DNA from: Nocardioides mangrovicus
GTDB lineage: Bacteria > Actinomycetota > Actinomycetes > Propionibacteriales > Nocardioidaceae
DNA: 64,000 bases
Direction: 5' to 3'
Assembly: GCF_003674065.1 (NCBI RefSeq)
Contig: NZ_RDBE01000010.1
Location: forward strand, 716,906 to 780,905
The notes under the pieces were generated by a model. That model saw nothing but the letters and a program-made list of their open reading frames with translations. It was not told the origin of the DNA and searched no databases. How positions within the stretch are numbered: the stretch's first letter is position 1; each line of letters opens with the position of its first letter. The position numbers and the translations under genes were made by a program. Positions 1 through 64,000 of the stretch are shown piece after piece.

Positions 1-1
1 C

Positions 2-880
2 GACGCCGACACGTTGCTTCACCACGCCGACCTGGCGGCCTACCGCGCGAAGTCGAGCGGCAAGGGTCGTGCGGACCTCTACGACCTCGCCCTGCGGAAG
101 GCGGCCAGCGAGCAGGCGGCGCTGGAGGGCGCGATCCGGCAGGGCATCGACAACGAGGAGCTGCGCGCGTTCTACCAGCCCATCGTGGGCGTGCAAAACG
201 GCCGGGTCCTGGGCTACGAGGCGCTCGTGCGCTGGGAGCGGCCGGGGCACGGGATCGTCTCGCCGGCCGAGTTCGTCGCGGTGGCCGAGCAGTCCGACCT
301 GATCTGCGACCTCGACACCTGGGTGCTGCAGCGCGCCTGCACGGACGTGGTCTCCTGGAACGGCGACCTGGACCGCGACCAGGTCTACGTCTCGGTGAAC
401 ATCTCCGCGCGCCACCTCGCCCGGTCGCGCGTCACCACCGACATCGAGGCCGCCCTGGCCGCGACCGGGCTGCCCGCCGACCGGCTCGTCGTCGAGGTCA
501 CCGAGACCGCGCTGGCCGACGAGCTGAGCTCGGTGCAGCACCTGCACCGGTTGCGCGAGCTGGGCGTCAAGATCGCCATCGACGACTTCGGCACCGGCTA
601 CAGCTCGCTCTCACGCCTGCAGGAGATGCCGGCCGACCTGCTCAAAATCGACCGCAGCTTCCTCGACGACAACCGTCGCGGCTGGCGTGAGGTGCTGCGG
701 CTCACGGTGGGCGCCGCTCACGCGGTCGGACTGCGCACCATCGCCGAGGGCGTCGAGCATCCCGAGCAGCTGGCGACCCTGCGACGACTCGGCTGCGACG
801 CGGTGCAGGGCTACCACCTGGCGCGGCCCATGCCGGCCGGCGCGGTGCCGGCCTTCCACCGCGCCTCGCTCATCGGCTGA
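2..880 (+). CDS. GGDEF/EAL cyclic-di-GMP phosphodiesterase, 5' end cut off
   Basis: Incomplete at the window start: the first residues are the tail of a GGDEF domain (ADLAAYRAK-type end), followed by a complete EAL domain. The EAL signature appears as YEALVRW, followed by VSVNIS, the EVTET glutamate, IDDFGTGYSS, KIDRSF, AEGVE and QGYHLARP. All the metal and catalytic positions I know for this family are present, so an active phosphodiesterase hydrolysing cyclic-di-GMP to pGpG is likely. The upstream diguanylate cyclase or sensory part lies outside the window. The stop overlaps the convergent recD stop by 11 bp. The reading frame is certain; whether the GGDEF half is active cannot be judged. 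Confidence 0.93.
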   Translation, partial: DADTLLHHADLAAYRAKSSGKGRADLYDLALRKAASEQAALEGAIRQGIDNEELRAFYQPIVGVQNGRVLGYEALVRWERPGHGIVSPAEFVAVAEQSDLICDLDTWVLQRACTDVVSWNGDLDRDQVYVSVNISARHLARSRVTTDIEAALAATGLPADRLVVEVTETALADELSSVQHLHRLRELGVKIAIDDFGTGYSSLSRLQEMPADLLKIDRSFLDDNRRGWREVLRLTVGAAHAVGLRTIAEGVEHPEQLATLRRLGCDAVQGYHLARPMPAGAVPAFHRASLIG

Positions 881-2666
881 GGGCGAGCCGCTCGGCGAGT
901 CCGGAGGCGCGCTGCACCGTGCGGGCGACCGCGGCGCGCACGGCCGCCTCGGTGCCCAGCACCCTCACCCGCGCCTCGGCGCGGGTGACCGCGGTGTAGA
1001 GCAGCTCGTGGGTCAGCAGCGGCGACTCCGGCGGCGGTAGCACCACGCTCACCTCCCGTGCCTGGGAGCCCTGCGACTTGTGCACCGTCATCGCGTACAG
1101 CGTCTGCACGTCGGCCAGCCGGGTGGTGGCGAACTCCCGCGGCCCCTCGGCTCCGGGCACGACCACCCGCAGCCGGCCGTCCGCGGCCCGGACGGTGACG
1201 CCGGTGTCGCCGTTGTAGAGACCCTGACCGTGGTCGTTGGCCAGCACCAGGACCGGTCGCCCGGCGTACCACTCCTCGTAGTGGGTGAGGCCCGTGCGGT
1301 CGGCCAGCAACCGCTCGACCCACCGGTTCCACCCGGTGACGCCGTACGGGCCCGAGCGGTGGGCGCACAGCAGCCGGTGCGCCTCCAGGGCCTGCAGCGC
1401 GGCCCCGCTTTCGCCCGCCTCGGCGGCGGCCGTGACGGCGTAGGCCGCGTCGACCGACACCTCACGGAAGGACGCGACGGCCTCGGCGTCCGTGGGGTCG
1501 ACCAGCTCCACGTCGGCCCCCGTGGTGAGCACGTGCATCACCTGGTCGGCGTCGCGCACGCGCAGCGCCTGCTCGAGCTCGGCGATCGAGCCGGCGAAGC
1601 GGTGGGTGGTCTGCAGCGCCTCGACCGGGGAGTCCGAGCGGCCGTGGAGACCGTCGACGAGGTCGGCGAGCACCGCACCCGCCTCCACCGGTGAGAGCTG
1701 GCCCGGATCACCCACCAGCACCAGCCTCGCGTCGGGCCGCAGCGCCTCGAGCAGCCGGGCCATCATCGTCAGCGACACCATCGAGGACTCATCGACCACC
1801 ACCACGTCGTGCGGCAGCCGGTGGTGCCGGTCGTGGCGGAACCGGTTGCCGGTGCGCGGCTGCAGCGAGCCGAGCAGCCGGTGGAGCGTCACCGATCGCA
1901 GGTCGGCGAGCCTTGCGGCGTCCTCGGCCGGCAGCGCGCGCAGCTCGCGCCCGACCGACTCCTGCAGCCGCGCCGAGGCCTTGCCGGTGGGTGCGGCCAA
2001 CGCGATCCGGGCCTCGGGCTGCTGCTCGGTCACCAGCGCCAGGAGCCCGGCGACGGTGGCGGTCTTGCCCGTGCCCGGCCCGCCGGTGAGCACCGTGGTC
2101 AGCCGCGACGCCGCACGCGTGGCGGCCGTGCGCTGCTCCTCGTAGCCCGGTCGGGGGAAGACGCGCGCGGCTCCGGCGGCCAGAGCACCGGCGTCGACCT
2201 GCGGTGCCGGCGCGGCGAGCCGCTGCAGCAGGTCGTCGCGGACCTGCACCTCCTCGCGCCAGTAGCGATCGAGGTAGAGCCGGCCGAGGTCGATCCGCAG
2301 CAGCCGCTGCCCCACCAGCGGGCTCGCCCGCACCCGGTCGGTCCAGGAGGCCGGGTCGGGCCACGGCAGCTCGGCCGTGTCGAGCAGGCCGGTGCCGGTG
2401 CCGTTGCTCCCCGTCGGCGCCGGCACCTGCACCGTGTCGGCCGCCGTGGCGAGGTCGAGGCAGGTCGCACCCAGCCGGACCGCACGGGCGGTGAGCGCCA
2501 GCGCCAGCAGCACCTCGGCGTCGTGCTCCTCGACGATGACGCCGAGCCGGGTGGCCACGTGCACGTCGCCCGCGTCGAGCACGCCTGCGGCGTTGAACTC
2601 GCCCAGCAGACCGCCGGCGCGCAGCGCGATCCGGCGGTCGTACGGGTCGGTGCCTTCGGCGCTCAT
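870..2666 (-). CDS. recD: Exodeoxyribonuclease V alpha subunit RecD
   Basis: The 598-residue protein is the 5'-3' superfamily 1 helicase of RecBCD. Walker A (GGPGTGKT) is near residue 200, Walker B is VVVVDESSM, and the late helicase motif is TVHKSQGSQ. The ATG at 2666 overlaps the recB stop as ATGA, so the start is well defined even though the frame stays open further upstream. It is the last gene of the recC-recB-recD unit. The complex processes double-strand breaks for RecA loading. Length and motifs fit an intact subunit. Confidence 0.96.
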   Translation of the reverse strand: MSAEGTDPYDRRIALRAGGLLGEFNAAGVLDAGDVHVATRLGVIVEEHDAEVLLALALTARAVRLGATCLDLATAADTVQVPAPTGSNGTGTGLLDTAELPWPDPASWTDRVRASPLVGQRLLRIDLGRLYLDRYWREEVQVRDDLLQRLAAPAPQVDAGALAAGAARVFPRPGYEEQRTAATRAASRLTTVLTGGPGTGKTATVAGLLALVTEQQPEARIALAAPTGKASARLQESVGRELRALPAEDAARLADLRSVTLHRLLGSLQPRTGNRFRHDRHHRLPHDVVVVDESSMVSLTMMARLLEALRPDARLVLVGDPGQLSPVEAGAVLADLVDGLHGRSDSPVEALQTTHRFAGSIAELEQALRVRDADQVMHVLTTGADVELVDPTDAEAVASFREVSVDAAYAVTAAAEAGESGAALQALEAHRLLCAHRSGPYGVTGWNRWVERLLADRTGLTHYEEWYAGRPVLVLANDHGQGLYNGDTGVTVRAADGRLRVVVPGAEGPREFATTRLADVQTLYAMTVHKSQGSQAREVSVVLPPPESPLLTHELLYTAVTRAEARVRVLGTEAAVRAAVARTVQRASGLAERLALSR

Positions 2667-5600
2667 CGCGCACTCTCCTGGGCCGCCATCAGGTCCGACA
2701 GCTCGACGATCGTCGCGGCCGGGGGCGTCCAGGCCAGGACCCCGCACGGCTGGCCGCCGACCACCGGGGTGTCGGGCCCGCACATGCCGCGGACGTAGAG
2801 GTAGAGCACCCCGCCGAGGTGCCGCTCGGGGGCGTAGCCGGGGAGCCGCCAGCGCAGGAAGCGGTGCAGCACCACCGAGTACAGCAGCGCCTGCAGCGGG
2901 TAGTGCGAGTGCAGCATCGACTCGGCCATCGCGGGAGGCGTGTAGTCCCACGCGGTCAGCACCCGGTCGGGCCCGCCGAGTCGGTTGGTCTTGTAGTCGA
3001 CGACCACGAAGCGCGGCTCGCCGTCGCCGCCGGGCACCCGCAGCACGACGTCGATGGAGCCGCTGAGGTAGCCACGCAGCGGCTGGTCGCCCAGCGAGGG
3101 CACCGCCAGCCGGGTGGCGTAGTCGCGGAGCAGGTCGTCCGCAGGCAGGTGGCGCAGCATCACCTCGCCCACCGTGCGCAGCAGCGGTGCCTTGCGTGTC
3201 GCCGTGTCGCCGCCGGCCAGCGGGAACTCGAAGTCCAGCTCGCTGAGCCGGTCGCCGAGCCCGATCTGCGCGAGCGTCAGGTCGGCGGCCAGCGGACCGA
3301 GCGGCGTGTGCTGCATCGGCAGCAGCCCCTCGACGAGCTCGTCGATGCCGGCCTCGACCGGCCACCATCGCAGCTGCTCGACCACGCAGCGCCGCAGCTC
3401 GGCCGCGAGGTCGGGCGCGGCCGGGTCGGCGTGCTCGAGCACGCCGTGCACCAGGGACCCGAAGGTGGCGCCGGAGGGAAGGCCCTCCATCGGCGACACC
3501 GGGCCGTCCGTGCCGGCCGCCGCCGACGGCAGCCCGGCGTCGTCGAGACCCTCACCCTCGACGTCGTCGGCCTCGTCGACCGTGCCGGCCTCCTCGGGCT
3601 CGGAGTCCGCGGCGGACGTGGCCGTCCTCTCCTCGGCCCGGATCAGCCCGGAGTAGGAGGTGCGACGCCAGTCGGTGTCGATGCCGCGGTCGAAGCGTCG
3701 GGCGGCCGGCGCCAGCGGACCCTCGGCGACGGCCGGGGCCTGCTGCTCGACCGGCTCGGCCGGGGCGACGCCGATGGCGCCGGCGGCCTGCCAGCGGGCC
3801 AGCCGGGCGTCGACGTCGGCGTCGGGGATGCCGATCGGCACCAGGTTCGCCACCGTGGCCTGCCCGGGATCACGGCCCAGCAGCAGCCGGCTCACGCCCG
3901 CTCCGTCGGAGTCCTTGGACTGCGCGCTCCACAGCGTCACCTGGACCTCGGCCCGGGTGAGTGCGACGTAGGTGAGCCGCAGCTCCTCGGCCAGGTCCTC
4001 GTTGACGGCGGCCTTGCGGACCGACGCCGACGGTTCGCCGGAGACGTCGAGGCAGCGCCGCCCGTCGTGGTGGTAGAGGTGGACCTGCCGGTTCGGCAGC
4101 TCGCGGTCGTGGAACGACATCGGCAGGTACACGAACCCGAACTGCAGACCCTTGCTGCCGTGCACGGTGAGGATCTGCACGGCGTCCTCGTCGGTGTCGA
4201 GCCGTCGGCTGCGCTCGGCGACGTCGCCGGACTCGCGCTCCTCGTGCAGCCACTCCAGCAGTGCGCTGGTGCCCAGCCGACGCCGTCGGGCGACGTCGTG
4301 CAGCGTCTCGGCGATGTGGGCGAGGTCGGTCAGGTGGCGCCGGCCGTCCTCGAGCGCGAGGACGCGCTCGGCCAGCCCGCCGGCGCGGATCGCCTCGAAG
4401 ACGGCGGCGACACCGCGGCTGCGGAACAGGTCCAGCCACCGGCGCACCCGCTCGGCGAGGTCGTCGGTGAGCGCGTCACCGCCGGCCTCGAGCCGCTCGG
4501 CGGTGACGCCCATGAGCGAGGTCAGCGCCAGCGAGCGGACCCGCCGGGTGCTCTGCGGCTGGTCGAGCGCCTCGAGCAGCACCAGCCACTCCCGCCCCGC
4601 CGTACCCGCCAGGACGTCGCTGCCGGCGGTGACGACGCTGGGCACGCCGTGCCGGGTGAGCTCCGCCCGGAACAGCTCCAGACCGGTGCGCACCGGCAGC
4701 AGGATGGCGATGTCGCGCGGCTCGACCCGCCGTCCCGCGAGGGTGGCGCCCGAGGCCAGGAGTGCGGCGATGTCGCCCGCCATGTCGGCAGCGATCCGAC
4801 GGCGCAGCTTGTCGATGGCGACGTAGCCCTGCTTGGTGGTGCCCAGCTCGGCACCGTGCACGACGCGCACCCGCACCGGCGTCGGGTCCTCGGCACCGGC
4901 CAACCGACGCTCGGCGTGGTGCGCGCGCACCGGCTGCACCCGGATCCGCTCGTCGCCCAGCTCGACGTCGTCGAGCAGCACCCCGAGGGCGTCGACCAGG
5001 GCTGCGTCGCTGCGCCAGTTCACCTCCAGGCTGCGGATGGTGCCGGCGACCTCGCGGGCGGCGAGGTAACTCGGCACGTCGCCACCGCGGAAGGCGTAGA
5101 TCGCCTGCTTGGGGTCGCCGACCAGCACCATCGTGGCGTGGCCGTGGAAGGCGCGCTCGAAGACCTCCCACTGCACGGGGTCGGTGTCTTGGAACTCGTC
5201 GACCAGCACGATCCGCCACCGCTCGCGCATCCGCTCCGCCGCTCGGGAGCCCTCGGCCGCCAGGCTCGCGGCCAGCCGGCCGAGGAGGTCGTCGAAGCCG
5301 AGGATGCCGCGCTCGCGCTTGCGCCGGGCGACCTCCTCGCGGACCTCGGCCGCGAAGCGGTACCGCTCGCCGGTCGGCGAGTCGTCGGGGGCGTCGTCTG
5401 GCATCAGCCGGGCCTGGGGGTCGCCGACCGCCTCCTGGCCCAGGGTCATCGCGACGGCATGGGTGAACGGTGGCTCGGCGCGAGGGCCGAACCGGGCGAG
5501 GTAGACGTCGTCGACCACCTCGCGCACCAGGTCGTCGAGGTTCTCCACCAGGTGGGCGCCGGGATCGACGTCGCCGGCGACGCCGAGCGAGCGCAGCACC

Positions 5601-6007
5601 AGCTGGCAGAACTCGTGGATCGTGGCGATGGTGGCCGCGTCGTAGCCCGAGAGCGCCCGCACCAGCCGGCGCCGACGGTCGGCGAGCTGCTGCTCGGTGC
5701 CCTGCAGCAGCAGCGTGACCACCTCGTCGGTGGGGCCGACCGGCTCGCCGGCCAGCCGCAGCGCCAGCGCCCGCTCGGCCAGCCCCAGCTGGTGGCGCAC
5801 GCGCGAGCGCAGCTCGCGGGTGGCGGCTCGCCCGAAGGTGACCACCAGCAGGTCGGAGAGGTCGGCGACGCCCTCGGCGACGTAACGGGTGACCAGGGCG
5901 CCGATGGCGAAGGTCTTGCCGGTGCCGGCACTGGCTTCGAGCACGGTGGTGCCGGTGGGCAGCGGACCCAGCAGGTCGAAGCCCTCGGGTCGGGTCGGGG
6001 AGGTCAC
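2663..6007 (-). CDS. recB: Exodeoxyribonuclease V beta subunit RecB
   Basis: About 1114 residues, containing a 3'-5' UvrD-like helicase and a C-terminal nuclease. Walker A (ASAGTGKT) lies at about residues 25-32, and the Walker B/Q region is LVDEFQDTDP. The C-terminal nuclease has the DVVLRV and VVVDYKTN signature, which carries the metal-binding Asp and the catalytic Lys. I chose the GTG at 6007 because it overlaps the recC stop as GTGA; an ATG 33 nt upstream would lie inside recC. A low-complexity acidic linker precedes the nuclease domain. Both activities look intact. Confidence 0.95.
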   Translation of the reverse strand: MTSPTRPEGFDLLGPLPTGTTVLEASAGTGKTFAIGALVTRYVAEGVADLSDLLVVTFGRAATRELRSRVRHQLGLAERALALRLAGEPVGPTDEVVTLLLQGTEQQLADRRRRLVRALSGYDAATIATIHEFCQLVLRSLGVAGDVDPGAHLVENLDDLVREVVDDVYLARFGPRAEPPFTHAVAMTLGQEAVGDPQARLMPDDAPDDSPTGERYRFAAEVREEVARRKRERGILGFDDLLGRLAASLAAEGSRAAERMRERWRIVLVDEFQDTDPVQWEVFERAFHGHATMVLVGDPKQAIYAFRGGDVPSYLAAREVAGTIRSLEVNWRSDAALVDALGVLLDDVELGDERIRVQPVRAHHAERRLAGAEDPTPVRVRVVHGAELGTTKQGYVAIDKLRRRIAADMAGDIAALLASGATLAGRRVEPRDIAILLPVRTGLELFRAELTRHGVPSVVTAGSDVLAGTAGREWLVLLEALDQPQSTRRVRSLALTSLMGVTAERLEAGGDALTDDLAERVRRWLDLFRSRGVAAVFEAIRAGGLAERVLALEDGRRHLTDLAHIAETLHDVARRRRLGTSALLEWLHEERESGDVAERSRRLDTDEDAVQILTVHGSKGLQFGFVYLPMSFHDRELPNRQVHLYHHDGRRCLDVSGEPSASVRKAAVNEDLAEELRLTYVALTRAEVQVTLWSAQSKDSDGAGVSRLLLGRDPGQATVANLVPIGIPDADVDARLARWQAAGAIGVAPAEPVEQQAPAVAEGPLAPAARRFDRGIDTDWRRTSYSGLIRAEERTATSAADSEPEEAGTVDEADDVEGEGLDDAGLPSAAAGTDGPVSPMEGLPSGATFGSLVHGVLEHADPAAPDLAAELRRCVVEQLRWWPVEAGIDELVEGLLPMQHTPLGPLAADLTLAQIGLGDRLSELDFEFPLAGGDTATRKAPLLRTVGEVMLRHLPADDLLRDYATRLAVPSLGDQPLRGYLSGSIDVVLRVPGGDGEPRFVVVDYKTNRLGGPDRVLTAWDYTPPAMAESMLHSHYPLQALLYSVVLHRFLRWRLPGYAPERHLGGVLYLYVRGMCGPDTPVVGGQPCGVLAWTPPAATIVELSDLMAAQESAR

Positions 6008-9000
6008 GAGCGGCTCGCCTTCGACAGCGCCTCGTCCCACAGCGCCATGGCCAGCGCCCCGAGCCGGGACTTCTCACCGGCGTACTCCTCGCCGGGTCCG
6101 GGCGGATCGGCGAGGAGATCGGCGAGCGGCGTGCGCGGGCCCCAGACCCGGACGTGGGCGTCCTTCTCGTCCTCCCCGGAGAACCGGAAGGAGGACCACT
6201 TGTCGCGCGCGGCCCACTCGCACTGCCAGTCGGCGCCACGCTCTCGACGCCGGACGGCCCACGCGCGCGAGGTCTTCAGCGGCAGCGGCAGCGGACCGCG
6301 CAGGCCGGCGTCGTAGAGACCCAGCAGCCGGGTGAGCGTCGCCCGGGCATCGTCGGGCGGCGCGAACGTGACCGAGCCGAACGGCTGGCGCTTCGCGCGC
6401 CCCAGCGCCGTGGCCGTCCATCCGGCGCCGGGCGAGGCGGCCTCCAGCGCCACGAGGGTGATCCAGGCGTCGAGCTCCTGCTTGGCGTCGAGGGTGGAGT
6501 AGCCGGCCACCACGACGCGCCGGCCATGGATGCCGGTGGCGGTGCCGACCAGGCGGCGGCCGTCGGCGAGACCGACGTGGAGGTCGCGAGAGGTCTCCGC
6601 GAGACCCGCCCGCACGGCCTCGGCGGCCTCGGCGATCGGAGTGGTGAGCTCGGCGATCGAGCGCAGCCGGTGCCAGCCGAGGCTTCCCGGCGGCAGCTCA
6701 CCGCGCCGCCACTCCCGCTGCAGCGCCTGCTGCGGCGAGCCCTGGTCCAGCAGCTGGCGCAGCAGCCGGTCGCCGACGCCCCACGCCTGCAGGTTGTCCA
6801 GCTCCACCGGGATCCGGTCGGAGACCTCGGCGTGCTCACGCAGGAGCCCCACGTCGAGGCGTCGCCTGAGGAACGTGCCCACGGGGTCGCGGAAGAAGCC
6901 GACGAGGTCGGCGAGCTCGACGTCGGCCGGCGGCAGGGCGGGCAGCACGACGTCGGCCAGCCGCGGCGGGGTCCGCGGCGGGGCCGCGGCCGCGGCGGCC
7001 CCACGCGCGGCGTGGGTGTCGAAGGAGAACGGGGGCCTGCCCGAGAAGTAGCCGTGATGGAACGGCTGGATCCGGTGGGCGTGCACGACGCGGGCGGTGG
7101 CGCCCTCGACGGTGCCGTCGAGGGCGTCGAGGAGCTCACCCAATGGCACCGCGGGCGGCCGCTCGGCCGAGGTGGTCTCGTCGAAGCCGCTGTAGGTGAC
7201 CACCAGCGTCTCGGTGGCGGCCATGACCGCGTCGAGCAGCTGCTGTCGGTCCTCGCTGCGCGGGTCGCGCTCGCCGGTGAGCGGACGCCGGGCGAGCACG
7301 TCGTCGCCGTCGTGCACGGTGGTGCGGGGGAAGACGCCGTCGTCGAGACCCAGCAGGCACACCACCCGGTGGGGCACCGAGCGCATCGGCACCATCGTGC
7401 AGACGGTGAGCGTGCCGGTGCGGAAGTTGGCGCGGGTGGGCCGGCCGGCCAACCGCTCGGCCATGAGCGCCCGGACGTCGGACAGGCGCAGATCGGGCGA
7501 GTGCCCCTCGGCGGCGGCGTCGGCGAGGTCGGCCAGCTCGGCGTGCAGCTGGGCCTGCTGCCACTCCTCGCCGCGGCCGACGGCGCTGAGCGAGCCGATG
7601 CCCTCGCGCAGCACGCCCAGCCAGTGCGCCATCGGGTGGACGCCGATCAGGGCGTCGGTGACCTGCGCGAGCCGGTCGACCAGCTCGGCCAGCCGGCCGG
7701 CCAGGTCGATGCTGGTGGACGAGACGTCGTCCAGCGGCAGCACGGTGCCGACGTAGCCGGGACCGTCGACCTGCGCCTCGTCGGACACCGCGACCCCGGC
7801 CAGCACCCGGTCGAGCCCGAACCGCCAGGTGTTCTGGACGTACTCGGCCAGCCCGAACTCGTCGCGGTGCTCGGCGTCGAAGGCCCAGCGCACCCCGGCC
7901 TGCTCCACCCAGCGGTGCACGGTCTCCAGGTCGTTGTCGGTGAGGCCGAAGCGGCGTCGGACCGGCTCGGTGGCCATGAGGTCGAGCACCAGGCTGGCCG
8001 GCGCGCGGCCGTCGGCCAGGTCGAGCACGGCGCCGACCACACCGAGCAGCGGGTTGGTCTGGGTGAGCGCGCGGTCGGCCAGGCGCACCTGCAGCCGCTG
8101 GCCCGGGTGGGCGCCGGCCACCGCCTCGCCGAGCCCGAAGGCGGCCTCGACCAGGGGTGCGTACGCCTCGATGTCGGGGCACATCACCACGATGTCGCGA
8201 GGCTCCAGCGTGGGGTCGTCGGCCAGCAGCCCGAGCACCACCTCACGCAGCACCTCGACCTGGCGGGCCGGTCCGTGGCAGGCGTGCACCTGGACCGAGC
8301 GGTCCTCGGGCGCGAGGGTGCGGCCCTCGGGGCGTGGCCGGTCGGCGGCGACGTCGGCCTGCAGCAAGCCGAGCAGCGTGGCCGGCCGCTGCGGCTCGAG
8401 ACTCGCGGCCTCGACCGCGGTGTCGGCGTCGGGCCGCACGGTGAGCAGCGTGCGCTCGAGCTCGCGGACGTCACGGCCCAGCGAGGCCAGCAACGGATGG
8501 CCGATCGCCTCGTAGGAGATGTCGTCGCGCCGGACCTCGACGCCGGTGCGGCCGGCCAACGCCTCCCAGGCGACCGCGGAGGCGTGCGGCAGCCACAGGT
8601 GCACCGCGTGGTGGCGCCCGAGCGCGGCGAGCAGCTCGGCCTCGGTGACCGGGATGCGGGTGTGGCCGAACAGGCTCACCCGCTCCGGGAGCTCGCTGGG
8701 CGCCTCGCGCAACGCGCGCAGGACTTCGCCGTGGCGCACCACCGGCGAGACCAGCCCGGTGTGCGCCAGCAGCCGGCGCCACAGCTCGGCTTGCCAGGCG
8801 AGGTCGTCGGCCAGCGGCGCGCCCGTGCCGTCCTCGGCCCGGCCCGCCTCCCAGGCCTCGAGGAGCGCCGGACGCTGCACGGCGTAGCCGTTGAGCAGCC
8901 GGGCCAGTCGCCGCGCGGTGGCGTAGCGGCGCCCGCGGCGCAGCTCGTCGTCGGCGTCGACCCCGACCAGGCCCAGGTGCCGCGCCAGCGGGGCGCACCA

Positions 9001-9339
9001 GTGCTCCTCGCGCGCCGCGTCGACCACCTCCAGCAGCGGCCACACCAGCCGGTCGGGCGACCACGGATCGTCGCGCTCGCGCCCGGTGACCTCCGCGACC
9101 AGCGAGCGCGGCGAGCGGAACTCCACCCCGGCGCAGACGCCGTCGTCGCCTCCCCCATGGTCGGCAGGCCCGGTGCCCAACCGGTGCGAGAGCCGCTGGC
9201 TCAGCCACCGCTCCACCCCCTTGGCCGGGACGATCACCAGCTCCTGCGCGAACGGGTCGGGCAGGGGTGCGCGCAGCAGGTCGGCGAGGCCCTCGGCGAG
9301 GACGTCGGACCGCGGCGCGCGGTGGATCAGGAGTGGCAC
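6004..9339 (-). CDS. recC: Exodeoxyribonuclease V gamma subunit RecC
   Basis: This 1111-residue protein is the inactivated-helicase subunit that recognises Chi and channels the DNA strands. It is recognised by the N-terminal VPAKGVERWLSQRL region, the VVMCPDIEAYAPLV segment and the GLDDGVFPR motif. It is the first gene of the recC-recB-recD unit, with 4-bp overlaps between genes. The GTG at 9339 is preceded by TACCCT at a 7-nt distance, which suggests a leaderless mRNA. Actinobacteria vary in whether they use AdnAB or RecBCD for break processing; this organism clearly has the latter. Confidence 0.95.
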   Translation of the reverse strand: MPLLIHRAPRSDVLAEGLADLLRAPLPDPFAQELVIVPAKGVERWLSQRLSHRLGTGPADHGGGDDGVCAGVEFRSPRSLVAEVTGRERDDPWSPDRLVWPLLEVVDAAREEHWCAPLARHLGLVGVDADDELRRGRRYATARRLARLLNGYAVQRPALLEAWEAGRAEDGTGAPLADDLAWQAELWRRLLAHTGLVSPVVRHGEVLRALREAPSELPERVSLFGHTRIPVTEAELLAALGRHHAVHLWLPHASAVAWEALAGRTGVEVRRDDISYEAIGHPLLASLGRDVRELERTLLTVRPDADTAVEAASLEPQRPATLLGLLQADVAADRPRPEGRTLAPEDRSVQVHACHGPARQVEVLREVVLGLLADDPTLEPRDIVVMCPDIEAYAPLVEAAFGLGEAVAGAHPGQRLQVRLADRALTQTNPLLGVVGAVLDLADGRAPASLVLDLMATEPVRRRFGLTDNDLETVHRWVEQAGVRWAFDAEHRDEFGLAEYVQNTWRFGLDRVLAGVAVSDEAQVDGPGYVGTVLPLDDVSSTSIDLAGRLAELVDRLAQVTDALIGVHPMAHWLGVLREGIGSLSAVGRGEEWQQAQLHAELADLADAAAEGHSPDLRLSDVRALMAERLAGRPTRANFRTGTLTVCTMVPMRSVPHRVVCLLGLDDGVFPRTTVHDGDDVLARRPLTGERDPRSEDRQQLLDAVMAATETLVVTYSGFDETTSAERPPAVPLGELLDALDGTVEGATARVVHAHRIQPFHHGYFSGRPPFSFDTHAARGAAAAAAPPRTPPRLADVVLPALPPADVELADLVGFFRDPVGTFLRRRLDVGLLREHAEVSDRIPVELDNLQAWGVGDRLLRQLLDQGSPQQALQREWRRGELPPGSLGWHRLRSIAELTTPIAEAAEAVRAGLAETSRDLHVGLADGRRLVGTATGIHGRRVVVAGYSTLDAKQELDAWITLVALEAASPGAGWTATALGRAKRQPFGSVTFAPPDDARATLTRLLGLYDAGLRGPLPLPLKTSRAWAVRRRERGADWQCEWAARDKWSSFRFSGEDEKDAHVRVWGPRTPLADLLADPPGPGEEYAGEKSRLGALAMALWDEALSKASRS

Positions 9340-9346
9340 GCAGGTG

Positions 9347-9352
9347 AGGGTA
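9347..9352 (-). promoter_or_regulatory. -10 element TACCCT of the recCBD unit
   Basis: On the minus strand TACCCT is followed by 7 nt and then the recC GTG, so transcription should begin at or next to the start codon. No convincing -35 hexamer is visible. Confidence 0.5.
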
Positions 9353-9398
9353 GATCGGGGGTCGGACAGGGGGTCGGGGTGTGCGCCGCCGGGCGGCG

Positions 9399-9428
9399 GG
9401 GGTTTTGCCGGGCACCCGGCAAAACCCC
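9399..9428. terminator. Perfect 14-bp inverted repeat between DUF2568 gene and recC
   Basis: The arms 9399-9412 and 9415-9428 are exact reverse complements around a 2-nt centre, each ending in TTTT or AAAA next to a G or C block. The repeat lies 41 bp downstream of the DUF2568 stop and about 60 bp before recC. It most likely terminates the upstream unit. A binding site for a dimeric regulator of recC is the alternative, since the arm is long and the loop is only 2 nt. Confidence 0.6.
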
Positions 9429-9469
9429 GGGAATTTCGCTCCAGAAACGCGCAACGAGACGAGTTTCAG

Positions 9470-9832
9470 TCATACGACGCCCGATTCACCCGGTTCGCGC
9501 ATCGCCAGCTCCCGCACCCCCGGCAGCTGGGCCAGCCCGTTGACCACCACCGAGAACGTCAGCAACGCCAGCGCCGACCCCGGGTGTCCCGCCGCCCAGA
9601 GACCCAAGGAGGCCATGGCGAAGACCAGCACCTTCACCACCGGCCGCACCAGCGGACCGCCGTACTGCGCCTTCGGCGAGGCGAACAGGAACCAGACCAG
9701 CACCACCGCGATCGCCGCGAGCACGCCCAGCCACCACCCGGCGGCGTGGGCGCCCCACACGTAGCTCGCGGCCATGGCCAGCAGCTCGTCGAGGAACACC
9801 AGCGCGAGCACGGTCCAGCCGAACGCCCTCAC
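9470..9832 (-). CDS. DUF2568 (YrdB-like) small integral membrane protein
   Basis: 120 residues with about four hydrophobic segments and the family's FASPKAQ-type turn between helices two and three, followed by a LGLWAAGH segment. I recognise it as the DUF2568 family, function unknown. The GTG at 9832 overlaps the stop of the flavin dehydrogenase as GTGA, so the two are translationally coupled. The protein probably sits wholly in the cytoplasmic membrane. A 14-bp inverted repeat follows it. Confidence 0.75.
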   Translation of the reverse strand: MRAFGWTVLALVFLDELLAMAASYVWGAHAAGWWLGVLAAIAVVLVWFLFASPKAQYGGPLVRPVVKVLVFAMASLGLWAAGHPGSALALLTFSVVVNGLAQLPGVRELAMREPGESGVV

Positions 9833-11493
9833 CGCAGCGCTTCGGCCATCGCCCTGCCCGCCGTGCGTCCCGAGAACAGGCAGCCGCCCAGGAAGGTGCC
9901 CTCCAGTGCGTTGTAGCCGTGCATGCCGCCACCGCCGAACCCGGCCACCTCGCCGGCGGCGTAGACGCCGGGCAGCGGCTCGCCGGAGGCCTGCAGCACC
10001 CGGCCCGACAGGTCGGTGTGCAGGCCGCCGAGGGTCTTGCGGGTGAGGATGTTGAGCCGGACCGCGATGAGCGGGCCCGCCTTCGGATCGAGGATCTTGT
10101 GCGGGGAGGCCACCCGCACCAGTCGGTCGCCGCGGAACTTGCGGTGCTGGCGCAGGTAGGTGACCTGGGTGTCCTTCGAGACGGGGTTGTCCATCTCCCG
10201 GTCGCGCTGCTCGATGATCGTGCGCAGCCGGTCGAGGTCGATCAGGTCCGAGCCGGCGACGGCGTTCATCCCCGAGACCAGCTCGGGCAGCGAGTCGGCC
10301 ACGACGAAGTCCTCGCCGTGCTCCATGAACGCCCGCACCGGCCCGGCCGGCCCGGGCCGTGCGCGCGAGAGGGTGAGCTTGATGTCCTTGCCGGTCAGGT
10401 CGGGGTTCTGCTCGGAGCCGGATAGCGCGAACTCCTTCTCGATGATCTTCTCGGTCAGCACGAACCAGGAGTACTCGTAGCCGGTGCGCAGGATCTCGCG
10501 CAGCGTGCCGAGGGTGTCGAAGCCGGGCAGGTACGGCGCGGGGAACCGCTCGCCGGTGGCCGAGAGCCACAGCGACGAGGGCCCGGGGAGGATGCGGATG
10601 CCGTGGTTGGCCCAGATCGGGTCCCAGTTGCGCAGCCCCTCGGTGTAGTGCCACATCCGGTCGGGGTTGATGACCTGCCCGCCGGCGTCCTGCGTGACCT
10701 GCAGGAAGCGGCCGTCGACGTGCGCCGGCACGCCGGCCACCATCGACGTCGGCGCGGGCCCGAGCCGGTCGGTGGGCCAGTTACGGCGCACCAGGTCGTG
10801 GTCGCCGCCGATGCCGCCTGAGGTGACCAGCACCGCCTGGGCGGCGTAGTCGAAGTCCTCGACGACGTCGCGGTTGGTGGCGCTGCCGCGCTCGGCGGAG
10901 TCGGGTGCGAGCACGGCCCCGCGTACGCCGGTCACGACGCCGTCGGTGGTGACGAGCTCGTCGGCCCGATGGCGGAACTTGAACGTCACCAGGCCCTTGG
11001 CCACGGCCTCGCGCACCCGCCGCTCGAAGGGCTCGACCACGCCCGGCCCGGTGCCCCAGGTGAGGTGGAACCGGGGCACGGAGTTGCCGTGGCCGCCCGC
11101 GCGTCCGTCGCCGCGCTCGGCCCAGCCGACCACGGGAAAGATCCGGTGGCCCATCGACCGCAGCCAGGAGCGCTTCTCACCGGCCGCGAACTCCACGTAC
11201 GCCTCGGCCCACTGCCGCGGCCAGTGGTCCTCGGGCCGGTCGAACTGCGCGCTGCCCAGCCAGTCCTGCCAGGCCAGCTCGTGGGAGTCCTTGATCCCGA
11301 GCCGGCGCTGCTCGGGGGTGTCGACCAGGAACAGTCCGCCCAGGCTCCAGAACGCCTGCCCACCCAGGCTCTGCTCGCCCTCCTGGTCCAGCAGGAGCAC
11401 CTTCCGGCCGGCGTCGGCCAGCTCGGCGGTGGCGACCAGCCCGGCCAGGCCGGCGCCGACCACGATGACATCGGCCTGTCCGTGGAACGTCAT
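9829..11493 (-). CDS. FAD-binding dehydrogenase (KstD/fumarate reductase superfamily)
   Basis: 554 residues. The N-terminal dinucleotide fold VIVVGAGLAGLVA binds the FAD adenosine and is followed by LLLDQEGE. A C-terminal GEVAGFGGGGMHG segment is typical of the second FAD-contact region. The closest family I recognise is the FAD-binding dehydrogenase group related to 3-ketosteroid delta-1-dehydrogenase; the natural substrate is unknown. The protein should be cytosolic. It is the first gene of a two-gene unit with the DUF2568 protein. A weak GAACAT hexamer lies 6 nt before the ATG. Confidence 0.85.
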   Translation of the reverse strand: MTFHGQADVIVVGAGLAGLVATAELADAGRKVLLLDQEGEQSLGGQAFWSLGGLFLVDTPEQRRLGIKDSHELAWQDWLGSAQFDRPEDHWPRQWAEAYVEFAAGEKRSWLRSMGHRIFPVVGWAERGDGRAGGHGNSVPRFHLTWGTGPGVVEPFERRVREAVAKGLVTFKFRHRADELVTTDGVVTGVRGAVLAPDSAERGSATNRDVVEDFDYAAQAVLVTSGGIGGDHDLVRRNWPTDRLGPAPTSMVAGVPAHVDGRFLQVTQDAGGQVINPDRMWHYTEGLRNWDPIWANHGIRILPGPSSLWLSATGERFPAPYLPGFDTLGTLREILRTGYEYSWFVLTEKIIEKEFALSGSEQNPDLTGKDIKLTLSRARPGPAGPVRAFMEHGEDFVVADSLPELVSGMNAVAGSDLIDLDRLRTIIEQRDREMDNPVSKDTQVTYLRQHRKFRGDRLVRVASPHKILDPKAGPLIAVRLNILTRKTLGGLHTDLSGRVLQASGEPLPGVYAAGEVAGFGGGGMHGYNALEGTFLGGCLFSGRTAGRAMAEALR

Positions 11494-11512
11494 TCCTGCA
11501 TGTTCTCAGGTC

Positions 11513-11518
11513 TACCTT
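11513..11518 (+). promoter_or_regulatory. -10 element TACCTT of the NCS1 permease gene
   Basis: TACCTT is separated by 7 nt from the ATG at 11526, the leaderless spacing seen repeatedly in this window. It lies in the 32-bp divergent gap with the flavin dehydrogenase gene. Confidence 0.5.
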
Positions 11519-11525
11519 TCTCGCT

Positions 11526-12974
11526 ATGAGCACAGACCAGGCGCCGCGCACGTCGGCGCTCACCGTGGAGACCACCGGCATCGAGGTGATCGCGGAGGCC
11601 GAGCGGAAGGGCACGCCGCGCCAGCTGTTCTGGCCCTGGTTCGGCGCGAACGTCTCCGTGCTCGGCATCAGCTGGGGCGCCTTCGCGCTCGGCATCGGCG
11701 TCTCGTTCTGGCAGGCGACGATCGTCGGCATCCTCGGCATCGCCATCTCGTTCCTGCTCTGCGGCTACATCGCGGTGGCCGGCAAGCGCGGCTCCGCGCC
11801 CACGATGGTGCTCAGCCGCGCCGCCTTCGGCGTGGAGGGCAACCGGGCGCCCGCGCTGCTGTCGTGGATCCTCACGGTCGGCTGGGAGACCGCGCTGTGC
11901 ATCCTCGCCACGTTGGCCACCTCGACCGTGCTCGACCAGCTCGGCTGGAGCAGCGGCGACGCCACCAAGCTCCTCGCGCTGGTCGTCGTCGCGGCGCTCA
12001 CCATCGCGGGCGGCTTCATGGGCTTCGACCTCATCATGCGGATGCAGAGCCTCATCACCGTCGTCACCGCCGTGCTCACGGTCGTCTACGTCGCGCTGGT
12101 GTGGGACAAGATCGACTTCGGCGCGGTCATCGCCGTGCCGGGCGGCTCGGCGACGAAGGTGCTCGGCTGCTTCGTCCTGCTGCTCACGGCGTTTGGTCTC
12201 GGCTGGGTGACGATGGCCGCCGACTACTCCCGCTACCTGCCCCGCACCGCCTCCACCGGCGGCATCGTGTTCTGGACGACGTTCGGCGGGGCGCTGGCTC
12301 CGGCGATCCTGCTCATCGTCGGCCTGCTGCTCGCCGGGTCGTCGAAGACGCTGGCCGACGGCATCGGGGCCGACCCGATCGGCGCGCTGGCCAAGGAGCT
12401 GCCCACCTGGGCGCTGGTGCCGTTCCTCGTCGTCGTGGTGCTGGGCCTGGTGGCCGGCGCGGTGCTCGACATCTACTCCTCGGGCCTGGCCCTGCTCACC
12501 GCCGGCGTCCGCATCCCGCGCCCCGTCGCGGCCCTCGTCGACGGCGCGGTCATGGTCGTCGGCTCGGTCTACGTGGTGTTCTTCGCCGGAAACTTCCTCT
12601 TCCAGTTCGAGGGGTTCCTCATCACCCTCGGCGTGGCCGTGGCCGCCTGGTGCGGGGTCATGCTGGCCGACATCGCCACCCGGCGCGGCCCCTACGACGA
12701 CGCCGCACTCTTCGACCCCCGCGGTCGCTACGGCAGCGTCAACGTCGGCGCGCTGGTCGTGGTGGGCGTCGGCACGGTGGTGGGCTGGGGCCTGGTCACC
12801 AACACCTACGCCGCCTGGCTGAACTGGCAGGGCTACCTGCTCGGCCCGCTGGGGCTCGGCGGGAAGACCGGCACCTGGGCCGGCAGCGGCATCGGGGTCG
12901 TGGTGGCCCTGGTCATCGGGTTCGCCGGCGGCCTCGCCGTGGTGCGCCGCCAGGGCTCGCTCGACCGGGCATGA
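11526..12974 (+). CDS. NCS1 family nucleobase:cation symporter
   Basis: 482 residues with about twelve hydrophobic segments. The N-terminal part (LFWPWFGANVSVLGISWG) and the later GLGWVTMAADYSRYLPR segment are characteristic of the NCS1 family, which takes up cytosine, purines, allantoin or hydantoins with H+ or Na+. The start is followed by a cytosolic tail of about 35 residues. The stop overlaps the start of the cysteine hydrolase as ATGA, which suggests that uptake and hydrolysis of the same compound are coupled. The exact substrate cannot be read from the sequence. Confidence 0.9.
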   Translation: MSTDQAPRTSALTVETTGIEVIAEAERKGTPRQLFWPWFGANVSVLGISWGAFALGIGVSFWQATIVGILGIAISFLLCGYIAVAGKRGSAPTMVLSRAAFGVEGNRAPALLSWILTVGWETALCILATLATSTVLDQLGWSSGDATKLLALVVVAALTIAGGFMGFDLIMRMQSLITVVTAVLTVVYVALVWDKIDFGAVIAVPGGSATKVLGCFVLLLTAFGLGWVTMAADYSRYLPRTASTGGIVFWTTFGGALAPAILLIVGLLLAGSSKTLADGIGADPIGALAKELPTWALVPFLVVVVLGLVAGAVLDIYSSGLALLTAGVRIPRPVAALVDGAVMVVGSVYVVFFAGNFLFQFEGFLITLGVAVAAWCGVMLADIATRRGPYDDAALFDPRGRYGSVNVGALVVVGVGTVVGWGLVTNTYAAWLNWQGYLLGPLGLGGKTGTWAGSGIGVVVALVIGFAGGLAVVRRQGSLDRA

Positions 12975-13459
12975 GCCACCTGGTCGTCGTCGACCTGCAG
13001 CGGGTCTTCGCCGCGGGCCCGTGGGGTGCACCGCGGTTCGCCAGCATCCTCGACCCGGTCGCACGGCTGGTGGCCGAGCACGAGCCGCACGTGACCTTCA
13101 CCCGGTTCGTCGCGCCGGCGACGCCCACCGGCGCCTGGGTCGAGTACTACGAGCAGTGGCCGTTCGCCCTCGCCCCGCCCGACGACCCGCAGTACGAGCT
13201 GGTGGAGCCCTACACCGACCGGCCCGCGCTGGTGGCCACCACCTTCGGCAAGTGGGGGCCGACCCTGGCGGTGCATCGCGAGATCGTCGTCTGCGGTGTG
13301 GCCACCGACTGCTGTGTCGTCTCCACCGTCCTGGCCGCCGCCGACGCCGGGGTGAAGGTGCGCGTCGTCGCCGACGCCTGCGCCGGGAGCAGCGACGCCG
13401 CCCACGAGCAGGCGCTGGCGATCATGGCGTCGTACGCGCCGCTGGTCAGTGTGGAGTGA
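12971..13459 (+). CDS. Isochorismatase-superfamily cysteine hydrolase
   Basis: 162 residues, a compact alpha/beta fold. The N-terminal VVVDLQ supplies the catalytic Asp, FGKWGP a candidate Lys, and CGVATDCCV the cis-peptide and nucleophilic Cys. Members hydrolyse isochorismate, nicotinamide, N-carbamoyl compounds or ureidoglycolate-type amides. Coupling to an NCS1 permease favours a nucleobase- or hydantoin-derived amide, which is an inference. The length is a little below the usual 180-200 residues, but the three catalytic regions are present. Confidence 0.85.
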   Translation: MSHLVVVDLQRVFAAGPWGAPRFASILDPVARLVAEHEPHVTFTRFVAPATPTGAWVEYYEQWPFALAPPDDPQYELVEPYTDRPALVATTFGKWGPTLAVHREIVVCGVATDCCVVSTVLAAADAGVKVRVVADACAGSSDAAHEQALAIMASYAPLVSVE

Positions 13460-13463
13460 CCCC

Positions 13464-13523
13464 GGGTTCGTGTGGGGCAGTGAGGGTTCGTGTGGGGCAG
13501 TGAGGGTTCGGGTGGGTCACTGA
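13464..13523. repeat. Three tandem 20-bp repeats
   Basis: Units 13464-13483 and 13484-13503 are identical (GGGTTCGTGTGGGGCAGTGA); 13504-13523 differs at three positions. A related module recurs inside the adjoining palindromic element. The array starts 4 bp after the cysteine hydrolase stop. Confidence 0.85.
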
Positions 13524-13612
13524 CGGTTCACCACGGTGCCGTGGTCAACCGTCACTCCCCCACCGGAGCTCGGGTGGGTCAGTGAGGGTCCACCACGGTG
13601 CCGTGGGGAACC
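13522..13612. repeat. Dispersed palindromic repeat, family A copy 1
   Basis: This 91-bp element aligns without gaps to 57119-57209, with about 76 identical positions by eye. It contains the palindrome CCACGGTGCCGTGG twice and a CCCACCG/CGGGTGGG-type stem between them. It lies between the convergent cysteine hydrolase and tRNA-Sec genes, only a few bases from the tRNA 3' end, so it may act as a two-way terminator. Confidence 0.8.
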
Positions 13613-13617
13613 GGCGG

Positions 13618-13710
13618 CGGAGGCGGACGGGAATCGAACCCGCCAGGCCGAGATGCTCGGCCTCACCGGTGTTGAAGACCGGGGGGACCACCAGGTACCC
13701 GTACGCCTCC
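13618..13710 (-). tRNA. selC: tRNA-Sec (anticodon TCA)
   Basis: A 93-nt cloverleaf read on the minus strand. The acceptor GGAGGCG pairs with CGCCTCC. The anticodon stem CCGGT/ACCGG holds the loop CTTCAAC, giving anticodon TCA. A long variable arm has an 8-bp stem AGGCCGAG/CTCGGCCT with a 3-nt loop, and the T loop is TTCGATT. A TCA anticodon with an extended variable arm identifies the selenocysteine tRNA that reads UGA. CCA is not encoded exactly (the genome has CCG). No selA, selB, selD or obvious selenoprotein gene lies in the window. Confidence 0.95.
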
Positions 13711-13762
13711 TCGTGTGCTCCGGCGGTCGCCAGGGCGGCCATCTGGGCACACGACCCTCATC

Positions 13763-14506
13763 TCACACCATCCGCTTGAACAGCGACAGCGGGGCGTAGC
13801 GCATCGCCACCGACATCGGCGCCCAGGGCAGCGGCGGCACGAAGGCGTGGTCCTTCTCCTTCTCGATGGCCGCGACCATCGCGCGCACGCCCTTGACCGT
13901 GCTGGTCATCATCGGCGCGTCGGCGAGCCCGGCGTTCATCTCCGAGGCGATGTAGCCGGGGTAGATGACGCTGACCTTGATGTCGGTGCCGTCGAGCTCC
14001 ACGCGCAGCCCCTCGGCCAGGTGCGCGACGCCGGCCTTGGTGGCGGCGTACGTCGTCTGCGCCTGGGGCAGCCCACGCACCGCCGACATGGAGCTGATCA
14101 TCACCAGGTGGCCGCGCTCCTGCGCACGGAAGATCTCCATGGCCGCCTCGGTCTGGGCGAGCGCCGCGACGAAGTTGGTCATGGCCGTGGCCCGGTTGGC
14201 GTCGTAGCGTCCGGTGCCCAGCGGGGCACCCTTGCCGAGACCGGCGTTGACGACGATCCGGTCGAGGGTGCCGAAGTCGTCGCGGAAGGCGCCGAAGACC
14301 TCGAACACCGCGTCGTCGTCGGTGACGTCAAGCTCCCGGATCTCGACCCGGCGCTCGGGATGGGTGGCTGCGACGTCGGCGCGCAGCGTCTCCAGCTTCT
14401 CCCTACGCCGCGCGCACAGCGCGAGGTCGTGGCCGAGGTCGGCGAACTGTCGCGCCATCTCGGCGCCCAGGCCGCTGCTGGCGCCGGTGATGAGGATCGT
14501 GGCCAC
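13763..14506 (-). CDS. Short-chain dehydrogenase/reductase
   Basis: 247 residues with the classical SDR layout: the TGASSGLG cofactor loop near the N-terminus, NAG after strand four, catalytic Ser in MISSMS, and YAATK as the YxxxK pair. The Arg pair in CARRREK favours NADPH. Substrate unknown. It starts with GTG at 14506, 3 bp downstream of the histidine phosphatase stop, but has its own TACCGT element 6 nt before the start inside that gene. Separate transcription is therefore possible despite the close packing. Confidence 0.9.
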   Translation of the reverse strand: MATILITGASSGLGAEMARQFADLGHDLALCARRREKLETLRADVAATHPERRVEIRELDVTDDDAVFEVFGAFRDDFGTLDRIVVNAGLGKGAPLGTGRYDANRATAMTNFVAALAQTEAAMEIFRAQERGHLVMISSMSAVRGLPQAQTTYAATKAGVAHLAEGLRVELDGTDIKVSVIYPGYIASEMNAGLADAPMMTSTVKGVRAMVAAIEKEKDHAFVPPLPWAPMSVAMRYAPLSLFKRMV

Positions 14507-14509
14507 TGC

Positions 14510-15130
14510 CTAACGGTAGGTGAGCAGGTCGGCCGGCAGGTGGGCGTGGTCGTTGAAGGTCAACAAGTTGGTGCCGCGTCGCCCGGTGACGACCGTGGTC
14601 ACCCCGGTGTTGACCACCACCCGCGCCAGCCGCCGGTACGTCGGCAGGCCGGCGTCGAGCAGTCCTGCGCACACCCAGCTGATCGGCCCGCCCGAGGTGA
14701 CGGCGACGACCAGCCCGTCGACCTCGAGCGCGGCGGCCAGGGCGGCCTCGACCCGGGCGGCGAAACCGGCGAACGACTCGCGGTACTCGGCGTCGAAGTC
14801 CCCGCTCATCCAGCGCTGCGTGGCCACCTCGAACCAGTCCTGGTAGTCGGGCGTCTCGGGCTGGCGGGAGAGCACGTCGACGTGGTCGATCTCGTCCCAG
14901 CCCGCCGCCAGCGAGGGCGTCAGCGACCAGCCGGCGGCGTCCGTGAGCTCCTCGGCCGTGCGGAGCTGGCGCTGCATCGCCCCGTGGACCACCGCCGCCG
15001 GCCTCTCCACGCGCTCGGCCAGCCACCGGCCCAGCACCCGGGCCTGCTCTTCGCCGGTGGGTGAGAGCACGTCGTAGTCCTCGGCCCCGAAGGAGGCCTG
15101 GCCGTGCCGGACCAGCAGCAGCCGGCCCAT
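14510..15130 (-). CDS. Histidine phosphatase family protein (phosphoglycerate mutase-like)
   Basis: 206 residues. The N-terminal LLLVRHGQAS motif carries the phospho-accepting His, and the partner region appears as VVAVTSGGPI, where a Ser-Gly replaces the more usual His-Gly. That substitution suggests an altered or weakened phosphatase. The ATG at 15130 overlaps the kinase-like gene stop as ATGA. The gene follows an SDR and an ACAD10-like phosphotransferase, and all three may act on one acyl or hydroxy-acid compound. Confidence 0.85.
   Translation of the reverse strand: MGRLLLVRHGQASFGAEDYDVLSPTGEEQARVLGRWLAERVERPAAVVHGAMQRQLRTAEELTDAAGWSLTPSLAAGWDEIDHVDVLSRQPETPDYQDWFEVATQRWMSGDFDAEYRESFAGFAARVEAALAAALEVDGLVVAVTSGGPISWVCAGLLDAGLPTYRRLARVVVNTGVTTVVTGRRGTNLLTFNDHAHLPADLLTYR
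14513..14518 (-). promoter_or_regulatory. -10 element TACCGT before the SDR gene
   Basis: TACCGT on the minus strand lies 6 nt before the GTG at 14506 and overlaps the last codons of the histidine phosphatase gene. The spacing matches a leaderless start. Confidence 0.4.
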
Positions 15131-16182
15131 CACACCCCCAGCATGTCGGCCGCCCTGGCCTCGAGCGCCGCGGCAGCAGGACCGAAGCGGGCGTAGGCCT
15201 CGTTGTGGGTCTGCCCGTGGAAGTAGCGGTAGTAGATCTGCTGGCTGATCCCCGCAAGCCGGAACGCGCCGTACGCCTCGTAGAACGCACGGTCGCGGTC
15301 GGGTATCTCGCGCCCCGTGCGCTCGGCGTAGCCCGTCACCAGCTCGTCGCGGGTGAGCATGCCGGGCAGGTGCGTGGGCTGGCGGCGGAACTGCTCGAAC
15401 CACGGGTCGTCGTCGGCCTGCACCCAGTAGGCCAGCGTGCAGCCCAGGTCCATCAGCGGGTCGCCGACGGTGGCCAGCTCCCAGTCGAACACGGCGAGCA
15501 CCCGCGTGGGGTCGGCACGGTCGAGCACGAGGTTGTCGAAGCGGAAGTCGTTGTGGATGACGCACTGGGCGACGTCGGCAGGCTGGTGCTCGTCGAGCCA
15601 CCCCATCACCCGCTCGGCGCGCGCCGCCCGCTCCTCGTCGACGTCGTCGGTGACGGCCTGCCGCCAGCGGGTCGACCAGCCCTCGATCTGGCGTCGCACG
15701 TAGCCGCTGCCCTTGTTGAGCGCCGACAGCTCGGGCGAGGCGGCCGCATCGACGCCGTGCAGCCGCACCAGCACCTCCAGCGTGTTCTCGCACAGCGTGC
15801 GCACCGCCTCGGCGTCGAGGTCGACGCCGAGCTCGCGCCGCGGCGTGATGCCGTCGACGCGGCCCATCACGTAGAACGGGGAGCCGATCACCGACTCGTC
15901 CTCGCAGAAGGCGACCATCGGCGGCACCAGCCCGAACGGCTCGGCCAGCGCCGCCTGGATCCGGAACTCGCGGCCCATGTCGTGCGCGCCCTTGGCCTTC
16001 CGGCCGGTCGGCGGGCGGCGCAGGATCAGGTCCTCGCCCAGGGCGTACGTCAGGTTCGACGCACCGCCCGGGAACTGCTGCACCTCGAGCTCGCCCACCT
16101 CCACGCCCTGCGCGGCGAGCCAGGCCACCACAGCGGCGACGTCGAAGGCGTCCTCCTCGCGGACCGCGACGGCGTCGCTCAC
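15130..16182 (-). CDS. Phosphotransferase family protein (ACAD10/11-like kinase)
   Basis: 350 residues of the aminoglycoside phosphotransferase/choline kinase fold. The nucleotide loop is FPGGASNLTY, the catalytic Brenner motif is CVIHNDFRFDNLV, and the metal-binding motif is VFDWELATVGDP. This subgroup resembles the N-terminal kinase of ACAD10/ACAD11, which phosphorylates hydroxy-acyl-CoAs in fatty-acid or 4-hydroxy-acid breakdown. A role in acyl-CoA catabolism fits the nearby SDR, thiolase and FadB genes better than antibiotic resistance. It overlaps both neighbours by 1-4 bp. Confidence 0.87.
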   Translation of the reverse strand: MSDAVAVREEDAFDVAAVVAWLAAQGVEVGELEVQQFPGGASNLTYALGEDLILRRPPTGRKAKGAHDMGREFRIQAALAEPFGLVPPMVAFCEDESVIGSPFYVMGRVDGITPRRELGVDLDAEAVRTLCENTLEVLVRLHGVDAAASPELSALNKGSGYVRRQIEGWSTRWRQAVTDDVDEERAARAERVMGWLDEHQPADVAQCVIHNDFRFDNLVLDRADPTRVLAVFDWELATVGDPLMDLGCTLAYWVQADDDPWFEQFRRQPTHLPGMLTRDELVTGYAERTGREIPDRDRAFYEAYGAFRLAGISQQIYYRYFHGQTHNEAYARFGPAAAALEARAADMLGV

Positions 16183-16934
16183 GACAGGCGCTCCGCCTGG
16201 CGGCGCAGCTGGGCGTCGTAGGCCGCCCGGTCGCTCAGCTTCAGCTCGTACGCCGCCCGCGCCGCGGGATCGGGCAGGATCAGCTCTTCACCGCGATCGA
16301 GCCCCTCGAGCACCGCCGCGGCGATGTCGTCGGGACCGAGCGGGGCGTTGGCCACCAGCTTGGTCATGGTCGCCGAGAGCGCCGTGTCGGCGCCCTGCAC
16401 CGAGTCCATCAGGCCGGTGCGGAAGTACGACGGGCACACCGCGGCGGCGCGGATGCCGAAGGCCGCCAGCTCGTGGCCGATGGTCTCGGTGAAGGCCACC
16501 ACCCCGGCCTTCACCGCGTTGTAGGAGCCCATCCCCGCCGGGTGCACCAGGCCGGCCAGCGAGGCGATGTTGAGGATGGTGCCCGATCCGGCCTGCTTCA
16601 TCATCGGCACGAACGTGCGGGTGCCGCGGACGACGCCGAAGAGGTTGATCTCGGTGATCCACTGCCACTCCTCCATGGTGGCCACGTCGACCCGGCCGCC
16701 ACCGGCCACGCCCGCGTTGTTGACCAGCACGTCGAGGCCACCCCAGTGCTCCTCGACCCACGCGCGCGCCGCGGCCCAGTCCCCCTCCGAGCGGACGTCG
16801 AGGTGCAGGCCGTCGGCGGTCTCGGCGGTCTCGGCGATGTCGGCGACAACGACATCGGCGCCTCTGGCCCGGTACGCCGCCGCGAGGGAGGCACCGAGCC
16901 CGGCAGCGCCGCCGGTGATCAGGACGCGGGTCAT
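16179..16934 (-). CDS. Short-chain dehydrogenase/reductase
   Basis: 251 residues. The cofactor loop is TGGAAGLG, the acidic residue at the end of strand two (VVADIAET) favours NAD, NNAG is present, the catalytic Ser is in NIASLAG and the catalytic pair is YNAVK. Substrate unknown. It is the first gene of the SDR, kinase and histidine phosphatase unit, joined by ATGA overlaps. TAGGGT lies 6 nt before the ATG. Confidence 0.9.
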   Translation of the reverse strand: MTRVLITGGAAGLGASLAAAYRARGADVVVADIAETAETADGLHLDVRSEGDWAAARAWVEEHWGGLDVLVNNAGVAGGGRVDVATMEEWQWITEINLFGVVRGTRTFVPMMKQAGSGTILNIASLAGLVHPAGMGSYNAVKAGVVAFTETIGHELAAFGIRAAAVCPSYFRTGLMDSVQGADTALSATMTKLVANAPLGPDDIAAAVLEGLDRGEELILPDPAARAAYELKLSDRAAYDAQLRRQAERLS

Positions 16935-16940
16935 AGCCCG

Positions 16941-16946
16941 ACCCTA
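16941..16946 (-). promoter_or_regulatory. -10 element TAGGGT of the SDR-kinase-phosphatase unit
   Basis: TAGGGT on the minus strand, then 6 nt, then the ATG at 16934. Leaderless spacing; no clear -35. Confidence 0.5.
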
Positions 16947-16970
16947 GAGCCCGGCCGTGGCGCCTCGCGC

Positions 16971-18524
16971 TCAGCCGGCGATCGTCACCACGATCTTGGC
17001 CCGTACGGCGGGGTCGAGCCAGCGCGATCGGGCCCGGTAGATCCGGAAGACCGAGATCAGCAGCAGGAACGCCGCCACCTGCAGGATCAAGGTGGTGCCG
17101 TCGGCCACCTCGGCCAGGCCGGAGAAGACCAGCCCGACGACGGTGGTGCTCAGCGCCAGCCGCGTGGAGTAGCCGACCATCACCACCGGCGGGGCCGGGG
17201 TGGCACGGGCGCTGCGCATGTCGACGGCGTAGGGGTGGTCCACCGACCAGCGCATGGAGGCCGAGAGCACCTGCCCGGTGACCACCACGAGCACCGCCAC
17301 CACGGAGAGCAGCTGCTCCGGCGTCGGACGGCCGGCGCGGGTCGCGCCGAGGGTGACGGTGAGCAGCGCGGTGGCGAGCAGCACCTCGGCCAGCACCCAC
17401 ACGCGCGCGGTGAACATCTGACCGGGCGCGACCGGCAGGCTCTGGCGCCACAGGCCGCCGCGGCCGTCCAGGCACCAGGTGTTGACGCCGAAGAGCAGCG
17501 CGGCGCCGGAGGCGACCAGGCCCGGCAGGATCGTCAGCCGGGTCCACTGCAGGTGGCCGGCGAGCGCGATGGCGCCGGGCATTACGGCCAGCACCAGCAG
17601 ACCGCGTCGCAGCGGCACCGAGCGCCACACGCCGGCACGGTCGATGCGCACCAGCGCCCACAGGTCGCTGGCCGGGTTCGGCCGCGGCCGGAACAGGCCG
17701 GTCTCGAGCCGGTGCTCCTCACGCGGGGCGCGGCGAGCCGCCCACCCCGCGGGCAGCGCGCCGACGACGACGGCGGCCGCGGCGAGCAGCGCGGTCGTCA
17801 GCGTCGGCACCACGTAGGTGTGCAGCCCGGGGCTCTGGCCGTTGAGCGCCGCGAGGTAGACGCGCAGCGTCGGGCTGTGGTCGAGCACCTCGGTAAGGTG
17901 GCCGGTGACCAGCACCCCGGCGACCAGCGCGGCGACCGCGAGCACGATCCCGCGCACGATCCAGGTGCCCGACGGCCCCCGGCGCACCCACTCCAGGGTC
18001 CAGGCCACCACCTGGCCGAGCGCGGTCGCGAGGCCGATGTAGGCCAGCACCGGCAGCACGGTGAGCAGCAGGCCCTTCGGGCCGGCGCTGTAGGACGTCA
18101 TCCCCAGCAGCGTCCAGGCCTGGAGCAGCCAGGCGACGTTGAGCGGGGCCAGGAGCAGCGAGCCGAGGTGGTCGGTCGTGGGCGAGATCGGCCAGGCCAC
18201 CGCCTGGTCGCGCGGCACCAGCTCCCGCCCGCCTCCCGACGCGGCCGCCGAGACCGCCGCGAGCACCAGGAACCCCAGGTAGATGGACGGCAAGATGCCC
18301 AGGATCTTGCCGACGCCGGCCTCGTGCGCGCTGCCGCGCACGTAGGCCGGCACCACGATGGCCGAGAGCGTCAGGCCGACGACGATGCCGAGCGCGAGCT
18401 GCAGCCGGTGACGGCGCCGGCGGTCCAGCCCGGAGGCGCGGAAGGCCAGCAGGGCCTGCAGGTCGCGGACCGGGGCGAGCAGGCGGGACGCGAGGGGCTC
18501 AGTCGAGAAGACCGCGGTAGACAC
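16971..18524 (-). CDS. ABC transporter membrane protein (exporter type)
   Basis: 517 residues with roughly a dozen hydrophobic stretches and an Arg-rich cytosolic N-terminus (LDRRRRHRL). No periplasmic binding protein is nearby, and the partner ATPase overlaps this gene by 26 bp, which points to an ABC-2-like exporter. The substrate is unknown. The start at 18524 lies inside the ATPase gene, so translation is coupled. Subfamily assignment is by topology and context only. Confidence 0.78.
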   Translation of the reverse strand: MSTAVFSTEPLASRLLAPVRDLQALLAFRASGLDRRRRHRLQLALGIVVGLTLSAIVVPAYVRGSAHEAGVGKILGILPSIYLGFLVLAAVSAAASGGGRELVPRDQAVAWPISPTTDHLGSLLLAPLNVAWLLQAWTLLGMTSYSAGPKGLLLTVLPVLAYIGLATALGQVVAWTLEWVRRGPSGTWIVRGIVLAVAALVAGVLVTGHLTEVLDHSPTLRVYLAALNGQSPGLHTYVVPTLTTALLAAAAVVVGALPAGWAARRAPREEHRLETGLFRPRPNPASDLWALVRIDRAGVWRSVPLRRGLLVLAVMPGAIALAGHLQWTRLTILPGLVASGAALLFGVNTWCLDGRGGLWRQSLPVAPGQMFTARVWVLAEVLLATALLTVTLGATRAGRPTPEQLLSVVAVLVVVTGQVLSASMRWSVDHPYAVDMRSARATPAPPVVMVGYSTRLALSTTVVGLVFSGLAEVADGTTLILQVAAFLLLISVFRIYRARSRWLDPAVRAKIVVTIAG

Positions 18525-19239
18525 GCGTGCCCTCCTCGCCGGCCAGCTCCGCGGAGTCCAGCCGCGCGACGGCCGAGCCGCCGCGGAGCACGAGGGCGGT
18601 GGAGCAGGCCTCGACGGCCAGCTCGCGCAGGTGGGTGGAGACCAGCACGGCGCCGCCGCGAGCGCGGGTCTCGCCGATGACGTCCATCGTCGCGGTCACG
18701 CCGGTGGGGTCGACGCCGTCGAAGGGCTCGTCGAGCAGCAGCACCTCCGGCTCGTGGAACGCGGCCAGCACCACCGAGAGCCGCCGGCCCATGCCGTGGC
18801 TGAAGCCGCTGGTCACGCGGTGCATCACCTCGCCGAGGTCGAACCGCTCGAGGAGGTCGCGTGCGCGGCTCTCCCAGTCGTCCATGCGGCGCAGCCGCGC
18901 CGAGAGCTGCAGGTGCTCCCACGGCGTCGCCCGCGGCACCAGGCCGCCGACGTCGGGGCAGTAGCCGACCGCACGCTTGACCGCCATGGGGTCGAGCGCG
19001 ACGTCGTGGCCGGCCACCGAGACGACGCCCTCGCTGGGCGGCACCACGCCGGCCAGCACGCGCATGGTGGTCGACTTGCCGGCGCCGTTGCGCCCGAGCA
19101 GGGCGGTGCCGTCACCGGCACGAGCGGTGAGGTCGACGCCCTGGACGGCGTGCACGGAGCCGAAGCGCACGTGCAGCCCGCGCACGTCGACCGCCTCGGC
19201 GGTGCGGGTGTGGGTCGGGTCCGACAGGCTCACGCTCAC
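18499..19239 (-). CDS. ABC transporter ATP-binding protein
   Basis: 246 residues: Walker A GRNGAGKST, Q-loop region YCPDVGG, signature FSHGMGRR instead of LSGGQ, Walker B VLLLDEPFDG and the switch His in STHLREL. The SHGM signature is common in ABC-2 exporter ATPases. It pairs with the membrane protein just downstream. A weak GAGAAT element lies 6 nt before the GTG at 19239. The transported compound cannot be inferred. Confidence 0.9.
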   Translation of the reverse strand: MSVSLSDPTHTRTAEAVDVRGLHVRFGSVHAVQGVDLTARAGDGTALLGRNGAGKSTTMRVLAGVVPPSEGVVSVAGHDVALDPMAVKRAVGYCPDVGGLVPRATPWEHLQLSARLRRMDDWESRARDLLERFDLGEVMHRVTSGFSHGMGRRLSVVLAAFHEPEVLLLDEPFDGVDPTGVTATMDVIGETRARGGAVLVSTHLRELAVEACSTALVLRGGSAVARLDSAELAGEEGTRVYRGLLD

Positions 19240-19287
19240 CCGCCCATTCTCACCGAGGGCTGTCGGTTTTGGGAGGGTTTGCGGAAC

Positions 19288-21480
19288 CTAGGCGGGGAGC
19301 CGCTCGCCCTTCTCGGCCAGCTCCACCAGGTACGCGGGCGGGTCGAACCGGTCTCCGTAGGCCGCCGCCAGCTCACGCGCCCGGGCCACGAAGCCGCTCA
19401 CCCCGGTGCCGGCCGGGCCGACGTAGCCGTGGATGAACTGCGCCGCTCCCCCGGTGGCCGGCGGGTAGCCGATGCCCATGATGGAGCCGATGTTCGCCGC
19501 GGCCGAGGACTCGATGACGCCCTCGGCGAAGCACCGGGCGGTCTCGACGGCCTCGATGAACAGCAGCCGGTCCTTCATGTCGGCGAAGTCCGGCGGCGTC
19601 GAGGCGGGCGCGAACAGCTCGCTCAGCCCCGGCCACAGCCGCGTGCGGCGACCGTCCTCGTAGTCGTAGAACCCCGCGCCCTTGAGCTTGGAGGGGCGAC
19701 CCGCCTCGATCATCTGCTGCACCACGGTCTCGGCCGGGTGCGGGGCGTACGTGCCGCCGTCGCGCTCGGCCGCCTCGCGGGTGGCCTTGGCGATCTTGGC
19801 CATCAGCTCCAGGTTGAGCTCGTCGGAGAGCCGCAGCACGCCGACCGGGTAGCCGGCCTGCGTGGTGGCGCGCTCCACCGACACCGGGTGCGCGCCCTCG
19901 GCCAGCATCGCCAGGCCCTCGTTGACCATCGTGCCGATCACGCGGGAGGTGTAGAATCCGCGGCTGTCGTTGACCACGATCGGGGTCTTGCGCAGCTGCA
20001 TGACGACGTCGAGCGCCTTGGCCACCGAGGCGTCGGAGGTCTTCTCGCCACGGATGATCTCCACCAGCGGCATCTTGTCGACCGGGGAGAAGAAGTGCAG
20101 CCCGACGAAGTCCTCGGGACGGTCGACGCCCGAGGCGAGCTCGGTGATCGGCAGCGTCGAGGTGTTCGAGCACAGCAGCGCGTCGGGGTTCACGTGCTCG
20201 CGCACCTCCTCGAACACGCGGTGCTTGAGGTCGGGGTCCTCGAAGACGGCCTCGATCACGGTGTCGACGCCGGCCAGGTCGGCGGCGTCCGCGGTCGGGT
20301 GGATCCGCGCCAGCACCTCCTCGGCCTTGTCCTGCGTGAGCTTCCCGCGCGAGACGGCCTTCGCCAGCAGCTTCTCGGAGTACTGCTTGCCCTTCTCGGC
20401 CGCCTCGGCGGAGACGTCCTTGAGCACGACCTCCATGCCCGAGCGGGCCGCGGAGTAGGCGATGCCCGCGCCCATCATCCCGGCGCCGAGCACGCCCACC
20501 TTCGATGCGGTGTAGGCGGGGACTCCCTCGGGGCGCAGCGAGCCGGAGTTGATGGCGCCGAGGTCGAAGAAGAACGCCTGGATCATGTTCGTGGAGTTCT
20601 GCCCGACGATCAGCTTGGTCAGGTAGCGCGACTCGATCCGCGTCGCGGTCTCCAGGTCGACCTGCGCGCCCTCGACGGCGGCGGACAGGATCGCCTTCGG
20701 CGCCGGCATGTCGGCGCCCTTCAGCTGCGTGCGCAGCAAGGAGGGGAACGCCGGCAGGAAGGCGGCCAGCTTCGGGCTCGACGGCGTGCCGCCCGGCATC
20801 CGGTAGCCCTCGCGGTCCCACGGCTGCTTCGCGGCTTCGGGGTCGCCGGCGTGGGCGGTGATCCAGGCCTTCGCGGCGGGCACGAGCTCCTCGCGGGTGG
20901 CGACCAGCTCGTCGACCAGGCCGAGCTCGTGGGCCTTGGCCGGCTTGAACCGGGTGCCCTGCAGCAGCACGTTCATCAGGGCGTCCTGGATGCCGAGCAT
21001 CCGCACGACGCGGGTGACACCGCCGCCGCCGGGCAACAGGCCGAGGGTGACCTCGGGCAGCCCGAGCTGGACCTTCGAGTCGTCGACGACGATGCGGTGG
21101 TGGCAGGCCAGCGCGATCTCCAGGCCGCCGCCCAGCGCGGCGCCGTTGATGGCGGCCACGACGGGCTTGCCCAGGGTCTCCAGGGCCCGCAGGTCGGCCT
21201 TGATGGCCTCGATGTTGGCGAAGACCTCCGGGGCGTCGTCCGGGCCGGCCTTGATCATGCCCTTGAGGTCGCCGCCGGCGAAGAAGGTCTTCTTCGCGCT
21301 CGCGACGACGACGCCGGTGATGCCCTCCTTCTCGGAGATCAGCCGCTCCACCGCGGCGTGCATCGACGCCTTGTAGAGGTCGTTCATCACGTTGGCGCTG
21401 CCGGTGGGGTCGTCGAGGGTGAGGACGACGATCCCGTCGTCTCCCCGCTCGTAGCGCACGGACGACTGCTGGTCGTTCAT
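19288..21480 (-). CDS. Bifunctional enoyl-CoA hydratase/3-hydroxyacyl-CoA dehydrogenase (FadB-like)
   Basis: 730 residues. The N-terminal crotonase domain has the oxyanion-hole segments [10 protein letters not shown] and [11 protein letters not shown] and the [16 protein letters not shown] region with the catalytic Glu. The dehydrogenase domain begins at about residue 330 with [14 protein letters not shown] and includes CSNTSTLPI and [11 protein letters not shown]. This is the fatty-acid beta-oxidation multifunctional protein. It starts 1 nt after the thiolase stop, forming the FadA-FadB trifunctional unit. All catalytic regions look intact. Confidence 0.95.
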
Positions 21481-21481
21481 C

Positions 21482-22693
21482 TCAGACCCTCTCGACGATC
21501 GTGGCGATGCCCATGCCGCCGCCGACGCAGAGCGTGGCCAGGCCGCGGCGCAGGTCGCGCCGCTCCAGCTCGTCGACCAGCGTGCCGAGGATCATCGCGC
21601 CGGTGGCGCCCAGCGGGTGGCCCATCGCGATCGCGCCGCCGTTGACGTTGGTGATCTCGTGGTCGATGCCCAGGTCGCGCATGAACCGCATCGCGACCGC
21701 GGCGAAGGCCTCGTTGATCTCGAACAGGTCGATGTCGTCGACCTCCAGGCCCGCCTTGGCCAGTGCCTTGCGCGAGGCCGGGGCCGGACCGGTGAGCATG
21801 ATGGTCGGGTCGGCGCCGGAGACCGCGGCGGAGACAATGCGCGCCCGCGGCGTGAGGCCGAGGTCGTGGCCGACCTGCTCGTTGCCGATGGCCACGATGG
21901 CCGAGCCGTCGACGATGCCCGAGGAGTTCGCGGCGGTGTGGACGTGGTCGATCCGCTCGACCCAGTGGTACTTCTCCAGCGCCACGTTGTCGAAGCCGGC
22001 CTGCTCGGCGATGGCCGCGAAGCTGGACTTGAGACCGCCGAGAGACTCCACCGTCGAGTCGGGCTTGATGAACTCGTCGTGGTCGAGCACCGTGACGCCG
22101 TTCATGTCGACCACGGGGATGACCGACTTGGCGAAGTAGCCGTTGGCCCACGCCTTCGCCGCCCGCTGGTTGGACTCCACCGCGAAGGCGTCGACGTCCT
22201 CGCGGGTGAAGCCCTCGAGCGTGGCGATCAGGTCGGCGCCGATGCCCTGCGGTACGAAGCCCGTGGTCAGCGCGGTGGCCGGGTCGGCCGCCCACGCGCC
22301 GCCGTCGGAGGCCATCGGCACCCGGCTCATCGACTCCACGCCGCCGGCCAGGATGAGGTCCTCGAAGCCGCCGCGCACCCGCGAGGCCGCCTGGTTCACG
22401 GCCTCCAGCCCGGAGGCGCAGAAGCGGTTGAGCTGCACGCCCGCCACCGTCTCGGGGTAGCCCGCCGCGAGTGCCGCCGTCTTGGCGATGTCGCTGCCCT
22501 GGTCGCCGATGGGCGAGACGACGCCGAGCACCACGTCGTCGACCCGGTCGGGGTCGAAGGAGGGGTTGCGCTTGCGAACCTCGTCGAGCAGCCCGACCAC
22601 CAGGTCGATCGGCTTGACCTCGTGGAGGGTCCCGGTCTTCTTGCCTCGCCCGCGGGGGGTGCGGATCGCGTCGTACACGAAAGCTTCGGCCAT
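21482..22693 (-). CDS. Acetyl-CoA C-acyltransferase (thiolase, FadA-like)
   Basis: 403 residues. The nucleophile is in NRFCASG, the GHPLGATGA motif supplies the His, and the second catalytic Cys is in [10 protein letters not shown]. With FadB immediately downstream it completes beta-oxidation, cleaving 3-ketoacyl-CoA to acetyl-CoA and a shortened acyl-CoA. Its promoter is one of the best-defined in the window: TTGGAC, a 17-nt spacer, CATGAT, then 6 nt to the ATG, with a 17-bp palindrome across the spacer. This implies control by a dimeric repressor. Confidence 0.95.
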
Positions 22694-22699
22694 GCCGCG

Positions 22700-22728
22700 A
22701 TCATGACAGTAGAACTGTCAGCGTCCAA
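22700..22728 (-). promoter_or_regulatory. Thiolase-fadB promoter with a 17-bp palindromic operator
   Basis: Read on the minus strand: -35 TTGGAC (22723-22728), a 17-nt spacer, -10 CATGAT (22700-22705), then 6 nt to the ATG. The palindrome TGACAGT-AGA-ACTGTCA (22704-22720) fills the spacer and touches the -10. A dimeric regulator bound there would block RNA polymerase; a TetR-type beta-oxidation repressor is a reasonable guess. Confidence 0.65.
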
Positions 22729-22741
22729 GGGCGCGTGAGGT

Positions 22742-23509
22742 TTATCCCTCCTGCTCGGTGGGGCGGACCAGCACCTCGTTGACCGCCACCCGGCGCCGGC
22801 GGGTGACCACGAACGAGATCGCCTCGGCGATGTCCTCGGCCTCCATGCGCTCCATGCCCTCGAAGCGGCGGTTCATCCCCTCCTGCACCTCGGGCCGGTT
22901 GTGGGATGCCAGCTCGGTGGCCACCGCGCCAGGCTCGACCAGGGAGACCCGCACGTGGCGCCGCGCGACCTCCTGGCGCAGCCCCTCGCTGAACGCACCG
23001 ACCGCGTGCTTGGTGGCGTTGTAGACGGCGCTGCCGTTGCGGGCCACGCGGCCGGCCACCGAGGAGATGTTGACCAGGTCGGCCACCTGGCGCGGGCCGG
23101 CCTCGGCCGCGCGCAGCAGGTGCGGCAGCGACGCGTGGGCGACGTAGAGAAGCCCGGTGACGTTGAGCTGCACCATGCGCTCCCACTCCTCGAGCGGGGC
23201 GTCGACGGCGGGGCCGAGCAGCATGACGCCGGCGTTGTTGACGACGGTGTCCAGGCGCCCGAAGTGCTCCGCGGCCTGCGCCACGGCTCGCTGCGCCTGC
23301 TCGCGGTCGGTGACGTCGGCGGTGAGGGTGAGGGCGTCGGCGCCGACCTCGGAGCCGATCTGCCCGGCCAGCTCCTCGAGCCGGTCGGTGCGGCGGGCGA
23401 CCAGCGCCACGCGGGCGCCGTGGCGGGCGAGGTCGAGCGCGGCGGCCTGGCCGATGCCGCTGGAGGCGCCGGTGACGAGGGCGACGGTTCCGTCGAGGGA
23501 GTCGGTCAT
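22742..23509 (-). CDS. Short-chain dehydrogenase/reductase
   Basis: 255 residues from the ATG at 23509; a GTG 21 nt upstream is the alternative start. The SDR motifs are TGASSGIG, VVNNAGVM, catalytic Ser in NISSVAG and YNATK. The VARRTDRL segment suggests NADPH. Closest to broad actinobacterial oxidoreductases of unknown substrate. It lies between the pentapeptide gene and the FadAB unit on the same strand but ends before the thiolase operator. Confidence 0.9.
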   Translation of the reverse strand: MTDSLDGTVALVTGASSGIGQAAALDLARHGARVALVARRTDRLEELAGQIGSEVGADALTLTADVTDREQAQRAVAQAAEHFGRLDTVVNNAGVMLLGPAVDAPLEEWERMVQLNVTGLLYVAHASLPHLLRAAEAGPRQVADLVNISSVAGRVARNGSAVYNATKHAVGAFSEGLRQEVARRHVRVSLVEPGAVATELASHNRPEVQEGMNRRFEGMERMEAEDIAEAISFVVTRRRRVAVNEVLVRPTEQEG

Positions 23510-23548
23510 GTCAGGCACAAGTCGGCGCACCTGTCGCAGATTCCGCCC

Positions 23549-24250
23549 TCAGCGGGCCGCACGCACCTGCAGCCGGGTGAGGAAGAGCGCCTGCGAGAGG
23601 TCGGCTCCGGCGACCCGGGCGTCGCGCAGGTCGGCCCCGAGCAGGTCGGCCGGCCCGAGGTCGACGCCGCGCAGGTCGGCGCCGATGAGCACCGCGCCGC
23701 GTAGATCTGCCGCGTACAGGTCCTCCTCGCGCAGGTCGCGGCCGGCGAGGTCGGCGTGACGCAGCGACGGCCCGCCGGCGCGCACCAGGCCGCTGACCTC
23801 GTCGAGCAGGGCGCCGCACCGCGACTGCAGCACCGTCACGTCGACGTCGTGGGGCGAGCGGGCCGCCGCGCTCACCCGGTCGCGCAGCCCGTCGACCTCG
23901 TCGTGCAGCGGGGCCGCCTCGGGCCGCGAGCGCGCGTCGGCGAGGTACCAGAGCAGCTCGTGGAGCCGCTCGACGACCTCGAACGCGTCGAACATCGCCG
24001 GCGACGGGGCCGCCCCGCCGAAGAGGTCCTGGACGACGAACTGGCCCGCGCCGAAGCAGTCGTAGACGGTGCAGCCGCGAAAGCCCCGCTCGGGCAGCAC
24101 CTCGTGGATGGTGCAGAGGTGGTCGCCGCCCAGGTGCGGGCACGGCGTGCGCGCCGGCTTGTCGATCGCGAAGTCGGCCGAGCGCCCGAACGCCGGCACC
24201 ACGCAGCACAGCCCCACACAGCGCGAGCAGTCGGCCTCGAGCTCGGTCAC
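23549..24250 (-). CDS. Pentapeptide-repeat protein with N-terminal cysteine cluster
   Basis: 233 residues in two parts. Residues 1-70 hold at least eight Cys, including a CxxCxxxCC cluster and later PCPHL, LCTIH, GCTVYDC, resembling YkgJ-type metal or Fe-S binding domains. From about residue 165 to 225, A(D/N)LxG-type pentapeptide repeats form a right-handed beta-helix (ADLRGAVLIGADLRG pattern). Function unknown; the repeat part probably binds protein or DNA. The start is GTG. Actinobacterial proteins of this layout are commonly annotated only as pentapeptide-repeat proteins. Confidence 0.8.
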   Translation of the reverse strand: MTELEADCSRCVGLCCVVPAFGRSADFAIDKPARTPCPHLGGDHLCTIHEVLPERGFRGCTVYDCFGAGQFVVQDLFGGAAPSPAMFDAFEVVERLHELLWYLADARSRPEAAPLHDEVDGLRDRVSAAARSPHDVDVTVLQSRCGALLDEVSGLVRAGGPSLRHADLAGRDLREEDLYAADLRGAVLIGADLRGVDLGPADLLGADLRDARVAGADLSQALFLTRLQVRAAR

Positions 24251-24259
24251 GGCCGCCTG

Positions 24260-24340
24260 CTTCCCACGACGAACTGCCGCTTCCCACGGGTCTTACGTCG
24301 TGGGAAGTGCCCGTTCACCATGGTGGCATGGTGAACGGGC
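24260..24340 (-). repeat. Dispersed palindromic repeat, family B copy 1
   Basis: This 81-bp element is the inverted counterpart of 54555-54635, with about 74 of 81 positions identical by eye. It holds two perfect hairpins: 24260-24270 with 24297-24307 (11 bp), and 24309-24322 with 24327-24340 (14 bp, 4-nt loop). It fills the gap between the CoA-transferase and pentapeptide genes, which are on the same strand. Confidence 0.85.
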
Positions 24341-24365
24341 GACCCGTCCGGCCCGAGCGACCCCG

Positions 24366-25490
24366 TCACCGCTGCACGGCCACCCCGGCCTCGATGAGGG
24401 CGTCGGCGTCGTCGATGCCCCAGGCCAGGAGAGCGGCGCGGGTGTCGGCTCCCGGCGCCGAGGGACCGGACCCGAGCTCGGCGGACGTGCGGGAGAACCT
24501 CGGCGCCGGCGCGGGCTGCACGACGCCGTCGCGCTCGACGTAGACCTCGCGGGCGACGTTGTGCGGGTGCCGGGCCGCCTCGGAGAGCGGCACGATGCCG
24601 GCCACGCAGGCGTCGGTGCCCTCGAGGTCGGCCACCCACTCGGCCTGGGTGCGCTCCTTGATCCGCGCGGTGATCAGCGAGCGCAGCTCGCCGGCGCGCT
24701 CGGGGTCGGCGCGGTCGGGGGCGTCCTCGAGCCCGAGGCGCTGCAGGAACTCGACGTAGAACTTGCCCTCCAGCGGCGCCACCGAGAGGTGCTTGCCGTC
24801 GGCGGTCTCGTAGACGTCGTAGTAGGGGACGCCGCCGTTGAGCAGTCCCTGGGCTCGCTCCTCGGGCTGGCCCATGTCCAGGAAGTTCGCGTTCATCGCC
24901 GACACGTGCGCGGCGCCGTCGACGATGGCGGCGTCGACCACCTGGCCGCGACCCGACGTGCGTGCCTCCAGGAGCGCCGCGAGCACGCCGATCACCAGGT
25001 ACGTCGAGCCGCCGCCGAAGTCGCCGGCCAGGTTCGACGGGAAGTGCGGTCGGTCGGGGTCCTGGCCGAGCCCGTGCAGCACGCCGGCCACCGAGATGTA
25101 GTTCATGTCGTGACCGGCGCTGTGGGCCAGGGGTCCGTGCTGACCCCACCCGGTCATCCGGCCGTAGACCAGCGCGGGGTTGCGCGCCCAGCAGTCCTCG
25201 GGACCGAGCCCGAGCCGCTCGGTGGTGCCCGGCCGCATCCCCTCGATCAGCACGTCGGCCCGCTCCACCAGCCGCAGCACCGTCGCGACCGCCTCCGGAC
25301 GCTTGAGATCGAGCGCGACGCTGGGCCGGCCGCGGTTGAGGACGTCGTAGGACCCCAGCTCCAGGTCACCGCCGCCCGGCCGGTCGATCCGGACGACGTC
25401 GGCGCCCAGGTCGGCCAGGATCATGCAGGCATGCGGCCCGGGGCCGATCCCGGCCAGCTCGACGACGCGTACTCCAGCCAGTGGTCCCAC
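24366..25490 (-). CDS. CaiB/BaiF family CoA enzyme, alpha-methylacyl-CoA racemase type
   Basis: 374 residues. The N-terminus [18 protein letters not shown] and the following [15 protein letters not shown] are typical of alpha-methylacyl-CoA racemases, as is [23 protein letters not shown], which carries the His used in racemisation. These enzymes invert 2-methylacyl-CoA so that branched or sterol side chains can enter beta-oxidation. I chose the GTG at 25490 over the ATG at 25502 because the family begins with this sequence and CATGAT lies 7 nt before it. Confidence 0.9.
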
Positions 25491-25496
25491 ACCTGG

Positions 25497-25503
25497 GATC
25501 ATG
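25497..25503. promoter_or_regulatory. Overlapping divergent -10 elements between the racemase-type gene and smpB
   Basis: On the minus strand CATGAT (25498-25503) is 7 nt before the GTG at 25490. On the plus strand GATCAT (25497-25502) is 7 nt before the GTG at 25510. The two hexamers occupy the same seven base pairs, so the genes may compete for polymerase. Their first bases deviate from TANNNT. Confidence 0.45.
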
Positions 25504-25509
25504 GCAGGC

Positions 25510-25978
25510 GTGCGACGTGAGTCCGACTGGTCCGCCGACAAGGTCGTCGCGCGCAACCGCCGAGCGGCCCACGACTACCACCTCGAGAGCGGCCTCGAGG
25601 CCGGGCTGGTGCTGGTGGGCACCGAGGTGAAGGCACTGCGGGCCGGGCGGGCGTCGCTGGTCGACGGGTTCGTCGAGATCGACGGCGGGGAGGCGTGGCT
25701 GCACGCGGTGAACATCCCCTCCTACGCGCAGGGCAGCTGGACCAACCACGCCGCCAAGCGCAAGCGCAAGCTGCTGCTCCATCGCGTGCAGATCGACAAG
25801 CTCGAGCGCCGGGTGCGCGAGGGAGGCATGACGATCGTCCCGCTCTCGCTCTATTTCTCCGGCGGCCGCGCCAAGGTGGAGATCGCGTTGGCCCGCGGCA
25901 AGAAGTCCTGGGACAAGCGGCACAGCCTGGCCGAGCGCGAGGCCCGCCGCGAGATCGAGCGGGCCGCCGGCCGGCGTC

Positions 25979-25995
<17 letters not shown>
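25510..25995 (+). CDS. smpB: SsrA-binding protein SmpB
   Basis: 161 residues. It binds tmRNA and delivers it to stalled ribosomes for trans-translation. Family landmarks are [76 protein letters not shown] and a basic C-terminal tail. The GTG at 25510 fits the -10 spacing; the ATG at 25501 would add three residues. The tmRNA gene is not next to it here, and ftsEX are absent. The end overlaps the convergent ABC gene by 17 bp. Confidence 0.95.
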
Positions 25996-26703
<708 letters not shown>

Positions 26704-26707
<4 letters not shown>

Positions 26708-27546
26708 CGGGCGACCCCGGAGAGCCGGCCGCCCAGCGAGCGCCGGCCCAGGTAGTCGGTCAGCCGTGCCAAGGGCACGGTGAGCGCCACGAAGAGCACG
26801 GCGGTGACGACGTAGGGGGTGAAGTTGAAGTGGAAGTTGGCGTAGTCGCGCGCGGCGAACAGCGCCTCGAAGACGCCGACCGCACCGGCCAGCGCGGTGT
26901 CCTTCTGCAGCGAGACGAAGTCGTTGAGCAGCGGGGGCACCACGTTGCGCACCGCCTGCGGGAGCACCACGTGCCGCATCGTCTGGGCGTTGGAGAACCC
27001 CAGCGCCCGGGCGCTCGCCACCTGCGAGGGGTGCACCGACTCGATGCCGGCGCGGAACACCTCGGCCACGTAGGCGCCGTAGGAGACGACGAGCGCGATC
27101 AGCGCGAGCCAGAACAGGCTGGTGGGCACCCCGGTGAGCCGCAGCGCCGGCACCCCGAGGGCGAACAGGAACACCAGCAGGATGCTCGGGATGCCACGGA
27201 AGACGTCGGTGTAGAGCACGGCCACCACCCGCAGCGGGAACAGCGCCGCCGAGCGGGTGCCGCGCACGATGGCGACGGCGGCGCCGAGCACCAAGATGAC
27301 CGGCTCGGCGACCAGGAACATCACCACGTTGAGACCGAAGCCCTTGATGACCGACGGGAAGGCGTCGACGGCGGAGTGCGGGTCGAAGAAGGTCCGCTTG
27401 ACCACCGGCCAGCCCTGCGAGGACGTCACCAGCAGGCCCACCACCCCGAAGAAGACGACGGTGGCCAGCGTCGCCAGCAGCGCGCGCCGCAGCGACTGCG
27501 ACCGCCGCACCCGCCGCCGCTCCAGCTCGACGGCGGAGACGCTCAC
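26704..27546 (-). CDS. Polar amino acid ABC importer, permease
   Basis: 280 residues with a cytosolic N-terminus and about six membrane helices. The EAA-type loop appears as EVFRAGIESVHPSQVASARALGFS followed by LPQAVRNVVPPLLNDF, characteristic of HisM/GlnP permeases. The GTG at 27546 overlaps the binding-protein stop as GTGA. Only one permease is present, so it probably acts as a homodimer. Substrate is an amino acid by family; which one is unknown. Confidence 0.93.
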
Positions 27547-28451
27547 GACTGCGTCAGCACCGGCACGCTGACGGACTCCGAGAGCCACGTCTTCTCCAGC
27601 GATGCCAGCGTGCCGTCCTGGGTGAGCTGGGCGACGGCGTAGTCCAGGCAGGGCACGAGCTTGCTGCCCTTCGCGGCCAGCATGCCGAACTGCTCGGGGG
27701 TGCCGCTGCTCTTGAACTGCCCGATGATGACGCCCTTGGAGAGCTCGGTGGCGGTGATGTAGAGCGCGGTCGGCAGGTCGGCCACGATCGCGTCGACCTG
27801 GCCGTTGAGCAGCGCCTGCTTGGCCACGTTGGTGTCGTCGAAGACCAGCGGGTCCTCGGCAGGCTTCACGTCGTCGCGGATCGCGGTGAGCGACGTGGTG
27901 CCGGTCTGGGCGCCGAGCTTGAGCTTGGCGAGGTCGGCCGGGCTCGTCGCCTTGGCCGCAGCGGACCCCTTCAGGGCGATGACGGCCTGCGCGGCGGAGT
28001 AGTAGCCGGTGGAGAAGTCGACCACCTTGGCGCGGGCCGTGGTGATCGAGATCTGGTTGATGTCGAAGTCGAAGTTCTTCGGGCCCGGGGCGTAGGAGTT
28101 GTTGAACGGCTCCTTGACCCAGCTGACCTGGCTCTGGGAGAAGCCCAGCTTCTTCGCGACGGCGTAGGCCACGGCCGACTCGTAGCCCTTGCCGTTGGTG
28201 GGCTTGTTGTCCTCGAACCACGGCGGGTACGCCGGGCTGTCGGTGGCCACGGTGAGCGTGCCCTGCTTGGTCAGCGCACCCGCCTTGGCCAGCGCGGCGG
28301 GCGTGCAGGTGCTGGCCGAGGCGCTCGCCGAGGAGGAGGCGGTGGCACTGGAGCCGCTGCTGGCACTGGAGCCGTCGTCCTTCGGGGCACAGGCGGACAG
28401 GACGAGGACCGTCGGCAGCAGGGCGGCCGCCACCAGGGAGAGCGTGCGCAT
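27543..28451 (-). CDS. Amino acid ABC importer, substrate-binding lipoprotein
   Basis: 302 residues. A lipoprotein signal peptide ends in the lipobox LSAC, followed by a long Ser/Ala linker and then a type II binding protein fold (LTVATDSPAYPPWF, NQISITTARAKVVDFSTGYY, GQVDAIVADLPTA). It anchors to the outer face of the membrane and delivers a polar amino acid to the permease. TAGCAT lies 7 nt before the ATG. The gene is divergent from the alpha/beta hydrolase gene. Confidence 0.93.
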   Translation of the reverse strand: MRTLSLVAAALLPTVLVLSACAPKDDGSSASSGSSATASSSASASASTCTPAALAKAGALTKQGTLTVATDSPAYPPWFEDNKPTNGKGYESAVAYAVAKKLGFSQSQVSWVKEPFNNSYAPGPKNFDFDINQISITTARAKVVDFSTGYYSAAQAVIALKGSAAAKATSPADLAKLKLGAQTGTTSLTAIRDDVKPAEDPLVFDDTNVAKQALLNGQVDAIVADLPTALYITATELSKGVIIGQFKSSGTPEQFGMLAAKGSKLVPCLDYAVAQLTQDGTLASLEKTWLSESVSVPVLTQS

Positions 28452-28458
28452 GAGAGAA

Positions 28459-28486
28459 ATGCTAGGGCTCGGATCGACATTAGAAT
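28459..28486. promoter_or_regulatory. Divergent -10 elements: binding protein (-) and alpha/beta hydrolase (+)
   Basis: TAGCAT on the minus strand (28459-28464) is 7 nt before the ATG at 28451. TAGAAT on the plus strand (28481-28486) is 7 nt before the ATG at 28494. The 42-bp gap leaves no room for leaders on either side. Confidence 0.55.
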
Positions 28487-28493
28487 CCACGCC

Positions 28494-29264
28494 ATGCCCC
28501 CGGTCGCGCTGCACCACCGCGTGCACGGCCCGACCGGGGCGCCCACGGTGGTCCTCGGCGGCTCGCTCGGCTCCACGACGCGGATGTGGGACGACCTGGT
28601 CGCCGACCTCTCCGCCGAGCGCCGGGTGGTGGCCTTCGACCTGCGCGGTCACGGCTCCTCCCCCACCGCCGTCGGCCCCCTCGAGGTGGCCGACCTCGCC
28701 GCCGACGTCCTCGCGCTGGCCGGGATGCTCGGGCTGGAGCGCTTCGACTACGTCGGCATCTCCCTGGGCGGCGCCATCGGCCAGCAGCTCGCACTCGACG
28801 CCCCCGACCGTCTCGACCGTGTGGTGCTGGCCTGCACCGCCGCCCGGTTCGGCGAGCCCGCGACCTGGGTCGAGCGGGCGGCGCAGGTGCGGGCCAGGGG
28901 GCTGGGCCCGTTGCGGATGCCGACCGAGAACCGCTGGTTCACCGAGGCGGTGGAGGCCGAGCACCCCGACCGGGTGCGCCGCACCATGGACGACTTCGAG
29001 GGCACCGACCCCGAGAGCTACGCCGTGCTGTGCGAGGCGCTGGGGCGCTTCGACGTCCGCCACCGGCTCGGAGAGATCGGACTGGGCGAGCGGGTGCTGG
29101 TGCTCGGCGCCGACCAGGACCCGACCTGCCCGCCCCCGGTGGTCCGCGAGCTGGCCGAGGCCATCCCCGGCGCCCGCACCGCCACCGTCGCCGATGCCGC
29201 CCACCTGGCCAACCTGTGCCGGCCGGCGCCGTTCGCCGCCGCGGTCCGAGGGCACCTGTCGTGA
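28494..29264 (+). CDS. Alpha/beta hydrolase (3-oxoadipate enol-lactonase-like)
   Basis: 256 residues. The nucleophile elbow is GISLGG, the catalytic Asp lies in VLVLGADQDPTCPP, and the His in DAAHLANL. FDLRGHGSS and the lid region are like those of PcaD enol-lactonases, which open 3-oxoadipate enol-lactone in aromatic degradation. No other pca gene is in the window, so the substrate is uncertain. Its stop overlaps the next start as GTGA. Confidence 0.85.
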   Translation: MPPVALHHRVHGPTGAPTVVLGGSLGSTTRMWDDLVADLSAERRVVAFDLRGHGSSPTAVGPLEVADLAADVLALAGMLGLERFDYVGISLGGAIGQQLALDAPDRLDRVVLACTAARFGEPATWVERAAQVRARGLGPLRMPTENRWFTEAVEAEHPDRVRRTMDDFEGTDPESYAVLCEALGRFDVRHRLGEIGLGERVLVLGADQDPTCPPPVVRELAEAIPGARTATVADAAHLANLCRPAPFAAAVRGHLS

Positions 29265-29791
29265 GCCACACCGCGGTGCGGGTGCCCGTGCGCGAGGCCG
29301 AGACGATCGTGCGGCGCCGGGCGCTGGCCAACGGCGACCCGCTGCAGCCCCAGGACGGCAGCCTGATGGCGCACATCACCGTGCTCTCGCCGTTCGTGGC
29401 CGAGGACCAGCTCGACGACGGCGTCATCGCCGAGCTCGAGCGCTACTTCGCCGACGAGGGCCAGTTCGGCTACGAGCTCACCGGCGTCAGCCGCTTCCCC
29501 GGGGAGGGACCGGCCTACCTCGTGCCCGAACCGGGGTCGCTGTTCCGCGAGCTGACCCAGGGCCTGTGCCGGATCTTCCGCCAGTTCCCGCCCTACGGCG
29601 GCCGGTTCGACGACCTGGTGCCCCACCTCTCGGTCCCCCTGCTGGCCGGCGAGACGGTGGACGACCTGCGCGCCGACGTCGAGCACCGGCTCCCCCTGGA
29701 GGCGACGGCCTTCACCGCCACCTTGGTCCGGGTCGCCGAGCACGACACCCGGACCATCGCGAGCTTCCCGTTCGGGTCCACCGCGGCCTGA
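29261..29791 (+). CDS. 2'-5' RNA ligase / cyclic phosphodiesterase superfamily protein
   Basis: 176 residues with the two HxTx-type motifs of the superfamily, HITV near residue 36 and HLSV near residue 125, separated by about 90 residues as expected for the bilobed fold. Members join or hydrolyse 2'-5' or 2',3'-cyclic phosphates in RNA. The GTG at 29261 overlaps the hydrolase stop. The biological substrate is unknown, and no RNA repair partner is adjacent. Confidence 0.8.
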   Translation: MSHTAVRVPVREAETIVRRRALANGDPLQPQDGSLMAHITVLSPFVAEDQLDDGVIAELERYFADEGQFGYELTGVSRFPGEGPAYLVPEPGSLFRELTQGLCRIFRQFPPYGGRFDDLVPHLSVPLLAGETVDDLRADVEHRLPLEATAFTATLVRVAEHDTRTIASFPFGSTAA

Positions 29792-29822
29792 GGGCGGGTC
29801 GGCGCGGGCAGGGGTCGAGCCT

Positions 29823-29856
29823 GCCGTGATTCACCGGTGCACCGGTGAGTCACGGC
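29823..29856. terminator. Loopless 17-bp inverted repeat between convergent genes
   Basis: The arms 29823-29839 and 29840-29856 pair at 16 of 17 positions, with CACCGGTGCACCGGTG at the centre. The repeat overlaps the stop codon of the minus-strand HAD gene and lies 31 bp after the RNA ligase stop. A two-way terminator is the simplest reading. Confidence 0.6.
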
Positions 29857-30644
29857 AACCCCAGCAGCCCCTCGATCACCCGCGCCACCCCGTGGTCGTC
29901 GTTGCTCGCGGCGACGTGGTCGGCCACGGCGAGGACGCTCTCGTGGGCGTTGGCCATGGCGTAGGAGGTGCCGGCCCACTGCAGCATGGCGATGTCGTTG
30001 GGCATGTCGCCGATGGCGAGCACCTCCTCGGCGCTGATGCCGTGCTCCTCGCAGAGCAGCGCGAGCGTGCTGGCCTTGGTGACACCGGCCGCGCTCATCT
30101 CCAGCAGCGACGACGTCGAGGACCAGGTGATCTCCACCAACGACCCGACCACGGCCTCCGCGCGGTCCCAGAAGTCCAGCGGCGCGAGCTCCTCGTGCCG
30201 GGCGAGGAGCTTCAGCACGGGGCCGTCGACGATCTCGGCGATCGTGCCGCGTCGCGCGCCGTCGGGAATCGGGTGGCGCTCCATGAAGGAGTGCTCGAGC
30301 GCGATCCCGCTCATCGTCTCCACGGCGAACGCGCTGCCGGCCACGGCGGTGCGGATGAGCTCGGTGACCTCCAGCGCGACGTCGGGCTCGATGGCGCGGA
30401 CCGACCGCATCGCGTCGCCGGCGACGTCCCAGACCATCGCGCCGTTGGAGACGACCGCCAGGCCGTGGGGGCCGACGTGGTCGAAGACCTCGCGCGTCCA
30501 GCGCAGCGGCCGGCCGGTGACGAAGACGACGGCCAGGCCGGCGTCCTCGGCCGCCGCCAGGGCGGCGACGGTGCGCTCGGCCAGCGAGCCGTCGGAGCGG
30601 ACCAGCGTGCCGTCGAGGTCGCTGGCCACGAGGCGGATGCTCAT
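29850..30644 (-). CDS. HAD superfamily hydrolase (Cof type)
   Basis: 264 residues. Motif I is VASDLDGTLV with the nucleophilic Asp, motif II VTGRP, and motif IV GDMPNDIAML. The large C2-type cap (residues about 80-190) places it with Cof phosphatases that act on sugar phosphates or nucleotide by-products. It is the last gene of the six-gene lipoprotein-GT87-serS-HAD-GNAT-HAD unit; its start overlaps the GNAT stop as ATGA. Confidence 0.9.
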   Translation of the reverse strand: MSIRLVASDLDGTLVRSDGSLAERTVAALAAAEDAGLAVVFVTGRPLRWTREVFDHVGPHGLAVVSNGAMVWDVAGDAMRSVRAIEPDVALEVTELIRTAVAGSAFAVETMSGIALEHSFMERHPIPDGARRGTIAEIVDGPVLKLLARHEELAPLDFWDRAEAVVGSLVEITWSSTSSLLEMSAAGVTKASTLALLCEEHGISAEEVLAIGDMPNDIAMLQWAGTSYAMANAHESVLAVADHVAASNDDHGVARVIEGLLGLP

Positions 30645-31144
30645 GACACCGGCCTGACCAGCAGGGGCTGGTCCTCGTCGTCCGGGTCGGGCCCGTGGTC
30701 GGCGAAGCCGACGCGGCGCAGCAGGGCGAGCGAGGCAGCGTTGTCGGGCTCGGTATGGGCCCGGACGCGGACGCCGGCGGCGTCGGTGAGGGCCAGCAGC
30801 GCCGGCAGCGCGGCGCTCATCAGCCCGCGCCGTCGGGCCTCTTCGACCAAGCCGTAGCCGACCTCCGCCTCGGGCACGCCGTCGCCCGACCGCTCGGGAG
30901 GTCCGAAGAAGCCGATGGTGCCGACGACCAGGCCGCCGGCCCGCTCACGGATGCCGCGCGAGGTCCATCCGGAGACCTCGCGCACCATGCCGACGCCGTC
31001 GCGGTCGTCCTGCCGCGGGAAGGAGGAATGCCAGTCCTCGTGGCGTCGCGGTGGGTCGGCCAGCAGGTCGGAGATGTCGTCGACGTCGAGGGTCTCGAGC
31101 ACGACCAGCTCGGTCCGCAACGCTGCGGTGGGGAGGTCGATCAC
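30641..31144 (-). CDS. GNAT family N-acetyltransferase
   Basis: 167 residues of the RimJ/RimL-like GNAT group. The acetyl-CoA loop is EEARRRGLMSAAL, preceded by EAEVGYGL and followed by RVRAHTEPDNAASLALLRRVGF, which is diagnostic for acetyltransferases that modify proteins or small amines. GTG start at 31144 overlaps the upstream HAD stop as GTGA. Substrate unknown. Confidence 0.88.
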   Translation of the reverse strand: MIDLPTAALRTELVVLETLDVDDISDLLADPPRRHEDWHSSFPRQDDRDGVGMVREVSGWTSRGIRERAGGLVVGTIGFFGPPERSGDGVPEAEVGYGLVEEARRRGLMSAALPALLALTDAAGVRVRAHTEPDNAASLALLRRVGFADHGPDPDDEDQPLLVRPVS

Positions 31145-31986
31145 GCGAACCAGCGTCCCAGCACCGCCGCGGCGCCGTCGTCCTGCACCGGCGGAGCGAC
31201 CTCGTCGGCGGCGGATCTGACCACCTCGGGGGCCTGTCCCATGGCCACACCGTGTCCGGCCCAGCCCAGCATCTCGATGTCGTTGCGGCCGTCGCCGATC
31301 GCCAGCACGTCGGAGCGGTCGAGGCCGAGGTCGGCGCAGACCCACTCCAGACCGCTGGCCTTGCTGACGCCGTCGGGGGCGAGGTCGAGCCACGCCGTCC
31401 AGCCGATGAAGTAGTTGGTGCCCTGCAGCCCGAGCTGCTTGGCCAGGTGGACGAAGTCCTCCGAGGTGGAGTCGGGATCGCGGATGATGACCCGGCTGAC
31501 GGCGTCGAGCCGCATGTCGGCCAGCTCGGTCACGATCATCTCGCCGTCGAGCTCGCCCTCGGGGAACAGCCGGTTCACGCGGTAGCCGATGCCGTGCTCC
31601 TCGACCGCCACCGCGGCACCGGGCACGTGGCCCAGCACGACGCGCACGGCGTCGGTGGCGTCGAAGGTGACCTCCTCCACGACCTCCATCGGCGCGTGCC
31701 GGAACACCACCGAGCCGTTGGAGGCCACGACGTGCAACCGCTCGCCGGTCCGGTCGCGGACCAGCTCGGTGAGCCCGAGCGCGTCGGCGATGCCCGCCAT
31801 CGACAGCGGCGCCCGGCCCGAGGCCAGCACCACGTGGGCACCGCTGGCGGCCGCGGCCAGCACGGCCCGGCGCACCGGCTCGGTGACCTCCTCGACGCTC
31901 GCGCCGCGCGGGTCGGGCACCAGCAACGTGCCGTCGATGTCGAGCGCCACCAGACGCGGCACCCAGTCCGTCAACGCCTCACTCAA
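31141..31986 (-). CDS. HAD superfamily hydrolase (Cof type)
   Basis: 281 residues. Motif I is ALDIDGTLL, motif II LASGR, and motif [16 protein letters not shown]. Related in fold to the HAD protein two genes downstream, but the two differ enough to have separate substrates. Start: TTG at 31986 overlaps the serS end by 8 bp; an in-frame GTG eight codons later is possible. Two Cof phosphatases in a serS unit suggest housekeeping removal of phosphorylated by-products. Confidence 0.88.
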
Positions 31987-33253
31987 CCGGCTTCAGCACC
32001 TCACGGCCCTGCAGGTAGGGCCGCAGCGCCTCGGGCACCCGTACCGAGCCGTCGGCCTGCTGGTGGGTCTCCAAGATGGCCACGATCGTGCGCGTCATCG
32101 CGCACAGCGTGCCGTTGAGGGTCGCGACCGGTGAGGTGCCACCCTCGAACCGGCCGCGGATGTCGAGCCGGCGGGCCTGGAAGTCGGTGCAGTTCGAGGT
32201 CGACGTCAGCTCGCGGTAGCGGCCCTGGGTGGGGATCCAGGCCTCGCAGTCGAACTTGCGCTGCGCGGAGAGACCGAGGTCGCCGGCGGCGACGTCGATC
32301 ACGCGGTAGGCCAGCTCGAGCTTGTCGAGGAACTCCTTCTCCCACGCCAGCAGCCGCTGGTGCTCGGCGAAGGACTCTTCGAGCGTGGTGTAGACGAACA
32401 TCTCCACCTTGTCGAACCAGTGCACCCGGATGATGCCCTTGGTGTCCTTGCCGTGGCTGCCGGCCTCCTTGCGGTAGCACGGGCTGAACGCGGCGTAGCG
32501 CAGCGGGAAGCGGGACGGGTCGAGGATCTCGTCGGAGTGGTAGGCGGCCATCGGCACCTCCGAGGTGCCCACCAGGTAGAGGTCCTCGCCGTCGATGCGG
32601 TAGACGTCGTCGGCCGCCTGGCCGAGGAACCCGGTGCCCTCCATCGCGCGCGGACGCACCAGCGCCGGCGGGATGACGGTGGTGAAGCCGTTGGCCCGGG
32701 CCTGGTCCATGGCCAGCTGGGTCAGCGCCATCTCGAGGTCGGCGCCGACGCCGGTGAGGAAGTAGAACCGCGAGCCCGAGACCTTGGCGCCGCGCTCGAC
32801 GTCGATCGCGCCCAGGATGCGGCCGAGCTCGACGTGGTCGCGCGGCTCGAAGCCCTCGGCGGCGAAGTCGCGCGGCGTGCCGACCGTCTCGAGCACGACG
32901 TAGTCGTCCTCGCCGCCGGCCGGGGCCTCCTCGGCGGCGACGTTGGGGATGGCCATGAGCGCCTCGCGCCAGTCCTGCTCGGCGGCGGTCTGCGCCGCCT
33001 CGGCGCTCTTCACGTCGGCGGCCAGCGTCTTGGTCCGCGCCAGCAGGTCGGCCTTCTGCTCGGCGCTCGCCTGCGGGATCTGCTTGCTCAGCTGCTTCTG
33101 CTCCGCGCGCAGCCGCTCGAAGTCGGCGATGGAGGTGCGCCGTTCCTCATCGGCGGCCAGCGCCGTGTCGACGACGTCAGCGGACAGCCCACGACGGGCC
33201 TGGGCGGCTCGGACGCGGTCGGGGTCGTCGCGGAGGGCGCGTGGGTCGATCAC
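31979..33253 (-). CDS. serS: Seryl-tRNA synthetase
   Basis: 424 residues. An N-terminal coiled-coil arm (about residues 30-100) binds the tRNA-Ser variable arm. The class II motifs follow: [25 protein letters not shown] for motif 2 and [22 protein letters not shown] for motif 3. It charges tRNA-Ser and also tRNA-Sec, whose gene lies in this window at 13618-13710. The GTG at 33253 overlaps the GT87 stop as GTGA. Confidence 0.96.
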
Positions 33254-34434
33254 GCCCCGAGGGTATCCGTGGACGTCGGCGGGCGCCGCCGCGAGAGCCC
33301 GCCGAGGACCACGGCGACCAGCGTCACGACACACACCAGCACGAAGAGGTTGCCCGTGACCGCGTCCGACCAGGACCACAGCCGCAGCCGGAACAGTCCG
33401 ATGGGCGGCTGGTGCTCGGGCCCGCCCGCCGGCGAGCTCACGAACCAGGCGGCACACAGCAGCGCGACCACCGCGGCCGCCAGGCGGCGTCCCTGCGCGA
33501 GGAGCACCACCAGCAGCGGCAGCAGCCACACCCAGTGGTGCTCCCAGGAGAACGGCGAGATCGCGGCGCCGGTCAGCCCGACCAGGGTCGTGCTCAGCGC
33601 CGGCCGGTCGCGCTGCCACGCCAGCCAGGCCGCCACCATCCCCAGGACGCCGACGACGGCCACGAGCGCCAGCCAGGTGAGGGTCAGCGTGCGGTCCTCC
33701 AGTCCCGCGCGCACCAGGGCGCCGCGGATCGACTGGTTGCCCGGCGTCGACGCCGGCGCCACCCGGTCGGCGGAGAAGAAGGTGTGGGTCCAGAATCGAC
33801 TGGAGTCCGCGGGCAGCACGGCGAAGCCCACGGCGATCGTCGCCGCGAACGCCGCCACCGAGGTCGCCGCCGCCCGGTAGCGACGCGTGATGAGCAGGTA
33901 GGGCAGGAAGACCAGTGGCGTCAGCTTGATCCCGGCCGCCACCCCCACCAGCGCCCCCTGCCACCGCGGCCGGTCGCGGCGACCGAGGTCGAGCAGCACC
34001 ATCGCCATCAGCAGCAGGTTCACCTGGCCCAGCGCGATGGTCAGCCACACCGGCTCCAGCCACAGCGCCGCGGCCGCCGTGGCCACCACCGCCGGCGTCA
34101 GCCACGACCGATCGGCCGTCCTCGACTCCACGTGCCACACGCCGGCTGCCACGGCGAGCACCAACACCACCTGCAGCACCATTCCGAGCGGGATCAGCAG
34201 CCCCACGCCGACCAGCCCGAGCGGCACCATCACCAGCGCGGCGAACGGTGAGTACGTCCACACGTAACCCAGGTCCACCGGCCGCGTGTACAGCGGCGCG
34301 CCGTGCAGGACGGCCAGCCCACCGTGTCGGTAGACGTCGATGTCGGTGCCCACCGGCGCCGACCCCGGCCACACCGCCAGCACGACCAGGTGCAGCAGCG
34401 CGGACGCGACGAGCAGCGCCCAGGCCGCCCTCAT
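33250..34434 (-). CDS. GT87-type polyprenol-phosphate mannosyltransferase
   Basis: 394 residues, about ten membrane helices. The [10 protein letters not shown] segment early in the protein carries the acidic residue expected at the donor site, and [14 protein letters not shown] is typical of the DUF2029/GT87 family, which includes actinobacterial alpha-mannosyltransferases that build phosphatidylinositol mannosides and lipoarabinomannan. It sits between a lipoprotein gene and serS, with ATGA and GTGA overlaps. The exact glycan is unknown. Confidence 0.85.
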
Positions 34435-35381
34435 CCCTGAGTCGGGGGCAGCACGAAGACCGGGTCGGAGTCGGTGGGCACGACGTCGCTGGTGGGCTGG
34501 CCGACGTCGCGCCAGGTCGAGCTGCCCTCGTCGAGCACCTTGGTCTGCAGGGTGCGACCCGCCACGCAGAAGGCCCAGGTGTCGCCGCCGGAGGTGACGA
34601 AGCCGGCGCTGACCTCGCACGGGCTGGGCGCGTCGCCGTAGGGCTCGTCGCCCAGCGGGTCGAGCACCCGGCCGCCGGCGCGCTGGACGGGCTCGGTGGA
34701 GTCCTCGCCGTTGCCGGCCGGGATGGTCTCGAAGGAGCCGGTGTCCTCGATGAAGGGCTCGCCGGTGTTCTGGGCGAACCCGCCGCCGTAGATCCAGCCG
34801 GTCTTCTGCGGCAGCGTGCCCTCCTGCTGCGCCTGCTGGGTGGCCAGGTCGACCTTCCACACGGTGCGTCCCGAGACCACGCGCAGCACGCCGGCGTCGG
34901 TGGGGTCGAAGGAGACCCAGTCGGTGCGCAGCGACGGGTCGTGGCTGAGCCGGCGCACCGAGACCGCCCGCTTGGCGCCGTTGGCACTGAGGTCGTAGAG
35001 CCGGACGACGCCCTTGGCCCGGTCGGAGGTCGCCTGCGGCTTGCTGTCGAGCAGCGCCCACCGATGGCTGGCGTCGACCAGCAGGCTCACCGCGCCGCCC
35101 GAGGCCTGCATCGGCTCCACCGGGCGCATCGTGACGACCGTGGCCGTTCCGGTGGCGGGCGTGAGCGTGACGTAGGTGGCCTGGCGCCCCTCGCCGTCCT
35201 CGCCGACGTAGGAGTCGAAGCGCAGCAGCCAGGACTGCGAGGCCGCGGCGTCGCCGCTGCTGCTCGACGAGGGGCTGCTGGACCCCTCGGACCGCGCGCT
35301 GCCGGAGGGCTGCTGACCGCATCCGGCGACGCCCGCCAGCACCGAGAGCACTGCGAGGACCGTCATCACGACCCGCCTCAT
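34431..35381 (-). CDS. Predicted lipoprotein, function unknown
   Basis: 316 residues. A signal peptide ends in lipobox VAGC, followed by a Ser-rich linker (about residues 25-50). The remainder is beta-rich with no motif I recognise; its alternating short strands resemble beta-propeller-like proteins. It is the first gene of the unit containing GT87 and serS, so an envelope role is possible. TAGGCT lies 6 nt before the ATG. Confidence 0.75.
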
Positions 35382-35387
35382 CGCCTC

Positions 35388-35410
35388 AGCCTACGCCCGT
35401 CTGGGAGAAT
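35388..35410. promoter_or_regulatory. Divergent -10 elements: lipoprotein unit (-) and PAP2-DAGK (+)
   Basis: TAGGCT on the minus strand (35388-35393) is 6 nt before the ATG at 35381. On the plus strand GAGAAT (35405-35410) is 8 nt before the GTG at 35419, a weaker match. Confidence 0.5.
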
Positions 35411-35418
35411 CGGGCGGC

Positions 35419-37002
35419 GTGAGCGACGCCCCCCAGCCGCGGCGCACGGCCGCGTGGGCGGTCGTGTGCCTGGTGCTCTTCGCGGCGCTGGCCGTGCCGG
35501 TGCACCTGCACTGGCAGCCGCTGCAGGACCTCGACACCGCGCTCGGCACACCGCCGCAGCGGCTGACCGTGGACACCTCGTGGCTGCGGCACGTCGCCCT
35601 GGCGGTGCAGCTCGCCTTCAGCCTGTGGCCGATGACGGCCTACACGGTCGTCACGGCCGGATTGCTGGTATGGAAGAACCACCGCCGTGCCGCCGTGTGG
35701 ACCGTGCTGGTCATGGTCGTCTCGACGCTCCTGGTCGACGTCCTCAAGCCGCTGGTCGGACGCGCCCGGCCGGTGTGGGACGACCCCATCACGACCCTGC
35801 GCTCGCTGAGCTTCCCCTCCGGCCACGCCGCCGGCGTCGCCGCCGCGGCCTGCGTGACCTGCGTGCTGGCCATGATGCTGGTGCGTCGACGCAACCTGCG
35901 CCGGCTGCTGGTCGGGGCTGCGGTGACGGTGGCCGTGCTGGTGGGCCTCGACCGGGTGCTGCTCGGCGTGCACAACGTCTCCGACGTGGCCGGCGGCTGG
36001 CTGCTGGGCGTCGGCGTCGGGCTGACCGTGCTGACCGTCTACGACCCGCGCCCGCGCTCGAGCGCGCTCACCACCGAGCCGCTGCCGGAGGTCTACCGCC
36101 GCGAGGCGCGCCAGCTGGCCGTGGTGCTCAACCCGGCGAAGGTCGACGACCCCGGTGCGTTCCGGGCCATGGTCGAGGAGTCGGCCGCCGCGGCCGGGTT
36201 CGCCGACGTCTTCTGGTACGAGACCACCGTCGAGGACCCCGGCGAGAGCCAGGCCCACGCGGCTGCGGTGGGTGGCGCCGACCTGGTCATCACCTGCGGG
36301 GGCGACGGCACGGTCCGTGCGGTCTGCGAGGAGCTCGCCGGCACCGGCGTCCCGATCGGCATCGTGCCGGCCGGCACCGGCAACCTGCTGGCTCGCAACC
36401 TGGCCCTGCCGCTCTACCTGCGTGCGGCGGTCGACGTGGCCCTCAACGGCCAGGACCGGGCCATCGACATGGTCGAGGTCTCCGGTGACGAGATGCCCGA
36501 CTCCACCTACCTGGTGATGGCCGGCATGGGCTTCGACGCCGCGATCATGGAGGGCGTCAACGAGGACTTCAAGGCCCGGGTGGGCTGGGTGGCCTACGTC
36601 GTCTCGGCGCTGCGCTCGCTGATGTTCCCGGCGGTGCGGGTCGAGATCTCCGTCGACGGCGGCGAGTTCACCCGCCACCGGGCCCGCACCATCGTCGTCG
36701 GCAACGTGGGGTTCCTGCAGGGCGGCATGCCGCTGATCCCCGACGCGGAGATCGACGACGGCCTCATCGACGTCGTGCTGCTCTACCCGCGGCGCTTCCT
36801 CTCCTGGCTGCCGCTGGCCGTGCGTGTGCTCAGCCGCAACCGCCGCACCGACGAGCTGGTCACGCGGATGCGCGGCAAGGAGGTCGTCGTGCGCGCCGCG
36901 GGAGAACAGCCCCGCCAGCTCGACGGCGACCTGGTCGCCCCCGGCAAGGAGCTGCGCTGCCGCTGCGTCCACGGGCGGCTGCTGGTCCGGGTGCCTCGCT
37001 GA
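35419..37002 (+). CDS. PAP2 phosphatase-diacylglycerol kinase fusion protein
   Basis: 527 residues in two parts. Residues 1-205 form a PAP2 membrane phosphatase with the full signature: KPLVGRARP, FPSGHA and RVLLGVHNVSDVAGG. Residues about 220-527 are a DagK/YegS-type lipid kinase domain, with AVVLNPAK, the GGDGT nucleotide loop and VPAGTGNLLARNL. The two activities oppose each other on lipid phosphate, so the fusion may recycle diacylglycerol, undecaprenol or another lipid at the membrane. GTG start. The intact catalytic sets argue that both halves function. Confidence 0.92.
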   Translation: MSDAPQPRRTAAWAVVCLVLFAALAVPVHLHWQPLQDLDTALGTPPQRLTVDTSWLRHVALAVQLAFSLWPMTAYTVVTAGLLVWKNHRRAAVWTVLVMVVSTLLVDVLKPLVGRARPVWDDPITTLRSLSFPSGHAAGVAAAACVTCVLAMMLVRRRNLRRLLVGAAVTVAVLVGLDRVLLGVHNVSDVAGGWLLGVGVGLTVLTVYDPRPRSSALTTEPLPEVYRREARQLAVVLNPAKVDDPGAFRAMVEESAAAAGFADVFWYETTVEDPGESQAHAAAVGGADLVITCGGDGTVRAVCEELAGTGVPIGIVPAGTGNLLARNLALPLYLRAAVDVALNGQDRAIDMVEVSGDEMPDSTYLVMAGMGFDAAIMEGVNEDFKARVGWVAYVVSALRSLMFPAVRVEISVDGGEFTRHRARTIVVGNVGFLQGGMPLIPDAEIDDGLIDVVLLYPRRFLSWLPLAVRVLSRNRRTDELVTRMRGKEVVVRAAGEQPRQLDGDLVAPGKELRCRCVHGRLLVRVPR

Positions 37003-37018
37003 GCGATACGTCTCGGCG

Positions 37019-37729
37019 CTACTCGGACTCCTCGTCGACGACCTCGACCCCGGTGACGCCGTCGACCGCCCCCAGCGTCGAGACGGCGCCGGAGAGGTCG
37101 CGACCGGTCAGCGTGAGCATCACGCCGACCGTGTCGGCACCGCCGAGGGTCGGGGGCTCGGAGGCCAGGGCGGTCAGCGTCCAGCCCCGGTGGCTGCACT
37201 CGGCCAGCAGCCGGCGCAGCACTCCGCGGGAGTCCTGATAGGTCACGTGCAGGTGCAGCGAGCGGCGCAGCCGGCCGGGCAGCCGTGCCACCAGCGGCCC
37301 GAAGACCAGCACGATCACGAAGTGCAGGACGGTGACCACCACTGCCAGCAGCACCAGTCCGGCGCCGGCGGCCATGCCGATCGCCGCGACCTCCCACACC
37401 GCGGCCGCGGTCGTGAGCCCGCGCACGGCGCCCTGGCGGGTGATGATCAGCCCGGCGCCCAGGAAGCCGACGCCGGAGACGATCTGGGCGGCGACGCGGC
37501 TGGGGTCGAGCACGACGTGGTCGGACAAGACGTCGCCGAAGCCGTACTTGCTGACCAGCAGGATCAGCGCCGACGACGTGCCGACGATCGTCTGGGTCCG
37601 CAGCCCGGCGCTCTTGCCGCGCACCTCGCGCTCGAGGCCCACCAGGGCCGAGAGGCCGAAGGCCACCACCAGCTCGACCGCCTGGATGACGCCCTGTCCG
37701 GGGCCGCTGAGCAGGTCGAGCAGGGACAT
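37019..37729 (-). CDS. MgtC/SapB family membrane protein
   Basis: 236 residues. Four or five N-terminal helices include the family signature GLEREVRGKSAGLRT and SGVGFLGAGLI. The C-terminal part (from about residue 155) is a cytosolic ACT-like domain, as in MgtC. MgtC proteins help growth at low magnesium and modulate the F-type ATPase; the role here is inferred. TAGGCT lies 7 nt before the ATG. It is divergent from the C45 acyltransferase gene. Confidence 0.88.
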   Translation of the reverse strand: MSLLDLLSGPGQGVIQAVELVVAFGLSALVGLEREVRGKSAGLRTQTIVGTSSALILLVSKYGFGDVLSDHVVLDPSRVAAQIVSGVGFLGAGLIITRQGAVRGLTTAAAVWEVAAIGMAAGAGLVLLAVVVTVLHFVIVLVFGPLVARLPGRLRRSLHLHVTYQDSRGVLRRLLAECSHRGWTLTALASEPPTLGGADTVGVMLTLTGRDLSGAVSTLGAVDGVTGVEVVDEESE

Positions 37730-37736
37730 CGCCGCG

Positions 37737-37746
37737 AGCCTACGCT
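37737..37746. promoter_or_regulatory. Interlocked divergent -10 elements: MgtC (-) and C45 acyltransferase (+)
   Basis: Within the ten bases AGCCTACGCT, the minus strand reads TAGGCT (7 nt before the ATG at 37729) and the plus strand reads TACGCT (7 nt before the GTG at 37754). The hexamers share the central TA, so only one polymerase can melt the site at a time. Confidence 0.6.
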
Positions 37747-37753
37747 CGGGGTC

Positions 37754-38800
37754 GTGGTCCGCTCCTTCGCCTCCTCGCCGCTGCCGGCGTACGAGCGCGG
37801 GGTGGAGCTGGGCCGTGCGCACGCGGCCGACGTGGCCCGGACGACGCGTCGCTACGCCGACCTCTTCGCCCGCCGCGGCGAGCCCGGGTTCGACGCGCAC
37901 GCCTGGGCCGCGCGGTTCCGCGAGGTCGTCGGCGACACCGAGCCCGACGCGCTGGCCGAGATCCGCGGCATCGCCGCCGGTGCCGGGCTCGACGAGCTGG
38001 ACGTGATGGCCGTCGACGCGCGCACCGAGATCCTGGCGAAGGCCGACCCGTACGGGCAGAGGGAGTGCTCGGCCGTGCTCGTCGCGCCGCCCGAGGGTCC
38101 GGCGTTCGGCGTGCAGACCTGGGACTGGTACGCGGAGATGGCCGACGGCTGGTTCCGCTGGCGCATCCCCCGCCCCGACGGCTCATGGATCGAGACGGTC
38201 ACCGAGTACGGGCTGCTCGGCAAGATCGGCGTCAGCAGCCGAGGCGTCGGGGTGCTGCTGACGATCCTGCACCACGAGGCCGACGCCGGCGACGACGTCG
38301 GCTACCCGGTGCACCTGCTGGCGCGGCGGATCCTCGAGCGCTGCGCCTCGGCGGACGAGGCGGTCGAGCTGTGCTGCTCGACGCCGGTGGCGGCGTCGAC
38401 CTCGCTGACCGTGATGGACCCTGCCGGGGGCGCGACGGTGGAGCTGTTCCCCGGCGGACCCGGGGTGCTGCGGCCCAGCGAGGGACTGCTGGTGCGCACC
38501 AACCACTTCGTGACGACGGCCGGCGCACCGGGTTGCCTGGTGGGCGAGGACTACCCGACCACCTTCATCCGCCGCGACCACCTCGACACCACCCTGCGCG
38601 CCCGCCCACCCCGCGCGCCGGCGGACGTCGTGAGCGCCATGACCCACCACCACCCCGACGGCGGGGTCTGCCGGCACGGGAGCGAGGCCGGGGAGACCGC
38701 CACGCTGGCCACCGTCAGCATCACCACCGAGCCGCCCGGGCTCGACGTGCTCGCCGGCGGGCCGTGCCAGGGCGTCGTGCAGACCTACCCCCGCGCGTGA
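37754..38800 (+). CDS. C45 family autoproteolytic acyltransferase/hydrolase
   Basis: 348 residues, Ntn-hydrolase fold related to acyl-CoA:6-aminopenicillanic acid acyltransferase. A propeptide of about 100 residues precedes RECSAVLV, whose Cys should become the N-terminal nucleophile after self-cleavage. Downstream landmarks are VQTWDWYAEMADGW and LVRTNHF, with the Asn expected near the oxyanion site. Actual substrate unknown, probably an N-acyl amide. GTG start chosen for its TACGCT spacing. Confidence 0.85.
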   Translation: MVRSFASSPLPAYERGVELGRAHAADVARTTRRYADLFARRGEPGFDAHAWAARFREVVGDTEPDALAEIRGIAAGAGLDELDVMAVDARTEILAKADPYGQRECSAVLVAPPEGPAFGVQTWDWYAEMADGWFRWRIPRPDGSWIETVTEYGLLGKIGVSSRGVGVLLTILHHEADAGDDVGYPVHLLARRILERCASADEAVELCCSTPVAASTSLTVMDPAGGATVELFPGGPGVLRPSEGLLVRTNHFVTTAGAPGCLVGEDYPTTFIRRDHLDTTLRARPPRAPADVVSAMTHHHPDGGVCRHGSEAGETATLATVSITTEPPGLDVLAGGPCQGVVQTYPRA

Positions 38801-39192
38801 CCGACCGCCGCCTCCTCCTCGGGAGACAGCTGCAGCTCGCTGCGCCACTCGGTGACCGGCTTGGCGTACGAGCGGGTGTCCTGCCGGCCGTGGATGGAGG
38901 TCAGCACCATGCCGCTGCCGCGGTCGTCGAGGAGGGCCACGGACCAGGAGAGGTGCCCGCCCATGTCGTCGAAGGCGTCGTAGCGGACGACGGCGAGGTG
39001 GCGCAGCGCGGTCTCGAGATCCAGGCGCAGGCCGGCCACCTCGCTGCGCAGCCCCGGCACGTCGTCGGGGACGTCGGCCAGGTCGTGGTCGGAGCGTCGC
39101 AGCCGGCGGAACCTCGGCACGCTGGTGACCAGGACCAGGCCGAGCGCGACCAGGGCGACCAGCAGGGCAAGCACGCTCAGAACCACAGCCAC
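38785..39192 (-). CDS. DUF4446 family protein
   Basis: 135 residues. An N-terminal membrane helix (residues 1-22) is followed by a short coiled segment and the conserved block MGGHLSWSVALLDDRGSG and SIHGRQDTRSYAKPV, which identifies DUF4446. Function unknown. The C-terminus overlaps the C45 acyltransferase end by 16 bp. TAGGGT lies 6 nt before the GTG start, which diverges from pheA. Confidence 0.85.
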   Translation of the reverse strand: MAVVLSVLALLVALVALGLVLVTSVPRFRRLRRSDHDLADVPDDVPGLRSEVAGLRLDLETALRHLAVVRYDAFDDMGGHLSWSVALLDDRGSGMVLTSIHGRQDTRSYAKPVTEWRSELQLSPEEEAAVGHARG

Positions 39193-39198
39193 CGCGTC

Positions 39199-39204
39199 AC
39201 CCTA
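39199..39204 (-). promoter_or_regulatory. -10 element TAGGGT of the DUF4446 gene
   Basis: TAGGGT on the minus strand with 6 nt to the GTG at 39192; leaderless spacing in the 34-bp gap shared with pheA. For pheA itself only a weak GACGAT 6 nt before the GTG can be seen. Confidence 0.5.
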
Positions 39205-39226
39205 GGAGGCATGGGACGATAAATCG

Positions 39227-40057
39227 GTGAGGATCGCCTACCAGGGTGAGCCGGGAGCCAACTCCCACATCGTCGCCCGCGAGCACTACCCCGACGCCGA
39301 AGCCGTGCCCTGCGCGTCGTTCGAGGACGTGTTCGCCGTGGTGGAGGCCGGGGACGCCGACCTGGCGCTGATCCCCATCGACAACTCCATCGCCGGGCGC
39401 GTGGCCGACATCCACCACTTCCTGCCCACCTCGACGCTGCACATCGTCGCCGAGCACTTCCTGCGCATCCGGTTCCACCTGCTGGGGGCACCCGGCGCCA
39501 CGCTGGACACGATCCGCACCGTCCACAGCCACGTCCACGCGCTGGGACAGTGCCGCAAGGTGATCCGCGAGCTCGGCCTCGCGCCGGTCATCGCCGGCGA
39601 CACGGCCGGCGCGGCACGCGAGGTCGCCGAGGCCGGCGACCCCACCCAGGCCGCGATCTCCCCGCCCCTGGCCGCCGACGTCTACGGCCTGAACGTGCTG
39701 CGTCGCGACGTGGAGGACGAGGATCACAACACCACCCGCTTCGTGGTGCTCTCCCGCGACTTCGAGCAGGCGCCGGCCGGCCGCGGACCCGTGGTGACGA
39801 CCTTCGTCTTCAACGTCCGCAACCTGCCCGCCGCGCTCTACAAGGCGCTGGGCGGCTTCGCCACCAACGGCGTCAACATGACCAAGCTGGAGAGCTACAT
39901 GGTGGGCGGGGAGTTCATCGCCACGCAGTTCCTGGCCGAGGTCGACGGTCATCCCGACGACCCCGGGCTCAAGCGCGCGCTGGAGGAGCTGGCGTTCTTC
40001 ACCACCGAGGTGAAGATGCTGGGCGTCTATCCCGCGGATCCCTTCCGCACGGCATGA
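39227..40057 (+). CDS. pheA: Prephenate dehydratase
   Basis: 276 residues. It converts prephenate to phenylpyruvate in phenylalanine synthesis. The catalytic domain starts RIAYQGEPGANSH and contains ALIPIDNSIAGRV and NTTRFVVLS. The C-terminal ACT domain has the KLESYMVGG phenylalanine-sensing motif, so feedback inhibition is expected. GTG start. The stop overlaps larB as ATGA, an unusual partnership. Confidence 0.95.
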   Translation: MRIAYQGEPGANSHIVAREHYPDAEAVPCASFEDVFAVVEAGDADLALIPIDNSIAGRVADIHHFLPTSTLHIVAEHFLRIRFHLLGAPGATLDTIRTVHSHVHALGQCRKVIRELGLAPVIAGDTAGAAREVAEAGDPTQAAISPPLAADVYGLNVLRRDVEDEDHNTTRFVVLSRDFEQAPAGRGPVVTTFVFNVRNLPAALYKALGGFATNGVNMTKLESYMVGGEFIATQFLAEVDGHPDDPGLKRALEELAFFTTEVKMLGVYPADPFRTA

Positions 40058-40722
40058 CCGAGCACCTCGACGACTTCGCCCGCGTCGACCTCGACCGCGA
40101 GCGCCGCACCGGCGACCCCGAGGTCGTCTACGGCGCCGGGAAGACCCCTGCACAGGTCGTGGCCATCCTGCGCGCGCTGCACGAGCGGCACCCCGACCGC
40201 GCGGTGCTCGCCACCCGGCTCGGCGAGGACGCCCGACAGGCCGTCGCCGAGCAGCTGCCCGAGGCCGACCTCGACCCGGTGGCGCGCACGGCCGTGCTCG
40301 GGCCGCTGCCCGAGCCGAGCGGCAGTGTGCTGGTCGTCGGCGCCGGCACCTCCGATGCCCCGGTGGTGCGCGAGGCGCTGGTGACCGCGCGCGTCCACGG
40401 CGCCCGGGCCGGCACCGTGCTCGACGTCGGGGTCGCCGGCCTGCACCGGCTGCTCGCGGTGCGCGAGGAGCTCGACGCCGCGGACTGCCTGGTGGTGGTG
40501 GCCGGCATGGAGGGGGCGCTGCCCAGCGTGGTGGCGGGGCTGGTCGGTGTCCCGCTGGTCGCGGTGCCGACGTCGGTGGGCTACGGCGCGAGCTTCGAGG
40601 GGCTGGCCGCGCTGCTGGCGATGCTGAACTCCTGCGCCCCCGGCGTCGTGGTGGTGAACATCGACAACGGCTACGGCGCGGCGGTGCACGCCGCCCGGGT
40701 CGCTCGAGCGGCTCACCGGTGA
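40054..40722 (+). CDS. larB: LarB, nickel-pincer nucleotide cofactor synthase
   Basis: 222 residues. LarB carboxylates and hydrolyses nicotinic acid adenine dinucleotide to pyridinium-3,5-biscarboxylic acid mononucleotide, the first step to the nickel-pincer cofactor. Recognised by the N-terminal DLDRERRTGDPEVVYGAGKTP and the AIR-carboxylase-like core VVGAGTSDAPVV, VVAGMEGALPSVV, and VPTSVGYGASFEG. Translation is coupled to pheA and larC through 4-bp overlaps. Confidence 0.94.
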   Translation: MTEHLDDFARVDLDRERRTGDPEVVYGAGKTPAQVVAILRALHERHPDRAVLATRLGEDARQAVAEQLPEADLDPVARTAVLGPLPEPSGSVLVVGAGTSDAPVVREALVTARVHGARAGTVLDVGVAGLHRLLAVREELDAADCLVVVAGMEGALPSVVAGLVGVPLVAVPTSVGYGASFEGLAALLAMLNSCAPGVVVVNIDNGYGAAVHAARVARAAHR

Positions 40723-41846
40723 TCGGCTGGGTCGACGCCTCGATGGGCGCCAGCGGCGACATGCTGCTGGGCGCGCTGGTGGGCGCCGGGGTGCCGCTCC
40801 CCGTGCTGCAGGACGCCGTCGACGCCGTCGCCGCCGAGCCGATCACGCTGCGTGAGGAGCGCGTCACTCGCCGCGGGCTCGCCGCCACGCGGGTGCACGT
40901 CGACGTCGGCGACTCGACGACTCGGCGCACCTGGCGCGAGATCCGGGAGCTCCCGCTGGGCCGGCGGGCCTTCGCGACTTTCGAGCGGCTGGCCGAGGCC
41001 GAGGCCGCCGTGCACGCCACGACGCCCGAGGAGGTCCACTTCCACGAGGTCGGGGCGCTCGACGCGATCGCCGACGTGGTCGGCGTGTGCGCGGGCCTGG
41101 ACCACCTCGGGCTCGAGGCGCTGGTCTGCTCGACCGTCTCCGTCGGGGGCGGCTTCGTCGACGCCGCCCACGGCCGGTTGCCTGTGCCCGCCCCCGCGGT
41201 GGTGGAGCTGCTGCGGGGCGTCCCGACCTCCGGCGGCCCGCTCGAGCTGGAGCTGTGCACGCCCACCGGGGCGGCGCTGCTGAGCGCCAACGTCACCGGC
41301 TGGGGCGCCCAGCCGCCGCTGGAGGTCCGGGCCGTCGGCACCGGGGCGGGCGGCCGCGATCCCGAGAGCCACGCCAACGTCCTGCGGCTGCTGGTGGGCG
41401 AGCAGAGCGGCGCGGTGCTGCTGGAGACCAACGTCGACGACCTCGACCCGCGGGTGTGGCCGGCGGCCATCGAGGCCCTGCTGGCGGCCGGTGCCAGCGA
41501 CGCGTGGCTGACCCCGATCGTGATGAAGAAGGGCCGGCCGGCCCACACGCTCAGCGTGCTGGTCGCCCCCGGCCGCGCGGAGGCGGTGCGCCGGGTCGTC
41601 TTCGAGCAGACCACGAGCATCGGGCTGCGCGAGAGCACCGTCGCCAAGCACGCGCTGCAGCGGCAGATGGTGGCGGTCGAGGTCGACGGCCGGTCGATCG
41701 CGGTCAAGGTCGCCCGCGACCCGGCCGGCGTGCTCAACGTGCAGCCCGAGTACGAGGACGTCGCCGCGGCTGCCCGCGCCCTCGGCCGGCCGGTCAAGGA
41801 CGTCTTGCAGGAGGCGACGGCGCGGGCCCGCACCCTGGCTCTCTAG
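40719..41846 (+). CDS. larC: LarC, nickel insertion enzyme for the nickel-pincer cofactor
   Basis: 375 residues, a single intact polypeptide; the Lactobacillus larC needs a programmed frameshift, which this gene does not. LarC inserts nickel into the pincer nucleotide using CTP. Landmarks are WVDASMGASGDMLLGAL at the N-terminus, EEVHFHEVGALDAIADVVG, LETNVDDLDP and TPIVMKKGRPAHTLSVL. GTG start at 40719 overlaps larB. The third pathway gene, larE, and the larA racemase are not in the window. Confidence 0.95.
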   Translation: MIGWVDASMGASGDMLLGALVGAGVPLPVLQDAVDAVAAEPITLREERVTRRGLAATRVHVDVGDSTTRRTWREIRELPLGRRAFATFERLAEAEAAVHATTPEEVHFHEVGALDAIADVVGVCAGLDHLGLEALVCSTVSVGGGFVDAAHGRLPVPAPAVVELLRGVPTSGGPLELELCTPTGAALLSANVTGWGAQPPLEVRAVGTGAGGRDPESHANVLRLLVGEQSGAVLLETNVDDLDPRVWPAAIEALLAAGASDAWLTPIVMKKGRPAHTLSVLVAPGRAEAVRRVVFEQTTSIGLRESTVAKHALQRQMVAVEVDGRSIAVKVARDPAGVLNVQPEYEDVAAAARALGRPVKDVLQEATARARTLAL

Positions 41847-41849
41847 GCT
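41844..41849 (+). promoter_or_regulatory. -10 element TAGGCT before the GDT1-type gene
   Basis: TAGGCT begins with the larC stop codon TAG and lies 6 nt before the GTG at 41856. It would give the transporter its own leaderless transcript in addition to read-through from pheA. Confidence 0.45.
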
Positions 41850-41855
41850 CTGCGC

Positions 41856-42467
41856 GTGGACCTCGCTGTCATCGGGATCAGCTTCGCCGCCATCTTCCTG
41901 GTCGAGCTGCCCGACAAGACGTTCGTGGCCGCGCTGGTGCTCTCGACGCGCTACCGGGGGCTGATGGTCTGGATCGGCGTCGGCCTCGCCTTCTTGGTGC
42001 AGACCATCTTGGCGGTGACGGTGGGGCGCGTGGTGGTGCGGTTCCTGCCCGAGCAGGTCGTCGAGGCAGTGGCGCTGCTGATCTTCCTGGCCGGCGCGGT
42101 GCTGCTCTTTCGAGCCGCCCCCGGCGCCGACGAGGCCGAGCAGGAGGCCGAGCGGGAGTACGAGGCGCGCGGCGACGAGGCCAAGCGCGGCCTGGCCGCC
42201 ATCGGCGCCTCGTTCCTGGTGCTCTTCGCCGCCGAGTGGGGCGACCTCTCCCAGCTGCTGACCATCAGCCTGGTCGGCCGCTACGGCCACACGCTGTCGG
42301 TGTTCGTCGGGGCCTGGGGCGCGCTGCTGGTCGTCTCGGGGCTCGCCGTGCTGGTGGGCCGGTTCCTGCTGCGCCACGTGCGCCTGTCGGTGGTGCACTA
42401 CATCGGGGCCGCGGTCTGCCTGGTGCTCGCGGTCATCACCGGCTACGAGCTGGCGACGTCCCTCTAG
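41856..42467 (+). CDS. TMEM165/GDT1 family (UPF0016) cation exporter
   Basis: 203 residues, six predicted helices in two inverted halves. The duplicated acidic motifs are [12 protein letters not shown] near residue 17 and [12 protein letters not shown] near residue 127, the metal path of this family. Bacterial members export manganese; others move calcium. Position just after larC raises the question of nickel or manganese balance, but that is speculative. A charged cytosolic loop (residues about 90-110) separates the halves. Confidence 0.9.
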
Positions 42468-42470
42468 AGT
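42465..42470 (+). promoter_or_regulatory. -10 element TAGAGT before arcA
   Basis: TAGAGT starts with the transporter stop codon and is 7 nt before the arcA ATG at 42478. Leaderless spacing. Confidence 0.5.
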
Positions 42471-42477
42471 CCCGTCC

Positions 42478-43689
42478 ATGACTCTGGACGCCGGGTTGGG
42501 AGCCACCAGCGAGGTCGGCCGGCTGCGGACGGTGATGCTGCACCGTCCGGGCCCCGAGCTCACGCGGCTGACACCGCGCAACAACGACACCCTGCTCTTC
42601 GACGGCATCCCGTGGGTGGGACGCGCGCAGGAGGAGCACGACGGCTTCGCCCAGGCCCTGCGCGAGCGCGACGTGGAGGTGCTCTACCTGACCGATCTGC
42701 TGGTCGAGACGCTCGCCGACGACGAGGCGAGGGCCACGGCCATCGAGGCCACGGTGACCTCGGGCACCACCTCGCTGCGCCTCGGCGACAGCCTGCGGGA
42801 CTACTTCCGCCGGGCGCTGAGCGACCTGGACCCCCAGGGCCTGATGGTCGCGCTGACGGCGGGTGTGCGCAACGACGAGGTACGGGCCAGCTCGCTGGTG
42901 ACCTCGCTGCTGGGCCACGACGAGTTCCTCATCGACCCGCTGCCCAACCTGCTGTTCACCCGCGACTCCTCGGTCTGGGTCGGCGATCACGTCGCCATCA
43001 CCTCGCTGAAGATGCCCGCCCGGGTCCGGGAGTCGCAGCTCACCGAGCTGATCTACAGCCGCCATCCCCGCTTCGCGGGCACCCCCCGCATCCACGGCTA
43101 CACCTACGAGCACGTCGAGGGCGGCGACGTGCTGCTGCTGGCCCCGGGCGTCATCGCGGTCGGCGTCGGCGAGCGCACCACGCCGGCGGGCGTCGAGCGG
43201 CTGGCCCGGCGGGTCTTCGCCGACGGCCTGGCCCACACCGTGCTCGCCGTGCCGATCGCCCAGGAGCGGGCCACGATGCACCTGGACACCGTCGCCACGA
43301 TGGTCGACGTCGACAAGATCGTGATGTACCCCAACGTCGCCCACACCCTCACCGCGTATGCCGTCACCGCGGGCGACGGGGAGCATCTCGACGTCGCCTC
43401 GGCCGAGCCGTTCTTGGAGGCGGCGGCCAAGGCGATGGGCATCGACCGGCTGCACCAGATCGACACCGGCCTCGATCCGGTGACCGCCGAGCGCGAGCAG
43501 TGGGACGACGGGAACAACACCTTGGCCATCGCCCCGCGGGTCGCGGTGGCCTACGAACGCAACGTCGAGACCAACGCCCGGCTGGAGGCGGCGGGCATCG
43601 AGGTGGTCGCCATCGCCGGCTCCGAGCTGGGCTCGGGTCGCGGCGGACCACGCTGCATGTCGTGCCCGGTGTCGCGAGAGCCCTTGTAG
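42478..43689 (+). CDS. arcA: Arginine deiminase
   Basis: 403 residues. It hydrolyses arginine to citrulline and ammonia. Motifs: [40 protein letters not shown] with the catalytic His, and the C-terminal [11 protein letters not shown] whose Cys (about residue 396) is the nucleophile. No arcB, arcC or arcD is adjacent, so arginine may serve acid stress relief or nitrogen supply rather than ATP production. It is the last gene before the 6C RNA candidate. Confidence 0.95.
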
Positions 43690-43697
43690 CCAGAGGA

Positions 43698-43795
43698 ATT
43701 GAAGGGCCCGACCGCTGTTGACGGGGGATGCAACAACGGCCGGGCGGCTACAAACTAAGCGGTGGGGGGTCGCCTGACAAGGCGGACACGCGCGT
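43698..43795 (-). ncRNA. Candidate 6C small RNA
   Basis: Two hairpins on the minus strand have C-rich loops, as in the actinobacterial 6C RNA. Hairpin 1 (43757-43775) has a 5-bp stem with loop ACCCCCCAC. Hairpin 2 (43706-43745) has a 15-bp stem that pairs completely only on the minus strand, using two G-U pairs, with loop CAUCCCCCGU. The 223-bp gap between arcA and the anti-sigma gene has no coding gene. 6C regulates mRNAs by C-rich loop pairing in mycobacteria. Ends are approximate. Confidence 0.75.
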
Positions 43796-43912
43796 ACCGA
43801 AACAGGTCTGGACCTTTGCCGGGCAGCGACGGCACGACGCTGGCCGTACCGGCTCCGGGCGGGCGCTCGGCAGCGGCGCGAGGGCGCTCGAGCCGGGGCC
43901 CGCGGACCGAAC

Positions 43913-44317
43913 TCAGCCGCGCGAGCTGAACAGGGCGTGCACGGTCGAGCGCGACTGGGAGGTCTCCAGCCACCACCGGTCGGTGAGGGTCTCGACGATC
44001 GACAGTCCGCGGCCGGTCGTCTCGTCCACGTCGACCTCGAGAGCGCCGGGCACGGTCGGCGCGCCGCCGTCGGTCACGGCGATGTCCAGGCCGACGTCGT
44101 CGGTGTTCCAGGCCACCAGGACGGTGCCGTCGTCGAGTGGTCGGGCATGCCGGACGGCGTTGCCGACCAGCTCGGAGAGCACCAGTCGCGAGTCCTCGAC
44201 GAGGTCATCGGACGCCTGTAGCCCGGTCAGCCACTCCTGCAACCGCGACCGGGCTATCGCGGCACTGCTGGGAGTGAAGGGGAGGCTCAGGGCGACGGGC
44301 GCGGGCGCTGTCACCAC
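43913..44317 (-). CDS. RsbW-like anti-sigma factor / ATP-binding protein
   Basis: 134 residues of the GHKL ATPase fold: N box LSELVGNAVRHA, G1 box AVTDGG and G2 box GRGLSIVETL. Such small kinases bind stress sigma factors or phosphorylate anti-anti-sigma proteins; no sigma or antagonist gene is adjacent. GTG start at 44317; an AAAGGA ribosome-binding site precedes it. The upstream promoter GTTT-N15-GGGCAT fits a SigB/SigF-type sigma factor, suggesting feedback control. The protein should be cytosolic. Confidence 0.87.
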   Translation of the reverse strand: MVTAPAPVALSLPFTPSSAAIARSRLQEWLTGLQASDDLVEDSRLVLSELVGNAVRHARPLDDGTVLVAWNTDDVGLDIAVTDGGAPTVPGALEVDVDETTGRGLSIVETLTDRWWLETSQSRSTVHALFSSRG

Positions 44318-44367
44318 GATGCAAAGTCCTTTCGGGGTCCCCCGGTGATGCTTCGGATACGACAGAT

Positions 44368-44392
44368 ATGCCCGCTAACCCCGATCCAAAAC
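44368..44392 (-). promoter_or_regulatory. SigB/SigF-type promoter GTTT-N15-GGGCAT
   Basis: On the minus strand GTTT (44389-44392), exactly 15 nt, then GGGCAT (44368-44373), about 50 nt before the anti-sigma GTG. This matches the stress-sigma consensus GTTT-N14-16-GGGTAT with one mismatch. It overlaps the last codons of the GDPD gene. Unlike most promoters here it leaves a leader with a ribosome-binding site. Confidence 0.6.
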
Positions 44393-45118
44393 GTCGCGCG
44401 ATCGCTCGCGTCGTGTGAGGTGGGTCAACACGGTGGCCGGCCGGTCGGTGATGAGCGCCTCGACCCCGAGATCCAGGCAGCGGTCGACCTCGTCGGGGGT
44501 GTTGACCGTCCAGCAGTGCACCCGCGACACCTCGGCGATGCGCCGCATCGCCTTCGGGTGGTCGCGCAGTGCCTGCACGTCGGGCCCGGCGATCCAGTCC
44601 ACCGAGGCGACCGCCCGGCTGCGCAGCCACTCGCCGGGGGACTCGAAGAGCAGCACGACGTCGAGGTCGGGCGCCATCCGCTCGATCCGCTTCAGCGCCA
44701 GCCAGGAGAAGCTCATGACGCGCACCGGGGAGTCCGGACCGAGCCAGTCGAACTGGTCGAGGAGCTCGACCAGGCGCTTCTCGACCAGCCCGGCGTAGCG
44801 GGTGGGGTGCTTGGTCTCGATGGCCAGCTCCACCCGCTGCGGCAGCTCGGCCACCGTCTCCAGCAGCCGCCGCAGCGTCAGCATGGTGACGTCGAGGTCC
44901 GCGAGGGCGGCGAGCTCGGAGGTCGAGACCAGGTGCCGGCTGCGGGCCGTGCGTCGCAGGTCGCGGTCGTGCACGCACACCAGGTGACCGTCGGCGGTGA
45001 GCCGTACGTCGCACTCCAGCGCCTCCGCCCCCTGGTCGAGCGCGGCCAGATACGAGGTCAGCGTGTGCTCGCCGCCGCCGTCCACGAGACCGCGGTGAGC
45101 CACGACCTGGGGTCGCAT
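44375..45118 (-). CDS. Glycerophosphodiester phosphodiesterase (GDPD)
   Basis: 247 residues, TIM-barrel. Motifs: VAHRGL near the N-terminus with the catalytic His and Arg, ALECDVRLTADGHLVCVHDRDLRRT with the metal Glu and Asp and second His, and AIETKHP. It cleaves glycerophosphodiesters from phospholipid breakdown to glycerol-3-phosphate. I prefer the ATG at 45118 because the family begins MRPQVVAHRG; an ATG nine bases upstream is possible. Signal peptide absent, so cytosolic. Confidence 0.9.
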   Translation of the reverse strand: MRPQVVAHRGLVDGGGEHTLTSYLAALDQGAEALECDVRLTADGHLVCVHDRDLRRTARSRHLVSTSELAALADLDVTMLTLRRLLETVAELPQRVELAIETKHPTRYAGLVEKRLVELLDQFDWLGPDSPVRVMSFSWLALKRIERMAPDLDVVLLFESPGEWLRSRAVASVDWIAGPDVQALRDHPKAMRRIAEVSRVHCWTVNTPDEVDRCLDLGVEALITDRPATVLTHLTRRERSRDVLDRG

Positions 45119-45133
45119 GTGGACCATGGTGGC

Positions 45134-45982
45134 ATGACCACACCCCCAGGAATGGTGATCATCACCGGAGCGAACTCGGGTCTGGGCCTGGAGACGGCCC
45201 GGGCGCTCGCCGCCGAGGGCGCCCACGTCGTCCTCGCCGTCCGAGACACCGAGCGCGGCGTGGCCGCGGCGGCGGGCATCGCGGGTCGTACCGAGGTGCG
45301 CGAGCTCGACCTCGCCGACCTGTCCTCGGTGCGCTCCTTCGCCGCGGGCATCGACACCGACGTAGGCGTCCTGGTCAACAACGCCGGGATCATGATGGTG
45401 CCCCAGGGTCGCACCGCCGACGGTTTCGAGCGGCACATCGGCACCAACCACCTCGGGCACTTCGCGCTGACGAACCTGCTGCTCCCCCAGATCACCGGGC
45501 GCGTCGTCACGGTCTCCTCCGGGCTGCACAACGGGCCGCAGGTGGACCTCGACGACCTGGACCTCGACGGCTCCTACCGGCCCACCCGGGCCTACCAGCA
45601 GTCCAAGCTGGCCAACCTGCTCTTCACCGCGGAGCTCCAACGACGGCTGATCGAGGCCGGCTCACCGGTGCTGGCCACCGCTGCACACCCCGGGTACTCG
45701 GCCACCAACCTGCAGGCCCACCACGCCAACCCGCTGGCCCGGCTGGGCATGCGCATCGGCAACGTGCTGGTCGCCACCAGTGCCGCGCAGGGAGCCCGGC
45801 CCACCGTCTACGCCGCCACCCAGGACGTCGCGCCGGGTGAGTACGTCGGGCCGACCGGGCTGGGCGGGATGCGCGGCGCGCCGGGCCCGGTGGGTCGCAG
45901 CCGGCAGGCCCAGGACGCCGAGGTGGGCCGCCGGCTGTGGGAGCTCTCCGAGCAGCGCACCGGGATCAGGTTCCCCTGGTGA
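45134..45982 (+). CDS. Short-chain dehydrogenase (retinol dehydrogenase-like)
   Basis: 282 residues. TGANSGLGLETARALA, NNAGIMMVPQ, GTNHLGHFALTNLLLP, catalytic Ser in TVSSGLH and AYQQSKLANLLF are typical of the WW-oxidoreductase/retinol dehydrogenase-like subgroup. Cofactor preference is not obvious; physiological substrate unknown. The start is 16 bp from the GDPD start on the other strand and may share a central CCATGG with it. Confidence 0.9.
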   Translation: MTTPPGMVIITGANSGLGLETARALAAEGAHVVLAVRDTERGVAAAAGIAGRTEVRELDLADLSSVRSFAAGIDTDVGVLVNNAGIMMVPQGRTADGFERHIGTNHLGHFALTNLLLPQITGRVVTVSSGLHNGPQVDLDDLDLDGSYRPTRAYQQSKLANLLFTAELQRRLIEAGSPVLATAAHPGYSATNLQAHHANPLARLGMRIGNVLVATSAAQGARPTVYAATQDVAPGEYVGPTGLGGMRGAPGPVGRSRQAQDAEVGRRLWELSEQRTGIRFPW

Positions 45983-47269
45983 TCAGCGCCGCCCGGGCCA
46001 GCCGGCCGGCAGGTCGATCTGCAGCAGCTCGCCGTCGTCCTGCTGGCCGTTCGGGAGGATCTTCGCCTGCAGCGTGAACGGCGCGGTCGTCTCGTTGACG
46101 CCGCTGATGCCGAAGTCGCTGTCGTTGCTGATGACCAGCCGGCGACCGTGGTCCACCACGGCCACGCCCTCGATCTTGTCGTGGCCGAAGAAGTCGCCGG
46201 TCGGGTCGATGCGGGTCACCAGGCCCGCGACGTCGAGGTAGAGCGAGGAGCTCACCGGGGTGATGCCGGCGGCGCGCAGGTTGCTGATGGTGGTGGCGGT
46301 GTCGTTCTTCCCGGCGATCACCTCGACCTGCTTCCCGGTGACGTCGGTGGCGCCGCGCAGGTCGATCGCGAACAGCTTCTTGTTCGCGCCGGGCTCGAAG
46401 TCGCCGTCGCGCTCGTCGACCAGGAACCGGTGGTCGTCCAGGGCGCTGATCTCCGAGACCCCGGTGTCGGCGCCGTCGGTGTTGTGCAGCACGTAGACGT
46501 ACTGGTGGGTGGCCCGCGAGCGCAGATCGACGGTGACGATGCGCACGGCGGAGAGGTTCTTCGACTTCGGGCCGCCGGGCGCGTTGAGCCCGGCCTGCAT
46601 GATGCCGACCAGCGTGCGGCCGTCGGGGGTGACGCTCAGCCCCTCCATGCCCTTGTTGGGCTCGCGCCAGGCCAGCTCGGCCGGCAGGCCCTGGCCGGGG
46701 CTGAGCCGCTCGATGGCGCGGCCGCGACGGTCGAAGTGCGTGATGAACGGCCCGTACTCGTCGGAGACCCAGAAGGTGCCGTCGCGCATCACCACGAGGC
46801 CCTCGGGGTCGTAGCCGTTCTCGCTGGCCGGCAGCACGTTGCCCTGCAGGTCGGTGATGGTCTCGTTGGTGGAGTTGTCGGGGTTGACCTGGCCGTTGTA
46901 GGGCGTGCCGTCCTTCGCGGCGAGGCCGATGCGGCGCACCAGCACCGCCTTGCCGTGGGCGAGCACGAACTCCCCGATGGCGGGCTGGAAGTCGGGCAGC
47001 GGCTCGATCTTGGTGCCGTCCGGGCCGTCGACGTTGGGCCCGCGGTCGGTGAGGCCGTAGAAGACGTGGTCGCTCCACGGCGAGACCACGAACGAGGAGC
47101 CGTAGGCCTCGCCGGTGATCTTGACCCCGGCGACGGTGGCCAGCGGCGCGACGTGCGGGGTGTAGACGTGCACCCGGGGCTCGCGCGGATGGTCGTGGGC
47201 GACGGCCGGAGCGGCGGTCGCGGCGGTGAGCACGCAGGCGGACAGGCCGAGCAGGACGCGAGAGGGCAT
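45983..47269 (-). CDS. Secreted esterase-like activity of phytase family protein
   Basis: 428 residues. A Sec signal peptide (residues about 1-24, ending APAVA) is followed by a beta-propeller-like domain with GLTDRGPNVDGPDG, DPEGLVVMRDGTFWVSDEYGPFI, NKGMEGLSVTPDG, and DKIEGVAVVDHGRRLVISNDSDFG, the signature of the esterase-like phytase domain. Probably released or surface-bound and acting on phosphate esters, but the activity is a family-level guess. It converges directly with the SDR stop. Confidence 0.87.
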   Translation of the reverse strand: MPSRVLLGLSACVLTAATAAPAVAHDHPREPRVHVYTPHVAPLATVAGVKITGEAYGSSFVVSPWSDHVFYGLTDRGPNVDGPDGTKIEPLPDFQPAIGEFVLAHGKAVLVRRIGLAAKDGTPYNGQVNPDNSTNETITDLQGNVLPASENGYDPEGLVVMRDGTFWVSDEYGPFITHFDRRGRAIERLSPGQGLPAELAWREPNKGMEGLSVTPDGRTLVGIMQAGLNAPGGPKSKNLSAVRIVTVDLRSRATHQYVYVLHNTDGADTGVSEISALDDHRFLVDERDGDFEPGANKKLFAIDLRGATDVTGKQVEVIAGKNDTATTISNLRAAGITPVSSSLYLDVAGLVTRIDPTGDFFGHDKIEGVAVVDHGRRLVISNDSDFGISGVNETTAPFTLQAKILPNGQQDDGELLQIDLPAGWPGRR

Positions 47270-47338
47270 GGCGCGAACCTGTCGCAGCCCGGTGACGAGC
47301 ACGGTGACAAGCACGTGGCCGTCGGGTGAACTGGTGAG

Positions 47339-47881
47339 GTGAGCTTCGTCGCCGAGGACCTCCGCCACTACCTGCAGCAGTCCCGCGACGCGGTCGTCGG
47401 CTCCCTCTCGGACCTCTCGGAGTACGACGTCCGTCGCCCCGTGGTGGCCACGGGCACCAACCTGCTCGGACTGGTCAAGCACCTGATCGGCATCGAGGCC
47501 GGCTACCTCGGCGCGTGCGTCGGGCGGCCGGCACCGTTCGCGCTGCCCTGGTACGACGACGGCTCGGTCTGGAACGGCGCCGACATGTGGGCGCTGCCCA
47601 CCGAGGACCGGGCCTACCTGCTCGGCCTCTACCGGCAGGCCTGGACCCACAGCGACGAGTCGCTGGCCGCGCTGCCGCTGGACGCCCCGGCCACCGTCGC
47701 GTGGTGGCGCGAGGGTGAGCGGTCGACCACCTTCGGGCACCTCGTGGTGCGGGTCGTGGCCGAGACCGCCCAGCACGCCGGGCACTGCGACATCCTGCGC
47801 GAGACGGTGCGGCCCCCCGCGGGGCACGAGGACTTCCGGTCGCGGGTGCTCGCCGCGGCGGCGGAGGTCTGCGGGTCGTAG
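47339..47881 (+). CDS. DinB-family (DUF664) protein
   Basis: 180 residues. A four-helix bundle with the three metal-binding His expected of DinB/YfiT proteins: VKHLIGIEAGYL, then TFGHLVVRVV, then AQHAGHCDILRE. Members bind divalent metal and often transfer thiols such as mycothiol. GTG start. It does not show a TANNNT element, so its promoter is unclear; a ribosome-binding site GGTGAG partly overlaps the start. Confidence 0.85.
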   Translation: MSFVAEDLRHYLQQSRDAVVGSLSDLSEYDVRRPVVATGTNLLGLVKHLIGIEAGYLGACVGRPAPFALPWYDDGSVWNGADMWALPTEDRAYLLGLYRQAWTHSDESLAALPLDAPATVAWWREGERSTTFGHLVVRVVAETAQHAGHCDILRETVRPPAGHEDFRSRVLAAAAEVCGS

Positions 47882-47955
47882 CCTCCTCGGCGGCTGCGGC
47901 TGTGCGACCAGGCCCGGTCCACCACACCGTCCACCTCGAGTCAGTTCCTCGACGG

Positions 47956-49149
47956 CTACCGCTGGCCCCGCAGGAACTTCCCGAAGTGGGGCACCGTGAA
48001 GGCCACGGTGCCCCGTTCCCCGGAGAAGATCAGTCCCTTCTTGACCAGCCCGTCGCGAGCCGGCGAGAGCGACTGGGGCTTGCGGTCCAGGTGGGCGGCG
48101 ACGTCGGCGGTCCTCACGGCGAGGTCGTCGGTGGCGTGGCCGAGGTCGGCCATCGCGCTCATGTAGTCGCGCTCGGCCGGGGTGGCCCGGTCGAAGCGTG
48201 CACCGAAGAAGCCCACGGCCAGCTCCGACTCCGCCTCGGGCGCCGCGCCGCGCACGTCGTCGGCGGTGATCGGCGAGCCGGCGGCGACGTCCCAGGTGAC
48301 CTTGCCGTAGGCCTGCACGAAGTAGGGGTAGCCGTCGGTGAGCCGGTAGAGCTCGTCGAGGGCGTCGGGCTCGTAGCCCACGTCCTCGGTGCCGGCGGGA
48401 ACCGTCCAGGCCCGGTCGGCCATCTCGCGCGGCAGCCGGTCCACCGAGACGTAGCGGAAGAGCCGCTCGGCGTAGGACTTCGAGGCCGACAGCGCCACCG
48501 GCAGGTGCGGCAGCCCGGCCCCGACCACCAGCAGCGGTGCCGCCTGCTGGCTGATCTCGTGGCACGCCCCGCACAGCGCGGCGAGCTCGTCGGGCACCAC
48601 GTCTTGCATCTCGTCGACGAACAGCGCGACGCCCACACCCAGGTCGCCGGCCAGCGAGCCGACGTCGGTGAACAGCTCGACCAGGTCCAGCTCGAGGTCG
48701 CCGGAGTCGGCGCGGCCCTTCGCGGCGGTGACGTCGATCGGCGGCTGCCAGCGACGCGCGCCCTTGCGATCGACCAGCTCCGTACGGAGGGCGAAGGCCT
48801 TGAGCACCCCGGCCACCTGGTCGACGCGCTCGGGGTCGCGGTGACGGTGCGCCACCTCGCGGACGGCGGCGTGCACGGCCTGCGCGAGCGGCAGCCGCAA
48901 GGACTGCTCGGGCCGGGCCTCGACCTTGCCGGTCCCCCACGCCCGGCGCACGGCCTCGCTGCGCAGCGCGTTGAGCAGCACCGTCTTGCCCACCCCGCGC
49001 AGTCCGGAGAGCACCATGCTGCGGTCGGGGCGGCCGGCGGCCACCCGCTCGAGCGTGACGCCGAACTGCGTGAGCTCGCGGTCGCGGCCAGCCAGCTCGG
49101 GTGGCCGCTGCCCGGCGCCGGGGGCGTACGGGTTCCGGATCGGGTCCAC
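47956..49149 (-). CDS. AAA ATPase of the Orc1/STAND-like group
   Basis: 397 residues. Walker A GLRGVGKTVLLN, Walker B VALFVDEMQD, sensor-type segment LVVGAGLPHLP, followed by a C-terminal winged-helix-like part (DVAAHLDRKPQSLSPARDGLVKKGLI). This layout is seen in conserved actinobacterial ATP-binding proteins resembling archaeal Orc1/Cdc6-type ATPases. Role unknown; DNA binding is plausible from the winged helix. TATCGT lies 6 nt before the GTG. Confidence 0.85.
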   Translation of the reverse strand: MDPIRNPYAPGAGQRPPELAGRDRELTQFGVTLERVAAGRPDRSMVLSGLRGVGKTVLLNALRSEAVRRAWGTGKVEARPEQSLRLPLAQAVHAAVREVAHRHRDPERVDQVAGVLKAFALRTELVDRKGARRWQPPIDVTAAKGRADSGDLELDLVELFTDVGSLAGDLGVGVALFVDEMQDVVPDELAALCGACHEISQQAAPLLVVGAGLPHLPVALSASKSYAERLFRYVSVDRLPREMADRAWTVPAGTEDVGYEPDALDELYRLTDGYPYFVQAYGKVTWDVAAGSPITADDVRGAAPEAESELAVGFFGARFDRATPAERDYMSAMADLGHATDDLAVRTADVAAHLDRKPQSLSPARDGLVKKGLIFSGERGTVAFTVPHFGKFLRGQR

Positions 49150-49155
49150 GCTCGC

Positions 49156-49161
49156 ACGATA
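49156..49161 (-). promoter_or_regulatory. -10 element TATCGT of the AAA ATPase gene
   Basis: TATCGT on the minus strand with 6 nt to the GTG at 49149. Leaderless spacing, in the short gap after the MFS gene. Confidence 0.5.
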
Positions 49162-49192
49162 TCGAGGCGTCTAGCGTGAGCCCTAGATTTGG

Positions 49193-50569
49193 CTAGCGTG
49201 TCCTAGCCGCAACTCGGCGGGTGGCGAGGACAGTCAGCGCGGCGAGGCCGGCCGAGAAGCCGATGGCGCCCAGGAAGGAACCGAGCTCGGCGCCGCCACG
49301 CAGCGCGGTGAACACGATCCCAGCCACCGCCACCGAGATCGCGCTGCCCACGGCGTCGGCGATCGTCATCGCCGAGCTGTTCGAGCCCTGCTCGCCGTCG
49401 GCCGAGGCGGCCAGCACGAACGAGCTCGCCCGCGAGGTCACGAGGCCCATGCCGGCACCGGTCGAGATCCAGGCGAGCGCGACGAGGAAAGCCGGGAGCT
49501 GCAGCGCCACCACGATGAACGCGACGCCGACACCGGCCAGCAGCAGCCCCGCACCGATCCGCATGGCGCGGACGTCCGGCAACCGCTCCCCCAGCCGGCC
49601 CTGCACCTGCGACGAGCCGGCCCAGCCGAAGGCCCCGAGAGTCAGCGTCATCCCCGAGAGCCAGGGCGCGACCCCGTAGTGCGCCTGCAGCAGGTAGGGC
49701 AGGTAGACGTCGGCGGCGGCGAAGGCGGCCATCGCGACCCCGCGCATGGCGACGACGGCGGGTAGGCCGGTGGCGAGCCGCAGGGTGCCGACGGGTAGCA
49801 GCGGCCGGTCCGCCAGCAGCACCAGGGCGAGCGCCAGCACCGACCCGACCAGCAGCAGCGGTCCGGACCGGTCGTGGCCCACCAGGTCGAGAGCGGCCAC
49901 CCCGGTCGCCACGAGCACCGCCAGCGCCACCCGGCGGCCTGTGCCGGGCCGCAGCGGCGCCTGCTCCTGCGGCGTGGCCTGCAGCGACGGCGCCACGAAG
50001 CCGACCGCGGCGAGCGCGAGCATGACCACGCCGAGGAAGACCCAGTGCCAGCTCCAGACCTGCGCCACCGCGCCCGCGATCGACGGGCCGATCATCGACG
50101 GCACGACCCAGGCGGCGGCGAAGGCGCCGAAGATCATGGGGTGGTCGACCGGGGCGTACACGCGGGCGACCAGCACGTAGAGGCTGACGATCAGCCCGCC
50201 GGCGCCCGGGCCCTGCAGCCCCCTCCCGGCCACGAACACGCTCATCTCGCCAGCCAGCCCCGAGACCAACAGGCCCAGCACGAACAGCGCCACGGCGGTG
50301 AGCAGTGGCCGCGAGGGGCCTCGCCGGTCGGCCCAGGCGCCCGCGACCACCATGCCGACGATGCTGGCCGCCAACGTCGCGGAGAACGCGACCGCGTACA
50401 GCGCGCGGCCGTCGAGATCGGCGGTGACCGAGGGCATCACCGTCGTGACGGCCAGCTCCTCGAAGGCCGACAAGAACACCAGCGCGACCATCCCGATGGT
50501 CGCCCAGCGGTAGGCCGGGGCGAACAGCGAGGTGTGGGCCTGCGCGGGGCTGGCGTGCGTCGTGGTCAC
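49193..50569 (-). CDS. MFS exporter (multidrug type)
   Basis: 458 residues, about fourteen hydrophobic segments. Motif A appears as GAWADRRGPSRP in the loop between helices two and three, and motif C as WVVPSMIGPSIAGAVA, the proline-glycine antiporter signature of drug-exporting families. The promoter with a 19-bp spacer and a MerR-like dyad suggests induction by a compound, redox stress or metal. The GTG start sits 6 nt after the -10. Confidence 0.9.
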   Translation of the reverse strand: MTTTHASPAQAHTSLFAPAYRWATIGMVALVFLSAFEELAVTTVMPSVTADLDGRALYAVAFSATLAASIVGMVVAGAWADRRGPSRPLLTAVALFVLGLLVSGLAGEMSVFVAGRGLQGPGAGGLIVSLYVLVARVYAPVDHPMIFGAFAAAWVVPSMIGPSIAGAVAQVWSWHWVFLGVVMLALAAVGFVAPSLQATPQEQAPLRPGTGRRVALAVLVATGVAALDLVGHDRSGPLLLVGSVLALALVLLADRPLLPVGTLRLATGLPAVVAMRGVAMAAFAAADVYLPYLLQAHYGVAPWLSGMTLTLGAFGWAGSSQVQGRLGERLPDVRAMRIGAGLLLAGVGVAFIVVALQLPAFLVALAWISTGAGMGLVTSRASSFVLAASADGEQGSNSSAMTIADAVGSAISVAVAGIVFTALRGGAELGSFLGAIGFSAGLAALTVLATRRVAARTR

Positions 50570-50575
50570 CTCGCC

Positions 50576-50606
50576 ACGCTAGGAGTTCAAGCGTGCTTGA
50601 GCTCAA
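50576..50606 (-). promoter_or_regulatory. MerR-type promoter (19-bp spacer) of the MFS gene
   Basis: On the minus strand -35 TTGAGC (50601-50606), exactly 19 nt, then -10 TAGCGT (50576-50581), 6 nt before the GTG at 50569. The long spacer contains the dyad TCAAGC-AC-GCTTGA (50587-50600), as in promoters that MerR/SoxR-family activators untwist. A second palindrome, CTTGAGCTCAAG (50596-50607), overlaps the -35. No merR-like gene is adjacent. Confidence 0.75.
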
Positions 50607-50617
50607 GGGCTCATCGG

Positions 50618-50623
50618 TAGGTT
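50618..50623 (+). promoter_or_regulatory. -10 element TAGGTT of the M3 peptidase gene
   Basis: TAGGTT lies 7 nt before the GTG at 50631. This favours that start over the in-frame TTG at 50622, which would overlap the -10. Confidence 0.5.
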
Positions 50624-50630
50624 GGTCGCC

Positions 50631-52493
50631 GTGACCGACTGGCTCGAGGAACGTGGCACGGAGCGGCTCAAGGCCGCCGGCGACCTGGTGGCGGCGCTGC
50701 GCGACGCCCCACTGGGCGACCCCACTGCGCTCGAGCTGTGGAACGACGTCTCGCTGGCGCTGGCCGACGCCTCCTCGGTGGCTTCGCTGCTCGCCGCCGT
50801 CCATCCCGACCCCGACGTCGTCGCCCGCGCCGAGCGGATCGAGATCGAGACCAGTGGCTTCGCCACCGACCTGCACCTGGACCGCGAGGTCTTCGACCGA
50901 CTCTCTGCGCTGGACCCCGACGCCCTCGACGACGGCGGCCGGCGCGTGCTGACCGACGCCCTGCGCACCTTCCGCCGATCGGGCGTGGACCGCGACGAGG
51001 AGACCCGCGAGCAGGTCCGCGAGCTCGACCAGCAGCTCACCGAGCTGGGCCAGCGGTTCTCGCGCGTCATCCGCGAGGGGCGCCGCACCACCCGCGTGAC
51101 CGCCGAGGCCCTGGCCGGGCTGCCCGCGGACTTCGTCGAGGCCCACCCCGCCGACGCCGACGGCTACGTCGAGATCAGCACCGACTACCCCGACACGCAC
51201 CCCTTCCTCGCCTACGCCCACGACCGGGACGCCCGGCTGGCGGTCGCGCGCACCTTCTACGACCTCGGCCACCCCGACAACGACGAGGTGCTCCGTGAGC
51301 TGCTCGATCTGCGCCACCGCCGCGCGCGGCTGCTCGACTACGAGGACTGGCCCAGCTTCGACGCCGAGGTCAAGATGATCGGCTCCGGCCCGGCGATCGC
51401 CGAGTTCGTCGATCGGATCAGCGACGCCGCCGCCGATGCCGGCCGGCGCGACCTCGGGGTCCTGCTCGAGCGGGCCGCGCAGGACGGCGTCGAGGAGATC
51501 GACCTGGCCTCCTCCCGCTACTACCTCGAGGCCGTCAAGCGCGAGCACCACGGCGTCGACGCCCAGCAGGTGCGCCGCTACTTCGCCTTCGACCGGGTCC
51601 ACGACGGCCTGCTCGCGGTCACCGCTCGCCTCTTCGGGGTCACCTACGAGCGCGTCGAGGCACCGGTGTGGCACGAGGACGTGACCTCCTTCGACGTGCT
51701 GCTCGACGGTGAGCCGCTGGGCCGCATCCACCTCGACCTGCACCCGCGGGCGAGCAAGTACAACCACGCCGCCCAGTTCACCCTGGTGCCGGGCGTGCGC
51801 GGTCGTCAGCTCCCCGAGGGCGTGCTGGTGTGCAACTTCCCGCGCGGGCTCATGGAGCACCGCGACGTCGTCACGCTCTTCCACGAGTTCGGCCACCTGA
51901 TGCACCACACCCTGGCCGGGCGGCAGGACTGGGTGCGCTTCTCGGGGGTGAGCACCGAGTGGGACTTCGTCGAGGCCCCCTCGCAGATGCTCGAGGAGTG
52001 GGCCTGGGACGCCGACGTGCTGCGCACCTTCGCCACTGACGCCGAGGGTGAGCCGATCCCGGCCGACCTGGTGGCGCGCATGCGGGAGGCGGAGGAGTTC
52101 GGCAAGGCCTTCCTGGTGCGCACGCAGATGTTCTACGCAGCGCTCTCCTACTACTTCCACCTCGAGCGCCCGGCCGACCTCGCCGCACGGATGCTGGAGC
52201 TCTACGACGCCTACAGCCTGGTGCGGCCGCTGCCCGACACCCACTTCTACGCCGGGTTCGGGCACCTGGAGGGCTACAGCTCGGGCTACTACACCTACAT
52301 GTGGAGCCTGGTCATCGCCAAGGACCTGTTCAGTGCCTTCGACCCCGCCGCCCTGTTCGCCCCGGAGGTCGCCACCCGCTACCGCGACGCTGTGCTCGCC
52401 CCCGGCGGCTCGGCCGATGCCGCCGACCTGGTCGCGGACTTCCTCGGCCGGCCCTACGACACCCGAGCCTTCGAGGCCTGGCTCGGTCGCTAG
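50631..52493 (+). CDS. M3 family zinc oligopeptidase
   Basis: 620 residues. The zinc site is HEFGH at about residues 418-422, with the third ligand Glu in the following FVEAPSQMLEEW segment. A substrate-binding GYSSGYYTYMWSL segment lies near the C-terminus. Thimet-type oligopeptidases cut short peptides in the cytosol, mainly in peptide recycling. No signal peptide. GTG start fits the TAGGTT spacing. The stop overlaps the frameshifted neighbour by 4 bp. Confidence 0.92.
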   Translation: MTDWLEERGTERLKAAGDLVAALRDAPLGDPTALELWNDVSLALADASSVASLLAAVHPDPDVVARAERIEIETSGFATDLHLDREVFDRLSALDPDALDDGGRRVLTDALRTFRRSGVDRDEETREQVRELDQQLTELGQRFSRVIREGRRTTRVTAEALAGLPADFVEAHPADADGYVEISTDYPDTHPFLAYAHDRDARLAVARTFYDLGHPDNDEVLRELLDLRHRRARLLDYEDWPSFDAEVKMIGSGPAIAEFVDRISDAAADAGRRDLGVLLERAAQDGVEEIDLASSRYYLEAVKREHHGVDAQQVRRYFAFDRVHDGLLAVTARLFGVTYERVEAPVWHEDVTSFDVLLDGEPLGRIHLDLHPRASKYNHAAQFTLVPGVRGRQLPEGVLVCNFPRGLMEHRDVVTLFHEFGHLMHHTLAGRQDWVRFSGVSTEWDFVEAPSQMLEEWAWDADVLRTFATDAEGEPIPADLVARMREAEEFGKAFLVRTQMFYAALSYYFHLERPADLAARMLELYDAYSLVRPLPDTHFYAGFGHLEGYSSGYYTYMWSLVIAKDLFSAFDPAALFAPEVATRYRDAVLAPGGSADAADLVADFLGRPYDTRAFEAWLGR

Positions 52494-53203
52494 CGCTCAG
52501 TCACCAGGGCGGGGCCGGGGGCGAAGTGGTCCCACAGCGCCGCCGCGAAACGGCTCACGCAGGCGGCGACGTCGTCGAGCCGGGGCTGCAGATCCAGGCC
52601 CGGTGCGACTCGCGCGGCGGCCGCGGACAGGTCGTGCTCGACAGCGGCAGGGGCCACCCGCCGCGATGCGGAGGTCGAGGTAGACCCGGTCAGTGGCCGG
52701 CACCTGCTCCACGTCGAGGTGCCGCTGCGCGCTGCGGCGCAACCGGCTGCGGCTCTCCACCCACGAGAACCGGTGGGAGAACGCCCAGAGGATCCGCGCC
52801 GCACGGCTGACGTCGAGACCCGCGCGCCCGGCGTCGGTCAGCACCTCCGCGACGAACAGCTCGACCGACTCCAGGCACACGACGTAGCGATCCTCGCCCC
52901 GGCGCTGCTCGACCACCTTCGCGACGGATGGCTCGAGCAGCTCGGCCGACCGACGGACGTGGAGACCCGCCGCTTGGTCGCCGGACTCGGCGACCTGCGC
53001 GGTCAGCGACGGGGCCGGGACCTTCGTGAGGGTGCGGTAGGTGCCCATCCCGCCCGGCACCCGGTCGGCGCTCGGCGGGTCGGGTTCCGCTTCACCCCGG
53101 GAAGCGGCACACCGGCACGCCAGAGCTCCTCCGCGGTGAAGGCGTCGAGGTCGATCCGGGTCGTCCTGGCCCGCTCGAGCACCTCTGCCGGTGTCTCGCT
53201 CAT
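52490..53203 (-). pseudogene. Frameshifted gene of unknown family
   Basis: Three consecutive pieces on the minus strand make one protein of about 238 residues, but in different frames. It starts MSETPAEVLERARTTRI at 53203, shifts near 53070, runs through GMGTYRTLTKVPAPSL and YVVCLESVELFVAEVL, shifts back near 52660, and ends ALWDHFAPGPALVTER. The two shifts compensate. Start overlaps the upstream gene as ATGA and the end overlaps the M3 stop, so the locus was once a normal gene. I do not recognise the family. Sequencing error is possible. Confidence 0.65.
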
Positions 53204-53643
53204 GCGTGAGGTCGCGACACCCGGGACCACGTGAGCACCGCCAGCCCCAGTGCGGCACCGACCACGATCTCCTGCGGCATCCGGCGCGAGTCCTCGGTCT
53301 GGATCACCGAGTGGAACTCGTCCCAGGCCGCCGGGAACGGCGAGAAGCCGAAGAAGACCGTGCTCGGCTTGTCCAGATCGGGCATCGCGCCGCCCACCAT
53401 CCCGGCCAGCACCCGCCAGCGCTTGCGACGCGGCGCCGAGCGCCAGACCCACGCCATCGCCGCGAGACCGGTCAGACCGTCGGCCACCGCGATGTGCATG
53501 ACCGTCTCGATCGGCCGGTCGCCCCAGTGCGGCACGACGTCCATGCCGAAGTGCGAGGCCACCCCGCCGACGAAGGCGCTGACGGGACCGGGAGCGGCGT
53601 AGCCGACGAGGGCCCCGGCGAGGACGTGGTTGGTCACCAGCAC
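53200..53643 (-). CDS. Small membrane protein, YdjM/metal-dependent hydrolase-like
   Basis: 147 residues. NHVLAGALVG, SHFGMDVVPHWG and AMPDLDKPS place His and Asp residues along two hydrophobic segments, as in membrane-bound metal-dependent hydrolases of the YdjM type. Function unknown. It leads a two-gene unit with the frameshifted gene (ATGA overlap). A weak CAGACT hexamer lies 6 nt before the GTG, opposite the Fpg promoter. Confidence 0.65.
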   Translation of the reverse strand: MLVTNHVLAGALVGYAAPGPVSAFVGGVASHFGMDVVPHWGDRPIETVMHIAVADGLTGLAAMAWVWRSAPRRKRWRVLAGMVGGAMPDLDKPSTVFFGFSPFPAAWDEFHSVIQTEDSRRMPQEIVVGAALGLAVLTWSRVSRPHA

Positions 53644-53660
53644 GGGCCCAGTCTGCCGGG

Positions 53661-53666
53661 TACCGT
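53661..53666 (+). promoter_or_regulatory. -10 element TACCGT of the Fpg/Nei gene
   Basis: TACCGT with 6 nt to the GTG at 53673; leaderless spacing in the 29-bp divergent gap. Confidence 0.5.
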
Positions 53667-53672
53667 GGCAGA

Positions 53673-54539
53673 GTGCCCGAGCTGCCGGAGGTGGAGGCGC
53701 TGGCGCACGACCTGGGGCGCCGGCTCGACGGGCGCGCCATCGTGCGCGTCGACATCGCGGCGTTCAGCGCGCTGAAGACCTTCGACCCGCCGCTGACGGC
53801 GCTGGCCGGCGGCCTGGTCGACGGCGTCGGCCGGCACGGCAAGTTCCTCGACATCGAGGTGGCGGGTCTGCACCTGGTGCTGCACCTCGCACGCGCCGGC
53901 TGGGTCCGCTGGCGCGACGAGGTGCCCGCGCTGCCGCCGAAGCCGAGCAACAAGTCGCCCATGGCGGCCCGCGTCGTGCTCGACAACGGTGCCGGGCTCG
54001 ACGTCACCGAGGCCGGCACCAAGAAGAGCCTCGCGCTCTACGTGGTGCGCGACCCGATGGACGTTCCGGGCATCGCCTCGCTGGGCCCCGACCCGCTGGA
54101 GGACTCCTTCACCCTCGACGTGCTGCGCGGCATCCTCACCGACGCCGGCCGCGCCCAGATCAAGGGCGTGATCCGCCACCAGGGCACCATCGCCGGCATC
54201 GGCAACGCCTACTCCGACGAGATCCTCCACGCCGCGAAGATGTCGCCGTTCAAGCCTTCCTCGTCGCTGTCCGAGGAGGAGCTGCAGACGCTCTACGTCG
54301 CGGTCCGCACCGTCCTCGGCGACGCCGTCAAACGCTCCGAGGGCCTGGCCGCCAGCGAGCTCAAGGGCGAGAAGAAGACCCACATGGCCGTCCACGGCCG
54401 CAAGGGCGAGGTCTGCCCGGTGTGCGGCGACGTCGTCCGCGAGGTCTCCTTCTCCGACACCTTCCTCAACTACTGCGCCACCTGCCAGACCGGCGGGAAG
54501 CCACTTGCGGACCGGCGGACGTCGAAGTTCCTCAAGTAG
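53673..54539 (+). CDS. Fpg/Nei family DNA glycosylase
   Basis: 288 residues. After Met removal the N-terminal PELPEVE provides the catalytic Pro and Glu that excise oxidised bases. The GIGNAYSDEIL helix-two-turn-helix and the zinc finger CPVCGDVV with NYCATCQTGG complete the fold. The finger spacing is a little longer than in classical MutM, so substrate range (8-oxoguanine versus oxidised pyrimidines) is uncertain. GTG start. Works in base-excision repair in the cytosol. A repeat element follows it. Confidence 0.94.
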   Translation: MPELPEVEALAHDLGRRLDGRAIVRVDIAAFSALKTFDPPLTALAGGLVDGVGRHGKFLDIEVAGLHLVLHLARAGWVRWRDEVPALPPKPSNKSPMAARVVLDNGAGLDVTEAGTKKSLALYVVRDPMDVPGIASLGPDPLEDSFTLDVLRGILTDAGRAQIKGVIRHQGTIAGIGNAYSDEILHAAKMSPFKPSSSLSEEELQTLYVAVRTVLGDAVKRSEGLAASELKGEKKTHMAVHGRKGEVCPVCGDVVREVSFSDTFLNYCATCQTGGKPLADRRTSKFLK

Positions 54540-54554
54540 CGGGGGCCGCCGGGT

Positions 54555-54635
54555 GCTCGTTCACCATGCCACCATGGTGAACGGCCACTCCCCACGACGT
54601 AGGACCCGTGGGAAGCGGCAGCTCATCGTGGGAGG
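54555..54635 (+). repeat. Dispersed palindromic repeat, family B copy 2
   Basis: This 81-bp element matches the reverse complement of 24260-24340 at about 74 positions. Its first hairpin is GTTCACCATG/CATGGTGAAC. It sits between the convergent Fpg and DUF3626 genes, and the DUF3626 stop codon lies inside it (54623-54625). Confidence 0.85.
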
Positions 54636-55375
54636 TCGGCCCGTCCGAACCTCGCCAGGTAGTGCCAGACCTGCTTGACCCGTTGCGGTTCGTGACGCCC
54701 GGAGCGGGCGGCGGCGCCGACGACGTCCGGGGTGAGCTCGCGCCCGAGGCGTTGCGCGAGGGCGACGACCTCGGCGCCTCGGTAGGCCGGGTCGAGGTCG
54801 GCCGTGGCGACGCGGAACCCGGGGTGCCATTCCACCTCGCACCCGAGGCGGCGGGCCGCGGCCTCGACCGGTGTGCCCGCGAAGCACGGGTCGAGCACCA
54901 CCGCCTCGACGTCGTCGGCGAAGCCGACCGGGCCGTGCACCTGGGCCTCGACGCACTCGTCGAGGTCGTCGAGGCCGGACGCGTCGGCCAGCGTGCACAG
55001 GTACGCCAGCGCCTCGGGGCCACCGGTGTCCTCGGGCTCGAGCACCGAGTCGGGGAAGCAGAACGTGGTACGGTCGAGCAGCTCCGGCCGCAGCCGTGCG
55101 TACGCCGAACCGAACCGGACCGCGCCGCCGTAGGGGTCCTCGCGGCGGTTCCAGGCGCCGTAGACCGGGCGGTCCTCGGGCGGCGCGTCGTCGTAGCGAC
55201 CGTCGAAGAGCCGGCTCTCCCAGCGCCACCGATCACCGCCCGGGTACGCCGTCAGCCCGCCGTTGGAGATGCCGGTGACGAACTGCGAGCGGTAGCGGCC
55301 CTCGCGCGCCATCGACTCCACGACCATCGCACCACCGTGCGGCCAGTCGGGGTGGAACTGGAGCGTCACGGCCAC
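54623..55375 (-). CDS. DUF3626 family protein
   Basis: 250 residues. The block TLQFHPDWPHGGAMVVESMAREGRYRSQF, GISNGGLTAYPGGDRWRWESRLF and YGGAVRFGSAYARLRP identifies DUF3626; it resembles nucleotidyl- or ADP-ribosyl-type toxins only loosely, so function is unknown. The GTG at 55375 fits a GAGGAT element 6 nt upstream. The usual N-terminal part of the family, about 40 residues, is missing, limited by the divergent rhodanese gene. The C-terminal residues and stop lie in the repeat. Confidence 0.8.
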   Translation of the reverse strand: MAVTLQFHPDWPHGGAMVVESMAREGRYRSQFVTGISNGGLTAYPGGDRWRWESRLFDGRYDDAPPEDRPVYGAWNRREDPYGGAVRFGSAYARLRPELLDRTTFCFPDSVLEPEDTGGPEALAYLCTLADASGLDDLDECVEAQVHGPVGFADDVEAVVLDPCFAGTPVEAAARRLGCEVEWHPGFRVATADLDPAYRGAEVVALAQRLGRELTPDVVGAAARSGRHEPQRVKQVWHYLARFGRADLPR

Positions 55376-55381
55376 GCCAGG

Positions 55382-55396
55382 ATCCTCTCGTACGGT
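55382..55396. promoter_or_regulatory. Divergent -10 elements: DUF3626 (-) and rhodanese (+)
   Basis: TACGGT on the plus strand (55391-55396) is 6 nt before the ATG at 55403. GAGGAT on the minus strand (55382-55387) is 6 nt before the GTG at 55375; its first base is off-consensus. Confidence 0.5.
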
Positions 55397-55402
55397 GGGG
55401 CC

Positions 55403-55738
55403 ATGCAGATCCCCACTGTCGCCATCACCGGCGTGCCCGACCCGCTGCCGGAGGGGCTGGTCGTGCTCGACGTGCGCGAGCCCGTCGAGTGGCAGGCCGG
55501 CCACATCGAGGGAGCGATGCACATCCCGCTGGCCGAGGTCGCCGAGCGGTCGGCGGAGGTGCCGACCGACACCCAGGTGCTCGTGGTGTGCAAGATCGGT
55601 GGGCGCTCGGCGCGCGCCACCGCCTTCTTGGCCCAGAGCGGCGTGGACGTGGTGAACCTCGACGGCGGGATGCTGGAGTGGGAGGCCGCCGGGCGGCCGA
55701 TGGTCAGCGAGACGGGGGCCAGTCCGCAGGTGGTGTGA
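55403..55738 (+). CDS. Rhodanese-like sulfurtransferase
   Basis: 111 residues, one rhodanese domain. VVLDVREPVEWQAGHIEGAMHIPL is the classical first half and the active loop is CKIGGRSA with the persulfide-carrying Cys. It moves sulfur to an unknown acceptor in the cytosol. The end overlaps the convergent aat gene by 35 bp. Confidence 0.92.
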   Translation: MQIPTVAITGVPDPLPEGLVVLDVREPVEWQAGHIEGAMHIPLAEVAERSAEVPTDTQVLVVCKIGGRSARATAFLAQSGVDVVNLDGGMLEWEAAGRPMVSETGASPQVV

Positions 55739-56396
55739 AGCGCGGCGCCGGCAGGCCCAGCGCGGCGTCGAGTCGGCGCAGGTAGTCCGCGCGCGGGATG
55801 CTCACCACGCCCAGCGAGGCCAGGTGCGGGGTCTCCCACTGCACGTCGAGCAGGCGGCCGGGCATCCCGTCGTCGAGCAGGTCGACCAGCGCCACCAGTG
55901 CCACCTTCGAGGCGTCGCGCCGCCGGTGGAACATCGACTCCCCCGCGAACAGCCCGTCGACGCTGACGCCGTAGAGCCCGCCGACCAGCTCGCCGTCGGA
56001 CCACGCCTCCACCGAGTGGGCGAAGCCGAGCCGGTGCAGCTCGGTGTAGGCGGCGGTGATCGAGTCGTCGATCCAGCCGCCCGAGCGGTCCGGGGAGGCG
56101 CAGCCGGCCATGACGGCCTCGAACGCCGAGTCGACGCGGATCTCGACGTGAGCGCACGCCTGCCTCAGCGATCGAGACATCCGCAGCCCGTCGAGCGGCA
56201 GGACGCCCCGCTCGACCGGGCACCACCAGCCCAGGCGACGGCCCTCGGGCATGGGGAACAACCCCAACCGGTACGCGGCGACGAGGGTCTCCGGCGCCAG
56301 GTCGGCACCGAGGGCCACCAGGTCGTCGAGCTCGGCGTCGAGTGCCGGGTCGCGCGGATCGGGGAAGTTCCACACCACACGTAGGCTTCCAGACAT
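55704..56396 (-). CDS. aat: Leucyl/phenylalanyl-tRNA-protein transferase
   Basis: 230 residues. It attaches Leu or Phe to proteins with N-terminal Arg or Lys for ClpAPS degradation. Motifs: AAYRLGLFPMPEG, WWCPVERGVLPLDGLRMSRSL, HSVEAWSDGELVGGLYGVSVDGLFAGESMF, and LLDVQWETPHLASLGV. The ATG at 56396 and the EcsC start on the other strand share one CATG. No leaderless -10 is visible for aat. Confidence 0.93.
   Translation of the reverse strand: MSGSLRVVWNFPDPRDPALDAELDDLVALGADLAPETLVAAYRLGLFPMPEGRRLGWWCPVERGVLPLDGLRMSRSLRQACAHVEIRVDSAFEAVMAGCASPDRSGGWIDDSITAAYTELHRLGFAHSVEAWSDGELVGGLYGVSVDGLFAGESMFHRRRDASKVALVALVDLLDDGMPGRLLDVQWETPHLASLGVVSIPRADYLRRLDAALGLPAPRFTPPADWPPSR
56382..56387 (+). promoter_or_regulatory. 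-10 element TAGGCT of the EcsC gene
   Basis: TAGGCT with 7 nt to the ATG at 56395. It lies inside the first codons of aat, which starts on the opposite strand. Confidence 0.5.
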
Positions 56397-57087
56397 GGGA
56401 CTGAGTAGTCGCGTCGGCAAGGCCATCGCCCCCCACGCGGGCGCCCTGGCGCCCGGCGCCACCTCGGCCTTCATCCATGACGTGCTCGACCGCGCCGTCA
56501 ACGGCGTCGGCCCTCTGCCCGGTGCGGCCCGCGCCGCCGACAAGCTGCTGGTCGAGCACCACGGCGACGTCGACGCGGCGGTCTCGGCGATCGTCGAGCG
56601 GCACGTGCGCTACGCCGGAGCGCAGGGGTTCTTGACCAACCTCGGCGGTCTGGTCACCCTCGCCGCCACCATTCCCGCGAACATCGCCGGGCTGGCGATC
56701 CTGCAGTGCCGGATGGTCGCCGCCGTGCTCCATCTGCGCGGCTACGACCTGCACGACCCGCGGGTGCACAACGCCATCTTGGCCACCGTGCTCGGCGAGG
56801 AGGCGGTGCTGAAGCTGATCAAGAAGCGCGAGCTGCCCGGCACCCCGATGGCGCTGGCCACCGCCCCGGCCCACGACCCCGACCTCGACAAGGTGGTCGC
56901 GGCGCAGGTCACCGCCGCCCTGGTGACCCGTGTGGCCGGCAAGAAGGTGGTCACCACCGTGGGCAAGCGGGTGCCGATCATGGGCGGCGTCATCGGCGCC
57001 GGCACCGACGCCTGGGCCACCTACCAGGTGGGACGCTACGTCCGGCGCGAGTTCTTGGTGCGGCCGAAGCGGCAAGCGTCGACCTGA
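56395..57087 (+). CDS. EcsC family protein
   Basis: 230 residues. A helical protein with a central hydrophobic segment (GGLVTLAATIPANIAGLAILQCRMVAAV) and the family AHVRYA/EEAVLKLI-type helices; EcsC is linked to ABC exporter EcsAB in Bacillus, but no EcsAB is here. Function unknown. It may be peripheral at the membrane. Confidence 0.8.
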   Translation: MGLSSRVGKAIAPHAGALAPGATSAFIHDVLDRAVNGVGPLPGAARAADKLLVEHHGDVDAAVSAIVERHVRYAGAQGFLTNLGGLVTLAATIPANIAGLAILQCRMVAAVLHLRGYDLHDPRVHNAILATVLGEEAVLKLIKKRELPGTPMALATAPAHDPDLDKVVAAQVTAALVTRVAGKKVVTTVGKRVPIMGGVIGAGTDAWATYQVGRYVRREFLVRPKRQAST

Positions 57088-57118
57088 CAGGTGACACGCC
57101 CACAGCCGTCGCGGCGGT

Positions 57119-57209
57119 GACGGTTCCCCACGGTACCCAGATGAACCGGCACTCCCCCACCGGGGCTCCTGTGGGTCAGTGACGGTTCGCCACGGCACCG
57201 TGGGGAACC
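57119..57209. repeat. Dispersed palindromic repeat, family A copy 2
   Basis: This 91-bp element aligns gap-free with 13522-13612. The right-hand palindrome GCCACGGCACCGTGGGGAAC is kept and the left palindrome has decayed. It lies between convergent EcsC and the sulfotransferase, ending just before the latter's stop codon. Confidence 0.8.
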
Positions 57210-57210
57210 G

Positions 57211-58398
57211 TCACCGGCCCCGGACCGCCCGGAAAGCCCCCAACCCGGCCCGGGCGAGGGGGTTCTCGTCGGCGAGCCGGACCAGCCGCTCCTTGGCCCG
57301 GTAGGTCCGCGTGCCGCGGAAGCGCTGCAGGGCGGCGTCGAGGTCGTCGATGATGGCGTGCAGCTCGATCTCGACGTCGCGCAGCCGGGCGGCCTCGCGG
57401 GTCATCGCCGCGAGGCCGCGGACGCCGGCGTCGGCCACCTCCGCCTCGTCCGGCTCGTCGGGGTCGACCCACGGCAGCGGATCGCGGGGCACGAGGTCGG
57501 CCACGTCGCCGACGACGTCGTAGCCGCCCTCGGCGATGCCGGCGGCCCAGTCGCGGGAGAGGTCGGAAGCCCAGGCGTGCACCTGCGGTGACACGCCGAG
57601 CCGGGCGGAGGTCTGCTGCTTCGAGAGCGTCTGGTGCACGAGGTACTCGCGCACGAACTGCCGGTAGCGCTCGTTGGGCACGACGTCGTTGAGCTGCTCG
57701 TTGAGCCGGCGCAGCAGCGCCGTCTCGGGCACGCCGAGCGAGGTGTTCTCGCGGTCGGTGCCCTCCGGCAGGGAGTCGGGGTCGAGACCGAAGACGCTGG
57801 CGAAGCGGTGCCACAACAGGTCGCGGGCCGCCCCCGGCTGCGGCACGGTCACGACGTGCGTCCGCGCGGGCGGCGCGGCCGCGGACCACCGGTGGAGGAT
57901 CTGCGGCACCTCCTGCACCCCCCAGAACCACGAGCTGATCAGCGTCTCGCGGGCCGGGTCGCGGATCTGCTCGAGGAACTCCTCGAAGCCGAGCACGCGC
58001 CGGTGCTTGACGTTCTCCTGCCACTCGGCCGGGATCTGGCGCACCAGGTCGCGCACGGAGACCACGACGTCGACCTCGGCATCGCCGAAGGAGGCCACCG
58101 CTCGCTCCACGTGGGCCGGCGAGGCGAACCCGAGGATCTCGTGGCTGATGATCGCGGTGCCCTCGGCCTCGCGGACCTGCGCCGCCAGCGCGTCCCAGGC
58201 GCCGACGGCCTGTCGCTCGAGACCGCCCCAGGTCAGCTGCATCAGGTCGAGCGCGGCCAGGAAGTGGGCGTCGTGCCGCTCCCCGGGGTAGACGACGCCC
58301 TGCGCGGCCAGCGAGGCGGGGTTGTTGAAGAGCCGGTCCTGCACGTACGACGTGCCCGTCTTGGGCACGCCCACGTGCACGATCACCCGGCGCGCCAT
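57211..58398 (-). CDS. Sulfotransferase-like protein (second paralogue)
   Basis: 395 residues. The N-terminal VHVGVPKTGTSYVQ carries the PxKTGT-type loop that binds the 5'-phosphosulfate of PAPS. HEILGFASP and VVVSVRDLVRQIPAEWQENVKHR follow, in which the Arg and Ser near the 3'-phosphate site appear conserved. About 60 C-terminal residues form a coiled region. It is the last gene of the three-gene cassette. Acceptor unknown; a surface glycan or lipid is plausible. Confidence 0.85.
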   Translation of the reverse strand: MARRVIVHVGVPKTGTSYVQDRLFNNPASLAAQGVVYPGERHDAHFLAALDLMQLTWGGLERQAVGAWDALAAQVREAEGTAIISHEILGFASPAHVERAVASFGDAEVDVVVSVRDLVRQIPAEWQENVKHRRVLGFEEFLEQIRDPARETLISSWFWGVQEVPQILHRWSAAAPPARTHVVTVPQPGAARDLLWHRFASVFGLDPDSLPEGTDRENTSLGVPETALLRRLNEQLNDVVPNERYRQFVREYLVHQTLSKQQTSARLGVSPQVHAWASDLSRDWAAGIAEGGYDVVGDVADLVPRDPLPWVDPDEPDEAEVADAGVRGLAAMTREAARLRDVEIELHAIIDDLDAALQRFRGTRTYRAKERLVRLADENPLARAGLGAFRAVRGR

Positions 58399-59042
58399 GA
58401 CAGCTCCTCGATCGCACGGTCCAACGTCGCTGCTACCGGCACGCCGCGCGGGCGGCCGGGATCGGTCGAGGGTACGCCGAGGCCCCGCTGCTCGGCCGCG
58501 GCGACCGCCCAGGCCAGGTACGGCTGCGGCACACCGAGCGGCTCGCCCGGCCGGTGCCGCACCACCCCGCCCGCTCGTGCGCGGACCGCGTCGGGTGCGG
58601 TGCCGAGCGCCTGGTTCACCCGCCGCAGCAGGTCGGTGCCCACCGGGTCGAGCCGCAAGGGGCCGACGACGTCGAGAGGCGGCAGCGAGCCGTGGGCGTG
58701 CATGGCCTCCCACACCCGGCGCCAGCGCACGCCCGCCCCGGCGCGGACCCGGCGCTCCCACACCGCGCCGACCAGCTCGTCGAGCGGTGCCCGCACGGCA
58801 GCCGGGGGTGGCTCGCGCCGCCACCGGCGTCGATGCCGGCGCGGTGGCTGCTCGGCGGGCAGCTGGCGCGCCAGGTAGGCCAGGGCCGAGACGCACGCGC
58901 GGAGCATCTCGCGGTCGTCGACCCGCTCGGGGTCGAGGCTGCCCCGACCGGCCAGCGGCAGCGAGCCGACCAGCTCGACGACGCCCAGCCCGGCGCCCGC
59001 GTGCTGCAGCCGGCGGGCGGCCTCCAGCTGCGCCTGCGTCAT
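58383..59042 (-). CDS. Protein of unknown function between two sulfotransferases
   Basis: 219 residues, Arg-rich in the middle (about residues 67-80). No P-loop. The stretch LDPVGTDLLRRVNQALG and LGVPQPYLAWAVAAAEQRGLGV resembles the C-terminal LLRRLN and LGVSPQVHAWASDLSRDWAAGI regions of the neighbouring sulfotransferases, so it may be a diverged or truncated paralogue lacking the cofactor loop. The start overlaps the upstream gene as ATGA and the end overlaps the next start by 16 bp. Confidence 0.6.
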   Translation of the reverse strand: MTQAQLEAARRLQHAGAGLGVVELVGSLPLAGRGSLDPERVDDREMLRACVSALAYLARQLPAEQPPRRHRRRWRREPPPAAVRAPLDELVGAVWERRVRAGAGVRWRRVWEAMHAHGSLPPLDVVGPLRLDPVGTDLLRRVNQALGTAPDAVRARAGGVVRHRPGEPLGVPQPYLAWAVAAAEQRGLGVPSTDPGRPRGVPVAATLDRAIEELSWRAG

Positions 59043-60124
59043 CTGTTGAGCCGACGCCACAGCCCGGCGTTGGCCTGCTCGCGGTACCGCGCCGCCTCGA
59101 GCTCGACGAGCGCGGCGAGTCCGTCGACGCCGGCGTCGATGATCCGCGCGGGGCGCGGGCGGTCTGGGTCGACCCAGGGCTCGCCGCCCTCCTCGGGCGT
59201 CGGTGGCCACCGCGTGGCCAGCTCCCCGAGGTCGCCGACGACGTCGATGCCCGAGCCCTCCACCCACTCGACCCACTCACCGGTGACCTGCTCGACGAAG
59301 TCGCGGCTCTCGGGCGGCAGGGTGGCGCGCAGCTGCTCGTCGCGGTGGCCCAGCGTGTCGCGGGCGAGCAGGTCGCGCACGATCTCGGCGTACACCGGCT
59401 GCGGGATGGCCCGGCCCCGCAGCGCGACGTTGAGCCGGCGCAGCAGCGAGACCTCGGCGATGCCCAGCGAGGGGTTGTCGTGGTCGCCGGGCTCCAACGC
59501 CAGCGACGGGTCGAGGCCCATCACCGAGAGGAAGCGGCGCAGCAGCAGCTCGGGGTCGTCTCGCGTGGGCGGCACGGTCACCAGGTGCACCTGCGAGGGC
59601 GTGAGGCCCGCGGACCACCGGCCCAGCACGTCGGGCACGCTCTGCACCCGCCAGAACCACTGCGTCGCGGCGCTGCGCGGCCCCTGGACCACCGAGTGCA
59701 GGAACTTCTTGAACCCCATCCGGCCCCGGTGCTTGACCTTCTCCTGCCACTCCGCGGGGATCTGCCGGCCCAGGTCGCGAGCGGTCAGCACGACGTGCAG
59801 CTCGGCGCCGGCCAGCGACTCCTGGGCCCGCCGGACGTTCTCCGCGGTGGCCGCGGCCAGCACCTCGTGGCTGATCAGCGCATCGCCGGGGGCGCGCACC
59901 GCGGCGGCCGCCAGCTTCTGCCACTCCCCGCGCGCGTGCCGCAGCCGGCCGCCCCACGGGTGGTCGATGAGGTCGATCGCCGCCTCGAAGTGGGTTCCGG
60001 CGGCGGTGTCGGGGTAGGTCAGCCCGTGGTCGGCCAGCAGCGTGCGGTTGCGCGCGAAGGTGCTCTGCAGATAGGTCGTGCCCGTCTTGGGCGCGCCGAC
60101 GTGGAGGAAGACGCGGCGGGCCAT
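59039..60124 (-). CDS. Sulfotransferase-like protein (first paralogue)
   Basis: 361 residues, clearly paralogous to 57211-58398: both start ARRV, have HVGxPKTGT, and share RQIPAEWQExVKHR and SLGI/VPExxLLRRLN. The P-loop APKTGTTYLQS is the better match to the canonical PAPS motif. Likely moves sulfate from PAPS to a carbohydrate or lipid. TAGGCT lies 6 nt before the ATG, inside the end of the HMG-CoA lyase gene. Confidence 0.86.
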   Translation of the reverse strand: MARRVFLHVGAPKTGTTYLQSTFARNRTLLADHGLTYPDTAAGTHFEAAIDLIDHPWGGRLRHARGEWQKLAAAAVRAPGDALISHEVLAAATAENVRRAQESLAGAELHVVLTARDLGRQIPAEWQEKVKHRGRMGFKKFLHSVVQGPRSAATQWFWRVQSVPDVLGRWSAGLTPSQVHLVTVPPTRDDPELLLRRFLSVMGLDPSLALEPGDHDNPSLGIAEVSLLRRLNVALRGRAIPQPVYAEIVRDLLARDTLGHRDEQLRATLPPESRDFVEQVTGEWVEWVEGSGIDVVGDLGELATRWPPTPEEGGEPWVDPDRPRPARIIDAGVDGLAALVELEAARYREQANAGLWRRLNR

Positions 60125-60130
60125 TCCAGG

Positions 60131-60136
60131 AGCCTA
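60131..60136 (-). promoter_or_regulatory. -10 element TAGGCT of the sulfotransferase cassette
   Basis: TAGGCT with 6 nt to the ATG at 60124. It overlaps the stop codon of the HMG-CoA lyase gene, so the cassette may be expressed separately from leucine degradation. Confidence 0.5.
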
Positions 60137-61057
60137 GCCAGCCAGCGCCTGCACGACGCGGCTGGGACTGGGCCGGCCGAGCACGTCGGCCATCCAGACG
60201 CTGGTCTCCACCAGGGCGGCCAGATCGACCCCGGTGCGGATGCCGAGCCCGTGCAGGAACCACACCAGGTCCTCGGTGGCGAGGTTGCCGGTGGCGGACT
60301 CGGCGTAGGGGCAGCCGCCCAGGCCGCCCGCGCTGGCGTCGAAGGTGCGCACGCCGTGCCGCAGCGCGGCCTCGGCGTTGGCCAGCGCCTGGCCGTAGGT
60401 GTCGTGGAAGTGCACGGCGAGCAGGTCGTCGGGCACGCCGGCGCCGTTGAACGCCTCCAGCAGCGCCCGCACGTGACCGGCGGTGCCGACGCCGATCGTG
60501 TCGCCCAGGCTGAGCTGGCTCGCCCCCAGGTCGAGGAGCCGCCGACCGACCGCGACGACCTGCTCGATGGCGACGTCGCCCTCCCACGGGTCGCCGAAGC
60601 ACATGCTGACGTACGCGCGGACGTCGAGACCCCCGGCGCGTGCCCGCTCCACGGTGGGCCCGAACATCGCGAACTGGTCCTCGAGCGTGCTGTTGAGGTT
60701 GCGCTGGGCGAAGGTCTCGGTGGCGCTGCCGAAGATGGCGATGTGCTCACGATCCAGGTCCAGCGCCCGTTGCAGGCCGCGTTCGTTGGGCACCAGTACC
60801 GGGTGGCGACGACCGTCCGGCCCGAGCCGCTCGAGCAGCTCGGCGGCGTCGGCCAGCTGCGGCACCCAGCGCGGGTGCACGAAGCTGGTGGCCTCGACGA
60901 CCGGCAGCCCCGCCGCCACCAGCCGCTCCACGAACTCGGCCTTCACCGCCACCGGCACGATCGCCTTCTCGTTCTGCAGGCCGTCGCGCGGCCCGACCTC
61001 GTAGATCGTCACCGACTCCGGCAGCCCGGGCTCCGTGACGACGCTGGGGCTACGCAT
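60134..61057 (-). CDS. Hydroxymethylglutaryl-CoA lyase
   Basis: 307 residues, TIM barrel. VGPRDGLQNEKAIV holds the catalytic Arg and metal Asp, FVHPRWVPQLADA and VHFHDTYGQALAN carry metal-binding His, and GGLGGCPYAESATGN contains the Cys of the flexible lid. It splits HMG-CoA to acetyl-CoA and acetoacetate, the last step of leucine degradation. The start overlaps the carboxylase alpha gene by 8 bp, consistent with one operon. Confidence 0.94.
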   Translation of the reverse strand: MRSPSVVTEPGLPESVTIYEVGPRDGLQNEKAIVPVAVKAEFVERLVAAGLPVVEATSFVHPRWVPQLADAAELLERLGPDGRRHPVLVPNERGLQRALDLDREHIAIFGSATETFAQRNLNSTLEDQFAMFGPTVERARAGGLDVRAYVSMCFGDPWEGDVAIEQVVAVGRRLLDLGASQLSLGDTIGVGTAGHVRALLEAFNGAGVPDDLLAVHFHDTYGQALANAEAALRHGVRTFDASAGGLGGCPYAESATGNLATEDLVWFLHGLGIRTGVDLAALVETSVWMADVLGRPSPSRVVQALAG

Positions 61058-62876
61058 CGGGCTCGACCTCGAACAGCGTCGCGCCCAGCGCCACCTGCTG
61101 CCCCTGTTGCGCGCCGACGTCGGCGACGGTCCCGTCGAACGGCGCCTTGAGCGCCAGCTCCATCTTCATCGCCTCCAGCACCCCCAGCGTCTGACCCTCG
61201 ACGACCCGGTCGCCGGCGGCCACCGACACCGAGAGCACCGTGCCGGGCATGGCGGCGGTGATGGTGCCGTCACCGGCGGCCGCGGCGGCGTCGCCGAACG
61301 CGTCCGGCGCCTCGAACCGGTGCCACTGCCCGTGCACCACGACGTCGGCCCGCGTGCCCTGCACGTTCAGCAGTCCCCAGACCCGCTCGTCGTCGACCTC
61401 CAGCCGCACCACGTGGTCGGCCGCCGACAGGGTGGTGACGCTGCACTCCCCGGCACGGCCGCGCTCCCGGTCGACCAGCAGCGTCTCGTCGAGCTCCACT
61501 CTCACCGAGGCCGGCGGCCCGCCGAGCCGGAAGCCGTCGCCGGGCGTCAGCAGCGCCGACGTCCAGGCCGCCACGGTGCGGGCGAGCGCCGGGTCGGGCG
61601 GGGCGAGCTCGTGCCGGTCGAGCCAGGCGGTGTCGATGCTCGCCTCGCGGAACTCCTCGCCGGCCACCAGCGCGCGCAGGAAGCCGACGTTCGTGGTGAA
61701 GCCGATGACGCCGGTCTCGTCCAGCGCCGCCACCAGCGCTCGCCGGGCCGCCTCGCGGTCGGGTCCGTGGGCGGTGATCTTGCCCAGCATCGGGTCGTAG
61801 GCGGTCGAGACGACCTGGCCCTGCTCCAGCGCGGCGTCCACCCGGGCGTTGGTCGGCCAGCGCACCAGCTCGGCCGTGCCCGCTTGCGGCAGGAAGCCGC
61901 CGTAGGCGTCCTCGGCGTACACCCGCGCCTCGATGGCGTGGCCCTCGCAGCGGACGTCGTCCTGCGTCAGGCCGAGCGGCTCGCCATCGGCCACGTGGAG
62001 CTGCAGCTCCACGAGGTCCAGACCCGTCACCATCTCGGTGACCGGGTGCTCCACCTGCAGGCGGGTGTTCATCTCCAGGAAGTACGCCTCGTCGGTGTCG
62101 GTGTCCAGCAGGAACTCCACGGTGCCGGCGTTCACGTAGCCGACCTCGCGCGCCAGCGCCACCGCGCTGCCGAGCACCAGCTCGCGCACCGCCGCGCTGA
62201 TGGTCGGCGCCGGCGCCTCCTCCAGCACCTTCTGGTGGCGACGCTGCGTGGAGCAGTCGCGCTCGAACAGGTGCAGCACCGTGCCGTGGGCGTCGGCCAT
62301 CACCTGCACCTCGATGTGCCGACCGCGCTCGACGAACTTCTCCAGGAGCAGGGTGTCGTCGCCGAAGGCCGCGGCAGCCTCGCGTCGCGCGGCGGCCATC
62401 GCCTCCTCGAGGTCCACGGGGTCCTCGACCACCCGCATCCCCTTGCCGCCACCCCCGGCCGCGGCCTTGACCAGCACCGGGTAGGCGGCGTCCTCGCCGC
62501 GCGGCACGACGGGCACCCCGGCCCGCTCGGCGATCTCGCGAGCGGCGTCCTTGCGACCCATCGCGTCCATCACCTCGGCGCTCGGGCCGACGAAGACGAG
62601 TCCGGCCTCGGTGACCGCGCGGGCGAACGCGGCCCGCTCGGAGAGGAACCCGTAGCCCGGGTGCACGGCGTCGGCGCCGGTCCGTCGCGCGGCGTCGACC
62701 ACGGCGTCGATGTCGAGGTAGCTCGGCACGCGCGCGGAGCCGTCGGCGGCGAGCACGTGCGGCGCGGTGGCGTCGAGGTCGGTGTGGATCGCGACCGTGC
62801 GGATGCCGAGTCGTCGCGCGGTGCGCATCACCCGCAGCGCGATCTCGCCGCGGTTGGCGATCAGGAGGGTCTTCAT
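61050..62876 (-). CDS. Methylcrotonyl-CoA carboxylase alpha subunit (biotin carboxylase and carrier)
   Basis: 608 residues. The biotin carboxylase domain has IANRGEIALRV, the GGGGKGMR glycine loop, HIEVQV, RDCSTQRRHQKVLEE and EMNTRLQVEHPVTE. The carboxyl-terminal carrier domain holds the biotinylated Lys in EAMKMEL. By itself this could serve acetyl- or propionyl-CoA, but the HMG-CoA lyase and beta subunit next to it point to methylcrotonyl-CoA and leucine degradation. ATG at 62876 lies 2 bp after the beta stop. Confidence 0.93.
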   Translation of the reverse strand: MKTLLIANRGEIALRVMRTARRLGIRTVAIHTDLDATAPHVLAADGSARVPSYLDIDAVVDAARRTGADAVHPGYGFLSERAAFARAVTEAGLVFVGPSAEVMDAMGRKDAAREIAERAGVPVVPRGEDAAYPVLVKAAAGGGGKGMRVVEDPVDLEEAMAAARREAAAAFGDDTLLLEKFVERGRHIEVQVMADAHGTVLHLFERDCSTQRRHQKVLEEAPAPTISAAVRELVLGSAVALAREVGYVNAGTVEFLLDTDTDEAYFLEMNTRLQVEHPVTEMVTGLDLVELQLHVADGEPLGLTQDDVRCEGHAIEARVYAEDAYGGFLPQAGTAELVRWPTNARVDAALEQGQVVSTAYDPMLGKITAHGPDREAARRALVAALDETGVIGFTTNVGFLRALVAGEEFREASIDTAWLDRHELAPPDPALARTVAAWTSALLTPGDGFRLGGPPASVRVELDETLLVDRERGRAGECSVTTLSAADHVVRLEVDDERVWGLLNVQGTRADVVVHGQWHRFEAPDAFGDAAAAAGDGTITAAMPGTVLSVSVAAGDRVVEGQTLGVLEAMKMELALKAPFDGTVADVGAQQGQQVALGATLFEVEPDA

Positions 62877-62878
62877 CG

Positions 62879-64000
62879 CTACATCCGGAAGATGCCGTAG
62901 GAGGGTGCGGGCACCGGCGCGTTCGCGGTCACGGCCAGTGCCATGCCGACCACGCGCCGGGTCTCGAGCGGGTCGATGACGCCGTCGTCCCACAGCCGCG
63001 CGGTGGAGTAGTAGGGCGAGCCCTGCGTCTCGTACTGCTCGCGGATGGGGGCCTTGAACGCCTCGTCGTCCTCACGTCCGGCCACCGTGGCCAGCACCGA
63101 GGCCGCCTGCTCCCCGCCCATCACCGAGATCCGGGCGTTGGGCCACATCCACAGGAAGCGTGGCGAGTACGCACGCCCGCACATGCCGTAGTTGCCGGCG
63201 CCGTAGGAGCCGCCGATGACGACGGTCAGCTTCGGCACCACCGAGCACGCCACCGCCGTCACCAGCTTGGCGCCGTCCTTCGCGATGCCGCCGTTCTCGT
63301 ACTCGCGGCCGACCATGAACCCGGAGATGTTCTGCAAGAACAGCAGCGGCACCTTGCGCTGGTTGCACAGCTCGATGAAGTGCGCGCCCTTGAGCGCCGA
63401 CTCGCTGAACAGGATGCCGTTGTTGGCCACGATGCCGACGTCGTGGCCCATCACCTTCGCGAAGCCGGTCACCAGCGTCTCGCCGTAGAGCTTCTTGAAC
63501 TCGTGGAAGGCGCTGTCGTCGACGATCCGGGCGATCACCTCGCGCACGTCGTACGGCGTGCGGGGGTCGGTGGGCACGACGTCGTACAGCCCGGCCGGAT
63601 CCGCTCTCGGTGGTTGAGGAGGTGGTGGTTGAGCAGCCCGCGAGGGACGAGCGGGCGCGTCGAAACCACCCGACAGTCCGCCCGACGGCGGCAGCGTCGC
63701 CACGATCGACCGCACGATCCGCAGCGCGTGCGCGTCGTCGTCGGCCAGGTGGTCGACGACACCCGACCTGCGCGCGTGCACGTCGCCGCCGCCGAGCTCC
63801 TCGGCGGTGACGACCTCGCCGGTCGCGGCCTTCACCAGCGGCGGGCCGCCGAGGAAGATCGTGCCCTCGTCCTTGACGATCACCGTCTCGTCCGACATCG
63901 CCGGCACGTAGGCGCCGCCCGCGGTGCACGAGCCCATCACGGCCGCGATCTGCGGGATACCGAGCCCGGACATGGTGGCCTGGTTGTAGAAGATGCGGCC
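62879..64000 (-). CDS. Methylcrotonyl-CoA carboxylase beta subunit, 5' end cut off
   Basis: The C-terminal 373 residues are visible; the N-terminal part lies beyond the window. [56 protein letters not shown] and [34 protein letters not shown] are typical of methylcrotonyl-type carboxyltransferases. A proline-rich stretch ([20 protein letters not shown]) between the two halves is encoded by a palindromic repeat and looks inserted in frame. Otherwise intact. Confidence 0.93.
63611..63670. repeat. Palindromic repeat embedded in the carboxylase beta gene
   Basis: Outer arms GGTGGTT (63624-63630) and AACCACC (63664-63670) and inner arms GCCCGC (63636-63641) and GCGGGC (63651-63656) form a hairpin, with an extra GGTTGAGG copy on the left. 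Repeats containing GGTTGAG and CGAAACC are, from memory, common between genes in Nocardioides. Here one is translated as a Pro-rich linker. Confidence 0.6.

What the first reader, a model, noticed from the sequence alone, without database searches (positions are those of the whole stretch)
9347..60136. Most transcription units start with a -10 hexamer 6-7 nt before the start codon (leaderless mRNA)
Nineteen unit-leading genes carry TANNNT exactly 6 or 7 nt before ATG/GTG (recC, NCS1 permease, two SDRs, binding protein, hydrolase, lipoprotein, MgtC, C45, DUF4446, GDT1, arcA, AAA ATPase, MFS, M3, Fpg, rhodanese, EcsC, sulfotransferase). At least five others have a weaker match at the same place. 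Genes inside overlapping units mostly lack it. TAGGCT, TAGGGT and TACCGT recur. This is stronger than the share usually reported for actinobacteria and also decides start codons (for example 50631 and 25490).
Basis: partly seen in the sequence, partly recalled or inferred. Interest (0 to 1): 0.7.

Follow-up and report, generated by a model that had tools for sequence, protein, structure and literature searches.

The report
Leaderless-gene promoters in a soil actinobacterium
Many genes in this actinobacterium carry their promoter box so close to the start codon that the messenger RNA should begin at the start codon itself; this is ordinary for the phylum, but in closely packed genes the preceding gene's stop codon often doubles as that promoter box.

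Summary
All 19 reported TANNNT boxes exist 6 or 7 nt before ATG/GTG, and a 20th precedes serS; the 64 kb window holds only 36 TANNNT on both strands. The genome is a 73% GC Nocardioidaceae. With starts called from coding signal alone in 1.24 Mb of it, TANNNT peaks sharply at spacers 6-8: 128 of 673 unit-leading genes against 7 of 274 overlapping genes. Orthologues keep the box: AAA ATPase 80/80, M3 19/19, arcA 23/24. The leaderless reading is well supported, but no 5' end was measured. "Most" holds at best for this window: 15/31 strict here against 155/642 elsewhere; net excess genome-wide is 18-22% strict, 25-30% with weak boxes. "Stronger than usual" is not supported: 4th or 5th of 18 same-class genomes, by control; measured shares I read span 17-33%. 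So it is a known phenomenon. One extra pattern I did not find in print: in tandem genes 9-11 nt apart, the upstream TAG/TAA stop itself begins the box (13/28 against 14/704 at other gaps; 10/25 without the window; five other genomes 7/20 against 11/637).

The parts
9347..9352 (-). -10 TACCCT, 7 nt before GTG 9339 (recC)
11513..11518 (+). -10 TACCTT, 7 nt before ATG 11526 (NCS1-type permease; coding-only start was 11565)
14513..14518 (-). -10 TACCGT, 6 nt before GTG 14506 (SDR); lies in the last two codons of the upstream gene, gap 3
16941..16946 (-). -10 TAGGGT, 6 nt before ATG 16934 (SDR)
28459..28464 (-). -10 TAGCAT, 7 nt before ATG 28451 (solute-binding protein family 3)
28481..28486 (+). 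-10 TAGAAT, 7 nt before ATG 28494 (alpha/beta hydrolase)
35388..35393 (-). -10 TAGGCT, 6 nt before ATG 35381 (lipoprotein by its visible lipobox; no Pfam hit; coding-only start was 35351)
37737..37742 (-). -10 TAGGCT, 7 nt before ATG 37729 (MgtC); shares its TA with the + strand box
39199..39204 (-). -10 TAGGGT, 6 nt before GTG 39192 (DUF4446; coding-only start was 39174)
41844..41849 (+). -10 TAGGCT, 6 nt before GTG 41856 (GDT1); TAG 41844-41846 is also the stop codon of the gene 40719-41846
42465..42470 (+). -10 TAGAGT, 7 nt before ATG 42478 (arginine deiminase); TAG 42465-42467 is also the stop codon of GDT1
49156..49161 (-). -10 TATCGT, 6 nt before GTG 49149 (AAA ATPase); 80 of 80 orthologues keep TANNNT at spacer 6-8
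49170..49187 (-). Conserved imperfect palindrome TCTAGGG-CTCA-CGCTAGA just upstream of the AAA ATPase -10; possible operator
50576..50581 (-). -10 TAGCGT, 6 nt before GTG 50569 (MFS)
50618..50623 (+). -10 TAGGTT, 7 nt before GTG 50631 (peptidase M3); 19 of 19 orthologues have a box at their own start
53661..53666 (+). -10 TACCGT, 6 nt before GTG 53673 (Fpg family)
55391..55396 (+). -10 TACGGT, 6 nt before ATG 55403 (rhodanese)
56382..56387 (+). -10 TAGGCT, 7 nt before ATG 56395 (EcsC)

Best explanation
These hexamers are -10 elements of the housekeeping sigma factor, placed so that RNA polymerase starts at the first base of the ATG or GTG. The mRNA then has no 5' UTR, and ribosomes start directly on a 5'-terminal AUG/GUG without a Shine-Dalgarno sequence. 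Shown here: the position, the codon specificity, the near absence from overlapping genes, the orthologue conservation for the genes that could be tested, and a box that follows the start codon when the start moves. Inferred from work on other actinobacteria: the sigma factor, the transcription start itself and the mode of translation. Roughly 20-30% of unit-leading genes use this in this genome, an ordinary share for the class. Where a gene follows another by 9-11 nt, the upstream TAG/TAA stop codon often supplies the TA of the box.
For: Spacer spike in 1.24 Mb, free of annotation: 128 and 100 ATG/GTG at spacers 6 and 7 against a mean of 22.8 at spacers 12-30; hexamers with other A/T arrangements give no comparable spike at both spacers (AT...A reaches 36 at spacer 6 against 23.8, but 16 at spacer 7). 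Coding-only starts: divergent 89/370, same strand >60 nt 22/209, overlapping 7/274. ATG 21/21 and GTG 28/19 at spacers 6/7 against means of 2.5 and 5.7; TTG 0/1 against 2.0. C at -1 in 82/128 boxed against 265/545 unboxed leading genes; Cortes 2013 reports C at -1, purine at +1 and T at +2 (PMC3898074, passages). Five-base SD core in 3/168 boxed against 229/934 unboxed genes (partly forced by geometry). Orthologues with the box, with the mean at control spacers in brackets: AAA 80/80 (7.8), M3 19/19 (0.2), arcA 23/24 (0.3), Fpg 32/35 (3.5), EcsC 19/26 (1.7), all. In the 19 M3 orthologues the start lies 12-18 codons further upstream and the box is there too. GDT1 orthologues whose start overlaps or abuts the upstream stop lack the box in 8 of 9 rows (two of the eight, L024 and L183, are the same genome).
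Against: No 5'-end data. GDT1 (12/26), rhodanese (9/26) and sulfotransferase (0/2) orthologues often lack the box. Of the 20 boxed genes, 19 were put to the orthologue test; ten of those (recC, NCS1, both SDRs, binding protein, hydrolase, serS, lipoprotein, MgtC, DUF4446) had no usable orthologue in the held loci, and the gene at 37754 was not put to it. No -35 motif was seen, so the sigma factor is not identified. TTG starts are too rare (7 of 1118) for the TTG test to weigh much. Spacer 8, used in 22/80 AAA orthologues, could mean a 1-2 nt leader.
Confidence: 0.93

Rival explanations
1. The boxes are real promoters but the transcripts carry very short leaders of 1-5 nt rather than none, or these promoters are secondary to leadered ones further upstream.
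For: Published -10 to start distances vary: 4-9 nt in S. lividans (PMC8079986, passages). Spacer 8 occurs in 20 of 171 strict sites here and in 22 of 80 AAA orthologues. TANNNT before the 673 unit-leading genes also shows a broad low rise at spacers of about 30-54, up to 7 per spacer, as leadered promoters would give.
Against: The sharp spike is at 6 and 7 (65 and 50, then 13 at 8 and 3 at 9) and confined to ATG/GTG; C is favoured at -1, which fits initiation on the R of RTG.
Confidence: 0.12
2. TANNNT near starts is a translation-related or compositional feature (AT-rich start region), not a promoter.
For: One-mismatch classes such as TTNNNT and AANNNT show small excesses at the same place.
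Against: Other A/T hexamers show no comparable spike, genes that overlap an upstream gene lack it (7/274), and a compositional effect would not peak at exact spacers 6-8.
Confidence: 0.03
3. The pattern is an artefact of choosing starts that have a box in front.
Against: Starts called from coding signal alone give the same spike, and an annotation-free count of TANNNT-to-RTG spacers gives it too.
Confidence: 0.02

Closest known systems
Leaderless genes of Actinobacteria with a TANNNT signal about 12 bp before the start (Zheng et al. 2011, PMC3160421; passages read)
   Same: Same hexamer, same distance, same phylum. Average 19.2% of genes in 86 of 89 actinobacterial genomes, range 2.3-29.8%.
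   Different: Fusion of stop codon and box was not found there ('stop codon' occurs 0 times in the main text).
Leaderless transcriptome of Mycobacterium tuberculosis and M. smegmatis (PMC3898074, PMC4633059, PMC6448022; passages)
   Same: TANNNT box, RTG at the 5' end; 26% of genes with a primary start in M. tuberculosis, 24% of transcripts in M. smegmatis. In M. tuberculosis no conserved -35 and C at -1.
   Different: Those are measured 5' ends; here only sequence. TANNNT is far rarer here: 819 in 1.24 Mb on both strands, against about 16,400 in the M. tuberculosis genome.
Leaderless mRNAs of Streptomyces lividans (17%) and Corynebacterium glutamicum (33%) (PMC8079986, PMC3890552; passages)
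   Same: TAnnnT box, mostly 5-7 nt from the start site in S. lividans (3-11 nt in C. glutamicum); ATG and GTG starts.
   Different: Both have a weak -35; none detected here. GTG is at least as common as ATG among boxed genes here (92 to 79), but 32% and about 21% there.
Stop codon overlapping the next gene's Shine-Dalgarno sequence (Palleja et al. 2009, PMC2784483; passages)
   Same: A stop codon is recruited into the initiation signal of the following gene, shifting stop-codon use and spacing.
   Different: There the signal is the SD sequence at gaps of 5-8 nt; here it is a -10 box at gaps of 9-11 nt with TAG/TAA.
Bidirectional bacterial promoters by symmetry (search listing and abstract starts only)
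   Same: Two mirror-image -10 boxes share bases and face opposite genes (MgtC and the gene at 37754).
   Different: Here both genes would be leaderless, 24 nt apart; no transcripts were tested.

Membership tests
Actinobacterial leaderless genes with housekeeping -10 box | TANNNT hexamer 6-8 nt before the start, above control spacers | tested here: met
   128/673 unit-leading genes against 7.2 expected from control spacers
Actinobacterial leaderless genes with housekeeping -10 box | Restricted to ATG/GTG start codons | tested here: met
   ATG and GTG enriched at spacers 6-7, CTG not, TTG 0/1 against 2.0; TTG is too rare to weigh much
Actinobacterial leaderless genes with housekeeping -10 box | No Shine-Dalgarno sequence | tested here: met
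   3/168 against 229/934; the box occupies part of the SD zone, so part of this is geometry
Actinobacterial leaderless genes with housekeeping -10 box | Rare in genes coupled to an overlapping upstream gene | tested here: met
   7/274 overlapping genes
Actinobacterial leaderless genes with housekeeping -10 box | Transcription start on the first base of the start codon | not testable with these tools
   needs 5'-end mapping
Actinobacterial leaderless genes with housekeeping -10 box | Translation from a 5'-terminal AUG/GUG | not testable with these tools
   needs reporters or ribosome profiling; shown for mycobacteria in PMC4633059 (passages)
Housekeeping sigma promoter with -35 element (S. lividans type) | -35 hexamer about 17 nt upstream of the -10 | tested here: not met
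   no position from -40 to -5 before the box above the reporting threshold in 171 aligned sites; ungapped alignment, so a -35 with variable spacing could be missed
Bidirectional promoter (37737-37746) | Mirror-image -10 boxes sharing bases | tested here: met
   shared TA; 3 of 13 divergent pairs with two boxes, of 185 divergent pairs examined
Bidirectional promoter (37737-37746) | Transcripts in both directions | not testable with these tools
   needs 5'-end mapping

The most novel reading that the evidence does not exclude
In GC-rich actinobacteria, where TA is scarce and TANNNT is depleted in coding sequence, the obligatory TA of TAG/TAA stop codons has been recruited repeatedly as the -10 box of the next gene. 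This creates independent leaderless transcription units packed 9-11 nt apart ('stop-codon promoters'). Gene pairs alternate in evolution between this state and stop/start overlap with translational coupling, as at the GDT1 junction (7 fused, 8 overlapping or abutting without a box, among the 17 of 27 loci in which the upstream homologue was seen; own genome included, one genome counted twice). If so, TAG against TGA at such junctions is set by promoter need rather than by translation.
Probability: 0.5. Interest if true: 0.5.

Novelty: new member of a known kind. Interest (0 to 1): 0.3.

Why it matters
For annotation: in such genomes the box sets start codons and splits runs of closely spaced genes that would otherwise be called operons. 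For biology: a stop codon that is also a promoter element gives a simple test (TAG to TGA keeps the stop and removes the box) of how independent promoters arise inside gene arrays, and would explain part of stop-codon choice in GC-rich actinobacteria. The leaderless finding itself adds one more genome to a well-described pattern.

Tried and rejected
Whole-window dinucleotide shuffles proved a weak control because they restore TANNNT that the real sequence lacks; spacing controls inside the real sequence were used as well. A -35 element was looked for and not seen. The claim that this genome is exceptional was tested by counting TANNNT-N6-ATG against TANNNT-N14-ATG in 197 genomes of the phylum and rejected. 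Only the 18 same-class rows were ranked, by hand arithmetic, and a few others read by eye; it covers ATG at spacer 6 only. With the tool's own control (pattern read backwards) the genome has 178 against 52 and ranks 4th of 18 instead of 5th. Coding-only gene calling was repeated in five other genomes. The AAA palindrome was sought elsewhere in the genome as a possible regulon; the pattern TCTANGN7CTAGA matched only at its own place. Weak one-mismatch boxes were not assigned gene by gene because their control rate is high. The TANNNT deficit in coding sequence is partly shared by other A/T hexamers and by TAT and TAN6T, and in G082 the sense strand shows no specificity (TANNNT 0.33, TANNNA 0.31), so only about a threefold specific deficit in the own genome is claimed.

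Papers: searches. I found no description of a stop codon serving as the -10 box of the next leaderless gene in those listings or in the passages read. Most subscription papers are not held, and no paper was read whole.


Full report
What the window is. The window lies in a 4.11 Mb genome (G000:C19:716906-780905); the window has 73% GC and the 1.24 Mb sample 72%. The AAA ATPase at 47956-49149 matches Marmoricola and Nocardioides proteins best (up to 85% identity; mostly 78-85% for these genera), so the organism is taken to be a member of the Nocardioidaceae.

The observation. There are only 36 TANNNT hexamers on both strands of the window. Dinucleotide shuffles give 3.56 and 3.57 for the two spacers against 11 and 9 found, reached by 1 of 100 shuffles each. 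In the real sequence, spacers 10-30 hold about one ATG/GTG each.

Genome-wide test. A gene caller of my own, trained on coding signal only and blind to upstream sequence, called 1163 genes; 1118 had a start and 100 nt of upstream sequence. Of these, 16 were at stretch edges and left out of the class counts. TANNNT at spacers 6-8 precedes 89/370 divergent genes, 22/209 same-strand genes more than 60 nt behind a neighbour, 17/94 at 31-60 nt, 33/155 at 1-30 nt and 7/274 overlapping genes. The expected number from control spacers for the 673 unit-leading genes is 7.2 against 128 found. Allowing other in-frame starts within 75 nt gives 170 against 20.9. Adding one-mismatch classes, with negative classes counted as such, gives a net excess of 25-30%. 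The window is richer than the rest (12/31 against 116/642, p = 0.008; 15/31 against 155/642 with other starts, p = 0.005). It was picked by a reader who noticed it, so that difference is not independent evidence. Seventeen of the window's 20 boxes stand before the start that the blind caller chose.

Why leaderless. Only ATG and GTG are enriched at spacers 6 and 7. C stands at -1 in 82/128 boxed leading genes against 265/545 unboxed. A five-base Shine-Dalgarno core stands before 3/168 boxed genes against 229/934 unboxed, though the box itself occupies part of that zone. No -35 motif appears. Per spacer, the 673 leading genes have 65, 50 and 13 boxes at 6, 7 and 8 and 3 at 9; a broad low rise of up to 7 per spacer at about 30-54 looks like leadered promoters. 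These agree with published actinobacterial leaderless promoters: TANNNT about 12 bp before the start and 19.2% of genes on average (PMC3160421, passages); 26% of genes with a primary start in M. tuberculosis, with C at -1, purine at +1 and T at +2 (PMC3898074, passages); 24% in M. smegmatis (PMC6448022, passages); 17% in S. lividans (PMC8079986, passages); 33% in C. glutamicum (PMC3890552, passages). The denominators of these shares differ from mine. In mycobacteria ATG or GTG at the 5' end is necessary and sufficient for leaderless translation (PMC4633059, passages).

Conservation. All 80 AAA ATPase loci kept by the search (the best 80 of 575) keep TANNNT at spacer 6, 7 or 8 (58 at 6-7, the remaining 22 at 8). 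In held loci other than the own genome, the box is present in 19/19 M3, 23/24 arcA, 32/35 Fpg, 19/26 EcsC, 12/26 GDT1, 9/26 rhodanese, 1/1 MFS and 0/2 sulfotransferase orthologues; ten other boxed genes had no usable orthologue there and the gene at 37754 was not put to the test. Mean hits at control spacers were 0-3.5 per gene, 7.8 for AAA. In the M3 relatives the start lies 12-18 codons further upstream and the box is there too. In the window the M3 frame opens only at 50622, so the start must be 50622 (TTG) or a later one, and the box fits 50631. For 24366-25490 the CoA-transferase family III profile begins at residue 4 of the protein read from 25490, which favours that start over 25424.

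Is it unusually strong? Counting TANNNT-N6-ATG minus TANNNT-N14-ATG per Mb (my arithmetic), this genome has 38.0 and ranks 5th of the 18 same-class genomes (range 20-58); with the pattern read backwards as control it ranks 4th. Two genomes of other families in the phylum, read by eye, reach about 87-90. Coding-only calling in four other genomes gives 8.5-19% of leading genes with a strict box, and 45/226 in a same-genus genome, against 128/673 here. So the share is ordinary.

Stop codons as -10 boxes. At GDT1, arcA and the gene at 59039-60124, the TAG of the box is the stop codon of the preceding gene. In the own sample, tandem pairs with a gap of 9-11 nt have a stop that begins a TANNNT in 13/28 cases against 14/704 at other gaps (p = 2e-13; TAG stop 16/28 against 116/704). 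Without the window, whose three junctions prompted the test, it is 10/25 against 13/673 (p = 4e-10). Part of the contrast follows from leaderless geometry itself; the sharper statement is positional. Among 79 tandem genes with a box, the upstream stop coincides exactly with the box in 13, and no other offset exceeds 5. Five other genomes together give 7/20 against 11/637 (p = 2e-7), coincidence again being the commonest offset (7 of 65). Singly they are small: G215 3/9, G071 2/6, G133 1/2, G023 1/3 (not significant), and G082 had no pair at that gap. At the GDT1 junction, 27 loci including the own genome fall into 7 fused, 8 overlapping or abutting without a box, 1 overlapping with a box, 1 with box and stop elsewhere, 4 with a box and no upstream homologue seen, and 6 without a box and unknown neighbour; L024 and L183 are the same genome. 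At the arcA junction only 3 of 25 are fused, while 24 of 25 have a box. This suggests two alternative states at GDT1, translational coupling by overlap or an own promoter built on the stop codon. The nearest thing found in print is recruitment of stop codons into the Shine-Dalgarno sequence (PMC2784483, passages).

TANNNT is depleted in genes. In 1024 coding sequences TANNNT occurs 136 times in sense against about 600 after synonymous-codon shuffling, and 106 against about 510 in antisense (ratios 0.23 and 0.21). The other seven A/T patterns of the same shape give 0.56-0.92 on either strand. TAT (0.45, 0.36) and TAN6T (0.59, 0.57) are also low, so codon-boundary bias plays a part. Five other genomes also show low TANNNT (0.07-0.35), but there TANNNA is often low as well (down to 0.31), and on the sense strand of G082 TANNNT is no lower than TANNNA. 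Selection against spurious -10 motifs is a known idea (PMC1939733, passages). It fits a genome in which the -10 box nearly suffices as a promoter, and it makes stop codons one of the few places where TA is always at hand. That last step is inference.

Verdict. 'Most units' and 'stronger than usual' do not hold for the genome. The phenomenon is known; the stop-codon fusion is the part worth following.

Noticed in passing
window 49170-49187 (-): An imperfect palindrome (TCTAGGG-CTCA-CGCTAGA) lies just upstream of the AAA ATPase -10 and is visible by eye in most of the 80 orthologues, with variants in Actinomadura-type genomes and less clearly in Rhodococcus. The pattern TCTANGN7CTAGA matches once in the genome, so it may be an operator of that gene alone.
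   Followed up: partly
window 37727-37756: Divergent MgtC and the gene at 37754 have mirror-image -10 boxes sharing one TA, with 24 nt between the genes. Two further divergent pairs of this kind occur in the own sample (3 of 13 pairs with two boxes).
   Followed up: partly
own genome sample and five other genomes: TANNNT is depleted to about a fifth of the synonymous-shuffle expectation on both strands of coding sequence in the own genome, and is low in five others, where TANNNA is often low too.
   Followed up: partly
window 13619-13710 (-): A selenocysteine tRNA gene (Rfam RF01852, 79 bits).
   Followed up: no
L010 (G000:C19:360001-380000): A 20 kb stretch with low GC (0.648) in which only 6 genes with a start were called; possible foreign island.
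   Followed up: no
window 24366-25490 (-): The coding-only start 25424 is probably too short: read from GTG 25490 the protein matches CoA-transferase family III from its residue 4 on, with a weak box CATGAT.
   Followed up: partly
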